Source of the DNA: Prevotella sp.
GTDB lineage: Bacteria > Bacteroidota > Bacteroidia > Bacteroidales > Bacteroidaceae
Direction: 5' to 3'
Assembly: GCA_017402445.1 (NCBI GenBank)
Contig: JAFPME010000014.1
Coordinates: 1 to 58,976, forward strand
DNA length: 58,976 bases
In this document: piece by piece, positions 1-58,976 of the stretch
Numbering within the stretch: position 1 is the stretch's first letter
How the letters are laid out: each line of letters starts with the position of its first letter
The notes under the pieces: generated by a model
Databases searched by the model: none
Told to the model about the DNA's origin: nothing
What the model saw: the letters and a program-made list of their open reading frames with translations, nothing else
Position numbers and translations under genes: made by a program

Positions 1-398
1 CTGCTTCGTTTATGTAAGTCCCAATCGCGCTGAATATCGCTGAAGATTGCAGGATTTATCTTCAGAAAATTCTGAAACTCGTCGATAACCAATGTGAACG
101 GGCGGTTCTCTGACAGCTGAAGCACGAACCTGAACACCTCAGAGAAAGTGCTTGGCCTACCGAGTATTGGAGCATCCAGCTTCTCTCGTATCTCGCGTAC
201 ATAGTCCTGGCACAACAACGTCTCCGCTTTCTTGCCCACGAAGAAATACAACACTGTCTCGTCGCCGCATCTCAGCGAGAGCTCAGTCTTACCGATGCGC
301 CTGCGTCCCATCAGTACTGTCATCTTTGCTTCGGTCTTGCTTCTGTGAAGCACTTCGCCAAGCACCTGTTGTTCTTTTTCTCTATCGTAAAACCTCAT
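1..398 (-). CDS. AAA ATPase (archaeal-ATPase/DUF234-like), 3' end cut by window
   Basis: The reverse strand opens with ATG at 398 and stays open to the window edge (132 codons), so the C-terminal part is missing. The N-terminus MRFYDREKEQQVLGEVL is typical of the family of large P-loop ATPases annotated as ATPase AAA/DUF234. A Walker A motif, GRRRIGKTEL, lies at residues 31-40 and a Walker B motif, LVIDEFQNF, at about 103-111. These proteins are cytoplasmic and often strain-variable in Bacteroidales; substrate and role are unknown. A well-formed promoter lies just upstream (446-476). Family assignment is firm from the motifs; biological role is not known. Confidence 0.85.
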   Translation of the reverse strand, partial: MRFYDREKEQQVLGEVLHRSKTEAKMTVLMGRRRIGKTELSLRCGDETVLYFFVGKKAETLLCQDYVREIREKLDAPILGRPSTFSEVFRFVLQLSENRPFTLVIDEFQNFLKINPAIFSDIQRDWDLHKRS

Positions 399-445
399 AT
401 CCCGGAATAGTATTCGTTATTACAGTAATCGTCATTACTTTTATG

Positions 446-476
446 CAAAGATACAACAAATATTCTAACTTCCAAA
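446..476 (-). promoter_or_regulatory. Promoter of the AAA ATPase gene
   Basis: On the minus strand, -7 box TATCTTTG (446-453) and -33 box TTTG (473-476) are separated by 19 bp, matching the Bacteroidota sigma-ABfr consensus. Confidence 0.6.
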
Positions 477-543
477 CAAATAAAGGATTTTTTTACAACT
501 CACATATTTAATGCTACAGCCCATCCTGAAGCGCATAAAAATC

Positions 544-578
544 AAGGAGTTAGGTTTCTCTAACTCCTTTTTCTTTTT
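544..578 (+). terminator. Hairpin terminator without an obvious upstream gene
   Basis: A perfect 10-bp stem (AAGGAGTTAG / CTAACTCCTT, 544-569) with a 6-nt loop is followed by a T-rich tract (567-578). No plus-strand gene ends just before it. The rest of the 399-762 gap holds only the ATPase promoter and a possible promoter at 627-659. Confidence 0.5.
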
Positions 579-626
579 CCATAACGTAACGAAAATGAAA
601 CGGTTTTGGTCAGTGGATAAACATGG

Positions 627-659
627 TTGGCAGTCAGCCCAGTCAGGAGTATAGCTTTG
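627..659 (+). promoter_or_regulatory. Possible promoter of the YbjQ-family gene
   Basis: -7 box TAGCTTTG (652-659) fits TAnnTTTG; a weak -33-like TTGG lies at 627-630, 21 bp upstream. It would give a leader of about 95 nt before the start at 763. Confidence 0.35.
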
Positions 660-762
660 CGAGTCTGCACATGAAGAACGGAATGTGAGATATGTGCCCC
701 CGAATGCAACCTTTCGGCCGGTTCCTACGTCTAACGAACAGATACTTTTAAATAATCAGAAT

Positions 763-1080
763 ATGATATTATCAACAACCCCACAGATTGAAGGCCGTAC
801 CATCCGCGAGTATAAAGGCGTGGTCACCGGTGAAACAATTATCGGAGCCAACGCATTCCGCGACTTCATGGCAGGCATACGTGATTTTGTAGGAGGACGT
901 TCCGGAAGTTACGAGAAAGTACTTCGAGAAGCCAAGGACACATCCATGCAGGAAATGATGCAGCGCGCTCACGAACTTGGAGCCAATGCCATCGTAGGTA
1001 TCGACATCGACTATGAGACCATCGGAGCCAATGGATCGATGCTCATGGTAGCCACCAGCGGAACGGCTGTGGTCATTTAG
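763..1080 (+). CDS. YbjQ/UPF0145 family protein
   Basis: A 105-residue cytoplasmic protein, the usual length for YbjQ (about 107). The frame is open from 685, but the start at 763 ([19 protein letters not shown]) matches the family N-terminus. Family hallmarks seen are the G-x-V-x-GE segment near residue 20, the central helix with a run of charged residues ([18 protein letters not shown]), and the C-terminal strand [16 protein letters not shown]. Members form pentameric rings and are often annotated as heavy-metal-binding, without a proven function. It stands alone, followed 109 bp later by the LRR gene on the same strand. Confidence 0.85.
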
Positions 1081-1189
1081 ATAATGATGACCACCCGTCC
1101 GCTTTTCCGTCTGCACAATCTTAAAGCCTGCCTGGCGCTGCTGGAGTCTTTCACCACGCAGGTCAGGCAGACTGATACTATGTGAGCGT

Positions 1190-2347
1190 ATGAGTAAGAC
1201 GTGGACGATAGATGCTGAAGGGGTGCTGACCATACGACGAGGATTCCGCAAACGGAAAGGTCACCCCGACTTCTATGCACGGAGAAAGGAGATAAAGACC
1301 ATCGTCGTGGAGGAGGGGGTCGGCGAGATAGGCGATGGCTGGTTTGCTTATCTGAATGAGGTCAGGGAGATTCGTCTCTCCAACTCGCTCCGACGCATCG
1401 GTAAGAGCGCGTTTGCAAGTTGTGAGCGGCTTGCTGAAGTGCGCATTCCCGAGGGCGTGGAGCAGTTGGCCGAGAGCGCCTTTCAGGATTGTTACAGCGT
1501 GCGCCGTTTCTACCTGCCAGCCTCTTTGCGAAGCATCGGCTACCTGGCTCTGCATGTTGGCGACGGACATCTGCTTTCGATTGAAGTGGCGAAGGGCAAC
1601 AAGCACTTCACGTCGAAGCATGGCGTGCTATATAACTATGACAAGACGACCATCTTGCAATACCCTTGTGCCAAGCGCAGACGGGAATACACGATTCCCG
1701 AAAGCGTCACGACCGTTGCCGAAGACTGTTTCTCGCATGCCCGACATCTGGAGCACGCGAGCTTGCCTGAAGGGCTGAAGGTGCTCGGTGGTAGTGCCTT
1801 TGGCTTCTGTCGGAAGCTGAAGCGCGCGTGGATTCCCGACGGCGTGAACGTCATTCCCAGCTATGCCTTCTTCTGTTGCGAGTCGCTCACGGAGTTACGC
1901 TTGCCCGAATGGTTGGTGGGACTGGGCTTCGAGGCCTTCACGTTCTGCCCGTTGACGGAGTTTCGCATTCCTCAGGGCGTCCAGATGCTCGACTATGCCG
2001 TGCTGGCCAACACGCTCATCCGCGAAATCGTCATCCCCGAGGGCGTGACGGAAATCAACAACAGTGCCTTCTACGAGTGTACGCAACTCCGGAAAGTCGT
2101 TCTTCCGCAATCGTTACAGAGCATCTGGGAGAAGGCTTTCCGCAATTGCCGCTCGCTCACCGAGATCGAGATTCCCCCGCAAGTGTGGCACATCACCGAC
2201 GATGTGTTTGAAGGTTGCACCAGCCTTCGGCGCATCATTCTCCATACCAAAACATCCGACACTCCCGAACTTCCTTCGCCTACCAGTAGTCTTTCGCTCT
2301 CTTGGGTACCCGAAGGGGTGGAGCTGATCAAAGAAACTGACCGATAA
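1190..2347 (+). CDS. Leucine-rich-repeat protein (BspA/LRR_5 type), no signal peptide
   Basis: A 385-residue protein made of BspA-like 22-24-residue leucine-rich repeats. Recurrent blocks such as RIGKSAFASC, QLAESAFQDC, VIPSYAFFCC and SIWEKAFRNC follow the pattern (I)xxxAFxxCxxLxxxxIPxxV. The repeats start near residue 40 and run to about 360. There is no signal peptide, lipobox or type IX C-terminal domain, so it is probably intracellular, unlike the classical surface BspA adhesins. The start ATG at 1190 is used because the protein begins cleanly there. A strong hairpin terminator follows at 2394. Role unknown, probably protein-protein interaction. Confidence 0.8.
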   Translation: MSKTWTIDAEGVLTIRRGFRKRKGHPDFYARRKEIKTIVVEEGVGEIGDGWFAYLNEVREIRLSNSLRRIGKSAFASCERLAEVRIPEGVEQLAESAFQDCYSVRRFYLPASLRSIGYLALHVGDGHLLSIEVAKGNKHFTSKHGVLYNYDKTTILQYPCAKRRREYTIPESVTTVAEDCFSHARHLEHASLPEGLKVLGGSAFGFCRKLKRAWIPDGVNVIPSYAFFCCESLTELRLPEWLVGLGFEAFTFCPLTEFRIPQGVQMLDYAVLANTLIREIVIPEGVTEINNSAFYECTQLRKVVLPQSLQSIWEKAFRNCRSLTEIEIPPQVWHITDDVFEGCTSLRRIILHTKTSDTPELPSPTSSLSLSWVPEGVELIKETDR

Positions 2348-2393
2348 AGAAAACAACAACCAACATATTACAGTCCGCTAAACATTGTTATAG

Positions 2394-2434
2394 CTATCCC
2401 AACTCATTGAAGCCCAAGAGTTGGGATAGTTTTC
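2394..2434 (+). terminator. Rho-independent terminator of the LRR gene
   Basis: Perfect 12-bp stem CTATCCCAACTC / GAGTTGGGATAG (2394-2405 and 2418-2429) followed by TTTT, 47 bp after the LRR stop codon. Confidence 0.75.
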
Positions 2435-2501
2435 CATATATGACAAGCCCCCTAAATGCTTTCAGCGTCAGTTGAAGGTGGTTCTGCGACTGTTTCATGC
2501 T

Positions 2502-2970
2502 GATTTTGAATAGATATGATGCTTTGTAAATATTTCATACCGAAAAAACGGGTAAAGATTTTCTTTCATTCTACGAAGACGGAAGCGGTTGTTTTTCCAA
2601 AAAAATCGGATAAAACATGAAGATTTTTCTTTCCGTTTTTCAAAATGGCCCATTTTACGCGGCAAAATGGCCCGTTCTGCCGTTCAGAATGATTCATTCT
2701 GTCGAGCAAAAAGGGCCGTTTTCGCGTGCAGAATGAGTCATTTTGAAAGTCCGAAAAATGTAAAGAAAACACAAGTCGCTTTTTCCCAGTGCTTTAGAAC
2801 TTTCTCATATTTCGCGCGTACGCGTCCGTCGGATTTTTATTTTGGAAAGATGGCCTGCATTTCGTATAATAAATGTTATTTTGTAAGCATAATTCAGCGT
2901 TTACAAAGCCATCACCGGCTGAAGGAGAACCCCAAGTTCTTACACCACTTTCCTATTCCGAACTGGCGTT
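2502..2970 (+). repeat. Phased-palindrome intergenic element, copy 1
   Basis: First of five copies. It contains, in order, a leader (TGTAAATATTTCATACCG near 2525), five 15-bp palindromes starting at 2642, 2664, 2686, 2708 and 2730 (exact 22-bp steps), a conserved block GTAAAGAAAACACAAG (2760-2775), an alternating CGCGCGTACGCG block (2815-2826), and a tail CGTATAATAAATG. It fills most of the 2348-3173 gap between the LRR terminator and the pantothenate kinase promoter. A frame of over 100 codons is open across it, but codon changes between copies argue against a protein. Confidence 0.85.
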
Positions 2971-3106
2971 ATTTTATATGGACTGATCTATTTATAGATT
3001 GATTCGCTGGTATTGGTGGAATAAGATTAGGTCTTGAAAATGAAACCTGTGGAACGCTGTTCTCTGAGACGAAAGGATATTGAAAGAAAATAATCCTGCC
3101 ATTTGC

Positions 3107-3137
3107 TTGCTGCTTTCAGGCGAAAAGTGTATTTTTG
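3107..3137 (+). promoter_or_regulatory. Promoter of the pantothenate kinase gene
   Basis: -7 box TATTTTTG (3130-3137) with a -33-like TTGC (3107-3110) 19 bp upstream. Start codon at 3174 gives a leader of roughly 30 nt. Confidence 0.5.
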
Positions 3138-3173
3138 CACCGAAAACATCAAACATCTATCAATCATCAGACA

Positions 3174-4001
3174 ATGGGAATCATCATCGGCATCGACGTG
3201 GGGACCAGCACCACGAAGATTGTAGGACTGCGCGAGGGCGTGGTCATTTCTCCAACACGCATCCGGGCCACCGACCCCATCACCTCGCTCTACGGGGCCT
3301 TCGGAAAGTATCTCTACGACAATCACATCAGTCTCGACGACGTGGAGCAAGTGATGCTCACAGGAGTAGGCTCGGCCTACGTCAACAAACCCATCTACGG
3401 ACTGCCCACCGACAAAGCACAGGAATTCCTGGCCGACGGTCTCGGGGCACGGTATGAGAGCAAGCAGAACCGCATGCTCGTGGTCTCGATGGGCACGGGT
3501 ACGTCGTTCGTGAAGGTGGAGGGCAACGACATACGCCACATCGGCGGTATGGGCATCGGAGGCGGCACGCTGAAAGGACTGTCGCAGCTGCTCCTGAACA
3601 CCGACGACGTGAAGCATGTGGCGCAGATGGCAGAGAAAGGCGACGTGAAAAACGTCAACCTGCAGATTGGCGACATCAGCGCCACTCCGCTGCCGGGGCT
3701 GCCGCTCGAAGCCACCGCGTCCATTTTCGGTAACGTGAAGCTGACGGCCACGCACGAAGACATCGCCGCCGGGCTCATCTGCACTGTGCTACAGACCATC
3801 GGGTCGGCCACCGTGCTGGCCGCGCTGGGCAGCGACATCCGCGAATTCGTGCTCATCGGCAACCTGACCCTGCTGCCGCAGTGCCACCAGATTTTCCCCG
3901 AACTGGAGAAACTCTACGGCGTCCACTTCACCATTCCTAAGTACTCCGAGTTCTGCACGGCCATCGGAGCTGCCCTCTGTTTCAGGCAAACGAAGGAGTA
4001 G
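3174..4001 (+). CDS. coaW: Type II pantothenate kinase
   Basis: 275 residues, the length of bacterial type II PanK (CoaW, Fumble family), which phosphorylates pantothenate with ATP in the first committed step of coenzyme A synthesis. An ASKHA-type phosphate-1 loop, GIDVGTSTTK, lies at residues 5-14. The glycine-rich adenosine loop region GGMGIGGGTLKG follows the MGTGTSFVKV strand. The C-terminus FCTAIGAALCF also fits the family. The frame is open from 3135, but the start at 3174 follows the promoter's expected start site and gives the canonical N-terminus MGIIIGIDVG. Cytoplasmic and housekeeping; the glycosidase gene begins 87 bp downstream. Confidence 0.88.
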   Translation: MGIIIGIDVGTSTTKIVGLREGVVISPTRIRATDPITSLYGAFGKYLYDNHISLDDVEQVMLTGVGSAYVNKPIYGLPTDKAQEFLADGLGARYESKQNRMLVVSMGTGTSFVKVEGNDIRHIGGMGIGGGTLKGLSQLLLNTDDVKHVAQMAEKGDVKNVNLQIGDISATPLPGLPLEATASIFGNVKLTATHEDIAAGLICTVLQTIGSATVLAALGSDIREFVLIGNLTLLPQCHQIFPELEKLYGVHFTIPKYSEFCTAIGAALCFRQTKE

Positions 4002-4088
4002 ACGGCCTTTCGGTCCGCCAGGTATGATTACAAAAAGCCGGCGCGTGCGTCTTCATTGTACATTATATAACAATTAGACGCACACGCT

Positions 4089-7000
4089 ATGAGCAAAAGA
4101 CTGTTGTTTTTGAGCATCGCGCTGGCGGTTGTCAACTTGGCAACTGCGCGCGATGTCTTTGTTTCTACGTCGTTCCACGAACCGGCCACCGAAGGACTGC
4201 GCTTCATCTACAGCTACGACGGACTGCGGTGGGACAGCATTCAGGGCGTTTTCCTGCGGCCCGAGGTAGGAAAACAACACGTCATGCGCGACCCGAGCAT
4301 CGTGCGCGGGCCTGACGGCACGTTCCATCTCGTCTGGACCAGCTCGTGGCGCGGCGACCGCGGCTTCGGCTACGCCTCGTCGAAGGACCTCATCCACTGG
4401 ACCCCGCAGCGGTTCATCAGCACCGGCATGGACACAACGACCGTGAACACGTGGGCCCCCGAGCTGTTCTACGACGACGTGCGCCGGCAGTTCATGATCA
4501 TCTGGGCTTCGTGCGTGCCCGGCAAATTCCCCGACTATCAGGAAGACCACCTGAACAACCACCGTCTGTACTACATGACCACGCGCGACTTCCGCACGTT
4601 CTCGAAGACGCAACTGTTCTACGACCCCGACTTCTCGGCCATCGACGCCACGCTGGTGAAGCGCTCGAAAAACGACTACGTGATGGTGGTGAAGGACAAT
4701 TCGCGCCCCATGCGCAACATCAAGGTGGCCTTCGCCAAGAGTCCCTACGGACCGTGGAGCCAGGCTTCGGAGCCTTTCACCGAGAGCTTCACCGAAGGAC
4801 CCTCGACAGCCAAGCTCGGCGACTGGTACTACATCTACTACGACTCGTACCGCCACAAGATCTACGGCGCCCATCGCACGAAGGACTTCAAGACCTTCCA
4901 GGACCAGACGGGCAGCGTCAGCTTCCCACTGGGGCATAAGCACGGCACGGTATTCATGGCCGACGAGCAACTGGTGGAGAACCTGAAGAAGTACAACCGC
5001 GACTGCGTACGCTATACAGGAACGGCGATTGCCCGTCCTGAACGCCATGACGGCGGACTCCGACCCACCATCGGTGTGCACAACATCCAGACCATGCGCG
5101 GCCAGAAGCCGTGGACCTATAACCACCAGCCCATGATGGCCTACTGGAACGGACGCTTCTATATGCACTATCTCACCGACCCGCGCCATGAACACGAAGC
5201 ACCGGGAAAGACCATGCTACAGACTTCGGACGACGGATACGCATGGAGCGACCCCGTGGAATTGTTCCCCGAATACAATGTGCCCGAAGGATTTTGCAAG
5301 GAAGGGTCCGACCTGCCTGCCGCCCACAACCTGAAGGCCGTGATGCACCAGCGGGTGGGATGGTACGTGGCGCCCAACGGCAAGCTGCTGGCCATCGGCT
5401 ACTACGGCATCTGCCAGACGATGAAGGACGATCCCAACGACGGTAACGGCATCGGGCGCGTGGTGCGCGAGATCAGGAAGGACGGATCGTTCGGTCCCAT
5501 CTATTTCATCCACTATAATCACGGCTTCAACGAGAAGAACACCGACTATCCCTACTATAAGAAAGCGAAGGACAAGCAGCTCGTGAAGGCTGTTGACGCC
5601 CTGATAGCCGACCCCATGCAACGCATGCAATGGGCCGAAGAGAGCGACCGCGGCGACGAGATCCTGCCCTTCAAGTCGCCCCTGAAGGCATTCTGCGGCT
5701 ATACACTGCCCGACGGCCGAAAGGTGGGCTTATGGAAACATGCCCTGACGTCCATTTCTGCCGACGGCGGTAACACCTGGCGCGAGCCTGCCTACCGCGC
5801 TCCCGGACTGGTGAACAGCAACGCCAAGATTTGGGGACAGCGGCTGAGCGACGGTTCCTACGCCACGGTCTATAACCCGGCTGAATATCGCTGGCCACTG
5901 GCCATCAGCCTGAGCAGCGACGGACTGAACTACAACACGCTCTCGCTGGTTCACGGCGACGTGATGCCCCTGCGCCACGGCGGACAGTTCAAGAGCTACG
6001 GTCCGCAGTATGTGCGCGGCATTCAGGAGGGTAACGGCACGCCGAAAGACGGTCATCTGTGGGTGACCTACAGCACGAACAAGGAAGACATGTGGGTGTC
6101 GAGGATTGCCGTGCCTGTCAGACTGGCGGCCACCAGCCATGCCAACGGCAGTTTCTCGCAGTACAAGACGGAGGCCGACATGACCGACTGGAACCTTTAT
6201 ATGCCGCAACTGTGTCCCGTGTTTCTCCACGAGAATTCACTACATCTTTCTGACAGCGACCCCTACGACTATGCCAAGGCCGAACGTGTGATTCCAGCCA
6301 CGAAGGAACTGGAAGTGGAGTTCGACCTGATGATGGACCAGGATGACCGAGGAGAACTCGACGTCGAGTTCATGGACGACGGCGGAAACGTATGCTCGCG
6401 CATCGTGGTAGATTCAGCAGGAGCCATTCGCGTGAAGGGCGGTGCCCGCTATGGCACCCTTGTGAAAAAATATAAGAAGGGTGTGGTATACCACGTCAAG
6501 GCCTTGCTTTCCACGAGTCAGCACCGCGCCGTCTATTTCGTCGATGGCAAGAAAGTGAGCGAACGGCAGTTTGATACGCCCGTGGAAGCCGTCACGCGCA
6601 TCGTGTTCCGCACAGGAAAAGTCTTCACGGAGCCCAACAATGAGACCCCCGCCGATCAGGATTTCGACATGCCGCGAGCCGATGAACTCGACCCGACAGT
6701 AGGCTATCAAATTGCCAATGTGGTGAGCAGGCCGATGGCCGACGGCGTATTCCCCCTCCACGGCAGCGATGCACCGGCACTGGCCGCTCATGGTGGCAGT
6801 CTGTTTGTGAACCAGTACAACTGTCTGGATGCGCGTCCTGCCATGCAGATGCAGCCTACCGTGCTTTCCACAGACATCCTTCCGGCCTACGCCGACCGTT
6901 TTGCCGCAGACGAAAAAGCAATCTACGCCCACGACACGGAAGAACGGAAAGCTCCACAGCCTGATATTACGAACGATGATGCTGCCCGCTGGATGACAGA

Positions 7001-8348
7001 GAACATTCCCCTCTTCGATTGTCCCGACAACGATTTCAACGACATCTACTACTTCCGCTGGTGGTCGCTGCGCAAGCATATCAAGCGCACGCCCGTGGGC
7101 TACGGAATGACCGAATTCCTCGTTCCACGCTCCTATGCCGACCGCTACAACCTCATCGCTTGCGCCATCGGGCACCACGTCATGGAGACCCGTTGGCTGC
7201 GCGACACCACCTATCTGCACCAGATTCTGCGCACGTGGTACTATGGCAACGACGGGCAACCGATGCAGAAGATGAACAAATTCTCGTCGTGGAATCCCTG
7301 GGCCGTCGTGAATGCGTGGCAGGTGCTGGGCGACACAGCCTTCGTCGTAGCCCTGAAACCGCGGCTGGAGGAAGAATACGCCCGTTGGAAGAGCACCAAC
7401 CGACTGGCGAACGGACTCTACTGGCAGGGCGACGTGCAGGACGGCATGGAGGAAAGCATCTCCGGCGGACGCAAGAAGCAGTATGCACGGCCCACCATCA
7501 ACTCGTACATGTGCGGTAACGCCTATGCCCTGGCCCATCTCAACGCGCTGACCGGCGAATCTGACAAGACGACGCGCTATCTGGCCGAAGCCGATTCGCT
7601 GCGGTCGCGCATCCTCGACAAGCTGTGGAACAAGGAGCATCGCTTCTTTGAAACCATGCGCGGTGACTCGTCGGCACAGGTCCGCGAGGCCATCGGATAC
7701 ATTCCGTGGTACTTCAACCTGCCACCGAAAGACAGCCATTACGACGTGGCATGGCAGCAAGTGACCGATGAAATGGGCTTTTCTGCACCCTACGGACTGA
7801 CCACCGCCGAGCGTCGGCATCCCGAGTTCCGCTCGCATGGAGTGGGGCGGTGCGAATGGGACGGCGCCGTCTGGCCCTTCGCTACGTCGCAGACGCTCAC
7901 CGCCATGGCCAACTACCTAAACAACTATCCCTCGCCAGTGCTCACCGACTCGGTCTTCTTCCGTCAGATGGAGCTCTACGTGGAGAGCCAGCACCACCGC
8001 GGACGGCCCTACATCGGCGAATATCTGGACGAAAAGAACGGCGCTTGGCTCATGGGCGACCGCGAACGCTCGCGCTACTACAACCATTCCACGTTCAACG
8101 ACCTCATCATCACTGGCATTTGTGGCCTGCGACCGCAAGACGACGGCTCCGTCGTGGTCCGGCCGCTCGTACCGAAAGACAAGTGGGACTACTTCTGTCT
8201 CGACGGAGTGAACTACCGCGGGCGCGTTCTTACCATCATCTGGGACCGCGACGGCCAGCGATACCACCAAGGGAAGGGGCTGACCATCCTCATCGACGGA
8301 CGGAAAGCTGCCAACCGGAGCGATTTGGGAATACTTAAAACAGAATAG
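4089..8348 (+). CDS. Four-module secreted glycosidase (GH43-like + BNR propeller + LamG-like + six-hairpin)
   Basis: A 1419-residue protein with signal peptide MSKRLLFLSIALAVVNLATA. Module 1 (about 21-300) is a GH43-like five-bladed propeller with the expected acids D68 (RDPS), D186 (AIDATL) and E236 (TEGPS). Module 2 (about 315-690) is a sialidase/BNR-like propeller with Asp-boxes TSDDGYAWS (~380) and SADGGNTWR (~555). Module 3 (about 695-840) resembles a LamG/concanavalin-like sandwich. Module 4 (about 960-1390) is an (alpha/alpha)6 six-hairpin glycosidase like the MGH1 group, with HHRGRPYIGEYLDE near its end. It is followed with no gap by the STN-hydrolase, then GH95, so it is probably a periplasmic or surface enzyme for complex plant glycans. 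Substrate is inferred only. Fused architecture is unusual. Confidence 0.8.
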   Translation: MSKRLLFLSIALAVVNLATARDVFVSTSFHEPATEGLRFIYSYDGLRWDSIQGVFLRPEVGKQHVMRDPSIVRGPDGTFHLVWTSSWRGDRGFGYASSKDLIHWTPQRFISTGMDTTTVNTWAPELFYDDVRRQFMIIWASCVPGKFPDYQEDHLNNHRLYYMTTRDFRTFSKTQLFYDPDFSAIDATLVKRSKNDYVMVVKDNSRPMRNIKVAFAKSPYGPWSQASEPFTESFTEGPSTAKLGDWYYIYYDSYRHKIYGAHRTKDFKTFQDQTGSVSFPLGHKHGTVFMADEQLVENLKKYNRDCVRYTGTAIARPERHDGGLRPTIGVHNIQTMRGQKPWTYNHQPMMAYWNGRFYMHYLTDPRHEHEAPGKTMLQTSDDGYAWSDPVELFPEYNVPEGFCKEGSDLPAAHNLKAVMHQRVGWYVAPNGKLLAIGYYGICQTMKDDPNDGNGIGRVVREIRKDGSFGPIYFIHYNHGFNEKNTDYPYYKKAKDKQLVKAVDALIADPMQRMQWAEESDRGDEILPFKSPLKAFCGYTLPDGRKVGLWKHALTSISADGGNTWREPAYRAPGLVNSNAKIWGQRLSDGSYATVYNPAEYRWPLAISLSSDGLNYNTLSLVHGDVMPLRHGGQFKSYGPQYVRGIQEGNGTPKDGHLWVTYSTNKEDMWVSRIAVPVRLAATSHANGSFSQYKTEADMTDWNLYMPQLCPVFLHENSLHLSDSDPYDYAKAERVIPATKELEVEFDLMMDQDDRGELDVEFMDDGGNVCSRIVVDSAGAIRVKGGARYGTLVKKYKKGVVYHVKALLSTSQHRAVYFVDGKKVSERQFDTPVEAVTRIVFRTGKVFTEPNNETPADQDFDMPRADELDPTVGYQIANVVSRPMADGVFPLHGSDAPALAAHGGSLFVNQYNCLDARPAMQMQPTVLSTDILPAYADRFAADEKAIYAHDTEERKAPQPDITNDDAARWMTENIPLFDCPDNDFNDIYYFRWWSLRKHIKRTPVGYGMTEFLVPRSYADRYNLIACAIGHHVMETRWLRDTTYLHQILRTWYYGNDGQPMQKMNKFSSWNPWAVVNAWQVLGDTAFVVALKPRLEEEYARWKSTNRLANGLYWQGDVQDGMEESISGGRKKQYARPTINSYMCGNAYALAHLNALTGESDKTTRYLAEADSLRSRILDKLWNKEHRFFETMRGDSSAQVREAIGYIPWYFNLPPKDSHYDVAWQQVTDEMGFSAPYGLTTAERRHPEFRSHGVGRCEWDGAVWPFATSQTLTAMANYLNNYPSPVLTDSVFFRQMELYVESQHHRGRPYIGEYLDEKNGAWLMGDRERSRYYNHSTFNDLIITGICGLRPQDDGSVVVRPLVPKDKWDYFCLDGVNYRGRVLTIIWDRDGQRYHQGKGLTILIDGRKAANRSDLGILKTE

Positions 8349-9725
8349 ATGAAATCGATAATTTTCAACATGAAGGTAAAGGAAAATGCCGTTGTCTGCC
8401 TTTTCCTGTTTGCACTTCTGCCCTTGACGGCCACGGCTCAGACCTTCGAGGACAAGTTCACCCGTTCGCTGAGCGACGTGATGGCCGACGTTCAGTCGCG
8501 CTTCGGCATCCGGCTGAAGTACGACATGGACACCACCGGGCTGAAGATTGCATACGCCGACTTCCGCATACGGCCCTACTCGGTGGAGGAAACGCTGACG
8601 AACCTGCTCTCGCCGTTCGACTTCAAGCCGGTCTACCAGCAGGGAAACCTCTGGAAGGTGAAACGCTACGAGTACCCGCGGCGACAGCCTGCCGACGGCA
8701 AGAAGCTCATAGCGTGGCTTGGTTCCTTATATAATAATAAGGTGGAGTGGGAATCCCGGCGCGACACGCTGCGCGCGGAGGTGCGCCAACGGTTGGGCAT
8801 CGACCCGCTGTTGCGCCTTTGCCTGTCACAGAAGAACGAGTTCGGACCCGTCAGGAAGCACGATGGCTACACCGTCCAGAACTTCCGGCTGACGACCGTC
8901 AACGGCCATACGGTCTGTGGCAGCATCTACTCGCCTGTTGCCTTGTCGTGGAAAAAAGGCAAGTTTGACACGGATGGCAAGCGGAAAACAGGCAAATATC
9001 CGCTCATTGTCTGCCCCAACGGCCACTTCAACGGCGGACGTTACAACGCCGACCTGCAGCGACGCTACGCCACACTGGCCCGCATGGGGGCCGTGTGCGT
9101 CAGCTACGACCTGTGGGGATGGGGTGAGAGCGAGGACGAAGTGGGCACCGCGGCGCACCACACCAGCGAGGCCCACGTGATGCAGGTGCTCAACGGGCTG
9201 CGCATTCTCGACTTGCTCTACGCACATAAGGACATCGACCCGACGCGCATCGGCGTGAACGGAGGCTCGGGTGGAGGCACACAGACCGTGCTGCTCTCCG
9301 TGCTCGACCAGCGGTTCACGGTCGCCTGTCCCGTGGTCAGCATGTCGTCGTGGTTCGACGGCGGCTGCCCCTGCGAGAGCGGCATGCCCATCCAGCTCAG
9401 CGGCGGCGGCACCTGCAATGCCGAACTGGCAGCACTGTTTGCTCCGAAGCCTATGATGGTGGTGAGCGACGGCGGCGACTGGACCAGCACGACGCCCGAA
9501 CTGGAGTTCCCTTACCTGCAGCGCATCTACGGTTTCTACGGCCGTCAGGACCAGGTCAGGAACGTTCACCTGCCCGACGAGCGTCATGACTTTGGCCCGA
9601 ACAAGCGTCAGGCTGTTTACGATTTCTTCATCGACGTCTTCGGCCTGGACCGCAGTAGGCTCGACGAGAAGAAAGTCAGCATCGAGGACGAGTCGGTCCT
9701 GCGCTTCACACCTAAAAAGAAATAA
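8349..9725 (+). CDS. STN-domain alpha/beta hydrolase (probable carbohydrate esterase)
   Basis: 458 residues; signal peptide ends near TATAQ (about 31). Residues about 35-108 look like an STN domain, the short N-terminal domain of secretins and TonB receptors (SLSDVMADVQSRFGIRLKYD, then SVEETLTNLLSPF). The rest is an alpha/beta hydrolase: nucleophile elbow GGSGGG (~302-308), oxyanion-side CPNGHFNGG, candidate acid in SDGGDW (~372) and catalytic His in ERHDFG (~411). It resembles acetylxylan-esterase/dienelactone-hydrolase-like enzymes of Bacteroides pectin loci (a CE19-like relation is possible but unproven). The ATG abuts the previous stop codon, so it is co-translated with the four-module glycosidase. 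De-esterification of the glycan is the likely role. Confidence 0.75.
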   Translation: MKSIIFNMKVKENAVVCLFLFALLPLTATAQTFEDKFTRSLSDVMADVQSRFGIRLKYDMDTTGLKIAYADFRIRPYSVEETLTNLLSPFDFKPVYQQGNLWKVKRYEYPRRQPADGKKLIAWLGSLYNNKVEWESRRDTLRAEVRQRLGIDPLLRLCLSQKNEFGPVRKHDGYTVQNFRLTTVNGHTVCGSIYSPVALSWKKGKFDTDGKRKTGKYPLIVCPNGHFNGGRYNADLQRRYATLARMGAVCVSYDLWGWGESEDEVGTAAHHTSEAHVMQVLNGLRILDLLYAHKDIDPTRIGVNGGSGGGTQTVLLSVLDQRFTVACPVVSMSSWFDGGCPCESGMPIQLSGGGTCNAELAALFAPKPMMVVSDGGDWTSTTPELEFPYLQRIYGFYGRQDQVRNVHLPDERHDFGPNKRQAVYDFFIDVFGLDRSRLDEKKVSIEDESVLRFTPKKK

Positions 9726-9774
9726 CCGAAGAGTGAGTCTTCTCAGTATTTAAAACCCCGACAGACATAAACGC

Positions 9775-12333
9775 ATGAAACAGCATTCGAACGCTCCCCA
9801 AAACACGTCAACGGCGTTTTCTGACCTTTTCACCGCCCGTCCGACACTTTCACAGACAGCCATTGTCGTGCTAATACTCCTGGCAGCACTCTGTTCTCAG
9901 ACAGTAAAAGCCCAGCAGCAGCGACTCTGGTACGACCGTCCGGCACAGACATGGACGCAGGCACTGCCCATCGGCAACGGAACGTTGGGCGGCATGGTGT
10001 TCGGAACACCGGCCGTGGAGCGCATCCAGCTCAACGAAGAGACCATCTGGGCCGGACAACCGAACAGCGTCTGCCATCCGGAAGCACGTGAGAACCTGCC
10101 GAAGGTGAGGCAGCTCATCTTCGAGGGACGCTACAAGGAAGCAGAGGAACTGGCCAACGACAAGGTGATGCCGGTGGGTGCCAATCAGAATATGGGCATG
10201 CCTTACCAGCCTTTCGGCGATGTCTACATTGCCATGCCAGGCCATGCGGACTACAACAGCTACGAGCGGTTCCTCGATTTGGAGAATGCGAGGACCGTTG
10301 TGCGCTATCGTGTAGGCAACGTGACGTATGAACGCGAGACCATCGCGCCCTTGGGCAGCAAGGTCGTCGTCCTACATCTGACGGCTTCGCAGCCTGGAGC
10401 CATCTCGTTCACGGCCTCGATGGCCTCGCCTCACGCCGATGTGCTCGTCGGAAGCGACGGGTTGGAAGCCACGTTGCTCGGCGTTTCGGCCAAACATGAG
10501 AACCTGAAAGGGAAAGTGCGCTTCCAAGGCAGGATGGCAGCACAGGCCCGTGGCGGCAGCGTCCGCCAAAGCAACGGGCAGCTCAGCGTGGTCGGTGCCG
10601 ACGAAGCAACGCTTTTCATCACCGTCGGAACCAATGTCGTCAGCTATAAAGACATCACGGGCGACGAGGTTCGGCAGAGCCGGCAGCGCCTGCACGAAGC
10701 CATGGACAAAGGCTGGGAGCAACTGAAAAGACAGCATGAGCAGCTCTACCACCGCTATTACGACCGGGTGAAGCTCCATCTCGGCGACGATCTCTACCCC
10801 AATGTGCCTACCGACAAGCGCGTGGCAGACTTCGGACATCGTCAGGACAACCATCTTGTGGCCACATATTTCCAGTTCGGACGCTATCTGCTCATCTGCT
10901 CGTCGCAGCCCGACAACCTCAATCCGGCCAATCTGCAGGGCATCTGGAACGAGAAAATGCTGCCTTCGTGGGACTCAAAGTACACGACAAACATCAACCT
11001 GGAGATGAACTACTGGCCGTCGGAAGTGACGAACCTCACCGAAATGAACGAGCCGCTGTTCCGCCTCATTCGCGAAATCAGCCTGACAGGGCGCGAAACA
11101 GCGAAGAAAATGTACGGGGCCGACGGCTGGGTGCTTCATCATAACACGGACCAATGGCGCGTGACGGGGCCCATCGACCACGCTTCGAGCGGTCTGTGGT
11201 GCACGGGGTCCGGATGGATTTGCCGTCATCTGTGGGAGCATTACCTCTTCACGGGCGACGTGGCATTCCTCCGTCAGGCCTATCCTATCATGCTCGAAGC
11301 AGCCCGTTTCTACTCACAAATACTGGTGGAGCACCCGACACTGACGACCCGAACGTCCGAACCGTACCTCGTCATCTGCCCCGGTGAATCGCCAGAACAC
11401 GGCGGAAAGGGCCGACAGTCGCCTCTCGATGCGGGAGTCACGATGGACAACCAGATTCTTTTCGAGCTGTACAACGAGGTCTTGCAGGCTGCGGGCATCG
11501 TAGGAGACAATGACCCTCTGCTCAAGACGCTCTCGGAACAGCTCAGACGCTTGCCACCCATGCAGGTGGGAAGCTGGGGACAGTTGCAGGAATGGCTCGA
11601 CGACGTCGACGACCCGCAGGATAACCACCGACATTTCTCCCATCTCTACGGGCTCTATCCTTCCAATCAGATTTCACCTTACCGCACGCCCGACTTGTTC
11701 CGCGCTGCCCGCACCTCGCTACAGGCCCGCGGCGACGTGTCAACAGGCTGGTCAATGGGCTGGAAAGTGTGTGCCTGGGCCCGGTTCCTCGATGGAGACC
11801 ATGCATATAAGCTCATTCAGGACCAACTGACGCTCACTGCGGACACCTTTCTCATCTTCGGAACTCAGAAACAACGCGGCGGAACATACCCCAATCTTTT
11901 CGATGCGCATCCGCCATTCCAAATAGACGGGAACTTCGGCTGCACCGCCGGCATCGCCGAGATGCTGTTGCAAAGCCACGACGGCTTTGTCTTTCTGCTG
12001 CCTGCCCTTCCGTCGGCATGGCCGAAAGGTTCTGTGAGCGGTCTCCAGGCGCGCGGTGGCTTCGAGTTTGACCTTCAGTGGGCGAACGGACGGCTCGTTC
12101 GCGCCGTTGTGCGCTCGCAGAAGGGAGGTGTCTGCCGACTGCGTTCGCTCGTACCGCTCAAAGGGAAGGGCCTGCGTTCGGCCCGTGGTGACAATCCCAA
12201 TCCTCTCTTTGCTCTGCCCGTGACGCCTGCCGCCGCCGGAGCGGCAAAGGGGAAACCGTCGAAGAGTGACGTACCCAAGACTTATCTTTACGATCTTGTC
12301 ACAGAGCCTGGAAAGGAATACGTTCTGAAGTAG
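9775..12333 (+). CDS. GH95 family glycosidase (alpha-L-fucosidase or alpha-L-galactosidase)
   Basis: 852 residues with a long n-region and hydrophobic segment (about 28-46, cleavage near VKAQ). Family GH95 blocks are all present: [82 protein letters not shown] and [11 protein letters not shown] (~711), which carries the catalytic-machinery Asp. GH95 enzymes invert at alpha-1,2-linked L-fucose or, in some pectin loci, L-galactose; the sequence alone does not settle which. Third gene of the plus-strand run 4089-12333, 49 bp behind the esterase. A 24-bp tandem repeat lies just downstream. Confidence 0.9.
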
Positions 12334-12364
12334 CCCCCGAGCTCCGCTCGCTTTGCTCGTCGAA

Positions 12365-12472
12365 GAACTGAAAGTCGCCGCCTACGGGGAACTGAAAGTC
12401 GCCGCCTACGGGGAATTGAAAATCGCCGCCTACGGGGAAAGGCAAAGGCAATTGAAAATCAGCGGCCGTAGG
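12365..12472. repeat. 24-bp tandem repeat behind GH95
   Basis: Two identical 24-bp units (12365-12388, 12389-12412) beginning GAACTGAAAGTCGCC, a third with two substitutions (12413-12436), then a degenerate fourth. It is non-coding on the plus strand after the GH95 stop. Confidence 0.85.
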
Positions 12473-12510
12473 CAAAGCCAAACCTTTCAAATCTTACAAG
12501 TATGACTAAG

Positions 12511-12975
12511 ATTTTGAATGGGTATGTATGATGTATTGTAAATATTTCATACCGAAAAAACGGGTATAGATTTTCTTTCATTTTACGAAGACGGAAGCGG
12601 TTGTTTTGTCAAAAGAATCGGACAAAACCGGAAGATTTTTCTTTCCGTTTTTCAAAATGGCTCATTTTACGCCGCAAAATGGCCCGTTCTGCCGTTCAGA
12701 ATGATTCATTCTGTCGAGCAAAATGGGCCTTTTTCGTGTGCAGAATGAGCCATTTTGAAAGCCCAAAAAATGTAAAGAAAACACAAGTTGTTTGTTTCCA
12801 GACTCTTATAACTTTCTCATATTTCGCGCATACGCGTCCGTCGGCTTTTTATTTTGGAAAGATGGCCTGCATTTCGTATAATAAATGTTATTTTGTAAGC
12901 ATAATTCAGCACTCTCCCGACCGACATCTGCAGAGAAAGAAACACGTATCACACCCCTTCCCTTTCCCAAACCGA
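12511..12975 (+). repeat. Phased-palindrome intergenic element, copy 2
   Basis: Second copy, lying between convergent GH95 and GH28. Palindromes start at 12654, 12676, 12698, 12720 and 12742, again in exact 22-bp steps. The flanking blocks GTAAAGAAAACACAAG and CGTATAATAAATG are retained; the distal ~80 bp has diverged from copy 1. Confidence 0.85.
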
Positions 12976-13067
12976 TGCATCATCGGGGCTTACACAGAAC
13001 GCCACCAGGCTTTTAAGGAGGCGACGTCAGGTCTGCCCGGGCCACGAGCAGGGGCCGTCTGTTTTTC

Positions 13068-14426
13068 TTATTCAACGTCCACCTGCACGTACTCGGGCCG
13101 TTCGTCGGGCTCGTCCGTGACAATCTCCACGTTCCTGAAGACCACGTTCCGCGCGTGCCTGACGAAGAATCCCTTCGCCGGAAGCAGGCCCCACATCGTA
13201 GCCTCGGGGTATTCCTGTTCTTTTTCGTCGTCGGGAACAGCCACCTTGGCGCATCCTCCGCGCTGACGGATGGTGATGTCCGACAGACGGACATCCTCCA
13301 CGCAGTGTCCAGGCAGTCCGGTGATGCTGCAACCGGTGCGCCCGGCACCGCTGACGGTGATGTTTCGCAGGTACAGACCGCGCATGGAGCCTACCCGCTC
13401 CACGGGAATGCCCTCGGCGTAAGGCCGTGCACGGTTGCCCAGCCGGATGAAGATGGGCGACTCGGTGCCCTCGACGAGGATGTCGGACACATGGATATTC
13501 TCCATCACGCCGCCGTCGACGATTTCCAACGAGATGGCCGACGTGCCCCGTTTGCCTTTGTCGCCGAAGAACTGCGAACGCTGGTCGGCCGACGGTTTCA
13601 CGATGCATCCGCTGATACGTATGTTGCGGAAGCCGCCATTGGTCTCGGTACCGAGCTTGATGGCATTGCAGTGGCTGCTGACGATGCAGTTCTGGATGGT
13701 GACATTCTCGCAGAGCCGTGGCGATGTGCTCTTCAGTGTGATGGCATCGTCGTCGCTGTCGGCCAGCATGTTGCTCACGATGACGTCGTGGCAGCCGTCT
13801 ATGTCGAGGGCGTCGTTGTTGAAGTTGTTGCGGTTGAACACCTTGATGCCCTCAATCCTGACGCGGTCGCAGGCCAGATAGTGCTGCATCCAGCAGCCCG
13901 AGTTGCGCAGGGTGACGTCTCGGATCGCGATGTCGCGGCTGTTGATGAAGCGCAGCAGGTGGGGCCGGGTGATGCCCTCGTCGTTCCACGACAGCTTGGG
14001 GAAGGCGGCACCGCGCCCGTCGATGGTTCCATGGCCGTCGATGACGACACCCTCCACGCTGTCGGCATAGATGAGCTGGATGGTGGTGGTCTGCGTACGC
14101 AGCGACACATAGCTGGACTTCATCTTCCGGTAGTCGTCCACGCGCGTGCTGCCGTAGAGCGTGGCACCGCTCTCGAGGTGCAGGTTGACGTAGCTGCGGA
14201 GGATGATGGAGCCCATCTTGTAGCTCCCGGTGGGCACGAGTACGCGTCCGCCGCCATGGGCGGAACAGTCGTCGATGGCTCGCTGGATGGCTTCGGTGCT
14301 CAGCACTGTGGTGTCGTTCTGTGCTCCGTAGTCCCTGATGTTGTAGTCGTTGGCCGTAGCGGTGGCTGTAGCCATGGCCAGCAGGAAGGATGAAAGGGTC
14401 CTGTTAATGCATAATTCGTAATTCAT
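13068..14426 (-). CDS. GH28 family pectin hydrolase (polygalacturonase-like)
   Basis: 452 residues from ATG 14426; signal-like segment TLSSFLLAMATATATA then a right-handed beta-helix. GH28 active-site pattern is visible: NNDALDIDG (~205), SDDDAITLKS (~227) supplying the paired Asp residues, and HCNAIKLGTE (~251). Members cleave galacturonan or rhamnogalacturonan, exo or endo. The frame also has an upstream TTG at 14468 overlapping GH97, but the intervening codons are a common intergenic repeat (ATTATGCATTATGAATTACG-like), so the ATG is preferred; even so the first eight residues come from that repeat. Downstream partner of GH97 in a two-gene minus-strand operon. Confidence 0.85.
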   Translation of the reverse strand: MNYELCINRTLSSFLLAMATATATANDYNIRDYGAQNDTTVLSTEAIQRAIDDCSAHGGGRVLVPTGSYKMGSIILRSYVNLHLESGATLYGSTRVDDYRKMKSSYVSLRTQTTTIQLIYADSVEGVVIDGHGTIDGRGAAFPKLSWNDEGITRPHLLRFINSRDIAIRDVTLRNSGCWMQHYLACDRVRIEGIKVFNRNNFNNDALDIDGCHDVIVSNMLADSDDDAITLKSTSPRLCENVTIQNCIVSSHCNAIKLGTETNGGFRNIRISGCIVKPSADQRSQFFGDKGKRGTSAISLEIVDGGVMENIHVSDILVEGTESPIFIRLGNRARPYAEGIPVERVGSMRGLYLRNITVSGAGRTGCSITGLPGHCVEDVRLSDITIRQRGGCAKVAVPDDEKEQEYPEATMWGLLPAKGFFVRHARNVVFRNVEIVTDEPDERPEYVQVDVE

Positions 14427-14455
14427 AATGCATAATGCATGGTGTGGGGTGATTC

Positions 14456-16462
14456 TTATTTCTTGCAAATGATGATGCCGCCCATGGGCTGTATGGTCAC
14501 TTTCACCTTTCCCTTTCCGTTGGGTCTGAGCGGTTTGCAGAACGATGTGGGCACCACTTCACCCTTCTTCGGCTTGTTGTCGCCGTAGAACAGCAGCTGG
14601 TCGGCAGAGGTGAAGAGGTCGCACAGGTTGAGTTCGAGCGTGATGGGGCGGTCGGTGCCGTTGAGTCCGGCCACATACCAGTCGGTGCCGTGGCGGCGCG
14701 CCATGACGACATACCGCGAGGGGTAGCCTTCGATGAAGTGCGTTGCGTCCCACGTGGTGGGAATCCGTCGCAGCAAGTCGAGCTGGAAGGCAGGCAGCTC
14801 GTCGAGATTGTTGGGCTGCATGGCGATGCACTGGATGAAAGTCTGGTTGGTGAAGGCGGTGGCCATCTCGAAGACGTCGGTAGTGTGGCGCGGATGTCGG
14901 CTGTGGTTGTCGCGGCTGAGGTATCGGTTCATGATGACGCCGCCCCAGTCGAAGGCGCCGAGGGCATTGCGGCAGAAGGGGTGCATGGTGAGTTCGAAGC
15001 CTTCGGCCTTGGCGTGGCGCTCGTCGAAGAAGACGTTCTCGCTGGCCAGTGCGGCCTCGCTGGCCACGTAGTTGGGATACATGCGCTCCCATCCGCGTGG
15101 AATGGTGCAGCCGTGGAACACCACCTGCAGTCCGTGGCGGTTGGCGTCGCTGAGGATGTCTTCGTAGAGCTGCATCGTGGCTTGCTTGTCGCCGCCGAAG
15201 AAGTCAACCTTGATGCCCTTGACCCCGATGCGCTGAAGCCATGCCATCTCGCGCTCGCGGGCGACGGCCGTGTTCATGCAGTCGCGCGGCCCCTGTGGCG
15301 CATCGTTCCAGAAGCCGTTGCTGTTGTACCAGAGCATGAGCGAGACGCCCTTGGACTGTGCGTAGCGGCTGAGCTCCTCGATGCGCTGGCGCCCTATCTG
15401 CGTGTCCCACCAGTTGTCGACGAGACAATATTCGTAGCCCATGGCGGCGGCGAGGTCGATGAAGGCTACCTGATCGTCGTAGTTGATGCTCTGGTCCTGC
15501 CAGATGAGCCAGCTCCACGTGTAGCGTCCGGGCTTGTAGACGCGTGACGGTTCGTAGAGCGGCTTCACCACGTCGTAGGCCACAGTGGTCTCGACGATGG
15601 GACTGAGCGTCTCGCCGACGGTGATGGTGCGCCAGGGTGTCTGTCCCGGCAGCGGAATGACGGCGTACTCGGAACCGTAGCCGTTGTTTTCGCCCTTGTG
15701 AGGATAGGCGATGGTGTAGCCTTTTGCTTCGTTATAGTCGGAGAGGTGGCTTCCGCAATAGGCCGAGGAGACACCGGTCTCGCTGATGAGGACCCAAAAG
15801 CCCCCCTCCGACTCACCCCGAGAGGGGGAGACTGTTGTCTTGAAGAGACAGGGGAAGGTGTAGCCAAGTCCGTAGCGCGAAGGCTTCGCCATGGGTGCGT
15901 CGGCCTCGTAGTCCTCTTCATAGCTGGGCTTGGTCTTCTCCCATCCGGTCTCGGGACCTATCTGCGGAGAGAGGAACGTGGTGGTTCCGTCGGCCATGCG
16001 GAAGGCCGTAGCCTCACTGAAGACGGTCATCCGCTTGGGGTTGCCGGCTTTCGGACGAGGGATGGTATAGCGGAAGGCGACATCATGGTCGGACACCTGG
16101 AAGGAGACAATGAAGCGGAGGGAGTCGGGAGTGGCCGTTCTGAAGATAACATCGAGCCGACGGGCCACATAGTGGATGTGGGAAGCCTTGATGCGGTCCA
16201 TTTCGTAGCAGTCCTCCACGTCGATGGTCCTTCCGCCCTTAAGCGTCAGGTCGTGGGTGAAGTCGGCCAGACTGGTTTTCAGCCCTAAGGCCGACGGCAG
16301 GATAACGGTCTTGCCGTCGTAGAACACACTGTAGGTGGCTTTTCCTCCATCGCAGCCGACACGCACTTGCAGCCGTCCATCGGGCGATGTCACGGTTTTC
16401 TCTTCAGCCCAGATGCCGACAACGGTCAGCAGAGCAAGGGCAATCATCATGATTCTTCGCAT
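14456..16462 (-). CDS. GH97 family alpha-glycosidase, retaining (Asp-nucleophile) type
   Basis: 668 residues with signal peptide MRRIMMIALALLTVVGIWA. The family layout is an N-terminal beta-sandwich, a TIM barrel and a C-terminal beta-domain. GH97 blocks include RYTWSWLIWQDQSINYDDQ, EYCLVDNWWD and MHPFCRNALGAFDWGGVIMN. The Asp in GIKVDFFGGDKQ (~419) sits at the nucleophile position of the retaining subgroup (BtGal97b-like), not the inverting SusB type, so an alpha-galactosidase-like activity is more likely than starch degradation. A Glu in AALASENVFF is the likely acid/base. A GC-rich REP-like palindrome (15801-15830) is read in frame as SPSRGESEGG. Operon with GH28, acting in the periplasm. 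Confidence 0.88.
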   Translation of the reverse strand: MRRIMMIALALLTVVGIWAEEKTVTSPDGRLQVRVGCDGGKATYSVFYDGKTVILPSALGLKTSLADFTHDLTLKGGRTIDVEDCYEMDRIKASHIHYVARRLDVIFRTATPDSLRFIVSFQVSDHDVAFRYTIPRPKAGNPKRMTVFSEATAFRMADGTTTFLSPQIGPETGWEKTKPSYEEDYEADAPMAKPSRYGLGYTFPCLFKTTVSPSRGESEGGFWVLISETGVSSAYCGSHLSDYNEAKGYTIAYPHKGENNGYGSEYAVIPLPGQTPWRTITVGETLSPIVETTVAYDVVKPLYEPSRVYKPGRYTWSWLIWQDQSINYDDQVAFIDLAAAMGYEYCLVDNWWDTQIGRQRIEELSRYAQSKGVSLMLWYNSNGFWNDAPQGPRDCMNTAVAREREMAWLQRIGVKGIKVDFFGGDKQATMQLYEDILSDANRHGLQVVFHGCTIPRGWERMYPNYVASEAALASENVFFDERHAKAEGFELTMHPFCRNALGAFDWGGVIMNRYLSRDNHSRHPRHTTDVFEMATAFTNQTFIQCIAMQPNNLDELPAFQLDLLRRIPTTWDATHFIEGYPSRYVVMARRHGTDWYVAGLNGTDRPITLELNLCDLFTSADQLLFYGDNKPKKGEVVPTSFCKPLRPNGKGKVKVTIQPMGGIIICKK
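15801..15830. repeat. REP-like GC palindrome inside GH97
   Basis: CCCCCCTCCGACTCACCCCG followed by AGAGGGGGAG. It is closely related to the intergenic copy at 16505-16533 and, inverted, to 31677-31706. Confidence 0.6.
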
Positions 16463-16467
16463 ACTTA

Positions 16468-16504
16468 ATATAGTTAAGAGTTAAGAATTAAGAGTTAAGA
16501 ATTA
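16468..16504. repeat. TTAAGA-type short oligonucleotide repeat
   Basis: Alternating GTTAAGAGTTAAGAATTAAG units between GH97 and the HAD gene; the same motif recurs at 24038-24086. Confidence 0.6.
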
Positions 16505-16533
16505 GGCCCCCCTCCGACTCCCCCGTGGGGGAG
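16505..16533. repeat. REP-like GC palindrome, intergenic copy
   Basis: GGCCCCCCTCCGACTCCCCC followed by GTGGGGGAG, in the 80-bp gap between GH97 and the HAD phosphatase. Confidence 0.6.
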
Positions 16534-16542
16534 AGTACTCTA

Positions 16543-17238
16543 TCACGGAAGTTTTGCCACCAGTTCTGCTATGGACCCGATTGTCAGCAGGTTCTCGTGG
16601 TCGTACTCTTCGGTCTGCTCATGGGCCCAGGTACTGTGAAACGGCACGTGGACGGCGCGGCCTCCCAAGTGGAGCACGGGCTCGATGTCCGACTTGAAGC
16701 TGTTGCCCACCATGAGCAGCTCGCCGATGTTGATGCCGAACGAACGGCAAAGTTGTTCGTACTGTTCGGGCGTCTTGTCGGAAACCACGACAACACGGTC
16801 GAAGTAATGCCACAACCCTGAACGCCGCAGCTTGTTCTCCTGGTCCTGAATCTCTCCTTTGGTGAACACGCACAGTGCGTAGCGGTGCAGGTCGCGGATG
16901 GCTTTCAGCGTGGGTTCCACACCAGGCAACGGCGTGGCCGGCAGCCGCAACAGACTGCGTCCGAGCTCCTGAACGCGCAACAGCTCAGTGGCAGTGATGC
17001 GTCCGCCGCTTACCTGGACGGCATTCTCCACGAGCGAGATGGTGAACGCCTTGCAACCGTAGCCCAGTTCGGCCATGTTACGGCTCTCGGTAGCAAAGAG
17101 CATGTCGGAAACAGTGGTTGCATCGGCGTAGGGCGCAAGCAGTTGGCAGTACGTTTTCTCCACTTCGTCGAAGTGAGTCTGGCAGTCCCACAGTGTGTCG
17201 TCGGCGTCGAAGGCAATGAGTTTGATAGTTTGGTACAT
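16543..17238 (-). CDS. HAD-superfamily hydrolase (phosphatase-like)
   Basis: 231 residues, cytoplasmic. The four HAD motifs are present: motif I FDADDTLWD near residue 10 (nucleophile Asp and the +2 Asp), motif II VFTKGE, motif III Lys in VVSDKTPEQY, and motif IV MVGNSFKSDIEP. A helical cap lies between motifs I and II as in the phosphoglycolate-phosphatase-like subgroup. The frame is open to 17265, but that start lies inside the -7 box, so ATG 17238 is chosen. Substrate cannot be read from sequence. Same strand as GH97 but with its own promoter; probably a general metabolite phosphatase. Confidence 0.85.
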   Translation of the reverse strand: MYQTIKLIAFDADDTLWDCQTHFDEVEKTYCQLLAPYADATTVSDMLFATESRNMAELGYGCKAFTISLVENAVQVSGGRITATELLRVQELGRSLLRLPATPLPGVEPTLKAIRDLHRYALCVFTKGEIQDQENKLRRSGLWHYFDRVVVVSDKTPEQYEQLCRSFGINIGELLMVGNSFKSDIEPVLHLGGRAVHVPFHSTWAHEQTEEYDHENLLTIGSIAELVAKLP

Positions 17239-17262
17239 GTATCGTTGTCGTTTTTCCAGATG

Positions 17263-17295
17263 CAAAAATACACATAATTTTTTTATCTACACAAC
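17263..17295 (-). promoter_or_regulatory. Promoter of the HAD gene
   Basis: Minus-strand -7 box TATTTTTG (17263-17270) with a -33-like GTTG at 17292-17295, spacer 21 bp. Confidence 0.5.
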
Positions 17296-17320
17296 GATTC
17301 GGCTTGTTTTGCACCGATTA

Positions 17321-17512
17321 ATGTCATTGGGCGGAACAGACAGTCCGTCTCTCGGGGACTGTTCCCACTGTTTTGAAACCTGTTCGGACAGTAAGAACAG
17401 GCGGGTGACGACGAAGACGGTGACCTACGTGGCACCGCAACTGAACTTCACGTCGGAAGAGGCACTGCCCTTCCTCTCCGACGAGGCAGCACGTCTGCTG
17501 CAGGACCAATGA
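17321..17512 (+). CDS. Small ORF, 63 residues, uncertain
   Basis: ATG at 17321 opens a 63-codon frame in the 286-bp gap between divergent-facing HAD and an exported protein gene on the opposite strand. The C-terminal half (TYVAPQLNFTSEEALPFLSDEAARLL) reads like a real protein, being acidic and helical, whereas the N-terminal part is cysteine-rich and less convincing. A TTGTTTTG box (17305-17312, one mismatch to TAnnTTTG) precedes it. No family recognised; it could be a remnant of a longer gene. Confidence 0.3.
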   Translation: MSLGGTDSPSLGDCSHCFETCSDSKNRRVTTKTVTYVAPQLNFTSEEALPFLSDEAARLLQDQ

Positions 17513-17524
17513 GCGTCGGGCAGC

Positions 17525-18322
17525 TCAACGCACCATGTCCACCTCGTCCTCGGGCAGCCGGATGCTGTTGACAAGCTTTCCCCGAGCCGTATAGACGTGG
17601 ATGACGGGCGTAAGGAACTGCTTGTTATAAAGACAATACTCTTCGCTTTCCTTCAGCGGAACATTCTCCGTACGCATCTCGGTGCTGGTGGTGAGGATGT
17701 AGTCCTGCGCAAAATCTTGCTCGGCAGACATCAACATGTTGGTCTTGGTGTGGAAAATGCTGACGAACTGCTCCCCGTCGATACGCTTCAACTCCTGTTG
17801 CTCGGGGTTGATGATGAGCGTGACGCGCAAAGCGTGGCTGAAACCGTTGTACACTTCGGACTGCAATACGATGACAGGACTGTCAGTGAACTCTTGCAAA
17901 CGGATGGTCTGGTGTGAGTCGCTGGTGACGACGTTGCGATAGGATGGTTTCTTGTCGACGAGCCATCCGATGCCCGTAATGAACAGATTCTCGTATTCCT
18001 CGGTCTGCTGGGTGAAGACAAGGCTTACCTTCTGGTCCTTTTCGCTGTACATCCAGAGTGCGATGCGAGTGAAGTCCTCGTCGGGCTGTTTTGATAACGG
18101 CTGTACGAAGAACGCATACTCGCCCTCCAGTCCGATGAACGAGCTGTTGTCGATGTCCTGCTGGGTGGCCGTTGGTTTCTCGGTGGCGTAGTAGGTCTCG
18201 AAATAGCATACGGCAGGAAAGGCATTTGCAGGCAACCCCATCTGCCGGAGCCTCTGCAACGTGACGGCATTGGCTGCGGTGGCAACCAAAAGCATGAAAA
18301 TAAAAGCTGTGATCTTTTTCAT
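17525..18322 (-). CDS. Hypothetical exported protein
   Basis: 265 residues with a clear SpI signal peptide (MKKITAFIFMLLVATAANA). The mature part is rich in beta-strand-like stretches (EYAFFVQPL, SLVFTQQTEEYENLFITGIGW, VIVLQSEVYNGFSHALRVTL) and ends in an acidic DEVDMVR. No domain recognised. It follows the RDD gene by 66 bp on the same strand and could be its operon partner. Probably periplasmic or secreted. Confidence 0.7.
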   Translation of the reverse strand: MKKITAFIFMLLVATAANAVTLQRLRQMGLPANAFPAVCYFETYYATEKPTATQQDIDNSSFIGLEGEYAFFVQPLSKQPDEDFTRIALWMYSEKDQKVSLVFTQQTEEYENLFITGIGWLVDKKPSYRNVVTSDSHQTIRLQEFTDSPVIVLQSEVYNGFSHALRVTLIINPEQQELKRIDGEQFVSIFHTKTNMLMSAEQDFAQDYILTTSTEMRTENVPLKESEEYCLYNKQFLTPVIHVYTARGKLVNSIRLPEDEVDMVR

Positions 18323-18388
18323 GGTTGATAAGAATGTTAAGGATTGATGTTTTCTTAGCTTGATAAAACAGTAGCAGGCGCGCCGTGT

Positions 18389-19099
18389 TCAGACGTCATC
18401 CTGTTCGTAGTAGCGGTAGTCGTGGAGCACGGTGTTGAGAAAACGCTCGTCGGTCTTGTTCGATGAGATGCCCAACAACTGCTTCACCTTCTGTGCCAGC
18501 TGCGCCATGCGGTCGTCGCGCATAGGCGTTGCGGGGTCGAGCGTGTGCTCAATGACCTCCACTTGAGCTGTCGTCAGGTCGATGACCTGCGGATATGTCG
18601 GTTTATAGTCGGGTGTCAGGTAAGAATATTCATCCAGACTGACATCGATGGAGCGATAGGCATTCTCCTTGATGACCATCGTTCCGGCCGCCATGTCGCC
18701 GAAGCGCTGCGTACGTCGGCTGAGCAACATGGGCAGCAGGGCCAGTCCGGTGCCCTCGATGAGCATGAAGAGCCACCGCATGGTGAACGCTCCGAGGCCA
18801 GGCATGGAGCCATCGGCTTTCACAACGCGCAGGTTCATCACCATCTTGCCCAGGCTTCGGCCACTGTTGAAGGTCTCCCACAGCAGGTCGTAGGCCAGCA
18901 CAGGGACGTAGGAGAGGATGACGAAGACCACCCCCCAGTTGCTGCTGATGTTGAGCTTTGTTATAAGATAGGTGTTGGCATAAAGATAGACCACCATCAC
19001 CACATAGTCGATGAAGCGGGCAAGGGTGCGATCCCACACGTTGGCCGGTGTCTGCCGGATGCACACATACTGTCCTGTGACGATAGATGAATCGGACAT
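18389..19099 (-). CDS. RDD family integral membrane protein
   Basis: 236 residues. The RDD signature appears as an Arg plus two Asp in the first helices: NVWDRTLARFIDYVVMV near residues 20-36 and YVPVLAYDLLWETF near 65-80, then GRSLGKMVMNLRVV, which is typical of the domain. Three to four membrane segments are followed by a cytoplasmic tail of about 90 residues (TPDYKPTYPQVIDL onward). Function of RDD proteins is transport or stress related and generally unproven. It is divergent from the SpoIIM operon and shares a symmetrical promoter region with it, so the two units are probably co-regulated. Confidence 0.85.
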   Translation of the reverse strand: MSDSSIVTGQYVCIRQTPANVWDRTLARFIDYVVMVVYLYANTYLITKLNISSNWGVVFVILSYVPVLAYDLLWETFNSGRSLGKMVMNLRVVKADGSMPGLGAFTMRWLFMLIEGTGLALLPMLLSRRTQRFGDMAAGTMVIKENAYRSIDVSLDEYSYLTPDYKPTYPQVIDLTTAQVEVIEHTLDPATPMRDDRMAQLAQKVKQLLGISSNKTDERFLNTVLHDYRYYEQDDV

Positions 19100-19112
19100 T
19101 TTCCCTGTTTTT

Positions 19113-19148
19113 TTTGCAAAAATAAGATAATCTTCTTACTTTTGCAAA
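19113..19148. promoter_or_regulatory. Overlapping divergent promoters of RDD and SpoIIM operons
   Basis: Plus strand: -33 TTTG 19113-19116 and -7 TACTTTTG 19137-19144, spacer 20. Minus strand: -33 TTTG at 19148-19145 and -7 TATTTTTG at 19124-19117, spacer 20. Two TTTTGCAAAA palindromes form the boundaries, and each holds the -33 of one promoter next to the -7 of the other. Confidence 0.65.
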
Positions 19149-19186
19149 AAAATAGAGGTTTTTCTTCCCGAAAGGAAAACGAACAG

Positions 19187-20185
19187 ATGAAGGAAGTCAG
19201 TTTTATCAAACGGAACATCGACAAGTGGAAGGCGATGGAAGACACGGTGGACGAGGCCTACAACGTGAGTCCCGACGTACTCGCCGATGCCTATCAGGAG
19301 CTGACTGCCGACCTGGCCTTTTCGCAGACGCACTTCCCAGACGCCCGCATCACGGTCTATCTGAACAACCTTGCTTCGGCACTCCACAACAAGATATATC
19401 GCAACAAACGCGAGAAACGATCGCGCATCATCACGTTCTGGACACGCGAGGTACCGCTTACCATGTGGGAAGCGCGCCGTCTGCTGCTGGCTTCGTTCCT
19501 GATTTTCGTCGTCAGCGTGGTCATCGGGGTCCTGTCGACGCTGGGCGATGCCGACTTCCCGAGGCTCATCATGGGCGACGGCTACGTGGACATGACGCTC
19601 AACAATATTGAGAAAGGAGAACCGATGGGCGTCTACGGCAGCGAAGCGGAGTCGCCGATGTTCTTCCAGATTACACTGAACAACATCATGGTGTCGTTCC
19701 GATGCTTCGTCGCAGGGCTGCTGACATCGTTCATGACGGGCTTCATCCTCATGCAGAACGGCATCATGGTGGGCGCCTTCCAGGCTTTCTTCTATCAGCA
19801 CGGGCTGCTGTGGGAGTCGTCGCTGGCCATCTGGCTGCACGGAACGATTGAAATATCGTCCATTGTGGTGGCAGGAGCAGCCGGTCTGTCGCTTGGCAAC
19901 GGCTGGCTGATGCCCGGAACGTACACTCGGTTGGAGTCGTTCCGTCGCGGAGCCGTGCGTGGAATGAAGATTGTGGTGGGCACGGTGCCGCTGTTCATTA
20001 TCGCCGGATTCATCGAAAGTTTCGTCACACGACACACCGATTTGGCCGACGGTGTCCGCCTAAGCATCATCGTTCTGTCGTTGTTCTTCGTGGTGAGCTA
20101 CTTCGTGGTGCTGCCGTGGCACCTCTACGGAAGAAAGAAAAAACAAGAATATGGAAATCAAGAGAATAGAGAAACCGAAGATTGA
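19187..20185 (+). CDS. SpoIIM/stage II sporulation protein M-like membrane protein
   Basis: 332 residues. The start at 19187 (MKEVSFIKRNIDKWKAMED) is chosen over 19142, which lies inside the -7 box; an AAAGGAAAAC stretch precedes it. The N-terminal cytoplasmic helix is followed by about five transmembrane segments and the family's NNIMVSFRCFVAGLL and NGIMVGAFQAFFY blocks, with LWLHGTIEISSIVVAGAAG-like motif (AIWLHGTIEISS) in the middle. In Bacteroidota this family has nothing to do with sporulation and is found beside RDD, DUF4129, MoxR and DUF58 genes, as here. First gene of a six-gene plus-strand operon; its end overlaps the next gene by 35 bp. Confidence 0.85.
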   Translation: MKEVSFIKRNIDKWKAMEDTVDEAYNVSPDVLADAYQELTADLAFSQTHFPDARITVYLNNLASALHNKIYRNKREKRSRIITFWTREVPLTMWEARRLLLASFLIFVVSVVIGVLSTLGDADFPRLIMGDGYVDMTLNNIEKGEPMGVYGSEAESPMFFQITLNNIMVSFRCFVAGLLTSFMTGFILMQNGIMVGAFQAFFYQHGLLWESSLAIWLHGTIEISSIVVAGAAGLSLGNGWLMPGTYTRLESFRRGAVRGMKIVVGTVPLFIIAGFIESFVTRHTDLADGVRLSIIVLSLFFVVSYFVVLPWHLYGRKKKQEYGNQENRETED

Positions 20186-21095
20186 GTTCTACAAGCGTCG
20201 CACCTTCAGCGAGAAGGTGACGGCAACGTTCGACTTCGTTCGCGAGAATTGGCGAACAGTCTTCAAGTACGTGACCTACTTCGTCCTGCCGCTGTGTCTG
20301 CTACAGTCTGTCAGCTACGACTCCTTTATGGGCAGCTACGCCGACGGCTTCATCAACGCAATGGGCGGAGAAGCCGATCAGATACCGAATCTGGGCTTAC
20401 TGGCCGCAAGCTACGTGGGGCTCATCGTCTGTACGTTGGTGGCTTACGTGTTGGTGAGCGGACTCACGGCCACGCTGATGATGCTCTACAACGAGCGTGG
20501 CGATCGCTTGCAGGCTATCGAATACGCCGACCTGAGGCCTCGCGTATGGCGCAATGTTGGACGAATGGCGTTGGTGATGCTCGTCTCGGTGCTCTTCAGC
20601 GTGGGAGCCATTGGCGTCATCATCGTACTCACCATGCTCAGTCCCTATTCGCTCATTGCCACGCTGCCGGCAGGCATTGCCCTTCTGATACCGTTCACGC
20701 TTGTTTCGCCCGTCTATGTCTACGAACGGGTGGGCATCTGGCAGGCCGTCGCGAAGGGCTACCGACTGGGCTTCGCCTCGTGGTGGGGCGTCCTGGGTTT
20801 CATCCTCCTGCTATCAATTATCGTGAACATCATCACTTCGGTTGCCGGCATCCCGTTCTACATCCTGATGATGGTGAAAATGGTGCTCGGTATGGAAGGA
20901 AACGCTCCTGTTTCACCCCTTCTGACCGTCGGGAACTATCTCAGCTCCGCCTTCCTGTCTTTTTTTTCCTACGTCTCCATGGCCCTGATGTTCATCGGCA
21001 TCTCCTATCTCTACAGTCACATGGCCGAGAAAGTGGACGGCGTCACCGTGGATCAAGGCATCGAAGAGTTTGAAACGCTGAATACTGAGAGTTGA
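20151..21095 (+). CDS. Hypothetical polytopic membrane protein
   Basis: 314 residues with a hydrophilic N-terminus (MEIKRIEKPKIEFYKRRTFS) and about six hydrophobic helices, the last ending near SYLYSHMAEK. It resembles the glycerophosphoryl-diester-phosphodiesterase-membrane-domain/DUF4013-like proteins found in this position of the operon, but I cannot name a family with confidence. It overlaps the SpoIIM-like gene by 35 bp in another frame, indicating translational coupling. Confidence 0.75.
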   Translation: MEIKRIEKPKIEFYKRRTFSEKVTATFDFVRENWRTVFKYVTYFVLPLCLLQSVSYDSFMGSYADGFINAMGGEADQIPNLGLLAASYVGLIVCTLVAYVLVSGLTATLMMLYNERGDRLQAIEYADLRPRVWRNVGRMALVMLVSVLFSVGAIGVIIVLTMLSPYSLIATLPAGIALLIPFTLVSPVYVYERVGIWQAVAKGYRLGFASWWGVLGFILLLSIIVNIITSVAGIPFYILMMVKMVLGMEGNAPVSPLLTVGNYLSSAFLSFFSYVSMALMFIGISYLYSHMAEKVDGVTVDQGIEEFETLNTES

Positions 21096-21151
21096 GAGCT
21101 CATAGCGAGAGCCTTCACAACTCGAAACTTCTGAGTCAATAGGATTTATAA

Positions 21152-21829
21152 ATGACAACAGATACTCTTTCACTCGACACAGCAAGTGTAGCCCAATGGC
21201 AGCAGATGGAAGACTATGACTATGGTCGCGATCTGGTGACAAGCAGCGAGAGCCTGCTCGAATGGATTCTCGGACTGCTGGACGAGGCACTGCGTTTTGT
21301 CTTCGGTGGCGTCATCAACGAAGACACTGGCGTCGTAGTGAAAGTTGTCTGCGTGCTGGCAACGCTGGCATTGCTTACATGGATCATCTACAAACTGCGG
21401 CCGCAGCTCTTCCGAGGCAGCGGAAAGGAAGCTTCGGAATACGAAACGGAGGAAGACACCATCTACGGAATCGACTTCGAACAGCGCATCGACGAGGCCA
21501 TGATGCAGCAGAACTACCGCGAGGCCGTGCGCCTGAACTACCTGCACACGCTGAAGATGCTGAGCGATGCGGGGCGCATAGAGTGGCAACTCTACAAGAC
21601 ACCGTCGCAATATACGCGCGAATACCCCACCGACGTGTTCCGCCAACTCACCAACCTCTTCCTCCTCATCCGCTACGGTAACCGCGAGGCAGGGCAGGAA
21701 CAGGCCGACCAAGCTGCCACACTGAAGCAGACGGTGGCCGCGGCATTCCGCCAAGAAGGAGATGAACCTCGTCCAGTAAACTGCAACACTGTTGCAGTCA
21801 CAACAGATCAGGAAGGAGGTGAGCCATGA
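21152..21829 (+). CDS. DUF4129 domain protein
   Basis: 225 residues. An N-terminal extracytoplasmic stretch is followed by one transmembrane helix near residues 70-85 (VVCVLATLALLTWIIYKL) and a C-terminal DUF4129-like cytoplasmic domain with the family pattern NYREAVRLNYLHTLKML and YTREYPT. Such proteins lie next to MoxR, DUF58 and DUF4350 genes and are thought to belong to a MoxR-assisted membrane complex. Its stop overlaps the next start (ATGA-type, 4 bp). Confidence 0.8.
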   Translation: MTTDTLSLDTASVAQWQQMEDYDYGRDLVTSSESLLEWILGLLDEALRFVFGGVINEDTGVVVKVVCVLATLALLTWIIYKLRPQLFRGSGKEASEYETEEDTIYGIDFEQRIDEAMMQQNYREAVRLNYLHTLKMLSDAGRIEWQLYKTPSQYTREYPTDVFRQLTNLFLLIRYGNREAGQEQADQAATLKQTVAAAFRQEGDEPRPVNCNTVAVTTDQEGGEP

Positions 21830-23058
21830 AAGGCCGCAACATATATATAATATGTATAGGAGCACTGCTGGTTGTCCTGCTGATGATTGAGCTGACTGTG
21901 CCGAAGAAATTCGTGTGGAAGCCCACCTTCAGTCCCAACGACCGCGAACCCTTCGGCTGCTACGTCTTCGACAGCGTCATGAAGCGGTCGTTACCGCAGG
22001 GCTACAGCGTCACCACTGCCACGCTCGACTCCATTGCCCGCGACTCCACGCTGCGCCGCTATAACCTGCTCATCGTCGGCAACTACTTCAACGACAACCA
22101 TGAGAAGCTGCTGGCGCTCGTCGACAGCGGGCTCTCCGTCTGTCTCGTCGAGGGAGCGCTCGTCTATTCGCTGGCCGACACGCTGCAGCTCTACGCAAAG
22201 ACGCAGGGCAACATCAGCTTCCGGCTGCGCGAGATAATCACCGAACAGCTCAATCTGCCCGACTCCATCGTCTGGGAAGACTCGCTCTACGGCAAGCGCA
22301 GCTTCGGCGTTCCGTCGTCGATAGCAGGGGGAACCATCCACGATCCCGACGGTAAGTCGCAGATTCCCGGCTGGACTATCCACGCCCGGCGCACCGTTCC
22401 CGACGGTCTTGGCCCCACGGTGATCAGTCGAAAGTACGGACGGGGGCGGATTGTCATCAGCATGTCGCCGCTGCTCTTCACCAACTACGGCGTGCTCGAC
22501 GCCGGAAACGGCGACTATTGCATGCGCGTGCTGTCGCTCATGGACCGCAGCCGACCCGTGCTGCGCCTCGCCGACTACCAGAGCATGGTGGAAGGCACGA
22601 CCGAACAGTCGCCGCTGCGCTTCTTCCTCAGCTCGCCGCCGCTGCGGTGGGCCGTCTACCTGACGTTTGCCACGCTGCTCCTCTTCTTCATCTTCAACGG
22701 GCAGCGCCGCCAACGCGCCATTCCCGTCGTGAAAGAACCGCAGAACCGCCAGCTGGAGTTCGCCCGACTCATCGGCACGCTCTACTTCCAGCGCGGCGAC
22801 CACGCCGACCTGCTGCGCAAGAAATACGTCTATTTCTCCGAGAACCTGCGGCGACAGCTCTTCGTTGACATCGACAACGAAGCAGAGGATGACAACAGTT
22901 TTCAGCGAATAGCATTACAGACGGGCCTGCCGCTGAACCGCATTCGAGCCGAACTGCGGCAGATTCGCCGCCTGGCCCACGACCCGGAGGCCACCGTCAG
23001 CGAGGATGTCTTGCAGATGTGCATCGACCAGATGAACGAAATAACAAACGCTATATAA
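21826..23058 (+). CDS. DUF4350 domain protein
   Basis: 410 residues, type II membrane topology: a signal-anchor helix at residues 7-22, a periplasmic DUF4350 region with the expected start NDREPFGCYVFDSVM and GRGRIVISMSPLLFTNYG, a second helix near 283-299 (WAVYLTFATLLLFFIF), and a cytoplasmic tail rich in RQLEFARLIGTLYFQRGDHA. This two-helix layout is typical for the family. Role unknown. It is coupled to the DUF4129 gene before and spaced 4 bp from the MoxR gene after it. Confidence 0.82.
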   Translation: MKGRNIYIICIGALLVVLLMIELTVPKKFVWKPTFSPNDREPFGCYVFDSVMKRSLPQGYSVTTATLDSIARDSTLRRYNLLIVGNYFNDNHEKLLALVDSGLSVCLVEGALVYSLADTLQLYAKTQGNISFRLREIITEQLNLPDSIVWEDSLYGKRSFGVPSSIAGGTIHDPDGKSQIPGWTIHARRTVPDGLGPTVISRKYGRGRIVISMSPLLFTNYGVLDAGNGDYCMRVLSLMDRSRPVLRLADYQSMVEGTTEQSPLRFFLSSPPLRWAVYLTFATLLLFFIFNGQRRQRAIPVVKEPQNRQLEFARLIGTLYFQRGDHADLLRKKYVYFSENLRRQLFVDIDNEAEDDNSFQRIALQTGLPLNRIRAELRQIRRLAHDPEATVSEDVLQMCIDQMNEITNAI

Positions 23059-23062
23059 CAAC

Positions 23063-24037
23063 ATGGAACAACAATCAACACCTCTGGCAGAGGTCACCGC
23101 CTTCGCAGAGAAAATAGAAGAGCTGCGCCGACAGATTGCCAGCGTCATCGTGGGGCAGCAACAGACGGTCGACTTGGTGCTCACCAGCATCCTCGCAGGC
23201 GGCCATGTGCTCATCGAAGGCGTACCCGGCGTGGCCAAGACGCTGCTGGCACGGCTCACGGCGCGCCTCATCGGGGCCGACTTCAGGCGCGTGCAGTTCA
23301 CACCCGACCTCATGCCGAGCGACGTGCTGGGCACAAACGTGTTCAACATGCAGAGCTCCACCTTCAGCTTCCATCCCGGACCGGTGTTTGCCGACATCGT
23401 TCTCGTGGACGAAATCAACCGCGCGCCCGCGAAGACACAGGCCGCCCTCTTCGAGGTAATGGAGGAACGGCAGGCCACAATCGATGGAGAGACGCACGCC
23501 ATGAGCCCGCTCTACACCATCCTCGCCACGCAGAATCCCGTGGAGCAAGAGGGTACCTACAAGCTGCCCGAGGCACAACTGGACCGTTTCCTGATGAAAA
23601 TCACCATGGGATACCCCACGGCCGAGGAGGAAGTGGCCATTCTGGAGCGCCACCAGCAGAACGCCGAACTCGTTCAGCTGCGCGACATCGAGCCCGTGGT
23701 CAGCAAGGAGCAACTGCTGAAGATGCGCCGCCTGCTGTCACAGGTGTTCGTGGAACCGTCGCTGTTGCGCTACATTACCGACATCGTGCAGCAGACACGT
23801 CAGAGCCGGGCGGTCTTCCTCGGTGCTTCGCCGCGCGCCTCTGTCGCCATGCTCAGCGCTTCCAAGGCATACGCGCTGCTGCAAGGCCGCTCGTTCGTCA
23901 CGCCCGACGACATCAAGACAGTCACACCCAGCATCCTGCACCACCGCATCATCCTCACCGCCGAGGCCGAAATGGAGGGTCACACGCCCATGAAGGTCAC
24001 CCAGCGACTCATAGACAAGGTGGAAGTGCCGAAGTAG
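23063..24037 (+). CDS. MoxR-family AAA+ ATPase
   Basis: 324 residues, cytoplasmic. Walker A GVPGVAKT (~53-60), Walker B VLVDEINRAPAKTQ (~114-127), the MEERQATIDGE sensor region, sensor 1 ILATQNPVEQEGTY and sensor 2 around SPRASVAML are all in place, and length is standard. MoxR ATPases act as chaperones that assemble or activate partner proteins, usually together with DUF58 or VWA proteins. Here the DUF58 gene is next. Well supported. Confidence 0.92.
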   Translation: MEQQSTPLAEVTAFAEKIEELRRQIASVIVGQQQTVDLVLTSILAGGHVLIEGVPGVAKTLLARLTARLIGADFRRVQFTPDLMPSDVLGTNVFNMQSSTFSFHPGPVFADIVLVDEINRAPAKTQAALFEVMEERQATIDGETHAMSPLYTILATQNPVEQEGTYKLPEAQLDRFLMKITMGYPTAEEEVAILERHQQNAELVQLRDIEPVVSKEQLLKMRRLLSQVFVEPSLLRYITDIVQQTRQSRAVFLGASPRASVAMLSASKAYALLQGRSFVTPDDIKTVTPSILHHRIILTAEAEMEGHTPMKVTQRLIDKVEVPK

Positions 24038-24086
24038 TTAAGAGTTAAGAATTAAGAGTTAAGAGTTAAGAGTTAAGAATTAAGAG
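24038..24086. repeat. TTAAGA-type short oligonucleotide repeat
   Basis: GTTAAGAGTTAAGAATTAAG units filling most of the 72-bp gap between MoxR and DUF58; same motif as 16468-16504. Confidence 0.6.
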
Positions 24087-24109
24087 TTCTCGCACACTCG
24101 CAATAGTAT

Positions 24110-25477
24110 ATGTACCTGAAGACCCGCTTCTACATTGTGGCCACCATCATCATCCTGATGACGGCGGCAGGCCACTTCGTTCCGATGCTCTTCACCGTCG
24201 GGAAAGGCATGTTGGGGGTCTTCCTGCTGACCTTGCTGGCCGACATCGTCCTGTTGTGGCACCGTCGGGGCCTGTATGCCTCGCGGTTGTGCAGCGACCG
24301 ATTCTCCAACGGCGACGACAATGATGTGCGCATCCGACTGGAAAGCAGCTATCCGTTCACCGTGGAGACAGAGGTCATCGACGAGGCTCCCCACATTTTC
24401 CAACGGCGGGACATCAGCTATGCTGCTACTTTGCGGCCGCGCGAGGGCAAGACATTGCGCTATACGCTGCATCCTGTCAGACGCGGTGTCTACGGCTTCG
24501 GGCGCATCCGCGTGTTCGTCAGCACCCGTATCGGACTCGTTCAACGGCGCTTTACGCAGGGCGAACCGAAGGATGTCACCGTCTACCCGTCGTTCCTGCA
24601 CTTCCGGCAGTACGAGCTGTTGGCCATCAGCGACAACCTCACCGAGACCGGAGCAAAGCGCATACGCCGGCCAGGCAACCACACTGAGTTCGAACACATT
24701 CAGGAATACGTCCCCGGCGACGACTTCCGCACCATCAACTGGAAAGCGTCGGCAAGGCGACACCAGCTCATGGTGAACGTTTATCAGGACGAACGGTCGC
24801 AGCGTGTCTACTCCGTCATCGACAAGGGACGCGTCATGCAGCAGGCATTCAAAGGCATGACGCTGCTCGACTACAGCATCAACGCCGCCCTGGCGCTCTC
24901 GTTCGTTGCCATGCGCAAGATGGACAACGCCGGACTCATCACCTTCGACCAGCATTTCGACGCCTTCGTGCCCGCCGACCACCGTCCGTCCCACATGCAG
25001 ACGCTGCACGAAAGCCTCTATGCACAGCAGACCACCTTCGGCGAAACCGATTTCACGGCACTCTGCACAGCCGTCAGCCGACACGTTTCGCGGCGCAGTC
25101 TGCTCGTACTCTTCACCAGTTTTGCCACGCTCACCGCCATGCAGCGGCAGCTTCCCTACCTGCGCCAGCTCGCGCAGCGCCATTGCCTGCTCGTCGTTTT
25201 CTTCGAGGACGACGACCTGCGTGCCTTTGCTGCCACTCCCCTCGGCCGACCTTCAGCCGACGACCGCCATCATCAACCAGAAGACCAACTGCCTCACCGA
25301 GTCACCACCGAAGACTATTACCAACACACCATCGCCGAGAAGTTCGAGTACGAGAAACGACTCATCGTTTCCACCCTGAAGCAGAACGGCATCTACGCCC
25401 TGCTCACCAGTCCATCGCGCCTCTCCGTCGCCGTCATCAACAAATACTTGGAACTCAAACAGCGCCATGTAATCTGA
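24110..25477 (+). CDS. DUF58 domain protein
   Basis: 455 residues. Two N-terminal helices (residues 6-50) anchor it; an extracytoplasmic/Ig-like part follows, then the DUF58 core with its diagnostic YVPGDDFRTINWKASAR (~204-220) and a VWA-like fold containing YSVIDKGR. The C-terminus carries the HTIAEKFEYEKRLIV and NKYLELKQR blocks usual in Bacteroidota members. A stretch of about 15 residues around RPSADDRHHQPEDQLP appears as an insertion before the conserved C-terminal helix. Last gene of the operon; likely partner of the MoxR ATPase. Confidence 0.88.
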   Translation: MYLKTRFYIVATIIILMTAAGHFVPMLFTVGKGMLGVFLLTLLADIVLLWHRRGLYASRLCSDRFSNGDDNDVRIRLESSYPFTVETEVIDEAPHIFQRRDISYAATLRPREGKTLRYTLHPVRRGVYGFGRIRVFVSTRIGLVQRRFTQGEPKDVTVYPSFLHFRQYELLAISDNLTETGAKRIRRPGNHTEFEHIQEYVPGDDFRTINWKASARRHQLMVNVYQDERSQRVYSVIDKGRVMQQAFKGMTLLDYSINAALALSFVAMRKMDNAGLITFDQHFDAFVPADHRPSHMQTLHESLYAQQTTFGETDFTALCTAVSRHVSRRSLLVLFTSFATLTAMQRQLPYLRQLAQRHCLLVVFFEDDDLRAFAATPLGRPSADDRHHQPEDQLPHRVTTEDYYQHTIAEKFEYEKRLIVSTLKQNGIYALLTSPSRLSVAVINKYLELKQRHVI

Positions 25478-25579
25478 CAAAACAGTCGTGCTGTCCGGTC
25501 AAGTATTTGGACAGGAATCAGAATTTCATTTTTCTTCAAGCTGAGACAAGCAGCATTTCCCAAAGGGGAAAGCCAAATG

Positions 25580-26026
25580 AACGCCAGTTCGGAATAAGAA
25601 AGGGATGTAAGAACGTGGTTTCCTTCCTCTGCAGTTGATGGCTGTGCAAATGCTGAATTATGCTTACAAAATAACATTTATTATACGAAATGCAGGCCAT
25701 CTTTCCAAAATAAAAAACTGACGGACGCGTACGCGCGAAATATGAGAAAGTTCTAAAGCGCTGGGAAAAAGCGACTTGTGTTTTCTTTACATTTTTCGGG
25801 CTTTCAAAATGACTCATTCTGCACACGAAAAAGGCCCGTTTTGCTCGACAGAATGAATCATTCTGCGCGGCAGAATGGGCCTTTTTGCCGCGTAAAATGG
25901 GCCATTTTGAAAAACGGAAAGAAAAATCTTCCGGTTTTGTCCGATTCTTTTGGAAAAACAACCGCTTCCGTCTTCGTAGAATGAAAGAAAAATCTTACAC
26001 GTTTTTTCGGTATATTTTATTTACAA
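25580..26026 (-). repeat. Phased-palindrome intergenic element, copy 3 (inverted)
   Basis: Third copy, in reverse orientation between convergent DUF58 and GH43. On the plus strand palindromes start at 25806, 25828, 25850, 25872 and 25894, exact 22-bp steps. It occupies most of the 25478-26067 gap. The remaining bases at 25478-25579 hold only a short CTGTCC/GGACAG hairpin near 25495. Confidence 0.85.
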
Positions 26027-26067
26027 TCTCACTGAAGTTTTCATTCTGTTTGAAAGAAAATGGCGCG

Positions 26068-27621
26068 TCAGCGAAGCACGTCGTAGCGGAAGAAATCGAA
26101 GCGGGCGCGGCCGCCTTCGCCCTTCGTATGGTAGCAGAAGAGGCCCACGCGCGTTCCTTTCCACGCGCCCATGCGCATGGCAAAGGCTTCGCCGATTGTT
26201 TCGAAGCGTTTGCCGTCGGAGCTGACTGCGAACTGGTGGCGGTTGTCGCGGCTGTCTACGCTCACTCGCAGATAGACTTTCGGGCGGTTCCAGCTCCTGA
26301 CGACGGTTCGGCGGCCGTCTTGTTCGGTGAAGAGCAGCTGCTTTCCTCCCTCTTTGCACAGCCCGATGCCCATGAAACGCTTGCCCGTGCAGAGCAGTCC
26401 CGCGCAGTTGCCGTCGGCGAGCGCCGACGCGTTGAGCAGCGTCGTGGCCTCACTCTCGTAGCCCATGGTCTTTTGTGTGAGCATGTTGCGGCTGTCCTTC
26501 AGGCTGTCGGCTCTCAGTGCGTGCAGCGTGAGCCATCCTTTCCGCTCGCCGAGGCTCCAGGCCTTGTCGTCGGGATTGTGGTTCCACTGCCATTGCAGGC
26601 CCAGCGAGCGTTTGCGGTTGCCCACCCAGAAGGTTTCGTTCGCGTCGAATTCGTCCGACGTCTGGGGCAGTCTGCGTCCGTGGGCTGTTTCCTTCGGCCA
26701 TACGGCGACGGGTTCGCCGATGCCGTTGCCGTCGATGTCGACGCCCATCAGGGGCCAGTCGTCCTTCCACCGCGCTGGTTGCATGTGAACCACGCGGCCT
26801 GTCGGCTGCGTTTCCTGGAAATGGAGAAACCACCAATCACCGTCGGGCGTATCGACAAGAGCGCCCTGGTGAGGGCCGTTTACGTGTGTCGATCCTTGCT
26901 CAAGAACGACGCGTTTCTCGTAGGGCCCGTAGATGTTCTTCGCCCGGAGCACTGTCTGCCATCCTTGTCCGACGCCGCCTTCGGGGATGATCAGATAGTA
27001 GTAGCCGTTGCGTTTCATGAATTTCGTGCCCTCGGCCACGGGTCCTGTGTAGACCGTTACGCCCTCGTCGAGCAACTGTTTGCCGTCGGCCGACATGCGA
27101 TGCACGATGATGGGGCCTGCGCGGTGGCGGCTGCGACCCAGATATGCCTGTCCGTCGTCGTCCCAGAAGGGGCAGGGGTCTTCCCATTTCGGGACTTCCT
27201 TCAGGCAGTGAAGAGGTGTCCACGGCCCGTGTGGGTCGTCGGCCGAGCTCATGAAGAGTCCTTCTTCGTATGTGCAGAAGAAGACGTAGAACCGTCCGTC
27301 GTGCCATCGGATGCTCGGTGCCCATGCGCCTCCGCCGTAGTGGCGGTTTTCGTTCCAGCCCGGATAGTCGAAACGGTCGTACACCTGGCTGACGATTCGC
27401 CAGTTGACGAGGTCGTCCGACTCGAGCACCTGCATGCCGAGGAAGTGGAAGTCGGACGCCACCATGTAGTATTTCTGCCCGACGCGGATCACGTCAGGAT
27501 CGCTGTAGTCGGCGTTGAGCACCGGGTTGATGAACGTGCCGTTGCCTTGGTCTCCCCATTGCAGCTGTGCCTTTGCAGTGAGGATGGTCATCAGAGTGGC
27601 CATCAGGAGTGCTTTTCTCAT
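26068..27621 (-). CDS. GH43 glycosidase with C-terminal beta-sandwich
   Basis: 517 residues from ATG 27621 (MRKALLMATLMTILTAKAQ signal peptide); the frame extends further upstream but without a signal. Five-bladed propeller: catalytic base in NADYSDPDVIRV, pKa-modulating Asp in PKWEDPCPFWDDDG, acid Glu in PVAEGTKFMKRNGYYYL, and the family THVNGPHQGALVDT. The C-terminal part (about 340-517) looks like the beta-xylosidase C-terminal concanavalin-like domain. Likely beta-xylosidase or alpha-L-arabinofuranosidase acting on oligosaccharides. It lies 64 bp downstream of the GH106-like/GH28 gene on the same strand, so the pair probably acts on pectin side chains. Confidence 0.88.
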   Translation of the reverse strand: MRKALLMATLMTILTAKAQLQWGDQGNGTFINPVLNADYSDPDVIRVGQKYYMVASDFHFLGMQVLESDDLVNWRIVSQVYDRFDYPGWNENRHYGGGAWAPSIRWHDGRFYVFFCTYEEGLFMSSADDPHGPWTPLHCLKEVPKWEDPCPFWDDDGQAYLGRSRHRAGPIIVHRMSADGKQLLDEGVTVYTGPVAEGTKFMKRNGYYYLIIPEGGVGQGWQTVLRAKNIYGPYEKRVVLEQGSTHVNGPHQGALVDTPDGDWWFLHFQETQPTGRVVHMQPARWKDDWPLMGVDIDGNGIGEPVAVWPKETAHGRRLPQTSDEFDANETFWVGNRKRSLGLQWQWNHNPDDKAWSLGERKGWLTLHALRADSLKDSRNMLTQKTMGYESEATTLLNASALADGNCAGLLCTGKRFMGIGLCKEGGKQLLFTEQDGRRTVVRSWNRPKVYLRVSVDSRDNRHQFAVSSDGKRFETIGEAFAMRMGAWKGTRVGLFCYHTKGEGGRARFDFFRYDVLR

Positions 27622-27685
27622 GGTTCTGAGGTGTTTTGGTGTGACTGTTTCGTTCAAAGAAAAGTGGAATGACAAAAAATCGCCA

Positions 27686-30600
27686 CTAACGAGTGGCGAT
27701 GATGTTGAGTCCGTCAAGGTTGACGTCGGCGTTCTTGATGTCGAGCGGCGTCTTCACCTTGATTTCGCAGTTTTCAAAACGGAAGACATCGCGCGTGAAC
27801 GGCTGCTCGTCGAAACCGTGTATGATGCCTGCATTCTCGGCAACCCCGCGGATGTTGCGGAACCGGATGTTGCGCAGTCGGGTGAGTGGCTGGTAGGGTG
27901 GTTCTTCCATACCCTTCATTCGCCAGGTCATGTTGATTTCGAAGATGTTGCGTGCCTTCGCGATGTCGATGTCTTCAAAGAGGATGTTCTCCACGATGCC
28001 GCCGCGCGAGGGCTGGCTCTTGAAGCGGATGGGGTTCCAGTTTTCGCCGGCGAAGTCGCAGCGGCGCACGGTCACGTTGCGAATGCCGCCCGACACCTCG
28101 CTGCCCATGGCCACTCCTCCGTGCCCGTAGTCGAAGTGACAGTCCTCAATCAGGATGTCCTGCGAGACTTGGTTGACTTCGCGTCCGTTGGTATCCTTTC
28201 CGCTCTTGATGGAGATGCAGTCGTCGTGGGCCTTGATGTGGACGTTCCTGATGTCCACGTCCGTGCTGGAGTCGATGTCGATGCCGTCGCTGCTGGGGAT
28301 GTAGCTCTCTGCATTGATGTTCACTCCGTCGATGGTAAAGCCGTCGGTGAAGAGCACGTGCAGGCACCAGAAGGCCTGGTTCTTCACCGAGACGTCCTCG
28401 ATGCGGCCGCCGTCGCAGTGGTCGAAGCAGAAGGTCTTGGGCCTTCCGTACTGGTCTCTGGGCTGTTTGGCCCATTCCAGTCCCTTCGCGTCGATGAGTC
28501 CCTCGCCGCTGACGATGCAGTCTTCGGCGTGGTCGAAGTTGAGCAAGGCGGCGCGAGCCGGTTTCATGTTGCCTTCCCACCGCGTGTTGATGATGGGGTA
28601 GAGTGCCGGGTTGACTTTGCTCACCAGCTCGGCACCTTTTTCAAAGCGCAGGTCGACGCCGCGCGGGAAGAACAAGGCTCCGCTCTCGTAGCGCTTTTTC
28701 GTCAGCACGACGGTGCCGCCTCCGTCTTGATGCGCACGGTCGATGGCCTGCTGGATGGTGCGGAAGCGGCTGGCGTCGTAGACGGCCTTGCGTTTCTTCA
28801 CCACAAATATTTTTGCTTCCCACGGCGAGAAGGTCAGACGGGCTTGCATCTTGCCCTCCTTGACGCTGGCTTGCAGGTGACCGATTTCGCCGGTCTTCGC
28901 ATTCCACACCTCAATATTCCCGACCTTGTTGAATTCTGCCAGCATGTAGTCCGAGCGTTTCTTCTGGTTGAAGACGAAGAAGATCTTCGTTCCGTCGTCC
29001 ATGCGCCGGACGGTGCACGTGATGCTGTCGTTCGGGTTGCCCACCAGCCTGAATTCAGGCTCGGGCAGCGCTTGGACCATCTGTTCGGTCCACACGGAGT
29101 CTTGCACGTGGAGTACGTTTCGGGGCAGCACAATCGGCTTCTGGTCCATGAACGAACGTCCGGCCGTGGCCTTGGGAGCGTCTCCGTAGAGGATGATGCG
29201 GCCGCCTCGGTTGGCAAACTCGCTCATCTTCTCCCACGCCGCCTCTGTGATGACCTCTGCCGAGGGCACGATGAGCGTCTCGTAGCGCTGTCCGCTGCGG
29301 TTCTTCAGCGAGCCGTTGCCCACGGTGCAGGCCTCGACGATGCCGTCGTCGGTGATGAAGTCGTAGTCGTATTGGTGGCGTGTCAGCTGGTGGGCAGCCG
29401 CTTTCATGAAGTCGTCAGCGCGGTTGTTGCCCAGCCACAGGGTCGGGATGGGCGCATAGATGGCGATGCGTGCCGTCGGTTTGCCCTGTTGCATGAGCCA
29501 GGTGGTGCGGTTCACGTAGTCGTTCAGTTGCTTCATGTCCGGGTCTGCCATGTAACCGGTGGCTCCGCGCTTGCTCATCCAGAACATGAATTCGAAGAAG
29601 TTGATGCCTCGGGCTATCTGGTAGTCGACCACGAACTTCGCCTTGGCAGCATCGAGCTGGTGCGAGAAGGCAGCAAAGCTCTCGCTGAAGGCACGCGGTT
29701 TGCCGTAGACGTGTGCCACCGACGATGCCAGTCGGGGGAATTCTGTCTGTGCTCCCATCCATATCTGGCTCCAGATGACGTCGATGCCGGGCACCTGTAC
29801 GCGGCTGAGGCAGCGGAACGGGTCGCCTTCCATCTTCACACACCAGGGCAGCATGTCGTCTTTGTCCATGTGCGTGATATGCTCCACTCCGAATATTTGG
29901 CACCATTCGGCCTGCTTTTTGAAATAGTTGTCGGCGAAGAGTCGGCTCCACACGTCCCAGTAGTCGGCCTTGGCGCGGCGCTCCTGCTCTGTTGCTGTGG
30001 GGTCGTAGAGCGATGTCCGCTCGTTGCGCACGAACGAATTGAGATAGGGAGTGAGGTCATATCCCTTTTGTTTCTCGAAGATTTCCTTCATGTTCGTGGT
30101 CCATGGCACGCGCTGGAAGGCCGGTTCGTCGCCGCGGAAGCCCAGCACGGTGGTCTCCATGAGGATGCCCAAGTGCTTCTGGTACTGGTCGTGTGTCCAG
30201 TTGATGTATTGTTTGACGGCTTCAGGGTCAAGGTAGTCGCAGAGTGAGTTGCTCTCGTCCTTGCCACGTGTGGGGTTGTTCACGCATCGCGTCTGCGAAG
30301 AACGCCGCACGGCTTTCACCCCGTCGCCGTCGGGGACGAGTGCCTGCATGCACAGGTCAGGCCGTTCCTTCGAGAACTTGCCGCCTGCCATGCCGCTGGG
30401 GTACTTCCCTTCGTCGATGATCCACATGCGCATGCCGCGCCGTTGCACGGCCTCCGCCATCAGCTTGACGTTTTTGAACCATTGCTCGCTGAGATATTCC
30501 GTGCCCATGTCGTAGCCGGGCTCGATGATAACGTTGCGGAAACCCTTTTGTTGAATGGCATCCAGGTCGGCATTGATCACCTGTTGGTTGATTTCTCCGT

Positions 30601-30721
30601 CCCATCCCAGTATGACATGGTTGCTGGTTTCCACGGGAGGGTTCTTGAAATGATCAACGTTTTGGGCGTGTGACAGCATTGCGGTCACGAATGTCGTCAG
30701 TAAAAAAAAGAGCTTTTTCAT
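27686..30721 (-). CDS. GH106-like rhamnosidase fused to GH28
   Basis: 1011 residues from ATG 30721 (MKKLFFLLTTFVTAMLSHAQ signal). The first ~600 residues resemble GH106 alpha-L-rhamnosidases and related TIM barrels: WIIDEGKYPSGMAGGK, TTVLGFRGDEPAFQ, SESFAAFSHQLDAAKAK and NFFEFMFWMS. From about 640 a complete GH28 beta-helix follows: SSDGIDIDSS (~814), HDDCISIKSG (~834), GHGGVAMGSE (~867) and RFKSQP (~900). The pair of activities matches alternating rhamnose and galacturonate in rhamnogalacturonan I. The catalytic GH106 residues were not verified individually. Upstream start at 30835 is rejected because a promoter lies between. Confidence 0.8.
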   Translation of the reverse strand: MKKLFFLLTTFVTAMLSHAQNVDHFKNPPVETSNHVILGWDGEINQQVINADLDAIQQKGFRNVIIEPGYDMGTEYLSEQWFKNVKLMAEAVQRRGMRMWIIDEGKYPSGMAGGKFSKERPDLCMQALVPDGDGVKAVRRSSQTRCVNNPTRGKDESNSLCDYLDPEAVKQYINWTHDQYQKHLGILMETTVLGFRGDEPAFQRVPWTTNMKEIFEKQKGYDLTPYLNSFVRNERTSLYDPTATEQERRAKADYWDVWSRLFADNYFKKQAEWCQIFGVEHITHMDKDDMLPWCVKMEGDPFRCLSRVQVPGIDVIWSQIWMGAQTEFPRLASSVAHVYGKPRAFSESFAAFSHQLDAAKAKFVVDYQIARGINFFEFMFWMSKRGATGYMADPDMKQLNDYVNRTTWLMQQGKPTARIAIYAPIPTLWLGNNRADDFMKAAAHQLTRHQYDYDFITDDGIVEACTVGNGSLKNRSGQRYETLIVPSAEVITEAAWEKMSEFANRGGRIILYGDAPKATAGRSFMDQKPIVLPRNVLHVQDSVWTEQMVQALPEPEFRLVGNPNDSITCTVRRMDDGTKIFFVFNQKKRSDYMLAEFNKVGNIEVWNAKTGEIGHLQASVKEGKMQARLTFSPWEAKIFVVKKRKAVYDASRFRTIQQAIDRAHQDGGGTVVLTKKRYESGALFFPRGVDLRFEKGAELVSKVNPALYPIINTRWEGNMKPARAALLNFDHAEDCIVSGEGLIDAKGLEWAKQPRDQYGRPKTFCFDHCDGGRIEDVSVKNQAFWCLHVLFTDGFTIDGVNINAESYIPSSDGIDIDSSTDVDIRNVHIKAHDDCISIKSGKDTNGREVNQVSQDILIEDCHFDYGHGGVAMGSEVSGGIRNVTVRRCDFAGENWNPIRFKSQPSRGGIVENILFEDIDIAKARNIFEINMTWRMKGMEEPPYQPLTRLRNIRFRNIRGVAENAGIIHGFDEQPFTRDVFRFENCEIKVKTPLDIKNADVNLDGLNIIATR

Positions 30722-30742
30722 TCGTTTGGGTGTTTGTTTCTG

Positions 30743-30773
30743 CAAATATAGCGACTTTTCACCAAACGACAAA
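30743..30773 (-). promoter_or_regulatory. Promoter of the GH106-like/GH28 operon
   Basis: Minus-strand -7 box TATATTTG (30743-30750) and -33 TTTG (30770-30773), spacer 19: a textbook Bacteroidota promoter. Confidence 0.65.
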
Positions 30774-30856
30774 AATTTTCCGTCTCTTTTGTTGGAAAGG
30801 ACTCCTGAACAGCAGCCTGTGGTTTTGCGGGCCATCCGACGTGAGTCCTTCTCCTG

Positions 30857-33325
30857 TTACGCGTACGAGTGCATGCCACCGAGGAAGTAGTTGACGCCGA
30901 AGTAGGTCATCAGAATGGTGAGGAAGGCAAGCGTGACGTAGATGTGATAGACAAGCGGGCGTTGCAGACTGCGCAGCGACCGCTCATGAACGGCTACGGC
31001 GTAGACCATGAAGGTGATGAGTGCCCACGTTTCTTTCGGGTCCCAGCTCCAATATGTTCCCCATGACACGTTGGCCCAGATGGCTCCGATGAAGATTCCG
31101 AATCCGAGACAGGTGAGTGCGGGATAAAGGAAGAGTTTGGAGAGGACGGCAAGGTCGGCCAGCGCGGTTCGGTTTGCTTTCAGGACAGCGAGCAACAGGG
31201 CCGTCAGTCCGCACACGAAGGTGAGCGCGAGCAGTGCGAATGCCATCATGATGATGCTGACATGGAGCGTCAGCAGCGGCGACGCGAGCACAGGCATGAT
31301 GTGTGTGATCTGCGGATCCATCTGCGAGATGTGGCTGACGAGCAGGAAGAAGCCCGACATGAGGAAGCCGAAGCAGAGGATGATGCGGAACCGTCGGCAC
31401 ACGATGAAGCTGACGAGCATGATCATCCATGCCATGAGGAGCATCGTTTCGTAGCCGTTGCTCATGGGAATGGTGCCCGAAATAATCCAACGCAAAGCCA
31501 AACAGACGGTCAGGGCAAGGAAGGAGAGGGCGAGAACGACGAGTGAAAGACTGATGGGAAGGTTCCGTCGATAGAAAAGACGGCGTACATTCCGCTCGGA
31601 GTAATTGTTATTTTTCAATTGTCCATTGTCCATTGAATGACATTTTCCTTCTGAGCTGCTACCGTTCCCGCTGTCCCTCCCCCCTCGGGGGAGTTGGAGG
31701 GGGCTTCCCTTTCGCTTCGTAATCCTCCAGATGAAAAAGAAGAGCAAGAGGAAGCCCATCGTCAGGTTGACCATGAAAAGCACGGTGGCGAAGGGGAATG
31801 CGTTGTAGATGCGCTCGGCCCGCGTCTTCGTTGATGAAGGGATGGAGGCAGCTCCGAAGGTGCGTTGGTAGCGCATCATCTTCTCGAGGGCCTCGTTCAT
31901 GCGGTCGTAGCGGGCGGCATGTGCGTCTTCGTTCAGCAGCGTGAAGATGTTGCGGATGTACTCCTGCCGCTCCGTTTCCATGGTTTCGGGGAAGTGATCG
32001 GCAGGCGAGTACCAGACGATGGAGGTCTTCTTCCGCAGCGAGTCGGTGACAGTCGGTGCCGGAAAAAGCTGAAGCAGCTTGCCCTGTCGCAGTTGCATGA
32101 TGAGCTGCAGACGGTCGTCGGTCTTCATTACCTCCTGATGGAACTTGTCGTTCTGTCCTTGATAGTACTCGCGCAAGTGCGGACCGAGCAGATAACCAGT
32201 GCCGTCGGCGAAGAACGTGTTCACCGAGCACTGGGCTGGTAGCTGTTTGGCCTGTCGCAGCGGTCCGTCCTTCATGCGGATGACGGGCTCGTTGCTCCAT
32301 GCTTCGCCCCAAAAGATGAAGCCCGTGAGCACCTGCTCGGGAGAGAGTCCGCGGTAGCTGCGCTTGCCGCAGAGTTTCTTTGTGAAGTCGAGTGCGAAGG
32401 TCTGAAGCGGACAGATGCGGTCGTTGTAGTTGATGAACAGCCGTCCGAAGGCGTCGGCCGTCTCGCGTGGCAGCACCGGAGGCAGCGATTGGTCGCTCTG
32501 TTGCGCCTTTGTCGATGCTGTCGACGGCGTGTCGGCTGATGATTGTTGCGTTGTCGATGCCGACGGACGTTCATTGTCCGGTACCGATTGCGCCCGCACT
32601 TGCGTTCCCATGGCGCACAAGGCAATAATCATGAGCACGTTGCGTCCCTGTCGGGCGGTGCGGATGAGCTGGCGGTAGGCTCCTTTGGGGTCGAAGAGCA
32701 TCCAGACGAGAGCCGTGAACAGCAGGGCATAGCCCAGGTAGGTGATGGGAATGCCCCATGGATCGCTGTTCATCGAGAGATAACTGCCGCGCAGGTCGTC
32801 GTCATAGCTGCTCTGATAGAGTCGTATGCCTGCGTGGCTGTAGATGTTGTTCATCGACACGAGCCCCTGCCGCTCGCCGTCTTCGTCGCTGACAGTGAAG
32901 CGACTGGTGTAGTCGGCCGCCGCGTTTGTACCTTCGTGGTAGTCGATGGTGAAGTCGTCAAGACGGATTGTGAAGGGCAGCGGCAGCACCCCTTTGTCCG
33001 TTCTTTCAGTGGAAAGATAGGCATTCGTCGTTTCGCCGAGTCGCAGATGGATGATTCCCTGACGCGAAGTGAGATGTGTCAGCAACGCTCCTGCCAGTAT
33101 GACGACGAACGAAAGGTGAAGCAGCACGGCCGAAAGCTTTCTCACCCTCCGGTGCAGGAACCATGCCACGGCTACAGCGGTGAGCATTGCCCAGAGTGAA
33201 ATGAACCACCACGCGCCGTAATAGTGCTCGGCCACGAAGGCTGTGCCGTGGTATTTTTCTACGATGGTGGCGACGGCCATGGCGATGATGACCATCACAT
33301 AGAGGAAGATGAGAAGCTTTTTCAT
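30857..33325 (-). CDS. CcsBA-type cytochrome c maturation protein (ResB + CcsA fusion)
   Basis: 822 residues from ATG 33325 (MKKLLIFLYVMVIIAMAVAT). The N-terminal half is ResB/CcsB-like, with membrane helices flanking a periplasmic domain (IIHLRLGETTNAYLST onward). The C-terminal half is CcsA-like, with the haem-handling WWD motif WGTYWSWDPKETWALITF (~758-775) and flanking helices. System II enzymes export haem and ligate it to CXXCH of c-type cytochromes outside the membrane. The neighbouring di-haem protein is the obvious client. The linker at about 535-590 is encoded by intergenic-type repeats. Start at 33490 is rejected: the extra 55 residues are basic and unlike the family. Confidence 0.87.
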   Translation of the reverse strand: MKKLLIFLYVMVIIAMAVATIVEKYHGTAFVAEHYYGAWWFISLWAMLTAVAVAWFLHRRVRKLSAVLLHLSFVVILAGALLTHLTSRQGIIHLRLGETTNAYLSTERTDKGVLPLPFTIRLDDFTIDYHEGTNAAADYTSRFTVSDEDGERQGLVSMNNIYSHAGIRLYQSSYDDDLRGSYLSMNSDPWGIPITYLGYALLFTALVWMLFDPKGAYRQLIRTARQGRNVLMIIALCAMGTQVRAQSVPDNERPSASTTQQSSADTPSTASTKAQQSDQSLPPVLPRETADAFGRLFINYNDRICPLQTFALDFTKKLCGKRSYRGLSPEQVLTGFIFWGEAWSNEPVIRMKDGPLRQAKQLPAQCSVNTFFADGTGYLLGPHLREYYQGQNDKFHQEVMKTDDRLQLIMQLRQGKLLQLFPAPTVTDSLRKKTSIVWYSPADHFPETMETERQEYIRNIFTLLNEDAHAARYDRMNEALEKMMRYQRTFGAASIPSSTKTRAERIYNAFPFATVLFMVNLTMGFLLLFFFIWRITKRKGSPLQLPRGGRDSGNGSSSEGKCHSMDNGQLKNNNYSERNVRRLFYRRNLPISLSLVVLALSFLALTVCLALRWIISGTIPMSNGYETMLLMAWMIMLVSFIVCRRFRIILCFGFLMSGFFLLVSHISQMDPQITHIMPVLASPLLTLHVSIIMMAFALLALTFVCGLTALLLAVLKANRTALADLAVLSKLFLYPALTCLGFGIFIGAIWANVSWGTYWSWDPKETWALITFMVYAVAVHERSLRSLQRPLVYHIYVTLAFLTILMTYFGVNYFLGGMHSYA
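31677..31706. repeat. REP-like GC palindrome inside the CcsBA linker
   Basis: Plus strand TCCCCCCCTCGGGGGAGTTG then GAGGGGGCTT; inverted relative to 15801-15830 and 16505-16533. A TCAATTGTCCATTGTCCATT repeat (31616-31635) lies 40 bp away in the same linker. Confidence 0.6.
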
Positions 33326-33381
33326 GTTTCGGAAGCGTGAAAGGGCTGCGCCTTCAGCCGAGGCGGCAGCCCTGAAAGGTG

Positions 33382-35097
33382 TTAAATGGAGCGCAGGAAC
33401 TTCACGACAGCGTCGCGGTCTTTCTTCGGAAGATAGAAGAACCGCTCGGTGCTGGCGTAAGCATCGGACTTCTTGCTGTAGGCGTGCCACATGATTGCCT
33501 CGATCTCGTTGCGTGCGCGGCAGTCGTGCAGGCGGTCTTCAGCTCCCGTGTTGAGCAGCGACAGTCCGCGTCCCCACAGTGGTGTGGTGCGACACCACGA
33601 GCCGTGGATGCCGTTCTTCATGTAAAGGCGGTGCTGAAGCATGTCCGTGTAGGGGTAGATGACCTGGTTGGGATAGCGCGGCAGCTTCAGGTTGTTGGCC
33701 AGGATGGGCGCCGGTGCCCAGTAGTCGTCGCTTCCTGTCTGCCAACGCGGCCGGTGGCACGTGGCACATCCGATCTCGTTGAACACCTGCTTGCCCCGTT
33801 GCACGGTCTTGTCGTTCAGGTCGCGGGCACGAGGAACGGCCAAACCGCGATGCCAAACCATGTACTGCCAGAAGTTGTTGTCTGTCATTTCGGGCTGGAA
33901 GTTGTGGTACGGGTTGTTGAACTGGTCGGTCTTCGGGTCGAGCAGCGCCTTGACGGCCTCGGCGATGCCCTCGTCGGTTCCGTCGTGATAGTAGGGCGAC
34001 GTGGGATCTTTCTTGATGGCGGCTATCACATCGGGGTTTTTCGACATGGCCGTTGCCCATGCCGTCGTGGTGTAGAGGAAGTGTCGGTCAGAGCGACTGA
34101 CGTTCGGGATGTTCCACATGGCGTTGGCTCCAGCACCATCCTGCAGCGATGCGCGCGTCATGGCGTAGGTGAATCGCTTGATTCGCTTCGTTCCGTCGGC
34201 CAGCGTGTACCAAGCTCCGGGTGCCCAGTCGTTGGCTGTCTTGTCCCAGAAAGCGGGATTGAGCTCCACATAGGGAGCCTCGCGCTGGTATTGCGCCTTG
34301 AGCGAGTCTTCGGGAATGGCGTCGAGCAGTCCCGTTCCGTAGAGACCGATGGTCGATTCCAGCCTGAAGGCGAGGTTCGTTGGCTTCGGGTCGGTGTTGA
34401 ATGCGTGGATGTCGATGGAAAGTTCGGGGTAGATGAGCTCGTAACGCTCTCCGTCGGGGAACTGCATGGGCAGTCCGCTCTCCATTTCCGTGACGGGCAG
34501 CCACGACAGATGGATGCCGCTCTCGTCAATCGGGGGCAGGAAGGGCGACACAGCCTTTGTCTGCGGCATGCCGGTGACCTCGGAGATGTAGGGTCCGTCG
34601 TCACTGTTGACGCCGTCGGCAGGGTGATAGACCACGAGCAGGTAGCCGTTTCCGCGCTGGTCGGCCTGATAGCTGTCTACACGCTTGCCGTGTCCGTAGC
34701 CCGGATGGCAGTGTATGCACGAGGACCGCACGTAGGCCGGTCCGAGTCCGCCGAACGATGCGGTGCTCTTTTGTGTGAAATCGTGCTCGAAGAGCATCTC
34801 TCCGCGCTTGAAAGCGTTGAGCAGGTCGGCGCTGGCGATGGCCTCTGTCTCGTCCTCATAGCATGAAGCAGTGGTGTTTTCCGTCGTTCCGAGTTCTCCG
34901 CCGGGGTACCATTCCTCTGCTTTGAAGTTGCCGATGGCCTGTCCGACATACTTGTAGTCGTCCTCGGTGATGGTGGACGCATTGGGGTCGAGCCCGTTCT
35001 CATCTTCACCGCAGGAAACGAGGCTTGCGGTCAGCAACACGCTGACCATCAGTAGGTTTGTTTTCTTGAAGATGTTCATGTTTATCAGTGTTTTCAT
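33382..35097 (-). CDS. Di-haem thiol-oxidoreductase-like lipoprotein (DUF1111-type)
   Basis: 571 residues from ATG 35097 (another ATG at 35079). SpII lipobox LTASLVSC gives Cys29. Two c-type haem sites are visible: CIHCH (127-131) and CATCH (~442-446). Family blocks include GGLGPAYVRSSCIHCHPGYG, WHRGLAVPRARDLND and the C-terminal MWHAYSKKSDAYASTERFFY. Proteins of this family resemble di-haem cytochrome c peroxidases and are annotated as thiol oxidoreductases. Maturation would depend on the CcsBA gene 56 bp downstream. Coupled upstream to the imelysin-like gene, an arrangement that points to iron oxidation or acquisition at the outer membrane or periplasm. Confidence 0.87.
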   Translation of the reverse strand: MKTLINMNIFKKTNLLMVSVLLTASLVSCGEDENGLDPNASTITEDDYKYVGQAIGNFKAEEWYPGGELGTTENTTASCYEDETEAIASADLLNAFKRGEMLFEHDFTQKSTASFGGLGPAYVRSSCIHCHPGYGHGKRVDSYQADQRGNGYLLVVYHPADGVNSDDGPYISEVTGMPQTKAVSPFLPPIDESGIHLSWLPVTEMESGLPMQFPDGERYELIYPELSIDIHAFNTDPKPTNLAFRLESTIGLYGTGLLDAIPEDSLKAQYQREAPYVELNPAFWDKTANDWAPGAWYTLADGTKRIKRFTYAMTRASLQDGAGANAMWNIPNVSRSDRHFLYTTTAWATAMSKNPDVIAAIKKDPTSPYYHDGTDEGIAEAVKALLDPKTDQFNNPYHNFQPEMTDNNFWQYMVWHRGLAVPRARDLNDKTVQRGKQVFNEIGCATCHRPRWQTGSDDYWAPAPILANNLKLPRYPNQVIYPYTDMLQHRLYMKNGIHGSWCRTTPLWGRGLSLLNTGAEDRLHDCRARNEIEAIMWHAYSKKSDAYASTERFFYLPKKDRDAVVKFLRSI

Positions 35098-35119
35098 TTG
35101 TTTCTTCTTAAACCGCAGA

Positions 35120-35148
35120 AAGTTGTGCCGTCGCCGACGGCACAACTT
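35120..35148. promoter_or_regulatory. Perfect intercistronic hairpin between imelysin and di-haem genes
   Basis: AAGTTGTGCCGTCG, one base, CGACGGCACAACTT: a 14-bp perfect stem. No strong U-tract follows on the minus strand, so it may attenuate or process the transcript and protect the upstream mRNA. Confidence 0.6.
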
Positions 35149-35174
35149 CTACTACTTGTATTTGTGAGCGTTGA

Positions 35175-36515
35175 TCAGTTTCTCAGCACCCAGGCAGACG
35201 TGGCGTTCAGGCAATCGTCAAGCTGCGTGATGGCATCCATGGCCGTCTTCACGGCTGCATCGCCCGGTGCATCGACGAATGCTTTGCTGCTGTTGCGGCA
35301 GGCATTCAGCGCAGAGAGCGCAGCCTGCAGCTTCGAGCTGAGCTCGTTGGCCTGGGCGGCATTGTACTTGTTCAGGTAGGCCATGATGGAGTTGTTGGTC
35401 CACTGCGAACCTTCCACATTATTATATAGGCTGTTCTGAATGCTCATGATGTTGTCGTAGAAGTCCTTGAACGAGTTGTGGCTGTAGGGCGACTCGATGT
35501 AGTTGGGGTCGTCTTCCACCATTTCGCCCGTCTCTTCGTCCTTGCGCTTCTCGGCTTTGCCCACGGCTGCGCGATAGGCCTGTCCCATCTTCTGGTCGGC
35601 CACCTCGGCGCAGATGTTGGAACAGCCGCTGACGAGAATCGTCTCCACCACCTTCTTCCACGAAGCCTGCGTGCTGGTGGACGAACCGGCGGCGAGCAGG
35701 TCGGCACCGTAGCTCAAACCGTTCTTCTCGACCGTTGTGTTGAAGTCATTGTACACGCGTGCCATCTCGCTGACACGTGTGCGGTGGTCGGCAGCAGCGT
35801 CGTTTCCGAGCCATGCCACTTCCAGCTGCCAGCACTTGTCGCGCAGGTCGCAGGCCACGGCTGTTGCGAAGATCACTTCTTCCTTGCCCGTAACGGTCAT
35901 GCCTTTGAAGTATTCTTCACCTTTGTACGTGTAGTTCTCGGTGGCGTCGTTGTTGAAGATGGCCACTTCGCGGTTCTTGCCATTGCGGAAGAAGATGAAC
36001 TCTATGCCGTGGAAGCCCAGGTTCTCGGAGGTGAGGAAGTCGCGGGCCCGGCCGTTGACGGCAGCACCCTTGAGGCTTTCAATCTTCTTGTCGTCGCTCA
36101 GGTCGTTGGCCAGCGTGGGCACGTCGAGCGGCCATGTATCGATGTGCGGGTCTATTTCAAAGTCAGAAGCCGCGCCGTAGAGGAAGGCTTCGCTCTGTTC
36201 CCAGTATTTGCGTGCGTTCTTGTAGGATGTGCAGATGGCGTCGATCTCGTTCTGTGCGACGGTCGATCCGGCCTGCAGCTTTGTGTTGAGAGCCGTGATG
36301 AGCTGGTAGAGCCTCTCGGTCTCGTTGGCCAGGTTGGTGTAGGTGGGGTTGACGACGTCGCTGAGATACTTGCCTGTCATCTCTTTCAGTGCGTTGTTCT
36401 GTTCCTCGACGGTGTTTCCCTTGTTGTCATCATCGTCGCTGCTGCACGAGCTGAAGCCCATGCTCAGCGTTCCTGCTGCCATCAGCAGGAACGCAAACTT
36501 GAAAATCTTCTTCAT
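35175..36515 (-). CDS. Imelysin-like (M75/EfeO-related) lipoprotein
   Basis: 446 residues with SpII signal; lipobox MGFSSC gives Cys24, followed by an acidic SSDDDDNKG linker. The all-helical imelysin fold is indicated by the helical repeats and the GxHxxE motif as LGFHGIEFIFF (~166). Imelysin and EfeO/M75 proteins bind iron or haem on the periplasmic or cell surface and lack real peptidase activity. It lies between the porin gene (58 bp upstream) and the di-haem oxidoreductase, which supports a joint iron-uptake role. Confidence 0.85.
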   Translation of the reverse strand: MKKIFKFAFLLMAAGTLSMGFSSCSSDDDDNKGNTVEEQNNALKEMTGKYLSDVVNPTYTNLANETERLYQLITALNTKLQAGSTVAQNEIDAICTSYKNARKYWEQSEAFLYGAASDFEIDPHIDTWPLDVPTLANDLSDDKKIESLKGAAVNGRARDFLTSENLGFHGIEFIFFRNGKNREVAIFNNDATENYTYKGEEYFKGMTVTGKEEVIFATAVACDLRDKCWQLEVAWLGNDAAADHRTRVSEMARVYNDFNTTVEKNGLSYGADLLAAGSSTSTQASWKKVVETILVSGCSNICAEVADQKMGQAYRAAVGKAEKRKDEETGEMVEDDPNYIESPYSHNSFKDFYDNIMSIQNSLYNNVEGSQWTNNSIMAYLNKYNAAQANELSSKLQAALSALNACRNSSKAFVDAPGDAAVKTAMDAITQLDDCLNATSAWVLRN

Positions 36516-36573
36516 TTTATTGATATTGAAATTGTTGATGTATGTGTGTCATGTGAATGATAGCCGCGATGGC

Positions 36574-37884
36574 CTACAGGAAGAATCCCTCGTAGGCCAC
36601 ACCGATGTTGATGGCGGGCTCGTTGTTGAGCGGACTCTTGAAGATGCGGTGCGAGTATTCGGCCTTGATGGCAATCTGCTTCAGCGGGAAGTAGTTCAGT
36701 CCGGCCACCACGCGGCTGCGCTTCGTGTAGTTGTTCGTGGCCGGCGACTGCGAGTGCTCGCGTATGTAGGAGTCGTAGACCTCGTAGCGCCCGAAGACGA
36801 ACAGACGCTTCTGCTGTTGTCGCAGGCTGTTGATCTGCGAGAAGACGTCGTAGCCCGCCTCGATGCCGATGGCCATGGCGTTCTTTCCCACGAGCGTCTT
36901 GTTGTAGGGCGAGCTTTTGGGCGAGTTGATCTTCGCGTTGTTCAGCATCGGCGTGTCCGAGATGTAGCCGTAGTCAGCCTGTCCGCGCACGATCCAGTTC
37001 CAGCGGTTCAGTGTGAAGTCCACGCTGCCGATGAAGACGTTGGCCTTCACCTTGTCGTATGTCTTGCCCTCGCCCTCCATGTCGTTCGGGTAGGTGTTGT
37101 GCATTGACTGGCCGCCGTAGCCGCTCACGCCTACGCGCAGACCGTCGATGGGAAAGTAGTCCAGACGGGCAGCGAACCCGTATTTGTTGGCGGGCTTGAA
37201 CTCGTAGGCCGAGCCGGCTCCGCTGTGAATCCATTGATCGCGGCTGAACTTCAGCGCATTCAGGCCTGCCACCATCTGCAGCTCGTAGCGCAGCCGTCCC
37301 GAACGCCCCCAGAAGGAGACGCCCGTGTCGTGCCAGGTGGAAGGAAGGATGGTGTTTTCGCCCTCGGGACGATAGACGGTGAAGAAGTTCAGCGGCTCGT
37401 GGTGGGCGTTGTTCAGTCCGACGGGCACCACGATGTGGCCCACGCGGAGGTTGGCCGACGGCGAGAAGCTCTTCTGAATCCAGAACTGTTCCAGCTCCAC
37501 TTCGCCGCCCTTTTCCACCTCGGTCTCGTATTCGCCGCCCTCGTCGGTCTCTATTTCCACGGCAGAGCCCGCACCCGAGTGCTCGAACTCAATCTCGGTC
37601 CCCATGGTCCAGCCCTTGCCGAAGTCGTAGCCCATGTAGACAACAACGTGAGGCAGGTCGAAACGGCCGTTGCTCGGGTCGTCCTTGTACTTGGACGGAT
37701 TGCGGTATCGGTACTGGTTGTCGCTGTAGAAATGGCGTGAGAGCGCCACTTCGCCGTAGCCTCCGATGCTCAGTCGGTTGCCCCGCGCGTGGCTCATCAC
37801 GCTGTCGCCTGCTGCTGTTTGTGCATAAGTGTTTGTTGCAGCCAGGAGTGCGCAAGTTGTTAGTGCAATGATAGTGTGTTTCAT
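36574..37884 (-). CDS. Outer-membrane porin (phosphate-selective porin/OprO-like)
   Basis: 436 residues with signal peptide MKHTIIALTTCALLAATNTYA. Alternating amphipathic beta-strands run through the protein (RLSIGGYGEVALSRHFY, HVVVYMGYDFGKGW, FFTVYRPEGEN), and it ends in the terminal aromatic strand INIGVAYEGFFL, as in 16- to 18-strand porins. An acidic loop with DEGGEYETEVEKGGEVELEQ is conspicuous and could bind cations. First gene of the minus-strand imelysin/di-haem/CcsBA run, so it may supply the substrate. Confidence 0.83.
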   Translation of the reverse strand: MKHTIIALTTCALLAATNTYAQTAAGDSVMSHARGNRLSIGGYGEVALSRHFYSDNQYRYRNPSKYKDDPSNGRFDLPHVVVYMGYDFGKGWTMGTEIEFEHSGAGSAVEIETDEGGEYETEVEKGGEVELEQFWIQKSFSPSANLRVGHIVVPVGLNNAHHEPLNFFTVYRPEGENTILPSTWHDTGVSFWGRSGRLRYELQMVAGLNALKFSRDQWIHSGAGSAYEFKPANKYGFAARLDYFPIDGLRVGVSGYGGQSMHNTYPNDMEGEGKTYDKVKANVFIGSVDFTLNRWNWIVRGQADYGYISDTPMLNNAKINSPKSSPYNKTLVGKNAMAIGIEAGYDVFSQINSLRQQQKRLFVFGRYEVYDSYIREHSQSPATNNYTKRSRVVAGLNYFPLKQIAIKAEYSHRIFKSPLNNEPAINIGVAYEGFFL

Positions 37885-37940
37885 TCTTGCTGCTCTTCTT
37901 TATAATGTATATAGGAGCGTCGTTGTTCCAAAATCGGGTG

Positions 37941-37972
37941 CAAAATTAACGGTTTCCCAGAGACCGTGCAAT
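37941..37972 (-). promoter_or_regulatory. Promoter of the porin/imelysin operon
   Basis: Minus-strand -7 box TAATTTTG (37941-37948) and -33-like ATTG (37969-37972), spacer 20. Confidence 0.5.
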
Positions 37973-38129
37973 ACTTAAAACTTGGTAAATTGTCGGGCAG
38001 AAATCGCTGTTCCTTCTTTCCTTTCATCATTATGGGGGATGAACGACGGAACGCTCCGGAGCTCTTCCTGCGGGCCCCGTCGGCAACCGAAACGATGCGG
38101 AAAACGAAGTCGCCGAGACGGGGTTTGTC

Positions 38130-38455
38130 AACATTTTCTACCAAAAAAACAGGTACACATTTTTTTTCATTCTACGTGAACGAATGCGGTTGTCACGGTA
38201 AAAGAATCGGACAAAAGCGGAAAATTTTTCTGACTGTTTTTCAAAATGGACCATTTTACATTGCAAAACGGGCCATTCTGCTCGTCAGAATGAGCCGTTT
38301 TGCTCGCCGAAATGGCCCGTTTCTGAGAGTAAAATGAGTCATTTTGAAAGCCTGAAAAATGTAAAGAAAATACAAGAGCTTTCGTATCAGGCGGTTAGGA
38401 CTCTCTCATATTTCGCTTGTACGCGTCCGTCGGATTTTTATTTTAGAATGATGGC
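38130..38455 (+). repeat. Phased-palindrome intergenic element, copy 4 (diverged, 3'-truncated)
   Basis: Lies in the 37885-38649 gap between the divergent porin and SusC genes. Palindromes start at 38243, 38265, 38287, 38309 and 38331, still exactly 22 bp apart although many bases differ from the other copies. The tail after TTTTTATTTTAGAATGATGG is lost. The frame that is open in other copies has an in-frame stop here (TTTTTCTGA, near 38227). The remaining bases 38456-38582 show nothing recognisable. Confidence 0.8.
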
Positions 38456-38582
38456 ACTCACGGAGGGCCAAATTGCACTTTTTGTCAAATTAATTCAGAT
38501 GGTACAAGGCGAAGCCCTGCTCGCCGTGAAGTCCCGGAAACAGCAATAAGCAGGCTTTTCGGTCAACTTTTTTTATAAATGT

Positions 38583-38613
38583 TTTGCTTTTCAATGAAGA
38601 AACACTATCTTTG
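38583..38613 (+). promoter_or_regulatory. Promoter of the SusC/SusD pair
   Basis: -33 TTTG (38583-38586) and -7 TATCTTTG (38606-38613), spacer 19; ATG at 38650. Confidence 0.65.
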
Positions 38614-38649
38614 TGGTGAATTTGAAAACGCTTGAATCGGTTTTTTTTT

Positions 38650-41388
38650 ATGTGGAAACGCAGTTATTTCTGTATAGTAGCGTTGCTTTTTGCTCTGTTG
38701 TCGGCGGATGCTCAGACGACGAGCGGGCAGGGTTTAGGTTTGGACACAATGGTGACGGTGGGCTACATCACGGGCGGTGCAGGCACGTTGACAGGCTCTA
38801 CGCAGAAGCTTGACGCGAGTCAGATGAACAACAAGAACCAAGTGACGAACGCCCTGGATGCCATCCGCGGCCGTGTGGCCGGTATGCAGGTGGAGCGCAA
38901 CGGGGCCAATGCGCTGAGCGCCGTGCGCCTGCGTGGCACGACATCGCTCACGGGCGGCAACGATCCGCTGATCATTGTCGACGGTGTCATGGGCGACCTG
39001 TCGCTGCTGTCGAGCGTCTATCCCACCGACATTGAGAGTTTCACCATCATGAAGGACGCCGCCGAGACCTCGCAGTATGGGTCGCGCGGAGCCAACGGCG
39101 TCATCGAAGTGACCACGCTCCGCGGCAAGGCAGGGCAGATGCGCGTGAACTATAACAGCTCGTTCGGGCTGTCGACGGTCTATAAGACGCTGCCGATGAT
39201 GAGCGCCTCCGACTACCGCGCCTATCAGGCCACGAACAACAAAGACGAGTCAATCTACGGCGCGGTGTTCGTAGACCGCGACGGCGACACCGACTTTCAG
39301 GACATCATCCTCCGCACCGGATTCACACAGAAGCACCACATCGCCTTCTACGGCGGCACGGAGCAGTCGAGCTACCGCGTGTCGTTAGGTTACATTGACA
39401 ATCGCACGGTCATCAAGGGCATCGGCGACAACACGTTCATGTCGAACATGAACATGACGCAGATGATGTTCGACGGTGTGGTGCGCGTAGACATCGGCAT
39501 GTTCGGTTCGGCCGGAAAGACGCGCAAGATTGTGGACGAGCAGAATCTGTTCTACTCGGCAGCCGCTTTCAATCCCACCTTCCCCGACCATCCCAACCGC
39601 GACGGACTGTGGGACGGCTACACCTCGGCCTCGCAGATCAATAACCCCATGGCACTGCTCGACAAGCAAGACCACGACGAGAGCTCGGTCATCAACACTC
39701 ACGTGAAGCTGACGTTCAACCTGCTGCCCGAGCTGAAGCTGACGCTCTTCGGATCGTACACCAACAGCGTGGAGCAGGGAGCGCAGTACTTCCCCTCCTA
39801 CGTGTGGAACAAGGGGCAGGCTTACCGCTCCACACGCAAGATGGAGGCACTGTTAGGGAACGCCATCCTGCGCTTCAACAAGAAGTGGGGAGTGCACAAC
39901 ATCGACCTCATGGGGCTGGGCGAGTTGCAACAAGAAACGCACCGCGGCTTTAACACTACCGTTACGAACTTCACCACCGACCGTTTGGGCTACGACAACC
40001 TGGCCGCCGGTGCGCTGCGGCCATGGGGCGGCACGGGCTCCTACTTCGAGAAACCGAAGATGGTGTCTGTAATGGGCCGCGCCAGCTACACGCTCCTCGA
40101 CCGCTATGCCCTCACCGTCACGGCACGTGCGGACGGTTCGAGCAAGTTTGGCGCCAACCACAAGTGGGGCATCTTCCCCTCCGTCTCCGGCGCATGGGTG
40201 GTGAGCAAGGAGCCTTTCATGCAGCGTCAACGCATCTTCAGCAATCTGAAGCTGAGCATGGGCTACGGCACGCTCGGCAACCAGGCCGGCATCGACTCAT
40301 ACACCACACTGGCGCTGGTGAACCCCAACGGCTACGTGCCTGCGGGCAACGACAACGTGGTGTCGTTTGCCGACCTGAAGAACATGAACCCCGACCTGAA
40401 GTGGGAAGTGTCGCGCACGTTCAACTTCGGACTGGAGGCACAGCTGTTGCGCGACCGTCTGCTCTTCTCACTCAACTACTACTACACGCGGGTGAGCGAC
40501 ATGCTCTACGCCTACTCCGTCAGCGTGCCGCCCTTCAAATACAGCACCATGGTGGCCAACCTCGGCGCCATGCGCAACAAAGGTCTTGAGATATCGGTCG
40601 GCGGAACGCCTATCAGCACGCCAGACATGGGGCTGACCATCAACGGCAACATCACCTTCCAAAACAACAAACTCATCTCGCTGAACGGTTATTTCAACGG
40701 TGAATATCTGCGCGCAGGCGACGTCCACGCCATCGCATCGCTGAACGGTGCCGGATTCCACGGCGGAAGCAACGACGTCACCTTCCAAATGGTGGACCAC
40801 TCATTAGGAACATTCTACCTGGCCCACTGCCAAGGGCTCGTGGGAACGGAAGATACGGGCTACACCTACGACATCGAAGACTTCAACAACGACGGAGAAG
40901 GGTCGTCGCTCGACAGGCAGGTGTGCGGACAGGCCATGCCCAAGGTGCTCGTGGGCTCCAACTTCTCGTTCCGCTACAAAGACTTTGACATCTCCATGCA
41001 GGTGAACGGTGCCTTCGGACACAAGATGTTCAACGGCACGGCGCTCACATACATGAACGTCACCGCCTTCCCGCTCTACAACCTGCTGAAGGATGCTCCG
41101 CAGCGAAACATCCAGGACCAGGAGGTGAGCGACTACTGGCTGGAGCGCGCCGACTACGTGAACGTGGACTACATCACCGTGGGCTGGCGCGTGCCGCTTC
41201 GCGAGAACCGATTCATCCGCTCCATGCGACTGTCGCTGACCATGAACAACGTGTGCACACTGACGGGCTACAGCGGACTGACACCGATGCTCAACAGTTC
41301 GAACCTCAACGCAACGCTGGGCCTCGACGACAAACGTTCCTACCCGCTTTACCACACGTACACGCTGGGCGTAAGCCTGAATTTCTGA
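38650..41388 (+). CDS. SusC-family TonB-dependent outer-membrane receptor
   Basis: 912 residues from ATG 38650 (a TTG at 38632 is also in frame). Signal peptide WKRSYFCIVALLFALLSADAQ leads straight to the plug: LDTMVTVGYITGG, ALDAIRGRVAGMQVERNG, VRLRGTTSL, PLIIVDGVMGD and the SusC hallmark SQYGSRGANGVIEVTT. It ends in a C-terminal strand, TYTLGVSLNF. The usual N-terminal carboxypeptidase-regulatory-like domain is absent, which makes it shorter than typical SusC (about 1000). It pairs with the SusD gene 30 bp downstream for energised uptake of a ligand, probably a glycan, though the neighbouring iron module leaves another ligand possible. Confidence 0.9.
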   Translation: MWKRSYFCIVALLFALLSADAQTTSGQGLGLDTMVTVGYITGGAGTLTGSTQKLDASQMNNKNQVTNALDAIRGRVAGMQVERNGANALSAVRLRGTTSLTGGNDPLIIVDGVMGDLSLLSSVYPTDIESFTIMKDAAETSQYGSRGANGVIEVTTLRGKAGQMRVNYNSSFGLSTVYKTLPMMSASDYRAYQATNNKDESIYGAVFVDRDGDTDFQDIILRTGFTQKHHIAFYGGTEQSSYRVSLGYIDNRTVIKGIGDNTFMSNMNMTQMMFDGVVRVDIGMFGSAGKTRKIVDEQNLFYSAAAFNPTFPDHPNRDGLWDGYTSASQINNPMALLDKQDHDESSVINTHVKLTFNLLPELKLTLFGSYTNSVEQGAQYFPSYVWNKGQAYRSTRKMEALLGNAILRFNKKWGVHNIDLMGLGELQQETHRGFNTTVTNFTTDRLGYDNLAAGALRPWGGTGSYFEKPKMVSVMGRASYTLLDRYALTVTARADGSSKFGANHKWGIFPSVSGAWVVSKEPFMQRQRIFSNLKLSMGYGTLGNQAGIDSYTTLALVNPNGYVPAGNDNVVSFADLKNMNPDLKWEVSRTFNFGLEAQLLRDRLLFSLNYYYTRVSDMLYAYSVSVPPFKYSTMVANLGAMRNKGLEISVGGTPISTPDMGLTINGNITFQNNKLISLNGYFNGEYLRAGDVHAIASLNGAGFHGGSNDVTFQMVDHSLGTFYLAHCQGLVGTEDTGYTYDIEDFNNDGEGSSLDRQVCGQAMPKVLVGSNFSFRYKDFDISMQVNGAFGHKMFNGTALTYMNVTAFPLYNLLKDAPQRNIQDQEVSDYWLERADYVNVDYITVGWRVPLRENRFIRSMRLSLTMNNVCTLTGYSGLTPMLNSSNLNATLGLDDKRSYPLYHTYTLGVSLNF

Positions 41389-41418
41389 TACCATTCCCCC
41401 CTCAAAAAAACAAAGACG

Positions 41419-43044
41419 ATGAAAGCAAAAATACTTCTGATCTGCATCGTGGTGGCATGCTACTCGTGCGACTCCTTCCTCGACGAACGACCTAAGAGCG
41501 CGCTGACACCCGAAGATGCATACAACAGCCTGACCGACCTGCGCAACAATGCCGTGCTGGCCATCTATAATAATATTGGTGGAAACAAGGACTCGCAAGG
41601 ACTGCAAGGAACGGGTAGGGGAGTGTTCGACTTCAACTCGCTGACTACCGACGAGGCCATCATGCCCACACGAGGCGGCGACTGGTACGACGGCGGCTTC
41701 TGGCAGACGCTCTACCTCCACTCGTGGACGCCCGGCACGGCCTCGCTCTCCGACATGTGGCAGTATCTCTTTGGCTCGGTGATGCTCTGCAACGACTATC
41801 TGGAGAAGGTGAAGATGTACCAGGTGACCCACACCGACGAGGTGCTCGACAACTACGTGGCCGAACTGCGCAGCGTGCGCGCCCTCTTCTATTTCTACCT
41901 GATGGACCTCTTCGGACGCGTGCCGCTGGTGACGACCACCAATGTGACGACATCCGAGCTCACACTGTCGGACAGGTCGGTCGTGTTCCGCTTCATCACC
42001 GACGAACTGCAGAAAACCATCCCACTGCTCGCCGCCGAGAAGAGCAACATCTTCGGCGAATACTACGGACGCATGACGCGACCTGTGGCATGGTTCCTGC
42101 TGGCCAAACTGGCGCTCAACGCCGAGGTCTACTGCGACAACCGCTGGACACAGAAGGGACGGCCCGTTGCATCGACCATCCTCTTCACCCACGAAGGGAA
42201 GAAATATAACGCCTGGGACTTCTGTACACTCTGCTGCGACAGCGTGTCAAACTACGGCTACCGGCTGGAGCGCGACTTCACGGCCAACTTCTCTCCCACC
42301 AACGAACATTCTTCCGAGAACATCTTCACCATTCCCATGGACCCCGTGCGCTACAAAAACTGGTACTGCTACTTCTTCCGCTCGCGCCACTACAGCCACG
42401 GAGCCGTGCTCGGAGGTGCTTCCGAGAACGGAACGTCGGCCACCATAGACCTTTGCGGCGCCTTCAAGGCAGAGACAGCTCAGGAGGATCCGCGTTTCAG
42501 GATGACCTTCTATTCGGGCAGCGTCTACGAGAACGGACACCAGGTCTACGAAGACGACGGGAAGACACCGCTCGTCTACCTGCCCTACGTGGTGAAGCTC
42601 GACCTCACGGGAGAGCCTTTCGAGAAAACGGCGGGCGCACGCTTGCGCAAATATGCCAACGACCCCAACGCCAACGCCGACGGACGGGCCTGCAACAACG
42701 ACATCGTCCTCTTCCGATATGCCGACGTGCTGCTCATGGAAGCCGAAGCTCTGGTACGCAGCGGCCACGTCAGCGAGGCCGCCCGGCCGCTCAACGAGGT
42801 GCGCGCACGGTCCGGACTGAACGGCATCAGCCCCACACTTGACAACATCTTGCACGAGCGATACCTCGAACTGGCATGGGAGGGATGGCGCCGCAACGAC
42901 ATGGTGCGCTTCGACATCTACAAGGACGCTTACGGACTTCGCCCGCAGCAGCCTGACGAGGAGAACGGCTTCACCACCGTCTTCCCCATTCCCGGTGCCA
43001 TCATCGACATGCATCCCGACTGGGAGCAGAATCCCGGCTATTGA
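41419..43044 (+). CDS. SusD-family substrate-binding lipoprotein
   Basis: 541 residues with SpII signal, lipobox VACYSC (Cys17) and the family start DSFLDERPKSALTPEDAY. The TPR-type helices (YVAELRSVRALFYFYLMDLFGRVPLV) and C-terminal SusD blocks VLLMEAEALVRSGHVSEAA, LNEVRARSGL and ERYLELAWEGWRRNDMVRF are present, ending in FPIPGAIIDMHP near the C-terminus. It forms the lid of the SusC transporter on the cell surface. Unknown ligand. Confidence 0.93.
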   Translation: MKAKILLICIVVACYSCDSFLDERPKSALTPEDAYNSLTDLRNNAVLAIYNNIGGNKDSQGLQGTGRGVFDFNSLTTDEAIMPTRGGDWYDGGFWQTLYLHSWTPGTASLSDMWQYLFGSVMLCNDYLEKVKMYQVTHTDEVLDNYVAELRSVRALFYFYLMDLFGRVPLVTTTNVTTSELTLSDRSVVFRFITDELQKTIPLLAAEKSNIFGEYYGRMTRPVAWFLLAKLALNAEVYCDNRWTQKGRPVASTILFTHEGKKYNAWDFCTLCCDSVSNYGYRLERDFTANFSPTNEHSSENIFTIPMDPVRYKNWYCYFFRSRHYSHGAVLGGASENGTSATIDLCGAFKAETAQEDPRFRMTFYSGSVYENGHQVYEDDGKTPLVYLPYVVKLDLTGEPFEKTAGARLRKYANDPNANADGRACNNDIVLFRYADVLLMEAEALVRSGHVSEAARPLNEVRARSGLNGISPTLDNILHERYLELAWEGWRRNDMVRFDIYKDAYGLRPQQPDEENGFTTVFPIPGAIIDMHPDWEQNPGY

Positions 43045-43119
43045 ATCATTCACCCATCGACAATGAATCAGGTTTAATCATTTCTTGTAGCAATCGTGTG
43101 CAGAAAAACAGGATATAGC

Positions 43120-43150
43120 TTTGCCATTTGTCGAAAAATGAATATCTTTG
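43120..43150 (+). promoter_or_regulatory. Promoter of the DUF488 cassette
   Basis: -33 TTTG (43120-43123) and -7 TATCTTTG (43143-43150), spacer 19; start codon 23 bp later. Confidence 0.65.
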
Positions 43151-43172
43151 CAGCATAGAAACAGTTATCTAT

Positions 43173-43805
43173 ATGGACAACTACCGATTATATAGCATAG
43201 GACACTCGAATCAGTCACAAGAAGAGTTTCTTGAATTGCTCAACAAGCATGATATCAACTGCATCGTGGATGTCAGAAGCGTGCCAGCCAGCAAGTTCAC
43301 GCCTCAATTCAATATGGAGCCTTTGAAATGGTTCCTGCGGAGTCATGACATTCAATACTTGCATTTCGGCGACGAATTCGGAGCAAGGCGAACAGACTCT
43401 CTGAATGCCGACGGACAAGTGGACTTTGAGATAGCGGTGAAGACACCCTCCTTCAGGCAAGGTGCTGACCGATTACTCCACGGACTGCAAAAAGGATTTC
43501 GCATCTCGCTCATGTGCTCGGAAGCCAATCCACTGGAATGCCACAGGTTTTCGCTCGTCTCGAGATATTTCCACGACCATGGTCTTGACGTGAAGCACAT
43601 CTTGAAAGATGGAGACCTTGCCTCTCATACCGAACTGGAAGAGGAAATGATCTATACCTACCTGCATTCCAAGAAGCACCTGCTCGCAGAAATCGACCAG
43701 CTATTCGGTACATATACCAAAGAAGACCAACGAAGGGATGCCTATCGGATTAAGAACAAAGAAATAGGTTTTAAACCTGAACTGGAAAAACAGCTTTACC
43801 TATGA
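43173..43805 (+). CDS. DUF488 family protein, first of two
   Basis: 210 residues, cytoplasmic. ATG 43173 fits the promoter; an upstream start at 43128 lies inside it. DUF488 signature: YSIGHSNQSQEEFLELL (~5-21), VDVRSVPASK (~31-40), and the Cys/His motif CSEANPLECHR (~113-123). The C-terminal extension of about 70 residues (THELEEEMIYTYLHSKKHLL-like helices) exceeds the minimal DUF488 length. Biochemical function of the family is unknown; the conserved Cys suggests a catalytic or nucleic-acid-related role. Start of a three-gene cassette that is AT-richer than its surroundings. Confidence 0.85.
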   Translation: MDNYRLYSIGHSNQSQEEFLELLNKHDINCIVDVRSVPASKFTPQFNMEPLKWFLRSHDIQYLHFGDEFGARRTDSLNADGQVDFEIAVKTPSFRQGADRLLHGLQKGFRISLMCSEANPLECHRFSLVSRYFHDHGLDVKHILKDGDLASHTELEEEMIYTYLHSKKHLLAEIDQLFGTYTKEDQRRDAYRIKNKEIGFKPELEKQLYL

Positions 43806-44245
43806 TAACCATCTTCACCATCGGATTCACGAAGAAAAGTGCAGAGCAGTTTTTCCAACTGCTACGCGATAACAACGTCAAGAAACTTGTTGATGTGCGC
43901 ATCAACAACAGCAGTCAGCTGGCTGGCTTTGCCAAAGGAAAAGACCTGGACTTTTTTGTGCGAGAGATCTGCCACATTCCATATCAACACCTGACAGATT
44001 TTGCTCCTACCAAGGAATTGCTCGACAAATGGCACAAGCAAGAAGTGAACTGGAGTGAATATGAAGCCATCTATACATCCATGCTGAAGGCCAGGGACGT
44101 TCTGCGCAAATACGGCATCAAGCAGTTTGACCAAGCATGCTTCCTTTGTAGCGAAGAGACACCAGAGAACTGCCACCGCCGACTGTTGGCAGAGTATTTG
44201 CAAGAACATTCACCAGAAGAAGTCAGGATTGTTCATCTTATTTAG
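43802..44245 (+). CDS. DUF488 family protein, second of two
   Basis: 147 residues; start overlaps the previous stop by 4 bp (translational coupling). Compact DUF488: FTIGFTKKSAEQFFQLL (~5-21), LVDVRINNSSQLAGFA (~29-44), and CSEETPENCHRRLLAEYL (~117-134). The two DUF488 proteins are distant paralogues rather than a recent duplication. The pair suggests a heterodimer. Role unknown. Confidence 0.87.
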   Translation: MITIFTIGFTKKSAEQFFQLLRDNNVKKLVDVRINNSSQLAGFAKGKDLDFFVREICHIPYQHLTDFAPTKELLDKWHKQEVNWSEYEAIYTSMLKARDVLRKYGIKQFDQACFLCSEETPENCHRRLLAEYLQEHSPEEVRIVHLI

Positions 44246-44251
44246 ATTTCC

Positions 44252-45298
44252 ATGGATAAATATATAGTATGTCTGGCCAACTCTTATAAACGGGGAGGTC
44301 GGTGTATTGCCGGTATTGAAGTCTTTTATAGTCACAACAAGCAATGGGAGATTGTGCGAGACAGAGATGGCAGACCCCATTGGATTCGACCCATCTCACG
44401 GTCGACACAATATGGTGAGATCCCCACCGAGTATGCCTATGGAATCAACCTGTGTTCTTTGGTGAAGATTACCGATGTTTCGGAGTGTCCTAATCAAGCA
44501 CATACAGAGAATGTCAGTTATTCTCGGATAGAAGTGTGCCCACTTTGTTTTCCATGCAGCCATGCCATGCTCCACCTCTTGACCGACAACCTCCATCACA
44601 CCCTCTTTCAGAACAGAGGACGAGCTGTTTCAGTCAATAAGCTGGCAGATATCGATTACTCGCTGATGCTGATACATGTCCAAAACGCCCACGCCTATCT
44701 CGATGAGGAAAGGTCAAAGTCAAAAAACAGGGTTTCATTCACTTACAATGACACAGAATACGACCTTCCCGTGACTGATCCTGCATTCTTGGATTGTTTT
44801 AGGAATTCCCCTAACAGCTATGCTACAATTCCTGATGTTTACCTCACATTGTCGCTTGGCTTGGAGTTTGAAGGATGGCTTCACAAGTTGGTCGCTGCCG
44901 TTGTCATACCTACTGACGCCATCAGCAATATCCCCAATCCACAGGCGAAGGACTCGTCTGACAGACAAGTCACTTCCTACACTCAGGAACGCCCCAGCTG
45001 GTTCGACGAATATGATCAAGAACTGGAGCGTCTTCTGAAGTTAAAGGAAGACATCGAGAGTAAAATAACTGAACTCAGGGCGAGCCTTCTGAAACAAATG
45101 GAGAACAAAAATGTGAGCCAAGTGAACTCGCAACGTTTCACCGTTACTTATTCTCCAGCCAAAACAGTGATGCAATTCGACGGTCGCACCTTCCGTGCTG
45201 AGAACGATGAGCTATACTCCCGCTACTGCAAACCTAAGCAAAGGGAGGCATCAATCACCGTGAAAAGGATAAAAAACCTGTCAGACATAGAGCAATAA
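44252..45298 (+). CDS. Dual-OB-like protein with phage-type C-terminal helical domain
   Basis: 348 residues, cytoplasmic. The N-terminus (YIVCLANSYKRGGRCIAGIE, then WIRPISRSTQYGEIP) looks like the dual-OB domain often found beside DUF488. From about 255 a coiled-coil appears (ELERLLKLKEDIESKITELR) followed by RFTVTYSPAKTVMQFDGRTF and ELYSRYCKPKQREASITVK, a pattern seen in phage recombination-associated coiled-coil proteins. Six bp after the second DUF488 gene. The combination suggests nucleic-acid binding in a mobile or defence context, but no function is established. N-terminal call moderate; C-terminal call tentative. Confidence 0.65.
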   Translation: MDKYIVCLANSYKRGGRCIAGIEVFYSHNKQWEIVRDRDGRPHWIRPISRSTQYGEIPTEYAYGINLCSLVKITDVSECPNQAHTENVSYSRIEVCPLCFPCSHAMLHLLTDNLHHTLFQNRGRAVSVNKLADIDYSLMLIHVQNAHAYLDEERSKSKNRVSFTYNDTEYDLPVTDPAFLDCFRNSPNSYATIPDVYLTLSLGLEFEGWLHKLVAAVVIPTDAISNIPNPQAKDSSDRQVTSYTQERPSWFDEYDQELERLLKLKEDIESKITELRASLLKQMENKNVSQVNSQRFTVTYSPAKTVMQFDGRTFRAENDELYSRYCKPKQREASITVKRIKNLSDIEQ

Positions 45299-45320
45299 CA
45301 GCTCCCTACAAAAACATATC

Positions 45321-45836
45321 ATGATGAGAAATCGCACAAAAAATAAAGAACAAGCAGAAACGCGCATCCTCTTCGTATGTCTGGGCAACATCTGCCGCAG
45401 TCCGGCGGCGCATGCCGTGATGGAATGGCTCGCCGAACAACGGGGAGTGGCCCATCTGTTCGAGATAGACAGTGCGGGCATCGGAGCCTGGCACACCGGA
45501 CAGCTGCCCGACCGGCGCATGCGTGAGCACGGCAGCCGCCGCGGTTATTCGTTCACGCACCGTGCCCGACAGGTGAAACGCGAGGACTTTGACCGTTTTG
45601 ACTATGTCGTCGGAATGGATGAAGAGAATCTGCTCGACCTTCGCCGCCTTGCAGCGTCGCGTGAGCAGGCTGCAAAAATCCGTTGTCTGGCCGATTTCCT
45701 TCGTCATCATCCCGGTCAGACCACGGTTCCCGATCCTTATTACGGCGGACCGCGCGATTTTGAACTGGCTCTTGACCTCGTGGAGGATGCCTGCAGTGGT
45801 CTGTTGGACGAGCTGTTGTCGTCGGGTCAAGTCTGA
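45321..45836 (+). CDS. Low-molecular-weight protein tyrosine phosphatase
   Basis: 171 residues. P-loop CLGNICRS (20-27) matches CX5RS with nucleophilic Cys20 and Arg26; the general-acid loop is DPYYGG (~145). EIDSAGIGAWHTGQLPDRRM is also typical. Cytoplasmic enzyme that dephosphorylates tyrosine, often on capsule tyrosine kinases; no kinase is nearby. The ~15 residues before RILFVCLGN are non-conserved, so the true start may lie slightly later. Not obviously linked to the DUF488 cassette, though only 22 bp separate them. Confidence 0.92.
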   Translation: MMRNRTKNKEQAETRILFVCLGNICRSPAAHAVMEWLAEQRGVAHLFEIDSAGIGAWHTGQLPDRRMREHGSRRGYSFTHRARQVKREDFDRFDYVVGMDEENLLDLRRLAASREQAAKIRCLADFLRHHPGQTTVPDPYYGGPRDFELALDLVEDACSGLLDELLSSGQV

Positions 45837-46055
45837 ATGTTGGTGAGAAACGAGAAAGAGACTCTTCCTCGTTGAATACTTGACTTTATCTCGATGAACA
45901 GTTGTTTATGCCTTTCTCAACTGTTTTTGCTAAATAAACCGCACGTTCAGAAGCGGTAAAAGGCGATTCACTGGCAGGTTAGACAAACGTTTGGAATATT
46001 TAACACCAGTTGATGTATGGTTTTCTGTATTTTGCCGTTTAATGAAATAGATATT
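45837..46055. other. Gene-free stretch before the MACPF lipoprotein
   Basis: A weak imperfect hairpin (AACGAG...CTCGTT, about 45852-45874) follows the phosphatase gene and may end its transcript. A GTATTTTGC near 46028, one base short of TAnnTTTG, may belong to the MACPF promoter. Nothing else is seen. Confidence 0.35.
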
Positions 46056-47645
46056 ATGAAACATGATAATAAACTTAAACACACAACAGGAATGAAGAAT
46101 CTTATAATGTGGAGAAAATCGCAGTTTAGCGAAAACCATGCTAATGGCCGAGCGAGAGCGATTTATGCAATCGCATTTGCGATGCTTGTTGTCCTCTCCC
46201 TCGCCTCTTGCAGCAGCGACGATGAGGAAATAAGACAAGATTACCAGCCAGCCCATCGCTCGGTCATATTCAACGGAGTGAAATTGGTGCTGACAGATGC
46301 TGACGGTAACGACCTTGGCGGTCAGACCGAAATGTTCAGTACACTGAGGATCTATGGCAACTTGTCTAAGCAATACGTTTCGACAGAAAGACGGACAGAG
46401 GACGGGATAACATATATTAAGTTCAATGCCGACTTGCCCGACGAGCGGAATATCAACTACAATGAAACCAAACATATCGGCACGGGAACTTCCACGATGA
46501 CCATTACTGTCGATGGAAAAACCGCATATCTGACGTTTGCCTTCGAAGCCATCAGTAGCGGTGAGGTTATGTATGGAGGTAATGACATCCACGTCATCGG
46601 TGCTAAGCTTGGCAACGAGTTCATTACTAACGAAGAGGACGGTGATATGGTGGTCGTACTGATTGTAAACAAAGACAGGCTGACTCTCTCAGACAACGTG
46701 CCCATTCCCGAGGAAGCCGCAGCAACCAGCCTGACTGCCGATGCCCCACTGAAGGACAAGACCTATCTGGGATCAGGCTATGATGTGACGGGAGCCTTTC
46801 TCAGCAACGACTGCTTGCGTGAGAACGTGATAGACTTGAGCAAGTTCGATGACAGCGAAAAAATGAATTTAGATGCTTATAGTGGCTCGGGAACTATAGT
46901 TAGTGGAGTTAACAATGCATGGGGATTCCTCAATGGGCTCCGCAAAGGATTGGGATTCACACAGGAGGGTGAACCTGGCGATGTCTATTTTGCCGGAACG
47001 TTTACGGACAATCCGCTATTCAAAGACGCCTCGGAACGTGGCGACGACTTTTCTTTCTTGATGTATATGGACCGCTACACCGCCTTTAGCCACCATCTCA
47101 ACATGCCTATCAATCCATCCAAGGCTCAGTTGGAGCAAATGCTGACCGACGAATTTAAGAAGGCACTGGCCGAGGAAAGTGCTGAACGCATCGTGGAACG
47201 TTTCGGTACACACGTGCTGAAGAAGGCTGCCATGGGAGTGAACATCCTTTCGCTCTACCGCTCTGGCCTGAAAGCCAATACCCGCGATGCTGACCGCTTT
47301 ACGGCAAGTATGTTCCGCCGCATGAACGAAGTCTACCGCCCCATATTCTGGGGCATCACAGACCGTAAGGCCACCAAGGGCGGCGCCATCTCCTGCCAAT
47401 TTCATGGTGGGGCAACACAGCAACTGTCGGCAACATTGGCCCGTTCTCCCATGTCGACTGAAGAATCATCTGCTGCCATCGCCAACTGGTGGAACCAGTC
47501 ATGCGAAGACGAAACCAATCTTTCGCTTGCTTGGTTGCAGGAAGACCACCTGATCCCCATCTACAAACTGGTGCCCGATGAGACCAAAAGGGCAGAGGTG
47601 CAGCGTGCCGTCAAGGCATACATCCACAGCCACCAGTTGAACTAA
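46056..47645 (+). CDS. MACPF-domain lipoprotein (BSAP-like)
   Basis: 529 residues from ATG 46056 (ATG 46092 is an alternative). SpII lipobox VLSLASC then SSDDEE. The MACPF/CDC signature is seen as ERFGTHVLKKAAMG (~378-391). After it come the predicted helix clusters and the C-terminal SLAWLQEDHLIPIYKLVPDE, similar to the C-terminal end of Bacteroidales MACPF proteins. MACPF lipoproteins of Bacteroidales include secreted antimicrobial toxins (BSAPs) that kill competing strains by pore formation, and others with unknown roles. This one has a long N-terminal beta-rich region before the MACPF core. Its target is unknown. Confidence 0.83.
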   Translation: MKHDNKLKHTTGMKNLIMWRKSQFSENHANGRARAIYAIAFAMLVVLSLASCSSDDEEIRQDYQPAHRSVIFNGVKLVLTDADGNDLGGQTEMFSTLRIYGNLSKQYVSTERRTEDGITYIKFNADLPDERNINYNETKHIGTGTSTMTITVDGKTAYLTFAFEAISSGEVMYGGNDIHVIGAKLGNEFITNEEDGDMVVVLIVNKDRLTLSDNVPIPEEAAATSLTADAPLKDKTYLGSGYDVTGAFLSNDCLRENVIDLSKFDDSEKMNLDAYSGSGTIVSGVNNAWGFLNGLRKGLGFTQEGEPGDVYFAGTFTDNPLFKDASERGDDFSFLMYMDRYTAFSHHLNMPINPSKAQLEQMLTDEFKKALAEESAERIVERFGTHVLKKAAMGVNILSLYRSGLKANTRDADRFTASMFRRMNEVYRPIFWGITDRKATKGGAISCQFHGGATQQLSATLARSPMSTEESSAAIANWWNQSCEDETNLSLAWLQEDHLIPIYKLVPDETKRAEVQRAVKAYIHSHQLN

Positions 47646-47697
47646 GCAAATCGGAAACGAATAAGCCTGTTAATACTCATCCTTCAACAAGAAGGAA

Positions 47698-47740
47698 CCG
47701 AGCCACATGGGTAAATCTCGGATGTGGTTCGGAAGGTCTT
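47698..47740 (+). terminator. Hairpin terminator of the MACPF gene
   Basis: CCGAGCCACAT / ATGTGGTTCGG stem (47698-47708 and 47722-47732, one G-U pair) followed by AAGGTCTTTT. The rest of 47646-47861 contains no gene. Confidence 0.55.
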
Positions 47741-47861
47741 TTGCTTTGGCTGGCACCTATGTCTACGCCGAAAGAAAGTCAAGTCGTTTTTGCGAACGTG
47801 CAGTTGAATGAAATAGAATGAAGCATTATAGTAAACTTTACAACTTTAATATAAAACAGAA

Positions 47862-48224
47862 ATGATGAATTTAAAAATCTGGAGACTCGCATTCATGGTG
47901 CTTGCTGCTTTCTCCATCGCCTCTTGCGGCAGCGACGATGAAAGTTATTCAACATATTCTTTTGGGCTTACGTCTGCTATCAATGGCAACAATTCCGAAA
48001 TAGAGGCTATTGAATTTGCATATACCGATGCCTACAAGATGAACAAGATCAAATTCAATCAGCAATTTTTTGCTCCTGGAACGTCAAAAGACTTAATACT
48101 CAAATCTTGCAAACAAGCCGAAATTGCCATTCTCACTTCGTCGAGAAAATTCGGAGGACGTTATGTGTATGAAGTAAAATCGAAAGATGAAGTTCTGTAT
48201 CAGATAGTATATGGAACCAGATAA
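47862..48224 (+). CDS. Small hypothetical lipoprotein
   Basis: 120 residues (ATG also at 47865). SpII signal: LKIWRLAFMVLAAFSIASC, followed by GSDDESYSTY, very like the signal of the MACPF gene upstream (both end in ASC[S/G]SDDE). The mature part is about 97 residues with two predicted beta-strand pairs (IEAIEFAY, AEIAILTSSRKFGGRYVYEV). No family recognised; it may act with, or confer immunity to, the neighbouring MACPF protein, but that is only proximity. Confidence 0.65.
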   Translation: MMNLKIWRLAFMVLAAFSIASCGSDDESYSTYSFGLTSAINGNNSEIEAIEFAYTDAYKMNKIKFNQQFFAPGTSKDLILKSCKQAEIAILTSSRKFGGRYVYEVKSKDEVLYQIVYGTR

Positions 48225-48248
48225 CAGAATAGAAATGAAACGATACAG

Positions 48249-48300
48249 ATAAAAACGCCAGCGAGACAAACAAGAATAATCTGTTTGTCTCGCTGGCGTT
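48249..48300 (-). terminator. Strong hairpin terminator, U-tract on minus strand
   Basis: Perfect 18-bp stem AACGCCAGCGAGACAAAC / GTTTGTCTCGCTGGCGTT (48254-48271, 48283-48300), loop 11 nt; TTTTT follows on the minus strand (48249-48255). It ends the FMN-binding gene and may also stop plus-strand transcription. Confidence 0.75.
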
Positions 48301-48408
48301 AAACGGTTTAGACTTAGATGTAAGCCTTAATACTCATTCTCGTTGAAGAAGAGTTCCTTCTGGGATGCACCGATGCTTTACGCCTGACGAAAGTGTCGGT
48401 GTGTTTTT

Positions 48409-48828
48409 TTACTTGTTCTTCTGGTAGTATTCCAGCCCTTTCTTGACGTTCGTCTTCACGGCATCGCTGGAAAGGGTAGCACCGGTCACACCGTCTACTT
48501 TCATCTTCGCAGCTTTTTTCACCGTCTTGCCGTTCCATTTCGGCAGCACTTGCTCCTTGACACGGGCGAAATACTTAGGCGTTTCCTGGTTCTTGATGGC
48601 TTCGATGCGCTCCACTTTGTCTTTCTTGATATAAATCTTCAGGGGAGTCGTGCTGCGATAGCCCTTCACGCTGGAGGCCAGTGTGGTCGTGTTCACGACG
48701 TATGTTCCGTCGGGCAGTTTCGTCATGGCGTCGTTGTCCTGAGATCCTGCCTTTGCCTGTACGAAGGCGAAAGCACCCGTCAGCACGAGTGCACTGCACG
48801 CAATGCTATTCAAAAATCTTTTCTTCAT
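48409..48828 (-). CDS. Exported FMN-binding domain protein
   Basis: 139 residues from ATG 48828 (MKKRFLNSIACSALVLTGAF signal peptide). The mature protein is one FMN-binding domain: LPDGTYVVNTTT near residue 45-56, the central VERIEAIKNQETPKYF, and the flavinylation motif DGVTGATLSSDAVK (~115-128), where the Thr of SGAT/TGAT type motifs carries covalent FMN. Single-domain members act in extracytoplasmic electron transfer with a membrane quinol donor; an ApbE flavin transferase would be needed but is not in the window. It faces the small lipoprotein gene convergently. Confidence 0.85.
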   Translation of the reverse strand: MKKRFLNSIACSALVLTGAFAFVQAKAGSQDNDAMTKLPDGTYVVNTTTLASSVKGYRSTTPLKIYIKKDKVERIEAIKNQETPKYFARVKEQVLPKWNGKTVKKAAKMKVDGVTGATLSSDAVKTNVKKGLEYYQKNK

Positions 48829-48856
48829 TGTTGTTCCTGATGGTCTTTTACGCATG

Positions 48857-48864
48857 CAAAGGTA
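48857..48864 (-). promoter_or_regulatory. -7 box of the FMN-binding gene
   Basis: TACCTTTG on the minus strand, 29 bp upstream of the start; no clear -33 box. Confidence 0.4.
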
Positions 48865-49002
48865 AAAAAATATGTGGGTATACATGTTCTTGTGACATAA
48901 AAATTAAAGATAATTAGTGCAGAGGAGGTGTGGATAAGCTTGTTTTACAATTCTAAGTGTCAGATTTCCGTGCGATTAGGGTGCTGTTTGACAGAAAAAC
49001 AG

Positions 49003-49010
49003 TATATTTG
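49003..49010 (+). promoter_or_regulatory. -7 box of the DUF4861-like gene
   Basis: TATATTTG, followed by CAACGACAAA; -33 is weak. The 48829-49081 gap holds only this and the opposing -7 box. Confidence 0.4.
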
Positions 49011-49081
49011 CAACGACAAAGGGGGAGCAGCAGAAGAACTTCATGACGGACTGCTTGCCCCGGTGCGAAACTACAGAATCA

Positions 49082-50323
49082 ATGAAAATGAACAAGAAAG
49101 GAATCATGCTGGCCTGTCTGCTGCTTGGCACTTGTACGATGGCCCAGGCTCAGCAAACAGAAGAGACGAAGACCGTAGCCATCATCATTGGCAACGATGG
49201 CGACATGCAGAGACAGCAAGTGGTCGAAACAGAGGCTGCCGCAGTGCGTCGCAAACTGGGATTGAACGAGCAGGAGACGTTCGTGCTCCGCAATGCCGCA
49301 GGCCAGCAGGTGGACTATCAGATTTCGTACGACGGCATGTTGCTCTTCGAAGCTTCGGTCCAGCCGCACCGGAAAGCAATCTTCCGTGCTGAAAAGGGTG
49401 TGCCGCGAGCTGCTAAGACATGGGTGCACGGAGCGCAATATAAAATCAGGAAGGACGACATGGCATGGGAGAACGACCGATCAGCCTACCGAATGTACGG
49501 CCCGGCACTGCAGCAGACGGGCGAGCGTTCGTTCGGCATTGACGTGTGGACGAAGCGAACGCCTGAGCTGGTGCTCGACGAGCGCTACCAGACCGATTAC
49601 CGCGGCAACGTCGTCGAGGATTCTTTGCGGCGGTCTGGCAATAAGGATGCTGCCCGTGACGTCGACTTAGAGACGTCGTTCCACCTCGACCACGGCTATG
49701 GCATGGATGCATACGGCGTCGGTCCAACACTGGGATGCGGCGCTCCGGCGCTGCTCGACGGCGAAAGGCTCATCCTGCCGTGGTGCTACGAGAGCTATCG
49801 CATTCTCGATAACGGACCCTTACGCTTCACGGCGGAGCTGACTTATCAGCCTGTGAGCATCAGCCACGCCTCGCCTGCCGGGCAAACCACGTCTGTCGTC
49901 ACCGAACATCGCTTGCTTTCGCTCGACAAGGGATCGAATTTCAACCGCATGACGGTGTGGTACGACGGGTTGAAGTCGCCGTTGGCACTCGCTGCCGGTG
50001 TGGTGCTGCATGGCGGCAAGCCCCTTCTGGCGAAGGACCATGTGCTCTATGCCGACCCTACCGAAGCTCCTGACCGACACAATTCCCAGGTGTTCGTCGC
50101 CACGTTGTTCCACAACGGCGTCGACCAGACGCGCGTCCTGAAGTCCGACGAGAGAGTCAGCCATGCCATCGGCATTGTCGACAACTACGACGGACATCCT
50201 TATACCTACTACTTCGGCGCAGCATGGAGTCTCTACGACGTCCGTTCCATCGAGGAATGGCAGCTGCGCGCCACGCAGTTCATGCAGGCACTGGAACAGC
50301 CGCTCTCCATCACGCTTCAATAA
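49082..50323 (+). CDS. DUF4861-like exported protein
   Basis: 413 residues from ATG 49082; signal peptide ends near TMAQAQ. Family-like blocks: YGPALQQTGERSFGIDVWTKR, HLDHGYGMDAYGVGPTLGCG, YRILDNGPLRFTAELTYQP and YYFGAAWSLYDVRSIEEW. DUF4861 proteins occur in Bacteroidota loci for pectin or arabinogalactan and probably act on carbohydrate, but no activity is established by this sequence. It stands away from the glycosidase clusters. The last codons (LSITLQ) are duplicated 64 bp downstream. Confidence 0.75.
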   Translation: MKMNKKGIMLACLLLGTCTMAQAQQTEETKTVAIIIGNDGDMQRQQVVETEAAAVRRKLGLNEQETFVLRNAAGQQVDYQISYDGMLLFEASVQPHRKAIFRAEKGVPRAAKTWVHGAQYKIRKDDMAWENDRSAYRMYGPALQQTGERSFGIDVWTKRTPELVLDERYQTDYRGNVVEDSLRRSGNKDAARDVDLETSFHLDHGYGMDAYGVGPTLGCGAPALLDGERLILPWCYESYRILDNGPLRFTAELTYQPVSISHASPAGQTTSVVTEHRLLSLDKGSNFNRMTVWYDGLKSPLALAAGVVLHGGKPLLAKDHVLYADPTEAPDRHNSQVFVATLFHNGVDQTRVLKSDERVSHAIGIVDNYDGHPYTYYFGAAWSLYDVRSIEEWQLRATQFMQALEQPLSITLQ

Positions 50324-50394
50324 AGGCCCCACGCAGTTCTGTTTGCGGCGATACCATCGCCGCAAACTCTCCATTACCCTTCAATAAAGGCCCC
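50303..50394 (+). repeat. 64-bp offset direct repeat of a gene end, enclosing a hairpin
   Basis: CTCTCCATCACGCTTCAATA with the following AAGGCCCC (50303-50330) recurs at 50367-50394 with two changes. Between them GTTTGCGGCGAT acc ATCGCCGCAAAC (50341-50367) forms a perfect 12-bp stem that may terminate transcription. Confidence 0.75.
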
Positions 50395-50468
50395 CCATTC
50401 TGCCGCTGCCTATTTCATAATAAAAGATAAATAATGAACGAATCTTCGTCCATTCATTTTTTTTTACG

Positions 50469-50476
50469 TAAATTTG
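50469..50476 (+). promoter_or_regulatory. -7 box of pnp
   Basis: TAAATTTG at 50469-50476; 74-nt leader before ATG 50551, A+T-rich. PNPase leaders in other bacteria are autoregulatory, but no obvious hairpin is visible here. Confidence 0.45.
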
Positions 50477-50550
50477 CACGATTTTTGCGCACAGACTACT
50501 TCGTGCGCAGGCAAGATGTTAGTTAAAACAATAAGTATTTTAAATTTTAG

Positions 50551-52944
50551 ATGAACGTAATTACGAAAACCCTTCAGTTGGCTGATGGCAGAACCATCAC
50601 CATTGAAACCGGGAAAGTGGCAAAACAGACCGACGGTTCCGTTGTCCTCCGCATGAACAACACCGTTCTACTGGCCACTGTTTGTGCCGCAAAGGATGCA
50701 GTTCCCGGAACAGACTTCATGCCTTTGCAAGTAGACTACCGCGAGCAGTACGCTGCTGCAGGACGGTTCCCCGGTGGATTCACCAAGCGCGAAGGCAAAG
50801 CCAGCGACAACGAAATCCTCACCAGCCGACTCGTCGACCGTGTGCTTCGCCCGCTCTTCCCCTCTAACTACCATGCCGAGGTGTTTGTAAACGTCATGCT
50901 GCTCAGTGCCGATGGTGTTGACCAGCCCGATGCCTTGGCCGGATTCGCAGCTTCAGCAGCTTTGGCCTGTTCAGATATTCCCTTCGAGTGCCCCATCTCC
51001 GAAGTGCGTGTCGCCCGTATCGGTGGCGAATATGTCATCAACCCCACATTCGAGCAGATGAAAGAAGCCGACATGGACATCATGGTCGGCGCATCGGCCG
51101 ACAACATTATGATGGTCGAAGGCGAGATGAAGGAGGTGTCCGAGCAGGATATGATCGGCGCACTGAAGGCGGCCATGGCAGCCATCAAGCCCATGTGCGA
51201 GCTGCAGACAGAGCTCTCCAAGGAGCTCGGTAAGGACGTCAAGCGCGAATACGACCACGAGGTGAACGACGAGGCCCTGCGCGAGCAGATGAACAAGGAG
51301 CTCTACCAGCCCGCCTACGACATCACCAAGCAGGCTCTGCCCAAGCAGGACCGTGCCGACGCCTTCGAGAAGCTGCTCTCCGACTTCAAGGAGAAATTCT
51401 TCGAGGCTCATCCCGAGATCACGGCCGACTCCGAAGTGTCGAAAGACGAGTACGACGCCATGATGGACCGCTACTATCACGACGTGGAGCGCGACGCCAT
51501 GCGCCGCTGCATCCTCGACGAGGGCATCCGTCTTGACGGCCGCAAGTGCGACGAGATACGCCCCATCTGGTGCGAAGTGTCGCCTCTGCCCATGCCTCAC
51601 GGAAGCTCCATCTTCACGCGCGGAGAGACACAGAGCCTCACCACCTGCACACTCGGAACGAAGCTCGACGAGAAACTCGTCGACGACGTGCTGGAGCGCG
51701 GATACATGCGCTTCCTGCTCCACTATAACTTCCCGCCGTTCTGCACAGGCGAAGCACGCGCTCAGCGCAGCGTGGGCCGCCGCGAGATCGGTCACGGACA
51801 CCTCGCATGGCGCGGTCTGAAGGGCCAGATCCCCGAAGACTTCCCCTACACCGTACGCCTCGTCAGCCAGATTCTCGAGTCCAACGGTTCCTCTTCCATG
51901 GCTACCGTCTGCGCCGGAACGCTCGCATTGATGGATGCCGGCGTACCCATGAAGAAGCCCGTCAGCGGCATCGCCATGGGTCTGATCAAGAATCCGGGCG
52001 AAGAGAAGTATGCCGTCCTGAGCGATATCCTCGGCGATGAGGACCATCTCGGCGACATGGACTTCAAGACAACAGGTACCGTCGACGGCCTGACAGCCAC
52101 ACAGATGGACATCAAGTGCGACGGACTGTCGTTCGAGATTCTCGAGAAAGCACTCATGCAGGCCAAGGCCGGACGCGAGCACATCCTGAAGTGCCTCACC
52201 GACACCATCGCCGAACCGCGTGCTGAGATGAAGCCCCAGGTGCCGCGCATCGAGCAGTTCGAGATTCCTAAGGAGTTCATCGGAGCCGTTATCGGCCCGG
52301 GCGGAAAGATTATCCAGCAGATGCAGGAGGACAGCGGAGCCACCATCACCATCGACGAGATCGACGGCGTGGGCAAGGTGCAGGTCAGCGCTCCTAACAA
52401 GGAGAGCATCGATCTCGCCATACAGAAGATTCGCGCCATCGTAGCCATCCCCGAGGTGGGCGAAGTCTACGAAGGCACCGTACGCTCCATCATGCCTTAC
52501 GGCTGCTTCGTTGAGATCATGCCGGGCAAGGACGGACTGCTCCACATCTCCGAGATTGACTGGAAGCGACTCGAAACCGTCGAGGAAGCCGGACTGAAGG
52601 AAGGCGACAAGATTACCGTCAAGCTGCTCGAAATCGACCCGAAGACTGGCAAGTATAAGCTCTCTCACCGCGTCCTCATCCCCAAACCCGAGGGTTACGT
52701 GGAGCGTGAGCGCCGTCCGCGCGGCGAGCGCAACCGCAACGGTAACAACAATGGCGAGCGGCGTGCCAACGGCGAACGTCGCAACAACGAGCGGCGCCCG
52801 CACGACAATCGTCACGCTAACAACGGAGAGCGTGCTCCACGCAACGCCAACTTCGACGGTAGCAGAGAACAAGACTACCACGATCCCATGAACGACCACG
52901 AGCCGAAGGACTTCAACGACTCGCTCGACCACATGGATTTCTAA
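50551..52944 (+). CDS. pnp: Polynucleotide phosphorylase
   Basis: 797 residues, the expected size plus a tail. Two RNase PH domains (about 10-230 and 315-550) are joined by the helical linker. The second holds the phosphate/catalytic region ([20 protein letters not shown], ~490-510). KH domain [14 protein letters not shown] (~575), S1 domain [20 protein letters not shown] (~640-710). The C-terminal ~85 residues are a low-complexity Arg/Asn/Gly/Glu-rich tail ([20 protein letters not shown]), probably RNA-binding and disordered. Cytoplasmic 3'-5' exoribonuclease of mRNA decay. Well supported. Confidence 0.97.
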
Positions 52945-52972
52945 ACCAATAAAATAGTCATAGCTCAATGTG

Positions 52973-53018
52973 AAGAGTCCCCGACGGCCTGACGATGGCT
53001 GCGGGGACTCTTTCTTTT
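52973..53018 (+). terminator. Rho-independent terminator of pnp
   Basis: 11-bp stem AAGAGTCCCCG / CGGGGACTCTT with an 18-nt loop and TTTCTTTT tract, 29 bp after the stop. Confidence 0.75.
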
Positions 53019-53104
53019 CGCGGCAACGACTCTTCCGCTGCCGAACACTTGAAAGCACTTTCCCGGTGAACGCATGCCGCCCAAGCCTTCCGGCATGGCA
53101 GAAT

Positions 53105-53548
53105 TGTAAACATTTCATACCGAAAAAACACGCACACTTTTTCTTTCATTCTACGAAGACGGAAGCGGTCGTTTTGTCAAAAGAATCGGACAAAACCGGA
53201 AGATTTTTCTTTCCGTTTTTCAAAATGGCTCATTTTACATTGCAAAACGGCCCGTTTTGCCGTTCAGAATGATTCATTCTGTCGAGCAAAATGGACCTTT
53301 TTCGCGTGCAGAATGAGTCATTTTGAAAGCCCGAAAAATGTAAAGAAAACACAAGTCGTTCGTTCCCAGCTCTTTATAACATTCTCATATTTCGCGCATA
53401 CGCGTCCACCAGATTTTTATTTTGGAAAACCCGCCGTAATTTCGTATAATAAATGTTATTTTGTAAGCATAATTCAGCGTTTCCCCGATTGTCATCTATA
53501 AGGGCGGATAGCCCAGTTCCTACACCACTTTCTTATTCCGAACAGGCA
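53105..53548 (+). repeat. Phased-palindrome intergenic element, copy 5
   Basis: Between convergent pnp and the second MACPF gene. Palindromes start at 53222, 53244, 53266, 53288 and 53310, exact 22-bp steps. The second unit is a perfect palindrome here (AAAACGG C CCGTTTT) where copy 1 has two mismatches, while the overlapping codons change (Met to Thr, Ser to Phe). Confidence 0.85.
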
Positions 53549-53556
53549 TCAGATAT

Positions 53557-53675
53557 TTAGGATGAAGAACAAAGCGAAACAATGAATCTCAAGGTTTTCG
53601 CTCGGAGCGGTAGCATCGGTGAAAAGAAAAGGCGACACCCTTGGGTAGGTGTCGCCAAATGTGACGCTTGGTGGT
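53557..53675 (+). repeat. 119-bp direct repeat, copy A (downstream of MACPF gene)
   Basis: Matches 56203-56321 along its whole length, best over the final 45 bp (identical from GGCGACACCCTTGGGTAGGT through CTTGGTGGT). The two copies flank the 53801-56110 gene. Confidence 0.8.
53621..53656 (-). terminator. Terminator of the second MACPF gene
   Basis: GGCGACACC / GGTGTCGCC hairpin (53631-53656) with a U-rich tract (53621-53630) on the minus strand. Confidence 0.7.
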
Positions 53676-53800
53676 AATCTTCACCGGCGGATAGTTGCAT
53701 TCGTTCCGGTTGCCGGCAGGTTTGCTTCAGTGCAGAAAGAGAAAGAGGTGAGCGCTTTTCGGCGCTCACCTCGTTCACTGTGAGGGGTCGTTGCTTGCTT

Positions 53801-56110
53801 TTACTTGGCCATCAGGCGGACGCACATGTACCAGTCCTTGTAGCCAGGGGCGTTGGTTCCCATCTCACCCGTCTTCTTCAGGAATACGTAGCCGCTGCCT
53901 GTGCATCCGTAGCGCATCTGATAGGGGTTGAGATTGATGTGGTATTTAAAGCCCAGTGAGGCGGAGACGATAGTGGTCTGCAAACCGTTGCCGTAGAGTT
54001 TGCCGGCTCCACATTCAGCCCATGCCTTTTCCCTGTAGTCGCTGTCGAATCCTGTGATGCCTCCCACGCTCATGGCCTCAGCGGGCTGACACTTGCTGGT
54101 GTACTTCGAGAGGATGCTGATGATGCTGTCGTAGTCCTTCACGTCGGGCACCTTCCATCCAGCCACCTGCATGTTGTTCAGGTTGTCGTAGCTGTAGAGC
54201 CAGGGACAGGCGTAGTTGAACTCGTTGTTCATGCGCTTCTGGTAGTCTTCTCTCATCCAGACGTGGCTGAAGAGCTTCACCACCGGGTAGTCGTGGTCCA
54301 CGGTCTGTGTCGCGCCGCTCATCTTGTCCTTGAGGTAGAGGGGCTCGATGGTAGAGCTGACCACGTCGCTGTCGTCGATATATCCCTTGTCGTTCTTTTC
54401 GGTATAGAAGTTGAGGTCACAGAGGTAGACGGTATTGATGGCTCCCAGAGGCATGTTCTTGTACTCCGAGTAGATGGGCTCTCCGCTCTCGTTGAGCGCC
54501 ACCTTGCCCGGACGGTGCGTGCTGTCGCCAACGTAGTAGCCCATGTCGTAGCGTGCCTTTCCGTCGGCCACGGGGTAGATGACGGTGACGCGTTCCGTCT
54601 GGCTGATGCCTGGCACGTACTCGTGGCAGATCTGTGCCACAACCTCGCCGCCCTTGAGCACTTCCTTGACCTGCGTGCCGTCGTTGGAGAAGGCACCGAT
54701 GCCGATCTTGGTCATCACGCTGGTGGTGGTTTCAAGATTCGTTGTGGCGAAGTCCTGCAGCATGCGTGTCTCCATGTAGTTCTTCAGTGCCACGCGGCGT
54801 GTGCTGTCGCTGACGAGCTCCCAGAGCGGTATGAGGTCGGCTCCTTCGCGTTGTGGAATGGCCATGACCTTCTTGTTCTTGTCGTCCTTCATCGACTTGA
54901 GCCATTCCATGACGTTCTCGTCGGTGTCCTTGCCGCCTGAGCCCTGCAGCTTCATCAGCGCGTCGAAGCTGCCTCCCATGGCGCTGAGCGTGGTGTTGAT
55001 GCTCTCGGAGGCGTTCTGGTACTTCTTCTTCATGTCTGCCGACACGCTTCCGTCGGCTTTGATGAACGAACACTTGTAGCTGGCGCTGGCTGCTGCCTTC
55101 AGTTCACTCTCGGTGCTGGCGAGCGACTTGTCGATGGTGGTGGCGTAGGTGAGGTGTCCGCCGAGCGTAGCCTTGAGGAGCAGGTGTGTGCCGAAGTCCT
55201 CGATGAGGTCACGGAATCCCTCGTTGGTGCTGGGATAGGCCACGTCGCCATATTCGTCGGGCGTTCCGTTGATGGCCATGCGGGCATCGTCGGTCATGAG
55301 TTTCTTGCGGTTCACCTTGTTCACGCCCTCGAGCTGGATGTCGGTCACCTCGGCATTGACGACGCTATAGGCGAAGGCCTTGCTTGTTTCGGAGGTGGCG
55401 CTGCGCCCGAAGGCTGCGCTGGCCTCGGCCTTGAATCCGAGGTATGATGCGGAGACGCTGGCGCTGGCCTTGTAGTTCTCGATGAGCTGCTGGAAGGACG
55501 TTCCTGTGTAGGTGTGAGCCTGGAAGGTGGCGTCGATGCCGCCGGGTGTTCGGCGCAGCTGATGAATCTTGAGGATGGGGTTGGAAGCCACGGCATCCTT
55601 TGGGTTCTTCATCACGTTGTAGCCGTAGCCCACAGCCAGCAGGATGTCGCCCTCTTGTATGTCGGCTTCCGAAGTGGTGGCGCCAGAGCGCGTCAAGGCC
55701 GTATTGTCGAGGTTGCACTTCTGTCCCAGGTTGATGACCTTGGTGTTTTCGTCGTTCTTCAGGTCTGTGATGATCATCTTTCCCGTGTTGCGGTGGTTGG
55801 TCCAGTTGTCGGTCACGCAGAGCTTGATGGTCTGCGGTCCGACACCTTCCTCTATGTCGGCATAGCAGAAGTGCTTGCTTCCGCGGTCGAACTTGAAGTC
55901 CACCTTCCATGCGCCCTCGCACTTGACTTCGACGGGAACGGTGTAGCCATACTGCTCCAGGTCCATCAGGTCGTTTCCTGCAGTGAAAGCCTCGGGCTTG
56001 TTGTCGGCTTCAATCACGTCGTCGCTGCATGCTGTGAGTCCCATGCCAAATGTTCCTAAGGTCAGGATGCTCATGAGCATCGGCTTAACCAGATTCTTCT
56101 TTGTCTTCAT
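53801..56110 (-). CDS. Large MACPF-domain lipoprotein with C-terminal extension
   Basis: 769 residues; SpII lipobox MGLTAC (Cys28). A BACON-like N-terminal segment (YTVPVEVKCEGAWKVDFKF, about 55-135) precedes the MACPF region (about 150-450) with signature EDFGTHLLLKATLGG (~302-316) and SLASTESELKAAASASYKC-type helices. The C-terminal ~200 residues (NMQVAGWKVPDVKDYDSI, LGFKYHINLNPYQMRYGC and WYMCVRLM) resemble the Fibrobacter succinogenes major paralogous domain, often a ligand-binding surface module. It is larger than classical BSAP toxins. Possible roles are antimicrobial pore formation or surface attachment; neither is shown by sequence. Flanked by 119-bp direct repeats. Confidence 0.85.
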   Translation of the reverse strand: MKTKKNLVKPMLMSILTLGTFGMGLTACSDDVIEADNKPEAFTAGNDLMDLEQYGYTVPVEVKCEGAWKVDFKFDRGSKHFCYADIEEGVGPQTIKLCVTDNWTNHRNTGKMIITDLKNDENTKVINLGQKCNLDNTALTRSGATTSEADIQEGDILLAVGYGYNVMKNPKDAVASNPILKIHQLRRTPGGIDATFQAHTYTGTSFQQLIENYKASASVSASYLGFKAEASAAFGRSATSETSKAFAYSVVNAEVTDIQLEGVNKVNRKKLMTDDARMAINGTPDEYGDVAYPSTNEGFRDLIEDFGTHLLLKATLGGHLTYATTIDKSLASTESELKAAASASYKCSFIKADGSVSADMKKKYQNASESINTTLSAMGGSFDALMKLQGSGGKDTDENVMEWLKSMKDDKNKKVMAIPQREGADLIPLWELVSDSTRRVALKNYMETRMLQDFATTNLETTTSVMTKIGIGAFSNDGTQVKEVLKGGEVVAQICHEYVPGISQTERVTVIYPVADGKARYDMGYYVGDSTHRPGKVALNESGEPIYSEYKNMPLGAINTVYLCDLNFYTEKNDKGYIDDSDVVSSTIEPLYLKDKMSGATQTVDHDYPVVKLFSHVWMREDYQKRMNNEFNYACPWLYSYDNLNNMQVAGWKVPDVKDYDSIISILSKYTSKCQPAEAMSVGGITGFDSDYREKAWAECGAGKLYGNGLQTTIVSASLGFKYHINLNPYQMRYGCTGSGYVFLKKTGEMGTNAPGYKDWYMCVRLMAK

Positions 56111-56197
56111 AATCGTAAGTTTTTAAATTGTATATACTTTATTTTTTCTATCCCTTATTGTCGTCTCGAGGATGGTTGTTTGTTCCTTTCGACACTG

Positions 56198-56229
56198 CAA
56201 AATTAGGATGAATAACAACGGCAAACAAA
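56198..56229 (-). promoter_or_regulatory. Promoter of the second MACPF gene
   Basis: Minus-strand -7 TAATTTTG (56198-56205) and -33 TTTG (56226-56229), spacer 20. It overlaps the start of direct-repeat copy B. Confidence 0.55.
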
Positions 56230-56321
56230 GAATCTCACGATTTTCGCTCCAGGTAGTAGCGTCTGGGAAAGAAAAAGGCGACACCCTTGGGTAGGTGTCG
56301 CCAAATGTGACGCTTGGTGGT
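56203..56321 (+). repeat. 119-bp direct repeat, copy B (upstream of MACPF gene)
   Basis: Same length as copy A. It carries the terminator of the 56-residue gene and the -33 region of the MACPF promoter. The rest of the 56111-56329 gap is the MACPF leader. Confidence 0.8.
56267..56302 (-). terminator. Terminator behind the 56-residue ORF
   Basis: GGCGACACC / GGTGTCGCC hairpin (56277-56302) and U-rich tract (56267-56276); same terminator as 53621-53656. Confidence 0.7.
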
Positions 56322-56329
56322 CTGGTTTT

Positions 56330-56500
56330 CTACTTTTCGATGCTAAGCGAGAACACTTTTTCGGTCATTTCGCCGATGCGCTTCAGCTGATAGTCGAAGC
56401 TGGGATGGCGGTCAGCCTGCTTGTCGCTGAAGGTGTGGGCTGCGAACAGGAAGGCGATGAGCGTCTCCGCCTTCTTCTGACAGGAATGCTTAATAATCAT
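56330..56500 (-). CDS. Small hypothetical protein, 56 residues
   Basis: ATG 56500 opens a 56-codon frame (IIKHSCQKKAETLIAFLF at the N-terminus, RIGEMTEKVFSL near the C-terminus), predicted to be helical and basic. A -33 TTTG (56561-56564) and a near-consensus -7 TTTCTTTG (56533-56540) precede it with a 20-bp spacer, and a terminator follows the stop 28 bp later, so it looks like a self-contained small gene. The longer in-frame ORF to 56680 runs through the upstream gene's terminator and is rejected. No family recognised. Confidence 0.5.
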   Translation of the reverse strand: MIIKHSCQKKAETLIAFLFAAHTFSDKQADRHPSFDYQLKRIGEMTEKVFSLSIEK

Positions 56501-56626
56501 AATTGTGATAAGTGAGGTTGTGAGTTTTGTGGCAAAGAAACTGATAAAAAGTGATTGCACCAAACAATGTGGCAGAAATATGTCGGATGCGGCTACTTTT
56601 CGGCTATTCCGGCCTGTCGTCGGGCA

Positions 56627-56680
56627 TAAAAAAATCCGGGCACGGCTGCTACCCGATTGGTAACACCGTGCCCGGAACAT
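56627..56680 (-). terminator. Terminator of the beta-barrel gene
   Basis: Minus-strand stem TCCGGGCACGG / CCGTGCCCGGA with a 20-nt loop and TTTTTTT, about 50 bp after the stop codon at 56730. Confidence 0.75.
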
Positions 56681-56729
56681 TTAGTGACGTTCAGTCACCC
56701 TAATCCCTAAAGGGAGTGAAGGCAACTAT

Positions 56730-57305
56730 TTAGAGAGGTATCTTGTAGCCGACGGTCAGCATGATGACGCTATTGCGCGCATCGTTGCTGTCAATATTCC
56801 AGCCGTCAGCATGACTCTTGAAGATCTTGGTAACACCGAAGTTGTAGCGGGCATCGATGACGAAATCGCTGATCTCGTAAGAGAGGCCGACGGGGATAGA
56901 GATGTCCACCTTGTTGCAGAGAGACTTGACATCAAGATCTTCGCTCTTTGCCTTGGTCAGGAAACCAATCTGAGGACCGGCCTTGATGGCGAGACCCTTG
57001 GTGACATAGACGTTGGCCAGCAGAGGGAAGTTGATGTAGTCATAGCTGGCCTTGTCGCCATCATCATTCTTGGCACCCTGCATGGTGTAAAGTGCGCCTA
57101 AGGTCACACCGAAGTTCTCACTGAAATTATAACCCAGTTCGAAACCGCCGACCAAGCCGAGCTTCATCTTGGCTTCAGAGTGATTGGTAACGGTAGTCAG
57201 TGTTCCACCGACCGTAGGCTTGAGATAGACTTCACCAGCTGTCTGTGCATTCATACTTGTGGTAGCCATGAATGCGGCTACGACCATCAGAAATAACTTT
57301 TTCAT
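56730..57305 (-). CDS. Outer-membrane beta-barrel protein (OMP_b-brl/OmpX-like)
   Basis: 191 residues from ATG 57305, signal peptide MKKLFLMVVAAFMATTSMNAQ. The mature part is a small eight-strand barrel pattern: VGGFELGYNFSENFGVTLGA, YINFPLLANVYVTKGLAIKA, PVGLSYEISDFVIDARYNFG and a final strand VIMLTVGYKIPL. The upstream in-frame starts to 57356 lie in the -7 box and are rejected. Such porin-family proteins are abundant in Bacteroidales outer membranes; function is structural or unknown. Confidence 0.87.
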   Translation of the reverse strand: MKKLFLMVVAAFMATTSMNAQTAGEVYLKPTVGGTLTTVTNHSEAKMKLGLVGGFELGYNFSENFGVTLGALYTMQGAKNDDGDKASYDYINFPLLANVYVTKGLAIKAGPQIGFLTKAKSEDLDVKSLCNKVDISIPVGLSYEISDFVIDARYNFGVTKIFKSHADGWNIDSNDARNSVIMLTVGYKIPL

Positions 57306-57353
57306 TTTTCCTTTTCGTTTAATTAAACTTATATCCATTTTTCGTTTATGGCG

Positions 57354-57361
57354 CAAAGATA
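57354..57361 (-). promoter_or_regulatory. -7 box of the beta-barrel gene
   Basis: TATCTTTG on the minus strand; no clear -33 box. Confidence 0.45.
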
Positions 57362-57470
57362 GACATTTTTTTTGACTCCGTGTTGCTTTTTATTTAAATA
57401 ATGCTTTTTTTTGGCAATAATATAGCAGTTGGCACAAAATAAGCTGTTATACGTATATAAAAGCCTTATA

Positions 57471-57524
57471 AACGCTGAACTTTTCGTAAATTTGCAATAT
57501 AATTTAAAAGAAAAGTTCAGCGTT
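57471..57524 (+). promoter_or_regulatory. 15-bp inverted repeat enclosing the transposase promoter
   Basis: AACGCTGAACTTTTC (57471-57485) and its exact inverse GAAAAGTTCAGCGTT (57510-57524) flank the -7 box TAAATTTG (57487-57494). The right arm touches the start codon at 57525. In read-through RNA both arms pair and would hide the start. Confidence 0.7.
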
Positions 57525-58511
57525 ATGATTAATTTCAAGAAGTTCAACAGCATCATTTCACTCACATCATATTTCACTTCTGACGAGAAGTGCAAGCAAG
57601 CCATCGTTGAGAGTCGTTGGGGTGTTGGCAATGAGCAAGACGTTGTTTGCCCCTATTGTGGCAAGCATCACTGCAAGATGTCCAAGAACGGACGTTTCCA
57701 CTGTACTGAATGCAACAAGAACTTCTCTTGTCTTGTCGGTACTATCTTTGAGAATACAAAGTTGCCACTCATCAAGTGGTTCGTTGCTATGTATCTTATC
57801 AGCAGCCACAAGAAGGGTGTTAGCAGTCATCAGTTGAGCCGTGACCTTTCAGTCACCCAATCAACCGCTTGGTATATGCTTCAGAAGATTCGCTTGCTCT
57901 ACCCTCAGAGTGACGCTGAGGCTTTTGGTGGCACTGTGGAGTGTGATGAGGTGTATATCGGTGGTAAGGAGAAATGGAAGCATAAGTCAATGCGTACACC
58001 AAAGACTCAAGGTCGTTCAACCAAGACAAAGACACCAGTCTTTGGCATGATGGAGCGTAGCACCTTTACTAACAGTAAGGGTGAAGTTGAGCCTATTACT
58101 TATGTTCATGCATTCGTTGTGGAGAATACGAATAGAGCCACATTGCAGCCCATCATTCAGCAATTCGTTGCTGATGGCTCAAGAATAATTACTGATGAAC
58201 TATCAGCCTATAATGGACTTGCTGATTTGGGCTATACTCACGCTGTGGTTGCTCACGGTGCTGAAGAGTACGCTAATGGTGACGTGTTCACCAATTCAAT
58301 CGAGGGCTTTTGGAGTCATTTCAGACGTATGATTAGTGGTTGCTATCACGATGTATCTGATGAGCATTTGCAGCAGTACATTGACGAGGCTGTGTATCGT
58401 TGGAACACAAGAAAAATGAGCGAATCAGAACGATTCGCCCATATGTTCGACAAGTCAATTGGACTTGTTCGTAAGTGGTCTGAGATTAGGGTTGGTCTTG
58501 TGGCTGCTTAA
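57525..58511 (+). CDS. IS1595-family transposase (ISXO2-like)
   Basis: 328 residues from ATG 57525 (the longer frame to 57429 crosses the promoter and inverted repeat). An N-terminal zinc ribbon, CPYC (42-45) with CTEC (60-63), precedes a helix-turn-helix (SSHQLSRDLSVTQSTAWYML) and the DDE catalytic core: VECDEVYIGG (~143), TDELSAYNGL (~222) and NSIEGFWSHFRRMI (~262), as in IS1595 members. The coding sequence is complete with no frameshift, so the element may be active. Base composition is AT-richer than the surrounding chromosome, consistent with recent arrival. Confidence 0.92.
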   Translation: MINFKKFNSIISLTSYFTSDEKCKQAIVESRWGVGNEQDVVCPYCGKHHCKMSKNGRFHCTECNKNFSCLVGTIFENTKLPLIKWFVAMYLISSHKKGVSSHQLSRDLSVTQSTAWYMLQKIRLLYPQSDAEAFGGTVECDEVYIGGKEKWKHKSMRTPKTQGRSTKTKTPVFGMMERSTFTNSKGEVEPITYVHAFVVENTNRATLQPIIQQFVADGSRIITDELSAYNGLADLGYTHAVVAHGAEEYANGDVFTNSIEGFWSHFRRMISGCYHDVSDEHLQQYIDEAVYRWNTRKMSESERFAHMFDKSIGLVRKWSEIRVGLVAA

Positions 58512-58514
58512 ATA

Positions 58515-58748
58515 TTATCCACCGTAATATGCCTCTTTTTTACGTCTTTTTTGTTTTTGTTTATATGATTCGTGATTTATGTCATAATATTCATCGGGCT
58601 GCTCACCCTCTTCCATATTTGCTATGCTAATCATTCTATGAACGATGAAACTAAGTTTATCACCAATTTTGTATAATTCTTGTACATATGGTTTATATGA
58701 TGGACTTGCATATGGATTATATTTACCATCTAATTTTCGACCTATAGC
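58515..58748 (-). pseudogene. N-terminally truncated ORF next to the transposase
   Basis: The minus strand is open for 77 codons and ends in KKEAYYGG, but a stop (58749-58751) and the repeat TCCTGCAAAATGAGCTATAG cut it at the 5' side and no start codon precedes residue HRM. The protein is charged (EEGEQPDEYYDINHESYKQK). It is either an IS passenger gene fragment or a host gene interrupted by the second element. No family recognised. Confidence 0.45.
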
Positions 58749-58866
58749 TCATTTTGCAGGATAAAACATAGCTCAAAGTCCTGTTATTCAGGTATTTTGT
58801 GTGATTCAAACGTTTCAGGTCACAAATTGACGGTTGAAAATGTTCAATAGCTCATTTTGCAGGAAG
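58744..58866 (+). repeat. Duplicated TAGCTCATTTTGCAGGA motif
   Basis: ATAGCTCATTTTGCAGGA occurs at 58744-58761 and 58849-58866, separated by about 100 bp. It is likely an IS terminal or subterminal sequence. The region between has no gene. Confidence 0.6.
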
Positions 58867-58893
58867 TAACCCACCGCCATCGCTGATAGCCAC

Positions 58894-58901
58894 TAACTTT
58901 G
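58894..58901 (+). promoter_or_regulatory. -7 box of the terminal transposase-like gene
   Basis: TAACTTTG, 35 bp before ATG 58936. Confidence 0.4.
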
Positions 58902-58935
58902 CAGGCAATTCAAAAAGCCTCAAAGCAGAGTTAGT

Positions 58936-58976
58936 ATGAATAAGAAGAAATGTGAGGTATGTGGTTCTTCCCATAC
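58936..58976 (+). CDS. Start of a zinc-ribbon protein, probable transposase, cut by window
   Basis: Thirteen codons are visible: MNKKKCEVCGSSHT. A CxxCGS.H zinc-ribbon at the very N-terminus is typical of several transposase families (IS1, ISL3 and related). Context beside another IS supports this, but the family cannot be fixed from 13 residues. Confidence 0.45.
   Translation, partial: MNKKKCEVCGSSH

Follow-up and report, generated by a model that had tools for sequence, protein, structure and literature searches.

A lineage-restricted intergenic repeat of Prevotella carries a phased array of five palindromes, a putative protein-binding platform

Introduction

The described systems nearest to the repeat reported here are PINSR of P. 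intermedia first and the BrickBuilt MITE of Porphyromonas gingivalis next, both compared by description. In its published description, PINSR is 188 bp long, occurs in 177 and 184 copies, is intergenic and non-coding, and is confined to a few related Prevotella species; it has no terminal inverted repeats and is said to have had some part in rearrangements (PMC4755523). BrickBuilt is described as a leader followed by tandem 23-nt units and a tail, always intergenic and restricted to its species (PMC4596501). Its units are direct repeats numbering 1 to 22.8, and its inverted ends resemble IS5-family ends, both being present in 4 of 19 copies (PMC4596501).

Results

Copies in the window and across genomes

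The window, which is the whole stretch of 58,976 nucleotides analysed here, contains five copies of a non-coding repeat of ~380-450 bp, whose left end reads TTTGTMAA and whose right end lies near ATTCAG. A full copy comprises a leader of ~115 bp, a five-palindrome array and a tail of ~150 bp. Four copies are direct and one is inverted, with ~73-93% identity to copy 1; this similarity is genuine and well above chance. Copy c1 (2524..2975, + strand; core 2524-2912) occupies a tandem gap, while c2 (12536..12974, +; core 12536-12921), the inverted c3 (25575..26027, − strand; core 25638-26026) and c5 (53104..53548, +; core 53104-53488) occupy convergent gaps, and c4 (38125..38506, +), a short-tail subtype, occupies a divergent one. 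Cores were placed by HMM projection, and in the four long-tailed copies (c1, c2, c3 and c5) homology extends past the core to 2975, 12974, 25575 and 53547, respectively. The initial annotation had already listed these five copies, with ends correct to within ~25 bp, and had assigned the same gap types, which crude ORF calling reproduces. It had also seen no transposase in them, and the seven ORFs overlapping the window copies give zero Pfam family matches. Its statement that copies never lie in genes holds broadly, except that, outside the window and in the genome of the sister species UBA2756, a few long predicted ORFs enter copies, the overlap falling mostly at the uncertain start of the ORF.

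Far from being confined to this window, the repeat is present in 51 copies in its own genome (1.87 Mb, half complete), 50 of them covering at least 300 model positions, and in ~40 copies in UBA2756. Its own-type pattern was detected in 3 of 200 genomes of the same genus; in the two besides this one the match is a lone tandem repeat that has a different core. Phage and plasmid collections yielded zero matches, as did viral contigs searched with the conserved block; own-type triplets were found in no stretch of viral DNA, and AAAGG pairs spaced by 22 bp in one. The element is a lineage-restricted intergenic repeat. In the own genome and UBA2756, copies are mostly intergenic and occupy all gap types, with convergent gaps over-represented (30 of 78 resolved copies against an assumed 25%; neighbours were taken from a crude longest-ORF caller, copies below 100 bits were excluded, and the neighbour pair could not be resolved for seven own and five sister copies). 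Such a bias is not needed for a neutral chromosome mark.

Architecture of the palindrome array

The array consists of five 15-bp palindromes, ARAAYG-N3-CRTTYT, with the half-site ARAAYG repeated in opposite orientation, at a pitch of 22 bp, or two helical turns. It spans 2642..2744 in c1 (+; modules beginning at 2642, 2664, 2686, 2708 and 2730), 12654..12756 in c2 (+; 12654, 12676, 12698, 12720 and 12742), 25806..25908 in c3 (−; 25806, 25828, 25850, 25872 and 25894), 38243..38345 in c4 (+; 38243, 38265, 38287, 38309 and 38331) and 53222..53324 in c5 (+; 53222, 53244, 53266, 53288 and 53310). No perfect module occurs outside these five arrays in the 59 kb window. A palindrome array had been noticed at the outset; it is more regular than was described, its five 15-mers being spaced by exactly 22 bp in each window copy. 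Covarying end repeats, TTTGTAAA/TTTGTCAA, considered at left and right, proved inconsistent in a by-eye comparison.

None of 84 aligned rows (50 of the 51 own arrays and 34 from UBA2756, partial copies and L182, a copy of own type, being excluded) has a gap within the 103 bp array. Leader and tail are conserved as well, and leaders are almost as free of indels as the arrays: gapped rows number 3/50 (own) and 2/33 (UBA2756) for leaders, and 9/50 and 21/35 for tails. Half-sites carry 1.69 (own) and 1.81 (UBA2756) bits of information per position, compared with 1.02 and 1.48 for spacers. Pairing between module arms equals its permuted expectation, at 1274 vs 1275.0 in the own copies (p 0.61) and 874 vs 873.7 in UBA2756 (p 0.56), which indicates that half-sites vary independently, like duplex sites and unlike hairpins. 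Taken together, half-sites better conserved than spacers, arrays free of indels and arms that do not covary favour double-stranded DNA bound by dimers along one helix face, as opposed to an RNA or hairpins.

The triplet at the module center is host-typed, being ACG or CGT in 62 of 170 UBA2756 modules and in 0 of 250 own modules. Restriction-site avoidance was considered as a cause and rejected, since outside the elements neither GGCC nor GACGC departs clearly from its expected frequency in either genome. In one positional pair, L225/L183, the flanks are 98.3-98.7% identical and two modules differ by a host-typed central triplet; the bases at all 28 differences show no lean towards host type (12 and 13 of 28). 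An apparent concentration of these differences in the array was not significant (10/28, p 0.18).

Arrays with other half-sites in Prevotellaceae

Some other Prevotellaceae genomes contain intergenic arrays of the same pitch but with other half-sites, which probably form one class. Whole-genome tests of this class covered a 12-genome set, G234 and G024. With the pitch left free over 15-45 bp, G234 yielded 241 AAAGGnnnCCTTT pairs and the reversed-pattern control 0; among 50 forward places listed, 47 were at 22 bp and 3 at 44 bp. Holding the pitch to 21-23 bp gave 220 pairs. AAAGGnnnCCTTT-type pairs were present in 10 of the 12 genomes, most of which had been chosen as relatives of array carriers. 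Among culturable bacteria, Xylanibacter caecicola PCHR and Marseilla massiliensis An824 carry arrays (AAAGG type). Across 37 G234 modules, half-site positions -6 to -2 carry 1.55-2.00 bits and the outer spacer (-11 to -9) 0.05-0.45. The flanks of 11 G234 arrays are unrelated except for one 20-bp match, so that the array itself is the conserved part. One array sits after the same 818-aa gene in three species, the proteins being 91-95% identical. Arrays upstream of a marker gene were also considered as a conserved position and discarded, since the upstream neighbours mostly differ and the gaps are therefore not orthologous.

A generic detector, applied to 79 of the 80 loci in which the array class was first noticed (1.59 Mb), returned 23 regular arrays and 0 in shuffles. 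The largest class had a pitch of 22 bp, and seven 18-bp arrays (9-bp unit) represent a different repeat type. A separate tally of arrays has 22 entries, and in at least two of them the same array was read again from overlapping loci. The pitch is not universal, as G024 has both 22 and 25 bp, and 200 kb sampled from G016 contained no regular 22-bp array. In the complete genome of G024, 12 array sites are distributed around the chromosome. Five of the 12 lie within 1.10-1.60 Mb, near the cumulative-skew minimum (p 0.02); the interval was picked post hoc on a coarse profile of 20 points, and the observation serves as a lead only.

Alternative explanations

The initial annotation had offered a structured RNA among its possible roles. 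Reading the palindromes as an RNA or as a DNA hairpin array accommodates the predicted fold of copy 1, which is strong on both strands (z -5.6 and -4.2), but palindromy suffices to give folding, and with arms that do not covary on permutation the fold is best seen as its by-product. Spacers in the own copies are not complementary (38% Watson-Crick; 65% in UBA2756). Mismatches in UBA2756 lean to A.C (84 vs 60 G.T, p 0.055), so some strand effect may exist there, but the classes are even in the own copies (92 G.T vs 99 A.C), with no consistent excess of G.T on one strand. Of the two outcomes that the initial annotation took as refuting it, confinement to the window and a match to a known MITE or Rfam family, neither occurred: at the gathering score the whole window gives 0 Rfam matches, and at a relaxed E-value copy 1 recovers just four microRNA models, far below their cut-offs. 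Without an Rfam match, arm covariation or a consistent strand excess, the RNA proposal lacks support and any hairpin function appears very improbable. Neutral minisatellite debris would explain why the units are tandem and lie mainly between genes; it would not lead one to expect spacers more diverged than half-sites at a constant pitch, five units in each aligned array, or the same pitch in unrelated sequences, and we give this account hardly any weight.

A stronger case can be made for a non-autonomous mobile element, also among the initial proposals, in which the array would be the platform of its mobilising enzyme and any host function secondary. The left ends of the element are sharp, and the copies form close-copy groups of 21 rows (20 own plus L182; weak support, 84/45) and of 14 UBA2756 rows (98/96). 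The 85 copies cluster by genome, the genome label changing 4 times where shuffles give 27, and the same holds for two of the three positional pairs tested. UBA2756 carries one own-type copy (L182, 91%), and in one filled/empty pair with both flanks syntenic, L021 contains a 388-bp element where the UBA2756 gap is ~94 bp; a second candidate empty site, L037/L190, lay in a gap too rearranged for use. These genome-specific groups and the filled/empty pair speak for the proposal, but two hallmarks of a MITE, inverted ends and target duplications, were not found, which leaves that label unsupported. Comparison of the consensus ends in both species over 13 shifts revealed no terminal inverted repeats (at most 15 and 17 of 40 positions match without gaps). 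Nor was a target duplication detected among the 63 copies with both ends placed, the right end being located only to a few bases (the longest direct repeat averages 4.29, versus 4.36 when partners are shuffled; p 0.74). A Y1 transposase was not found in four of five array-bearing genomes searched, some incomplete: PF01797 was not found in the array carriers G060, G234, G235 and G241 or in G242, which gave no AAAGG pair (these genomes may be incomplete), and among six genomes it occurs in the own genome only, as a single 31-bit match in a 265-aa frame. Moreover, no shared element surrounds the array in the 11 G234 arrays, and the array behind the 818-aa gene keeps its place in three species. 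Mobility as the primary function is accordingly rather unlikely, though it merits consideration. The repeats or their gaps might also mark joins or exchanges of gene blocks between lineages, guided by the arrays, since gene order differs from UBA2756 at five of the five window copies (c1 and c2 were compared with the 24-kb locus L103 only, and the left block of c5 ends 1.45 kb from a contig start). When 31.0 kb was compared with the whole sister genome, copies lay at three of the four places where neighbouring matches relocate, and identity falls within the element from 98.9% in the flank to 72.8% at L039/L199 and from 97-98% to 64% at L032/L206. However, three own copies are syntenic on both flanks (L224 and L225, filled in both genomes, and L021, empty in the sister), one break, at 30.8 kb, falls where there is no copy, and at 48.4 and 57.4 kb the matches end as well; array-guided exchange is improbable.

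Discussion

A proposed platform for a putative lineage-specific protein

We consider it probable, at roughly 0.58, that the arrays are platforms for a lineage-specific DNA-binding protein, a putative partner that would bind as dimers on one helix face, and that the platforms have spread by copying. On this sequence-based model, a dimer of a single protein encoded by the host would occupy each dyad site, and five dimers aligned along the same helix face would form a cooperative nucleoprotein platform, which the repeat would bring into many intergenic gaps. The element would then be the local version of a wider class, palindrome arrays phased at 22 bp that occur in several Prevotellaceae. Arrays with other site sequences in relatives suggest that a DNA-binding protein marks these chromosomes, and a half-site that varies by clade is what would be expected if arrays and protein co-evolve. 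The nucleoid or partition protein site cluster suggested initially has fared best of its three proposals as far as a cluster of protein sites is concerned (geometry, conservation and no covariation), with the protein itself putative. A chromosome-marking or architectural role is favoured over silencing or expression control, because the sites are intergenic, turn up in every type of gap and hardly occur in viral contigs.

A wider generalisation is offered tentatively and may well prove too broad. Many Prevotellaceae chromosomes might be marked by dozens to more than 100 rigid 22-bp intergenic dyad arrays, read by one fast-evolving protein per lineage, in an undescribed marking or architectural system whose half-site and triplet code drifts while its geometry stays, and in which, in some lineages, the array has been incorporated into an amplifying repeat. 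Prevotella-type bacteria dominate the rumen and the gut of many people. Should the arrays be bound in the way proposed, they would constitute a genome-wide nucleoprotein system with strict geometry and a clade-specific code, for which no name was found. The array could be used as bait to isolate the binding protein, and the array type could act as a metagenomic lineage marker.

Comparison with known systems

REP/BIME elements, associated with RAYT, are dispersed intergenic palindromes. The present element differs from them in that its short dyads come in arrays of five, keep a fixed pitch and show no arm covariation, and the Y1-type REP-associated transposase that defines that system was not found in four of the five array-bearing genomes, some of which are incomplete. 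The matS, parS and Noc sites are short chromosomal dyads, single or loosely clustered, with a conserved sequence. The element shares with them short chromosomal dyads, its own being nearly absent from viral contigs; unlike theirs, its dyads are set in phased arrays, and the half-site differs from clade to clade. As in a phased operator or centromere-like array, its dyads are in helix register and its half-sites are more conserved than its spacers. No description of such phased arrays was found in the open-access portion of the PMC literature, including passages of PMC5771137.

BrickBuilt, as described, has in common with the element a leader, short tandem units and a tail in intergenic DNA. 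The element has 22-bp dyads, five per aligned array, and no inverted ends, and it thus lacks the variable 23-nt direct repeats and the tail with inverted ends that characterise BrickBuilt in its description. PINSR comes closer, and the initial claim that no described family resembles the element was too strong, for PINSR is a lineage-specific intergenic Prevotella repeat of the same kind (PMC4755523). It differs in its length of 188 bp and in that a phased array is not mentioned in the parts of its description compared here, the comparison being by description and not by sequence. As of 2015 it had no settled function, and a protein-binding platform of the type proposed here might account for lineage-specific repeats such as PINSR. 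Several features of PINSR in its description recur in the element, which is likewise intergenic, non-coding, multi-copy, lineage-restricted and without inverted ends.

Distribution and anatomy of the repeat

The initial annotation had described five similar elements in three convergent gaps, one tandem gap and one divergent gap; a repeat search and alignment recovered all five where it had placed them (c1 to c5, four direct and one inverted), in the same types of gap. In the alignment, each copy is non-coding and consists of a leader of ~115 bp, an array of five 15-bp dyads (modules) and a tail. The core measures ~380 bp, extended to ~445–450 bp by a longer tail in four copies, and c4 (38125-38506) represents a short-tail subtype. 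Within every copy the modules follow one another at a pitch of exactly 22 bp, start to start, and the rest of the 59 kb contains no perfect module. The element had been presented as free of transposase and of any described family: none of the seven tested ORFs overlapping the copies matched a Pfam family, and no Rfam family matched anywhere in the window at gathering score. On the left, most copies start with TTTGTAAA or TTTGTCAA, and ATTCAG marks the approximate right end; outside these limits, sequences are mostly unrelated between copies, with some copies in this genome sharing ~190 bp more on the left.

The window is a complete contig (C32, 58,976 bases) of a 1.87-Mb assembly, 50.7% complete and, judged from its relatives, Prevotella-like. 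Far from being confined to the window, the repeat was counted 51 times across this genome, using two copies and the array pattern as queries, then an HMM. A 60-genome search matched this genome only, and a search of ten relatives matched four, three by short, weak matches and the fourth being the sister Prevotella sp. UBA2756 (G060), which carries a large family of its own at 69–79% identity (with L182, described next, 41 HMM matches in 40 stretches, 35 of them with at least 300 model positions). Among its ~40 copies is one of the window type, L182 (G060:C15:10595-11046), 91% identical to c1, which may reflect a recent transfer or a misbinned contig. The window-type array pattern was found in three of 200 same-genus genomes: this one (14 forward and 12 reverse matches), G119 and G207, the latter two with one match each, to plain tandem repeats with a different core.

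Two other features of the window were observed. Direct repeats of 119 bp (53557-53675 and 56203-56321, 86% identical), the left one beginning directly after c5, flank a MACPF-domain gene (53801-56110), and each contains GGCGACACC...GGTGTCGCC, a terminator-like inverted repeat. Close to the contig end lies an IS1595/ISXO2-type transposase gene (57429-58511).

Palindromes as probable sites in duplex DNA

With strands pooled, the half-site (one arm of the dyad) reads YARAAYGR in this genome and YARAATGR in UBA2756, around a weakly conserved centre base. Mean information is 1.69 and 1.81 bits in half-sites, and 1.02 and 1.48 bits in spacers, respectively. The 103-bp array is ungapped in every row (50 and 34 arrays), while tails are gapped in 9/50 and 21/35 rows; leaders are nearly gap-free too (3/50 and 2/33 gapped), so the absence of indels is not by itself distinctive of the array.

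A structured RNA, one of the roles initially proposed, should show matched arm changes, and none appeared beyond the permuted mean in either genome: Watson-Crick arm pairs numbered 1274 (permuted mean 1275.0) in this genome and 874 (873.7) in UBA2756. Mismatches were even here (G.T 92, A.C 99) and leaned to A.C in UBA2756 (84 vs 60 G.T, p 0.055). Predicted folds are strong because of palindromy. With arm pairing at the permuted level, no Rfam match and folds thus explained, an RNA role is not supported. We infer instead that a dimer recognises the sites in double-stranded DNA, the two-turn pitch placing all five on one face.

The central triplets differ by host: ACG and CGT occupy 62 of 170 UBA2756 modules and none of 250 here, and GGC and GCC occupy 114/250 here and 9/170 in UBA2756. 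In the positional pair L225/L183, flanks are 98.3 and 98.7% identical and the element 92.9%, and two modules show the triplet characteristic of the genome in which they lie. As the array holds only 10 of the 28 differences (p 0.18), and all 28 show no lean to host type (12/28 and 13/28), this is a two-module hint, not proof. Outside the elements, there is no clear avoidance of GGCC or GACGC.

Spread within genomes and synteny

In a tree of 85 copies, grouping follows the genome (4 label changes vs 27 expected with shuffled labels), so copies appear to have been homogenised or replaced within genomes, or to turn over fast. The exceptions are L182, in the clade of the window's genome, and that genome's L225 and L039, in the UBA2756 clade; of the positional pairs, L225/L183 stay together in the tree, and L224/L202 and L032/L206 are split. 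Within-genome branches are short, which suggests recent bursts; the largest group from this genome has weak support. One filled/empty pair was found (n=1): element L021 fills a convergent gap whose counterpart in UBA2756 consists of ~94 bp of unrelated sequence. Neither inverted ends in the repeat nor target duplications around copies were found, and Y1/RAYT mobility is unlikely.

Gene order differs from UBA2756 at all five window copies. In the 24-kb locus L103, a 3.1-12.3 kb block stops near c1 and c2; blocks flanking c3 lie on UBA2756 contigs C51 and C35, and these contigs continue for 26 and 6 kb; those flanking c4 are both on C2, 9.4 kb apart in opposite orientation; and those flanking c5 are on C40 (1.45 kb from the contig start) and C2. 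Within the 31.0 kb of window compared with the whole sister genome, adjacent matches jump to another location at four points, three of which coincide with copies; matching also ends at 48.4 and 57.4 kb. Outside the window, flanks of L039 and L041 lie at different places and those of L224, L225 and L021 lie together (compared with part of UBA2756). Just past the block matching the right side of c5, UBA2756 has a 22-bp direct tandem repeat (L284 700-830; G060:C2, ~97.7 kb; unit CAAGCAAAACAAATTAAATTAC).

A wider class of phased palindrome arrays

Weak, mostly array-only HMM matches occur in relatives (loci such as L075, L093, L078 and L083); L075 and L093 read out as AAAGGnnnCCTTT-like dyad arrays of the same pitch. 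Across 79 loci (1.59 Mb), a generic detector, restricted to pitches of 20-25 bp in an earlier run, found 23 regular arrays, and none in shuffled sequence. Pitches were 22 bp (11 arrays), 21 bp (3), 18 bp (7), 20 bp (1; L065 6748) and 44 bp (1), and palindrome sequences differ widely between species. The 18-bp arrays (L051 14113, L100 1578, L118 11495, L120 19923, L074 17192, L088 10747, L106 14165) belong to a separate type built on 9-bp repeats. Together with the 20-bp array of L065, they consist of tandem units of 9 bp (or 10 bp), the majority containing a short palindrome such as TCTAGA, ACTAGT, CCTAGG or CTATAG, and represent a second phased palindrome type of Prevotella relatives.

Ten of the 12 genomes searched contain AAAGG pairs spaced 21-23 bp, G234 having the most (220) and UBA2756 and Bacteroides luti none; the reversed pattern gave zero matches in the same genomes. 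With pitch left free (15-45 bp), G234 has 241 pairs, spaced at 22 bp in 47 of the 50 forward places listed and at 44 bp in three. Arrays examined in G234 and relatives hold 2 to 4 modules, and none of 22 rows falls within a predicted gene. Apart from a single 20-bp match, the flanks of eleven distinct G234 arrays are unrelated; information is 1.55-2.00 bits at half-site positions -6 to -2 and 0.05-0.45 in the outer spacer. One array follows the same 818-aa gene in three species (proteins 91-95% identical) and has thus been kept vertically. The AAAGG half-site (YAAAAGGY) has the A-tract in common with YARAAYGR, differing mainly at positions -3 and -1.

A third type, GTAATnnnRTTAC, occupies 12 dispersed places in the complete genome G024 at pitches of 22 and 25 bp, and once 24. 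The same genome holds 14 tandem 25-bp units with a GTAATC..GATTAC dyad (L232 13158; G024:C1, ~888.1-888.5 kb), far longer than its other arrays seen. The reversed control for the window-type array pattern, itself a dyad (TTACnnnGTAA), gave 30 + 27 matches in the same-genus G219, which we read as a probable further array type, and few in some other same-genus genomes. No regular 22-bp array occurred in 200 kb sampled from the complete genome G016, so the class is not universal.

Proposed role and known relatives

Most likely, the array would serve as a platform for five dimers of a putative lineage-specific DNA-binding protein. The repeat would spread this platform; arrays of other clades exist without such a repeat. 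Our favoured guess is a role in chromosome marking or architecture, since arrays sit between genes in gaps of every type (19 convergent, 13 tandem, 12 divergent and 7 unresolved in this genome) and almost absent from viral contigs. The viral contigs, which may include few Prevotella phages, held one stretch of AAAGG pairs at pitch 22, none at the control pitch of 20, and no window-type triplets.

No description of a phased dyad array class was found in the open-access literature, and such an array does not figure in the portions consulted of the PINSR (PMC4755523) or BrickBuilt (PMC4596501) descriptions. PINSR is the closest kind to our repeat, and BrickBuilt has the leader-array-tail layout in common with it.
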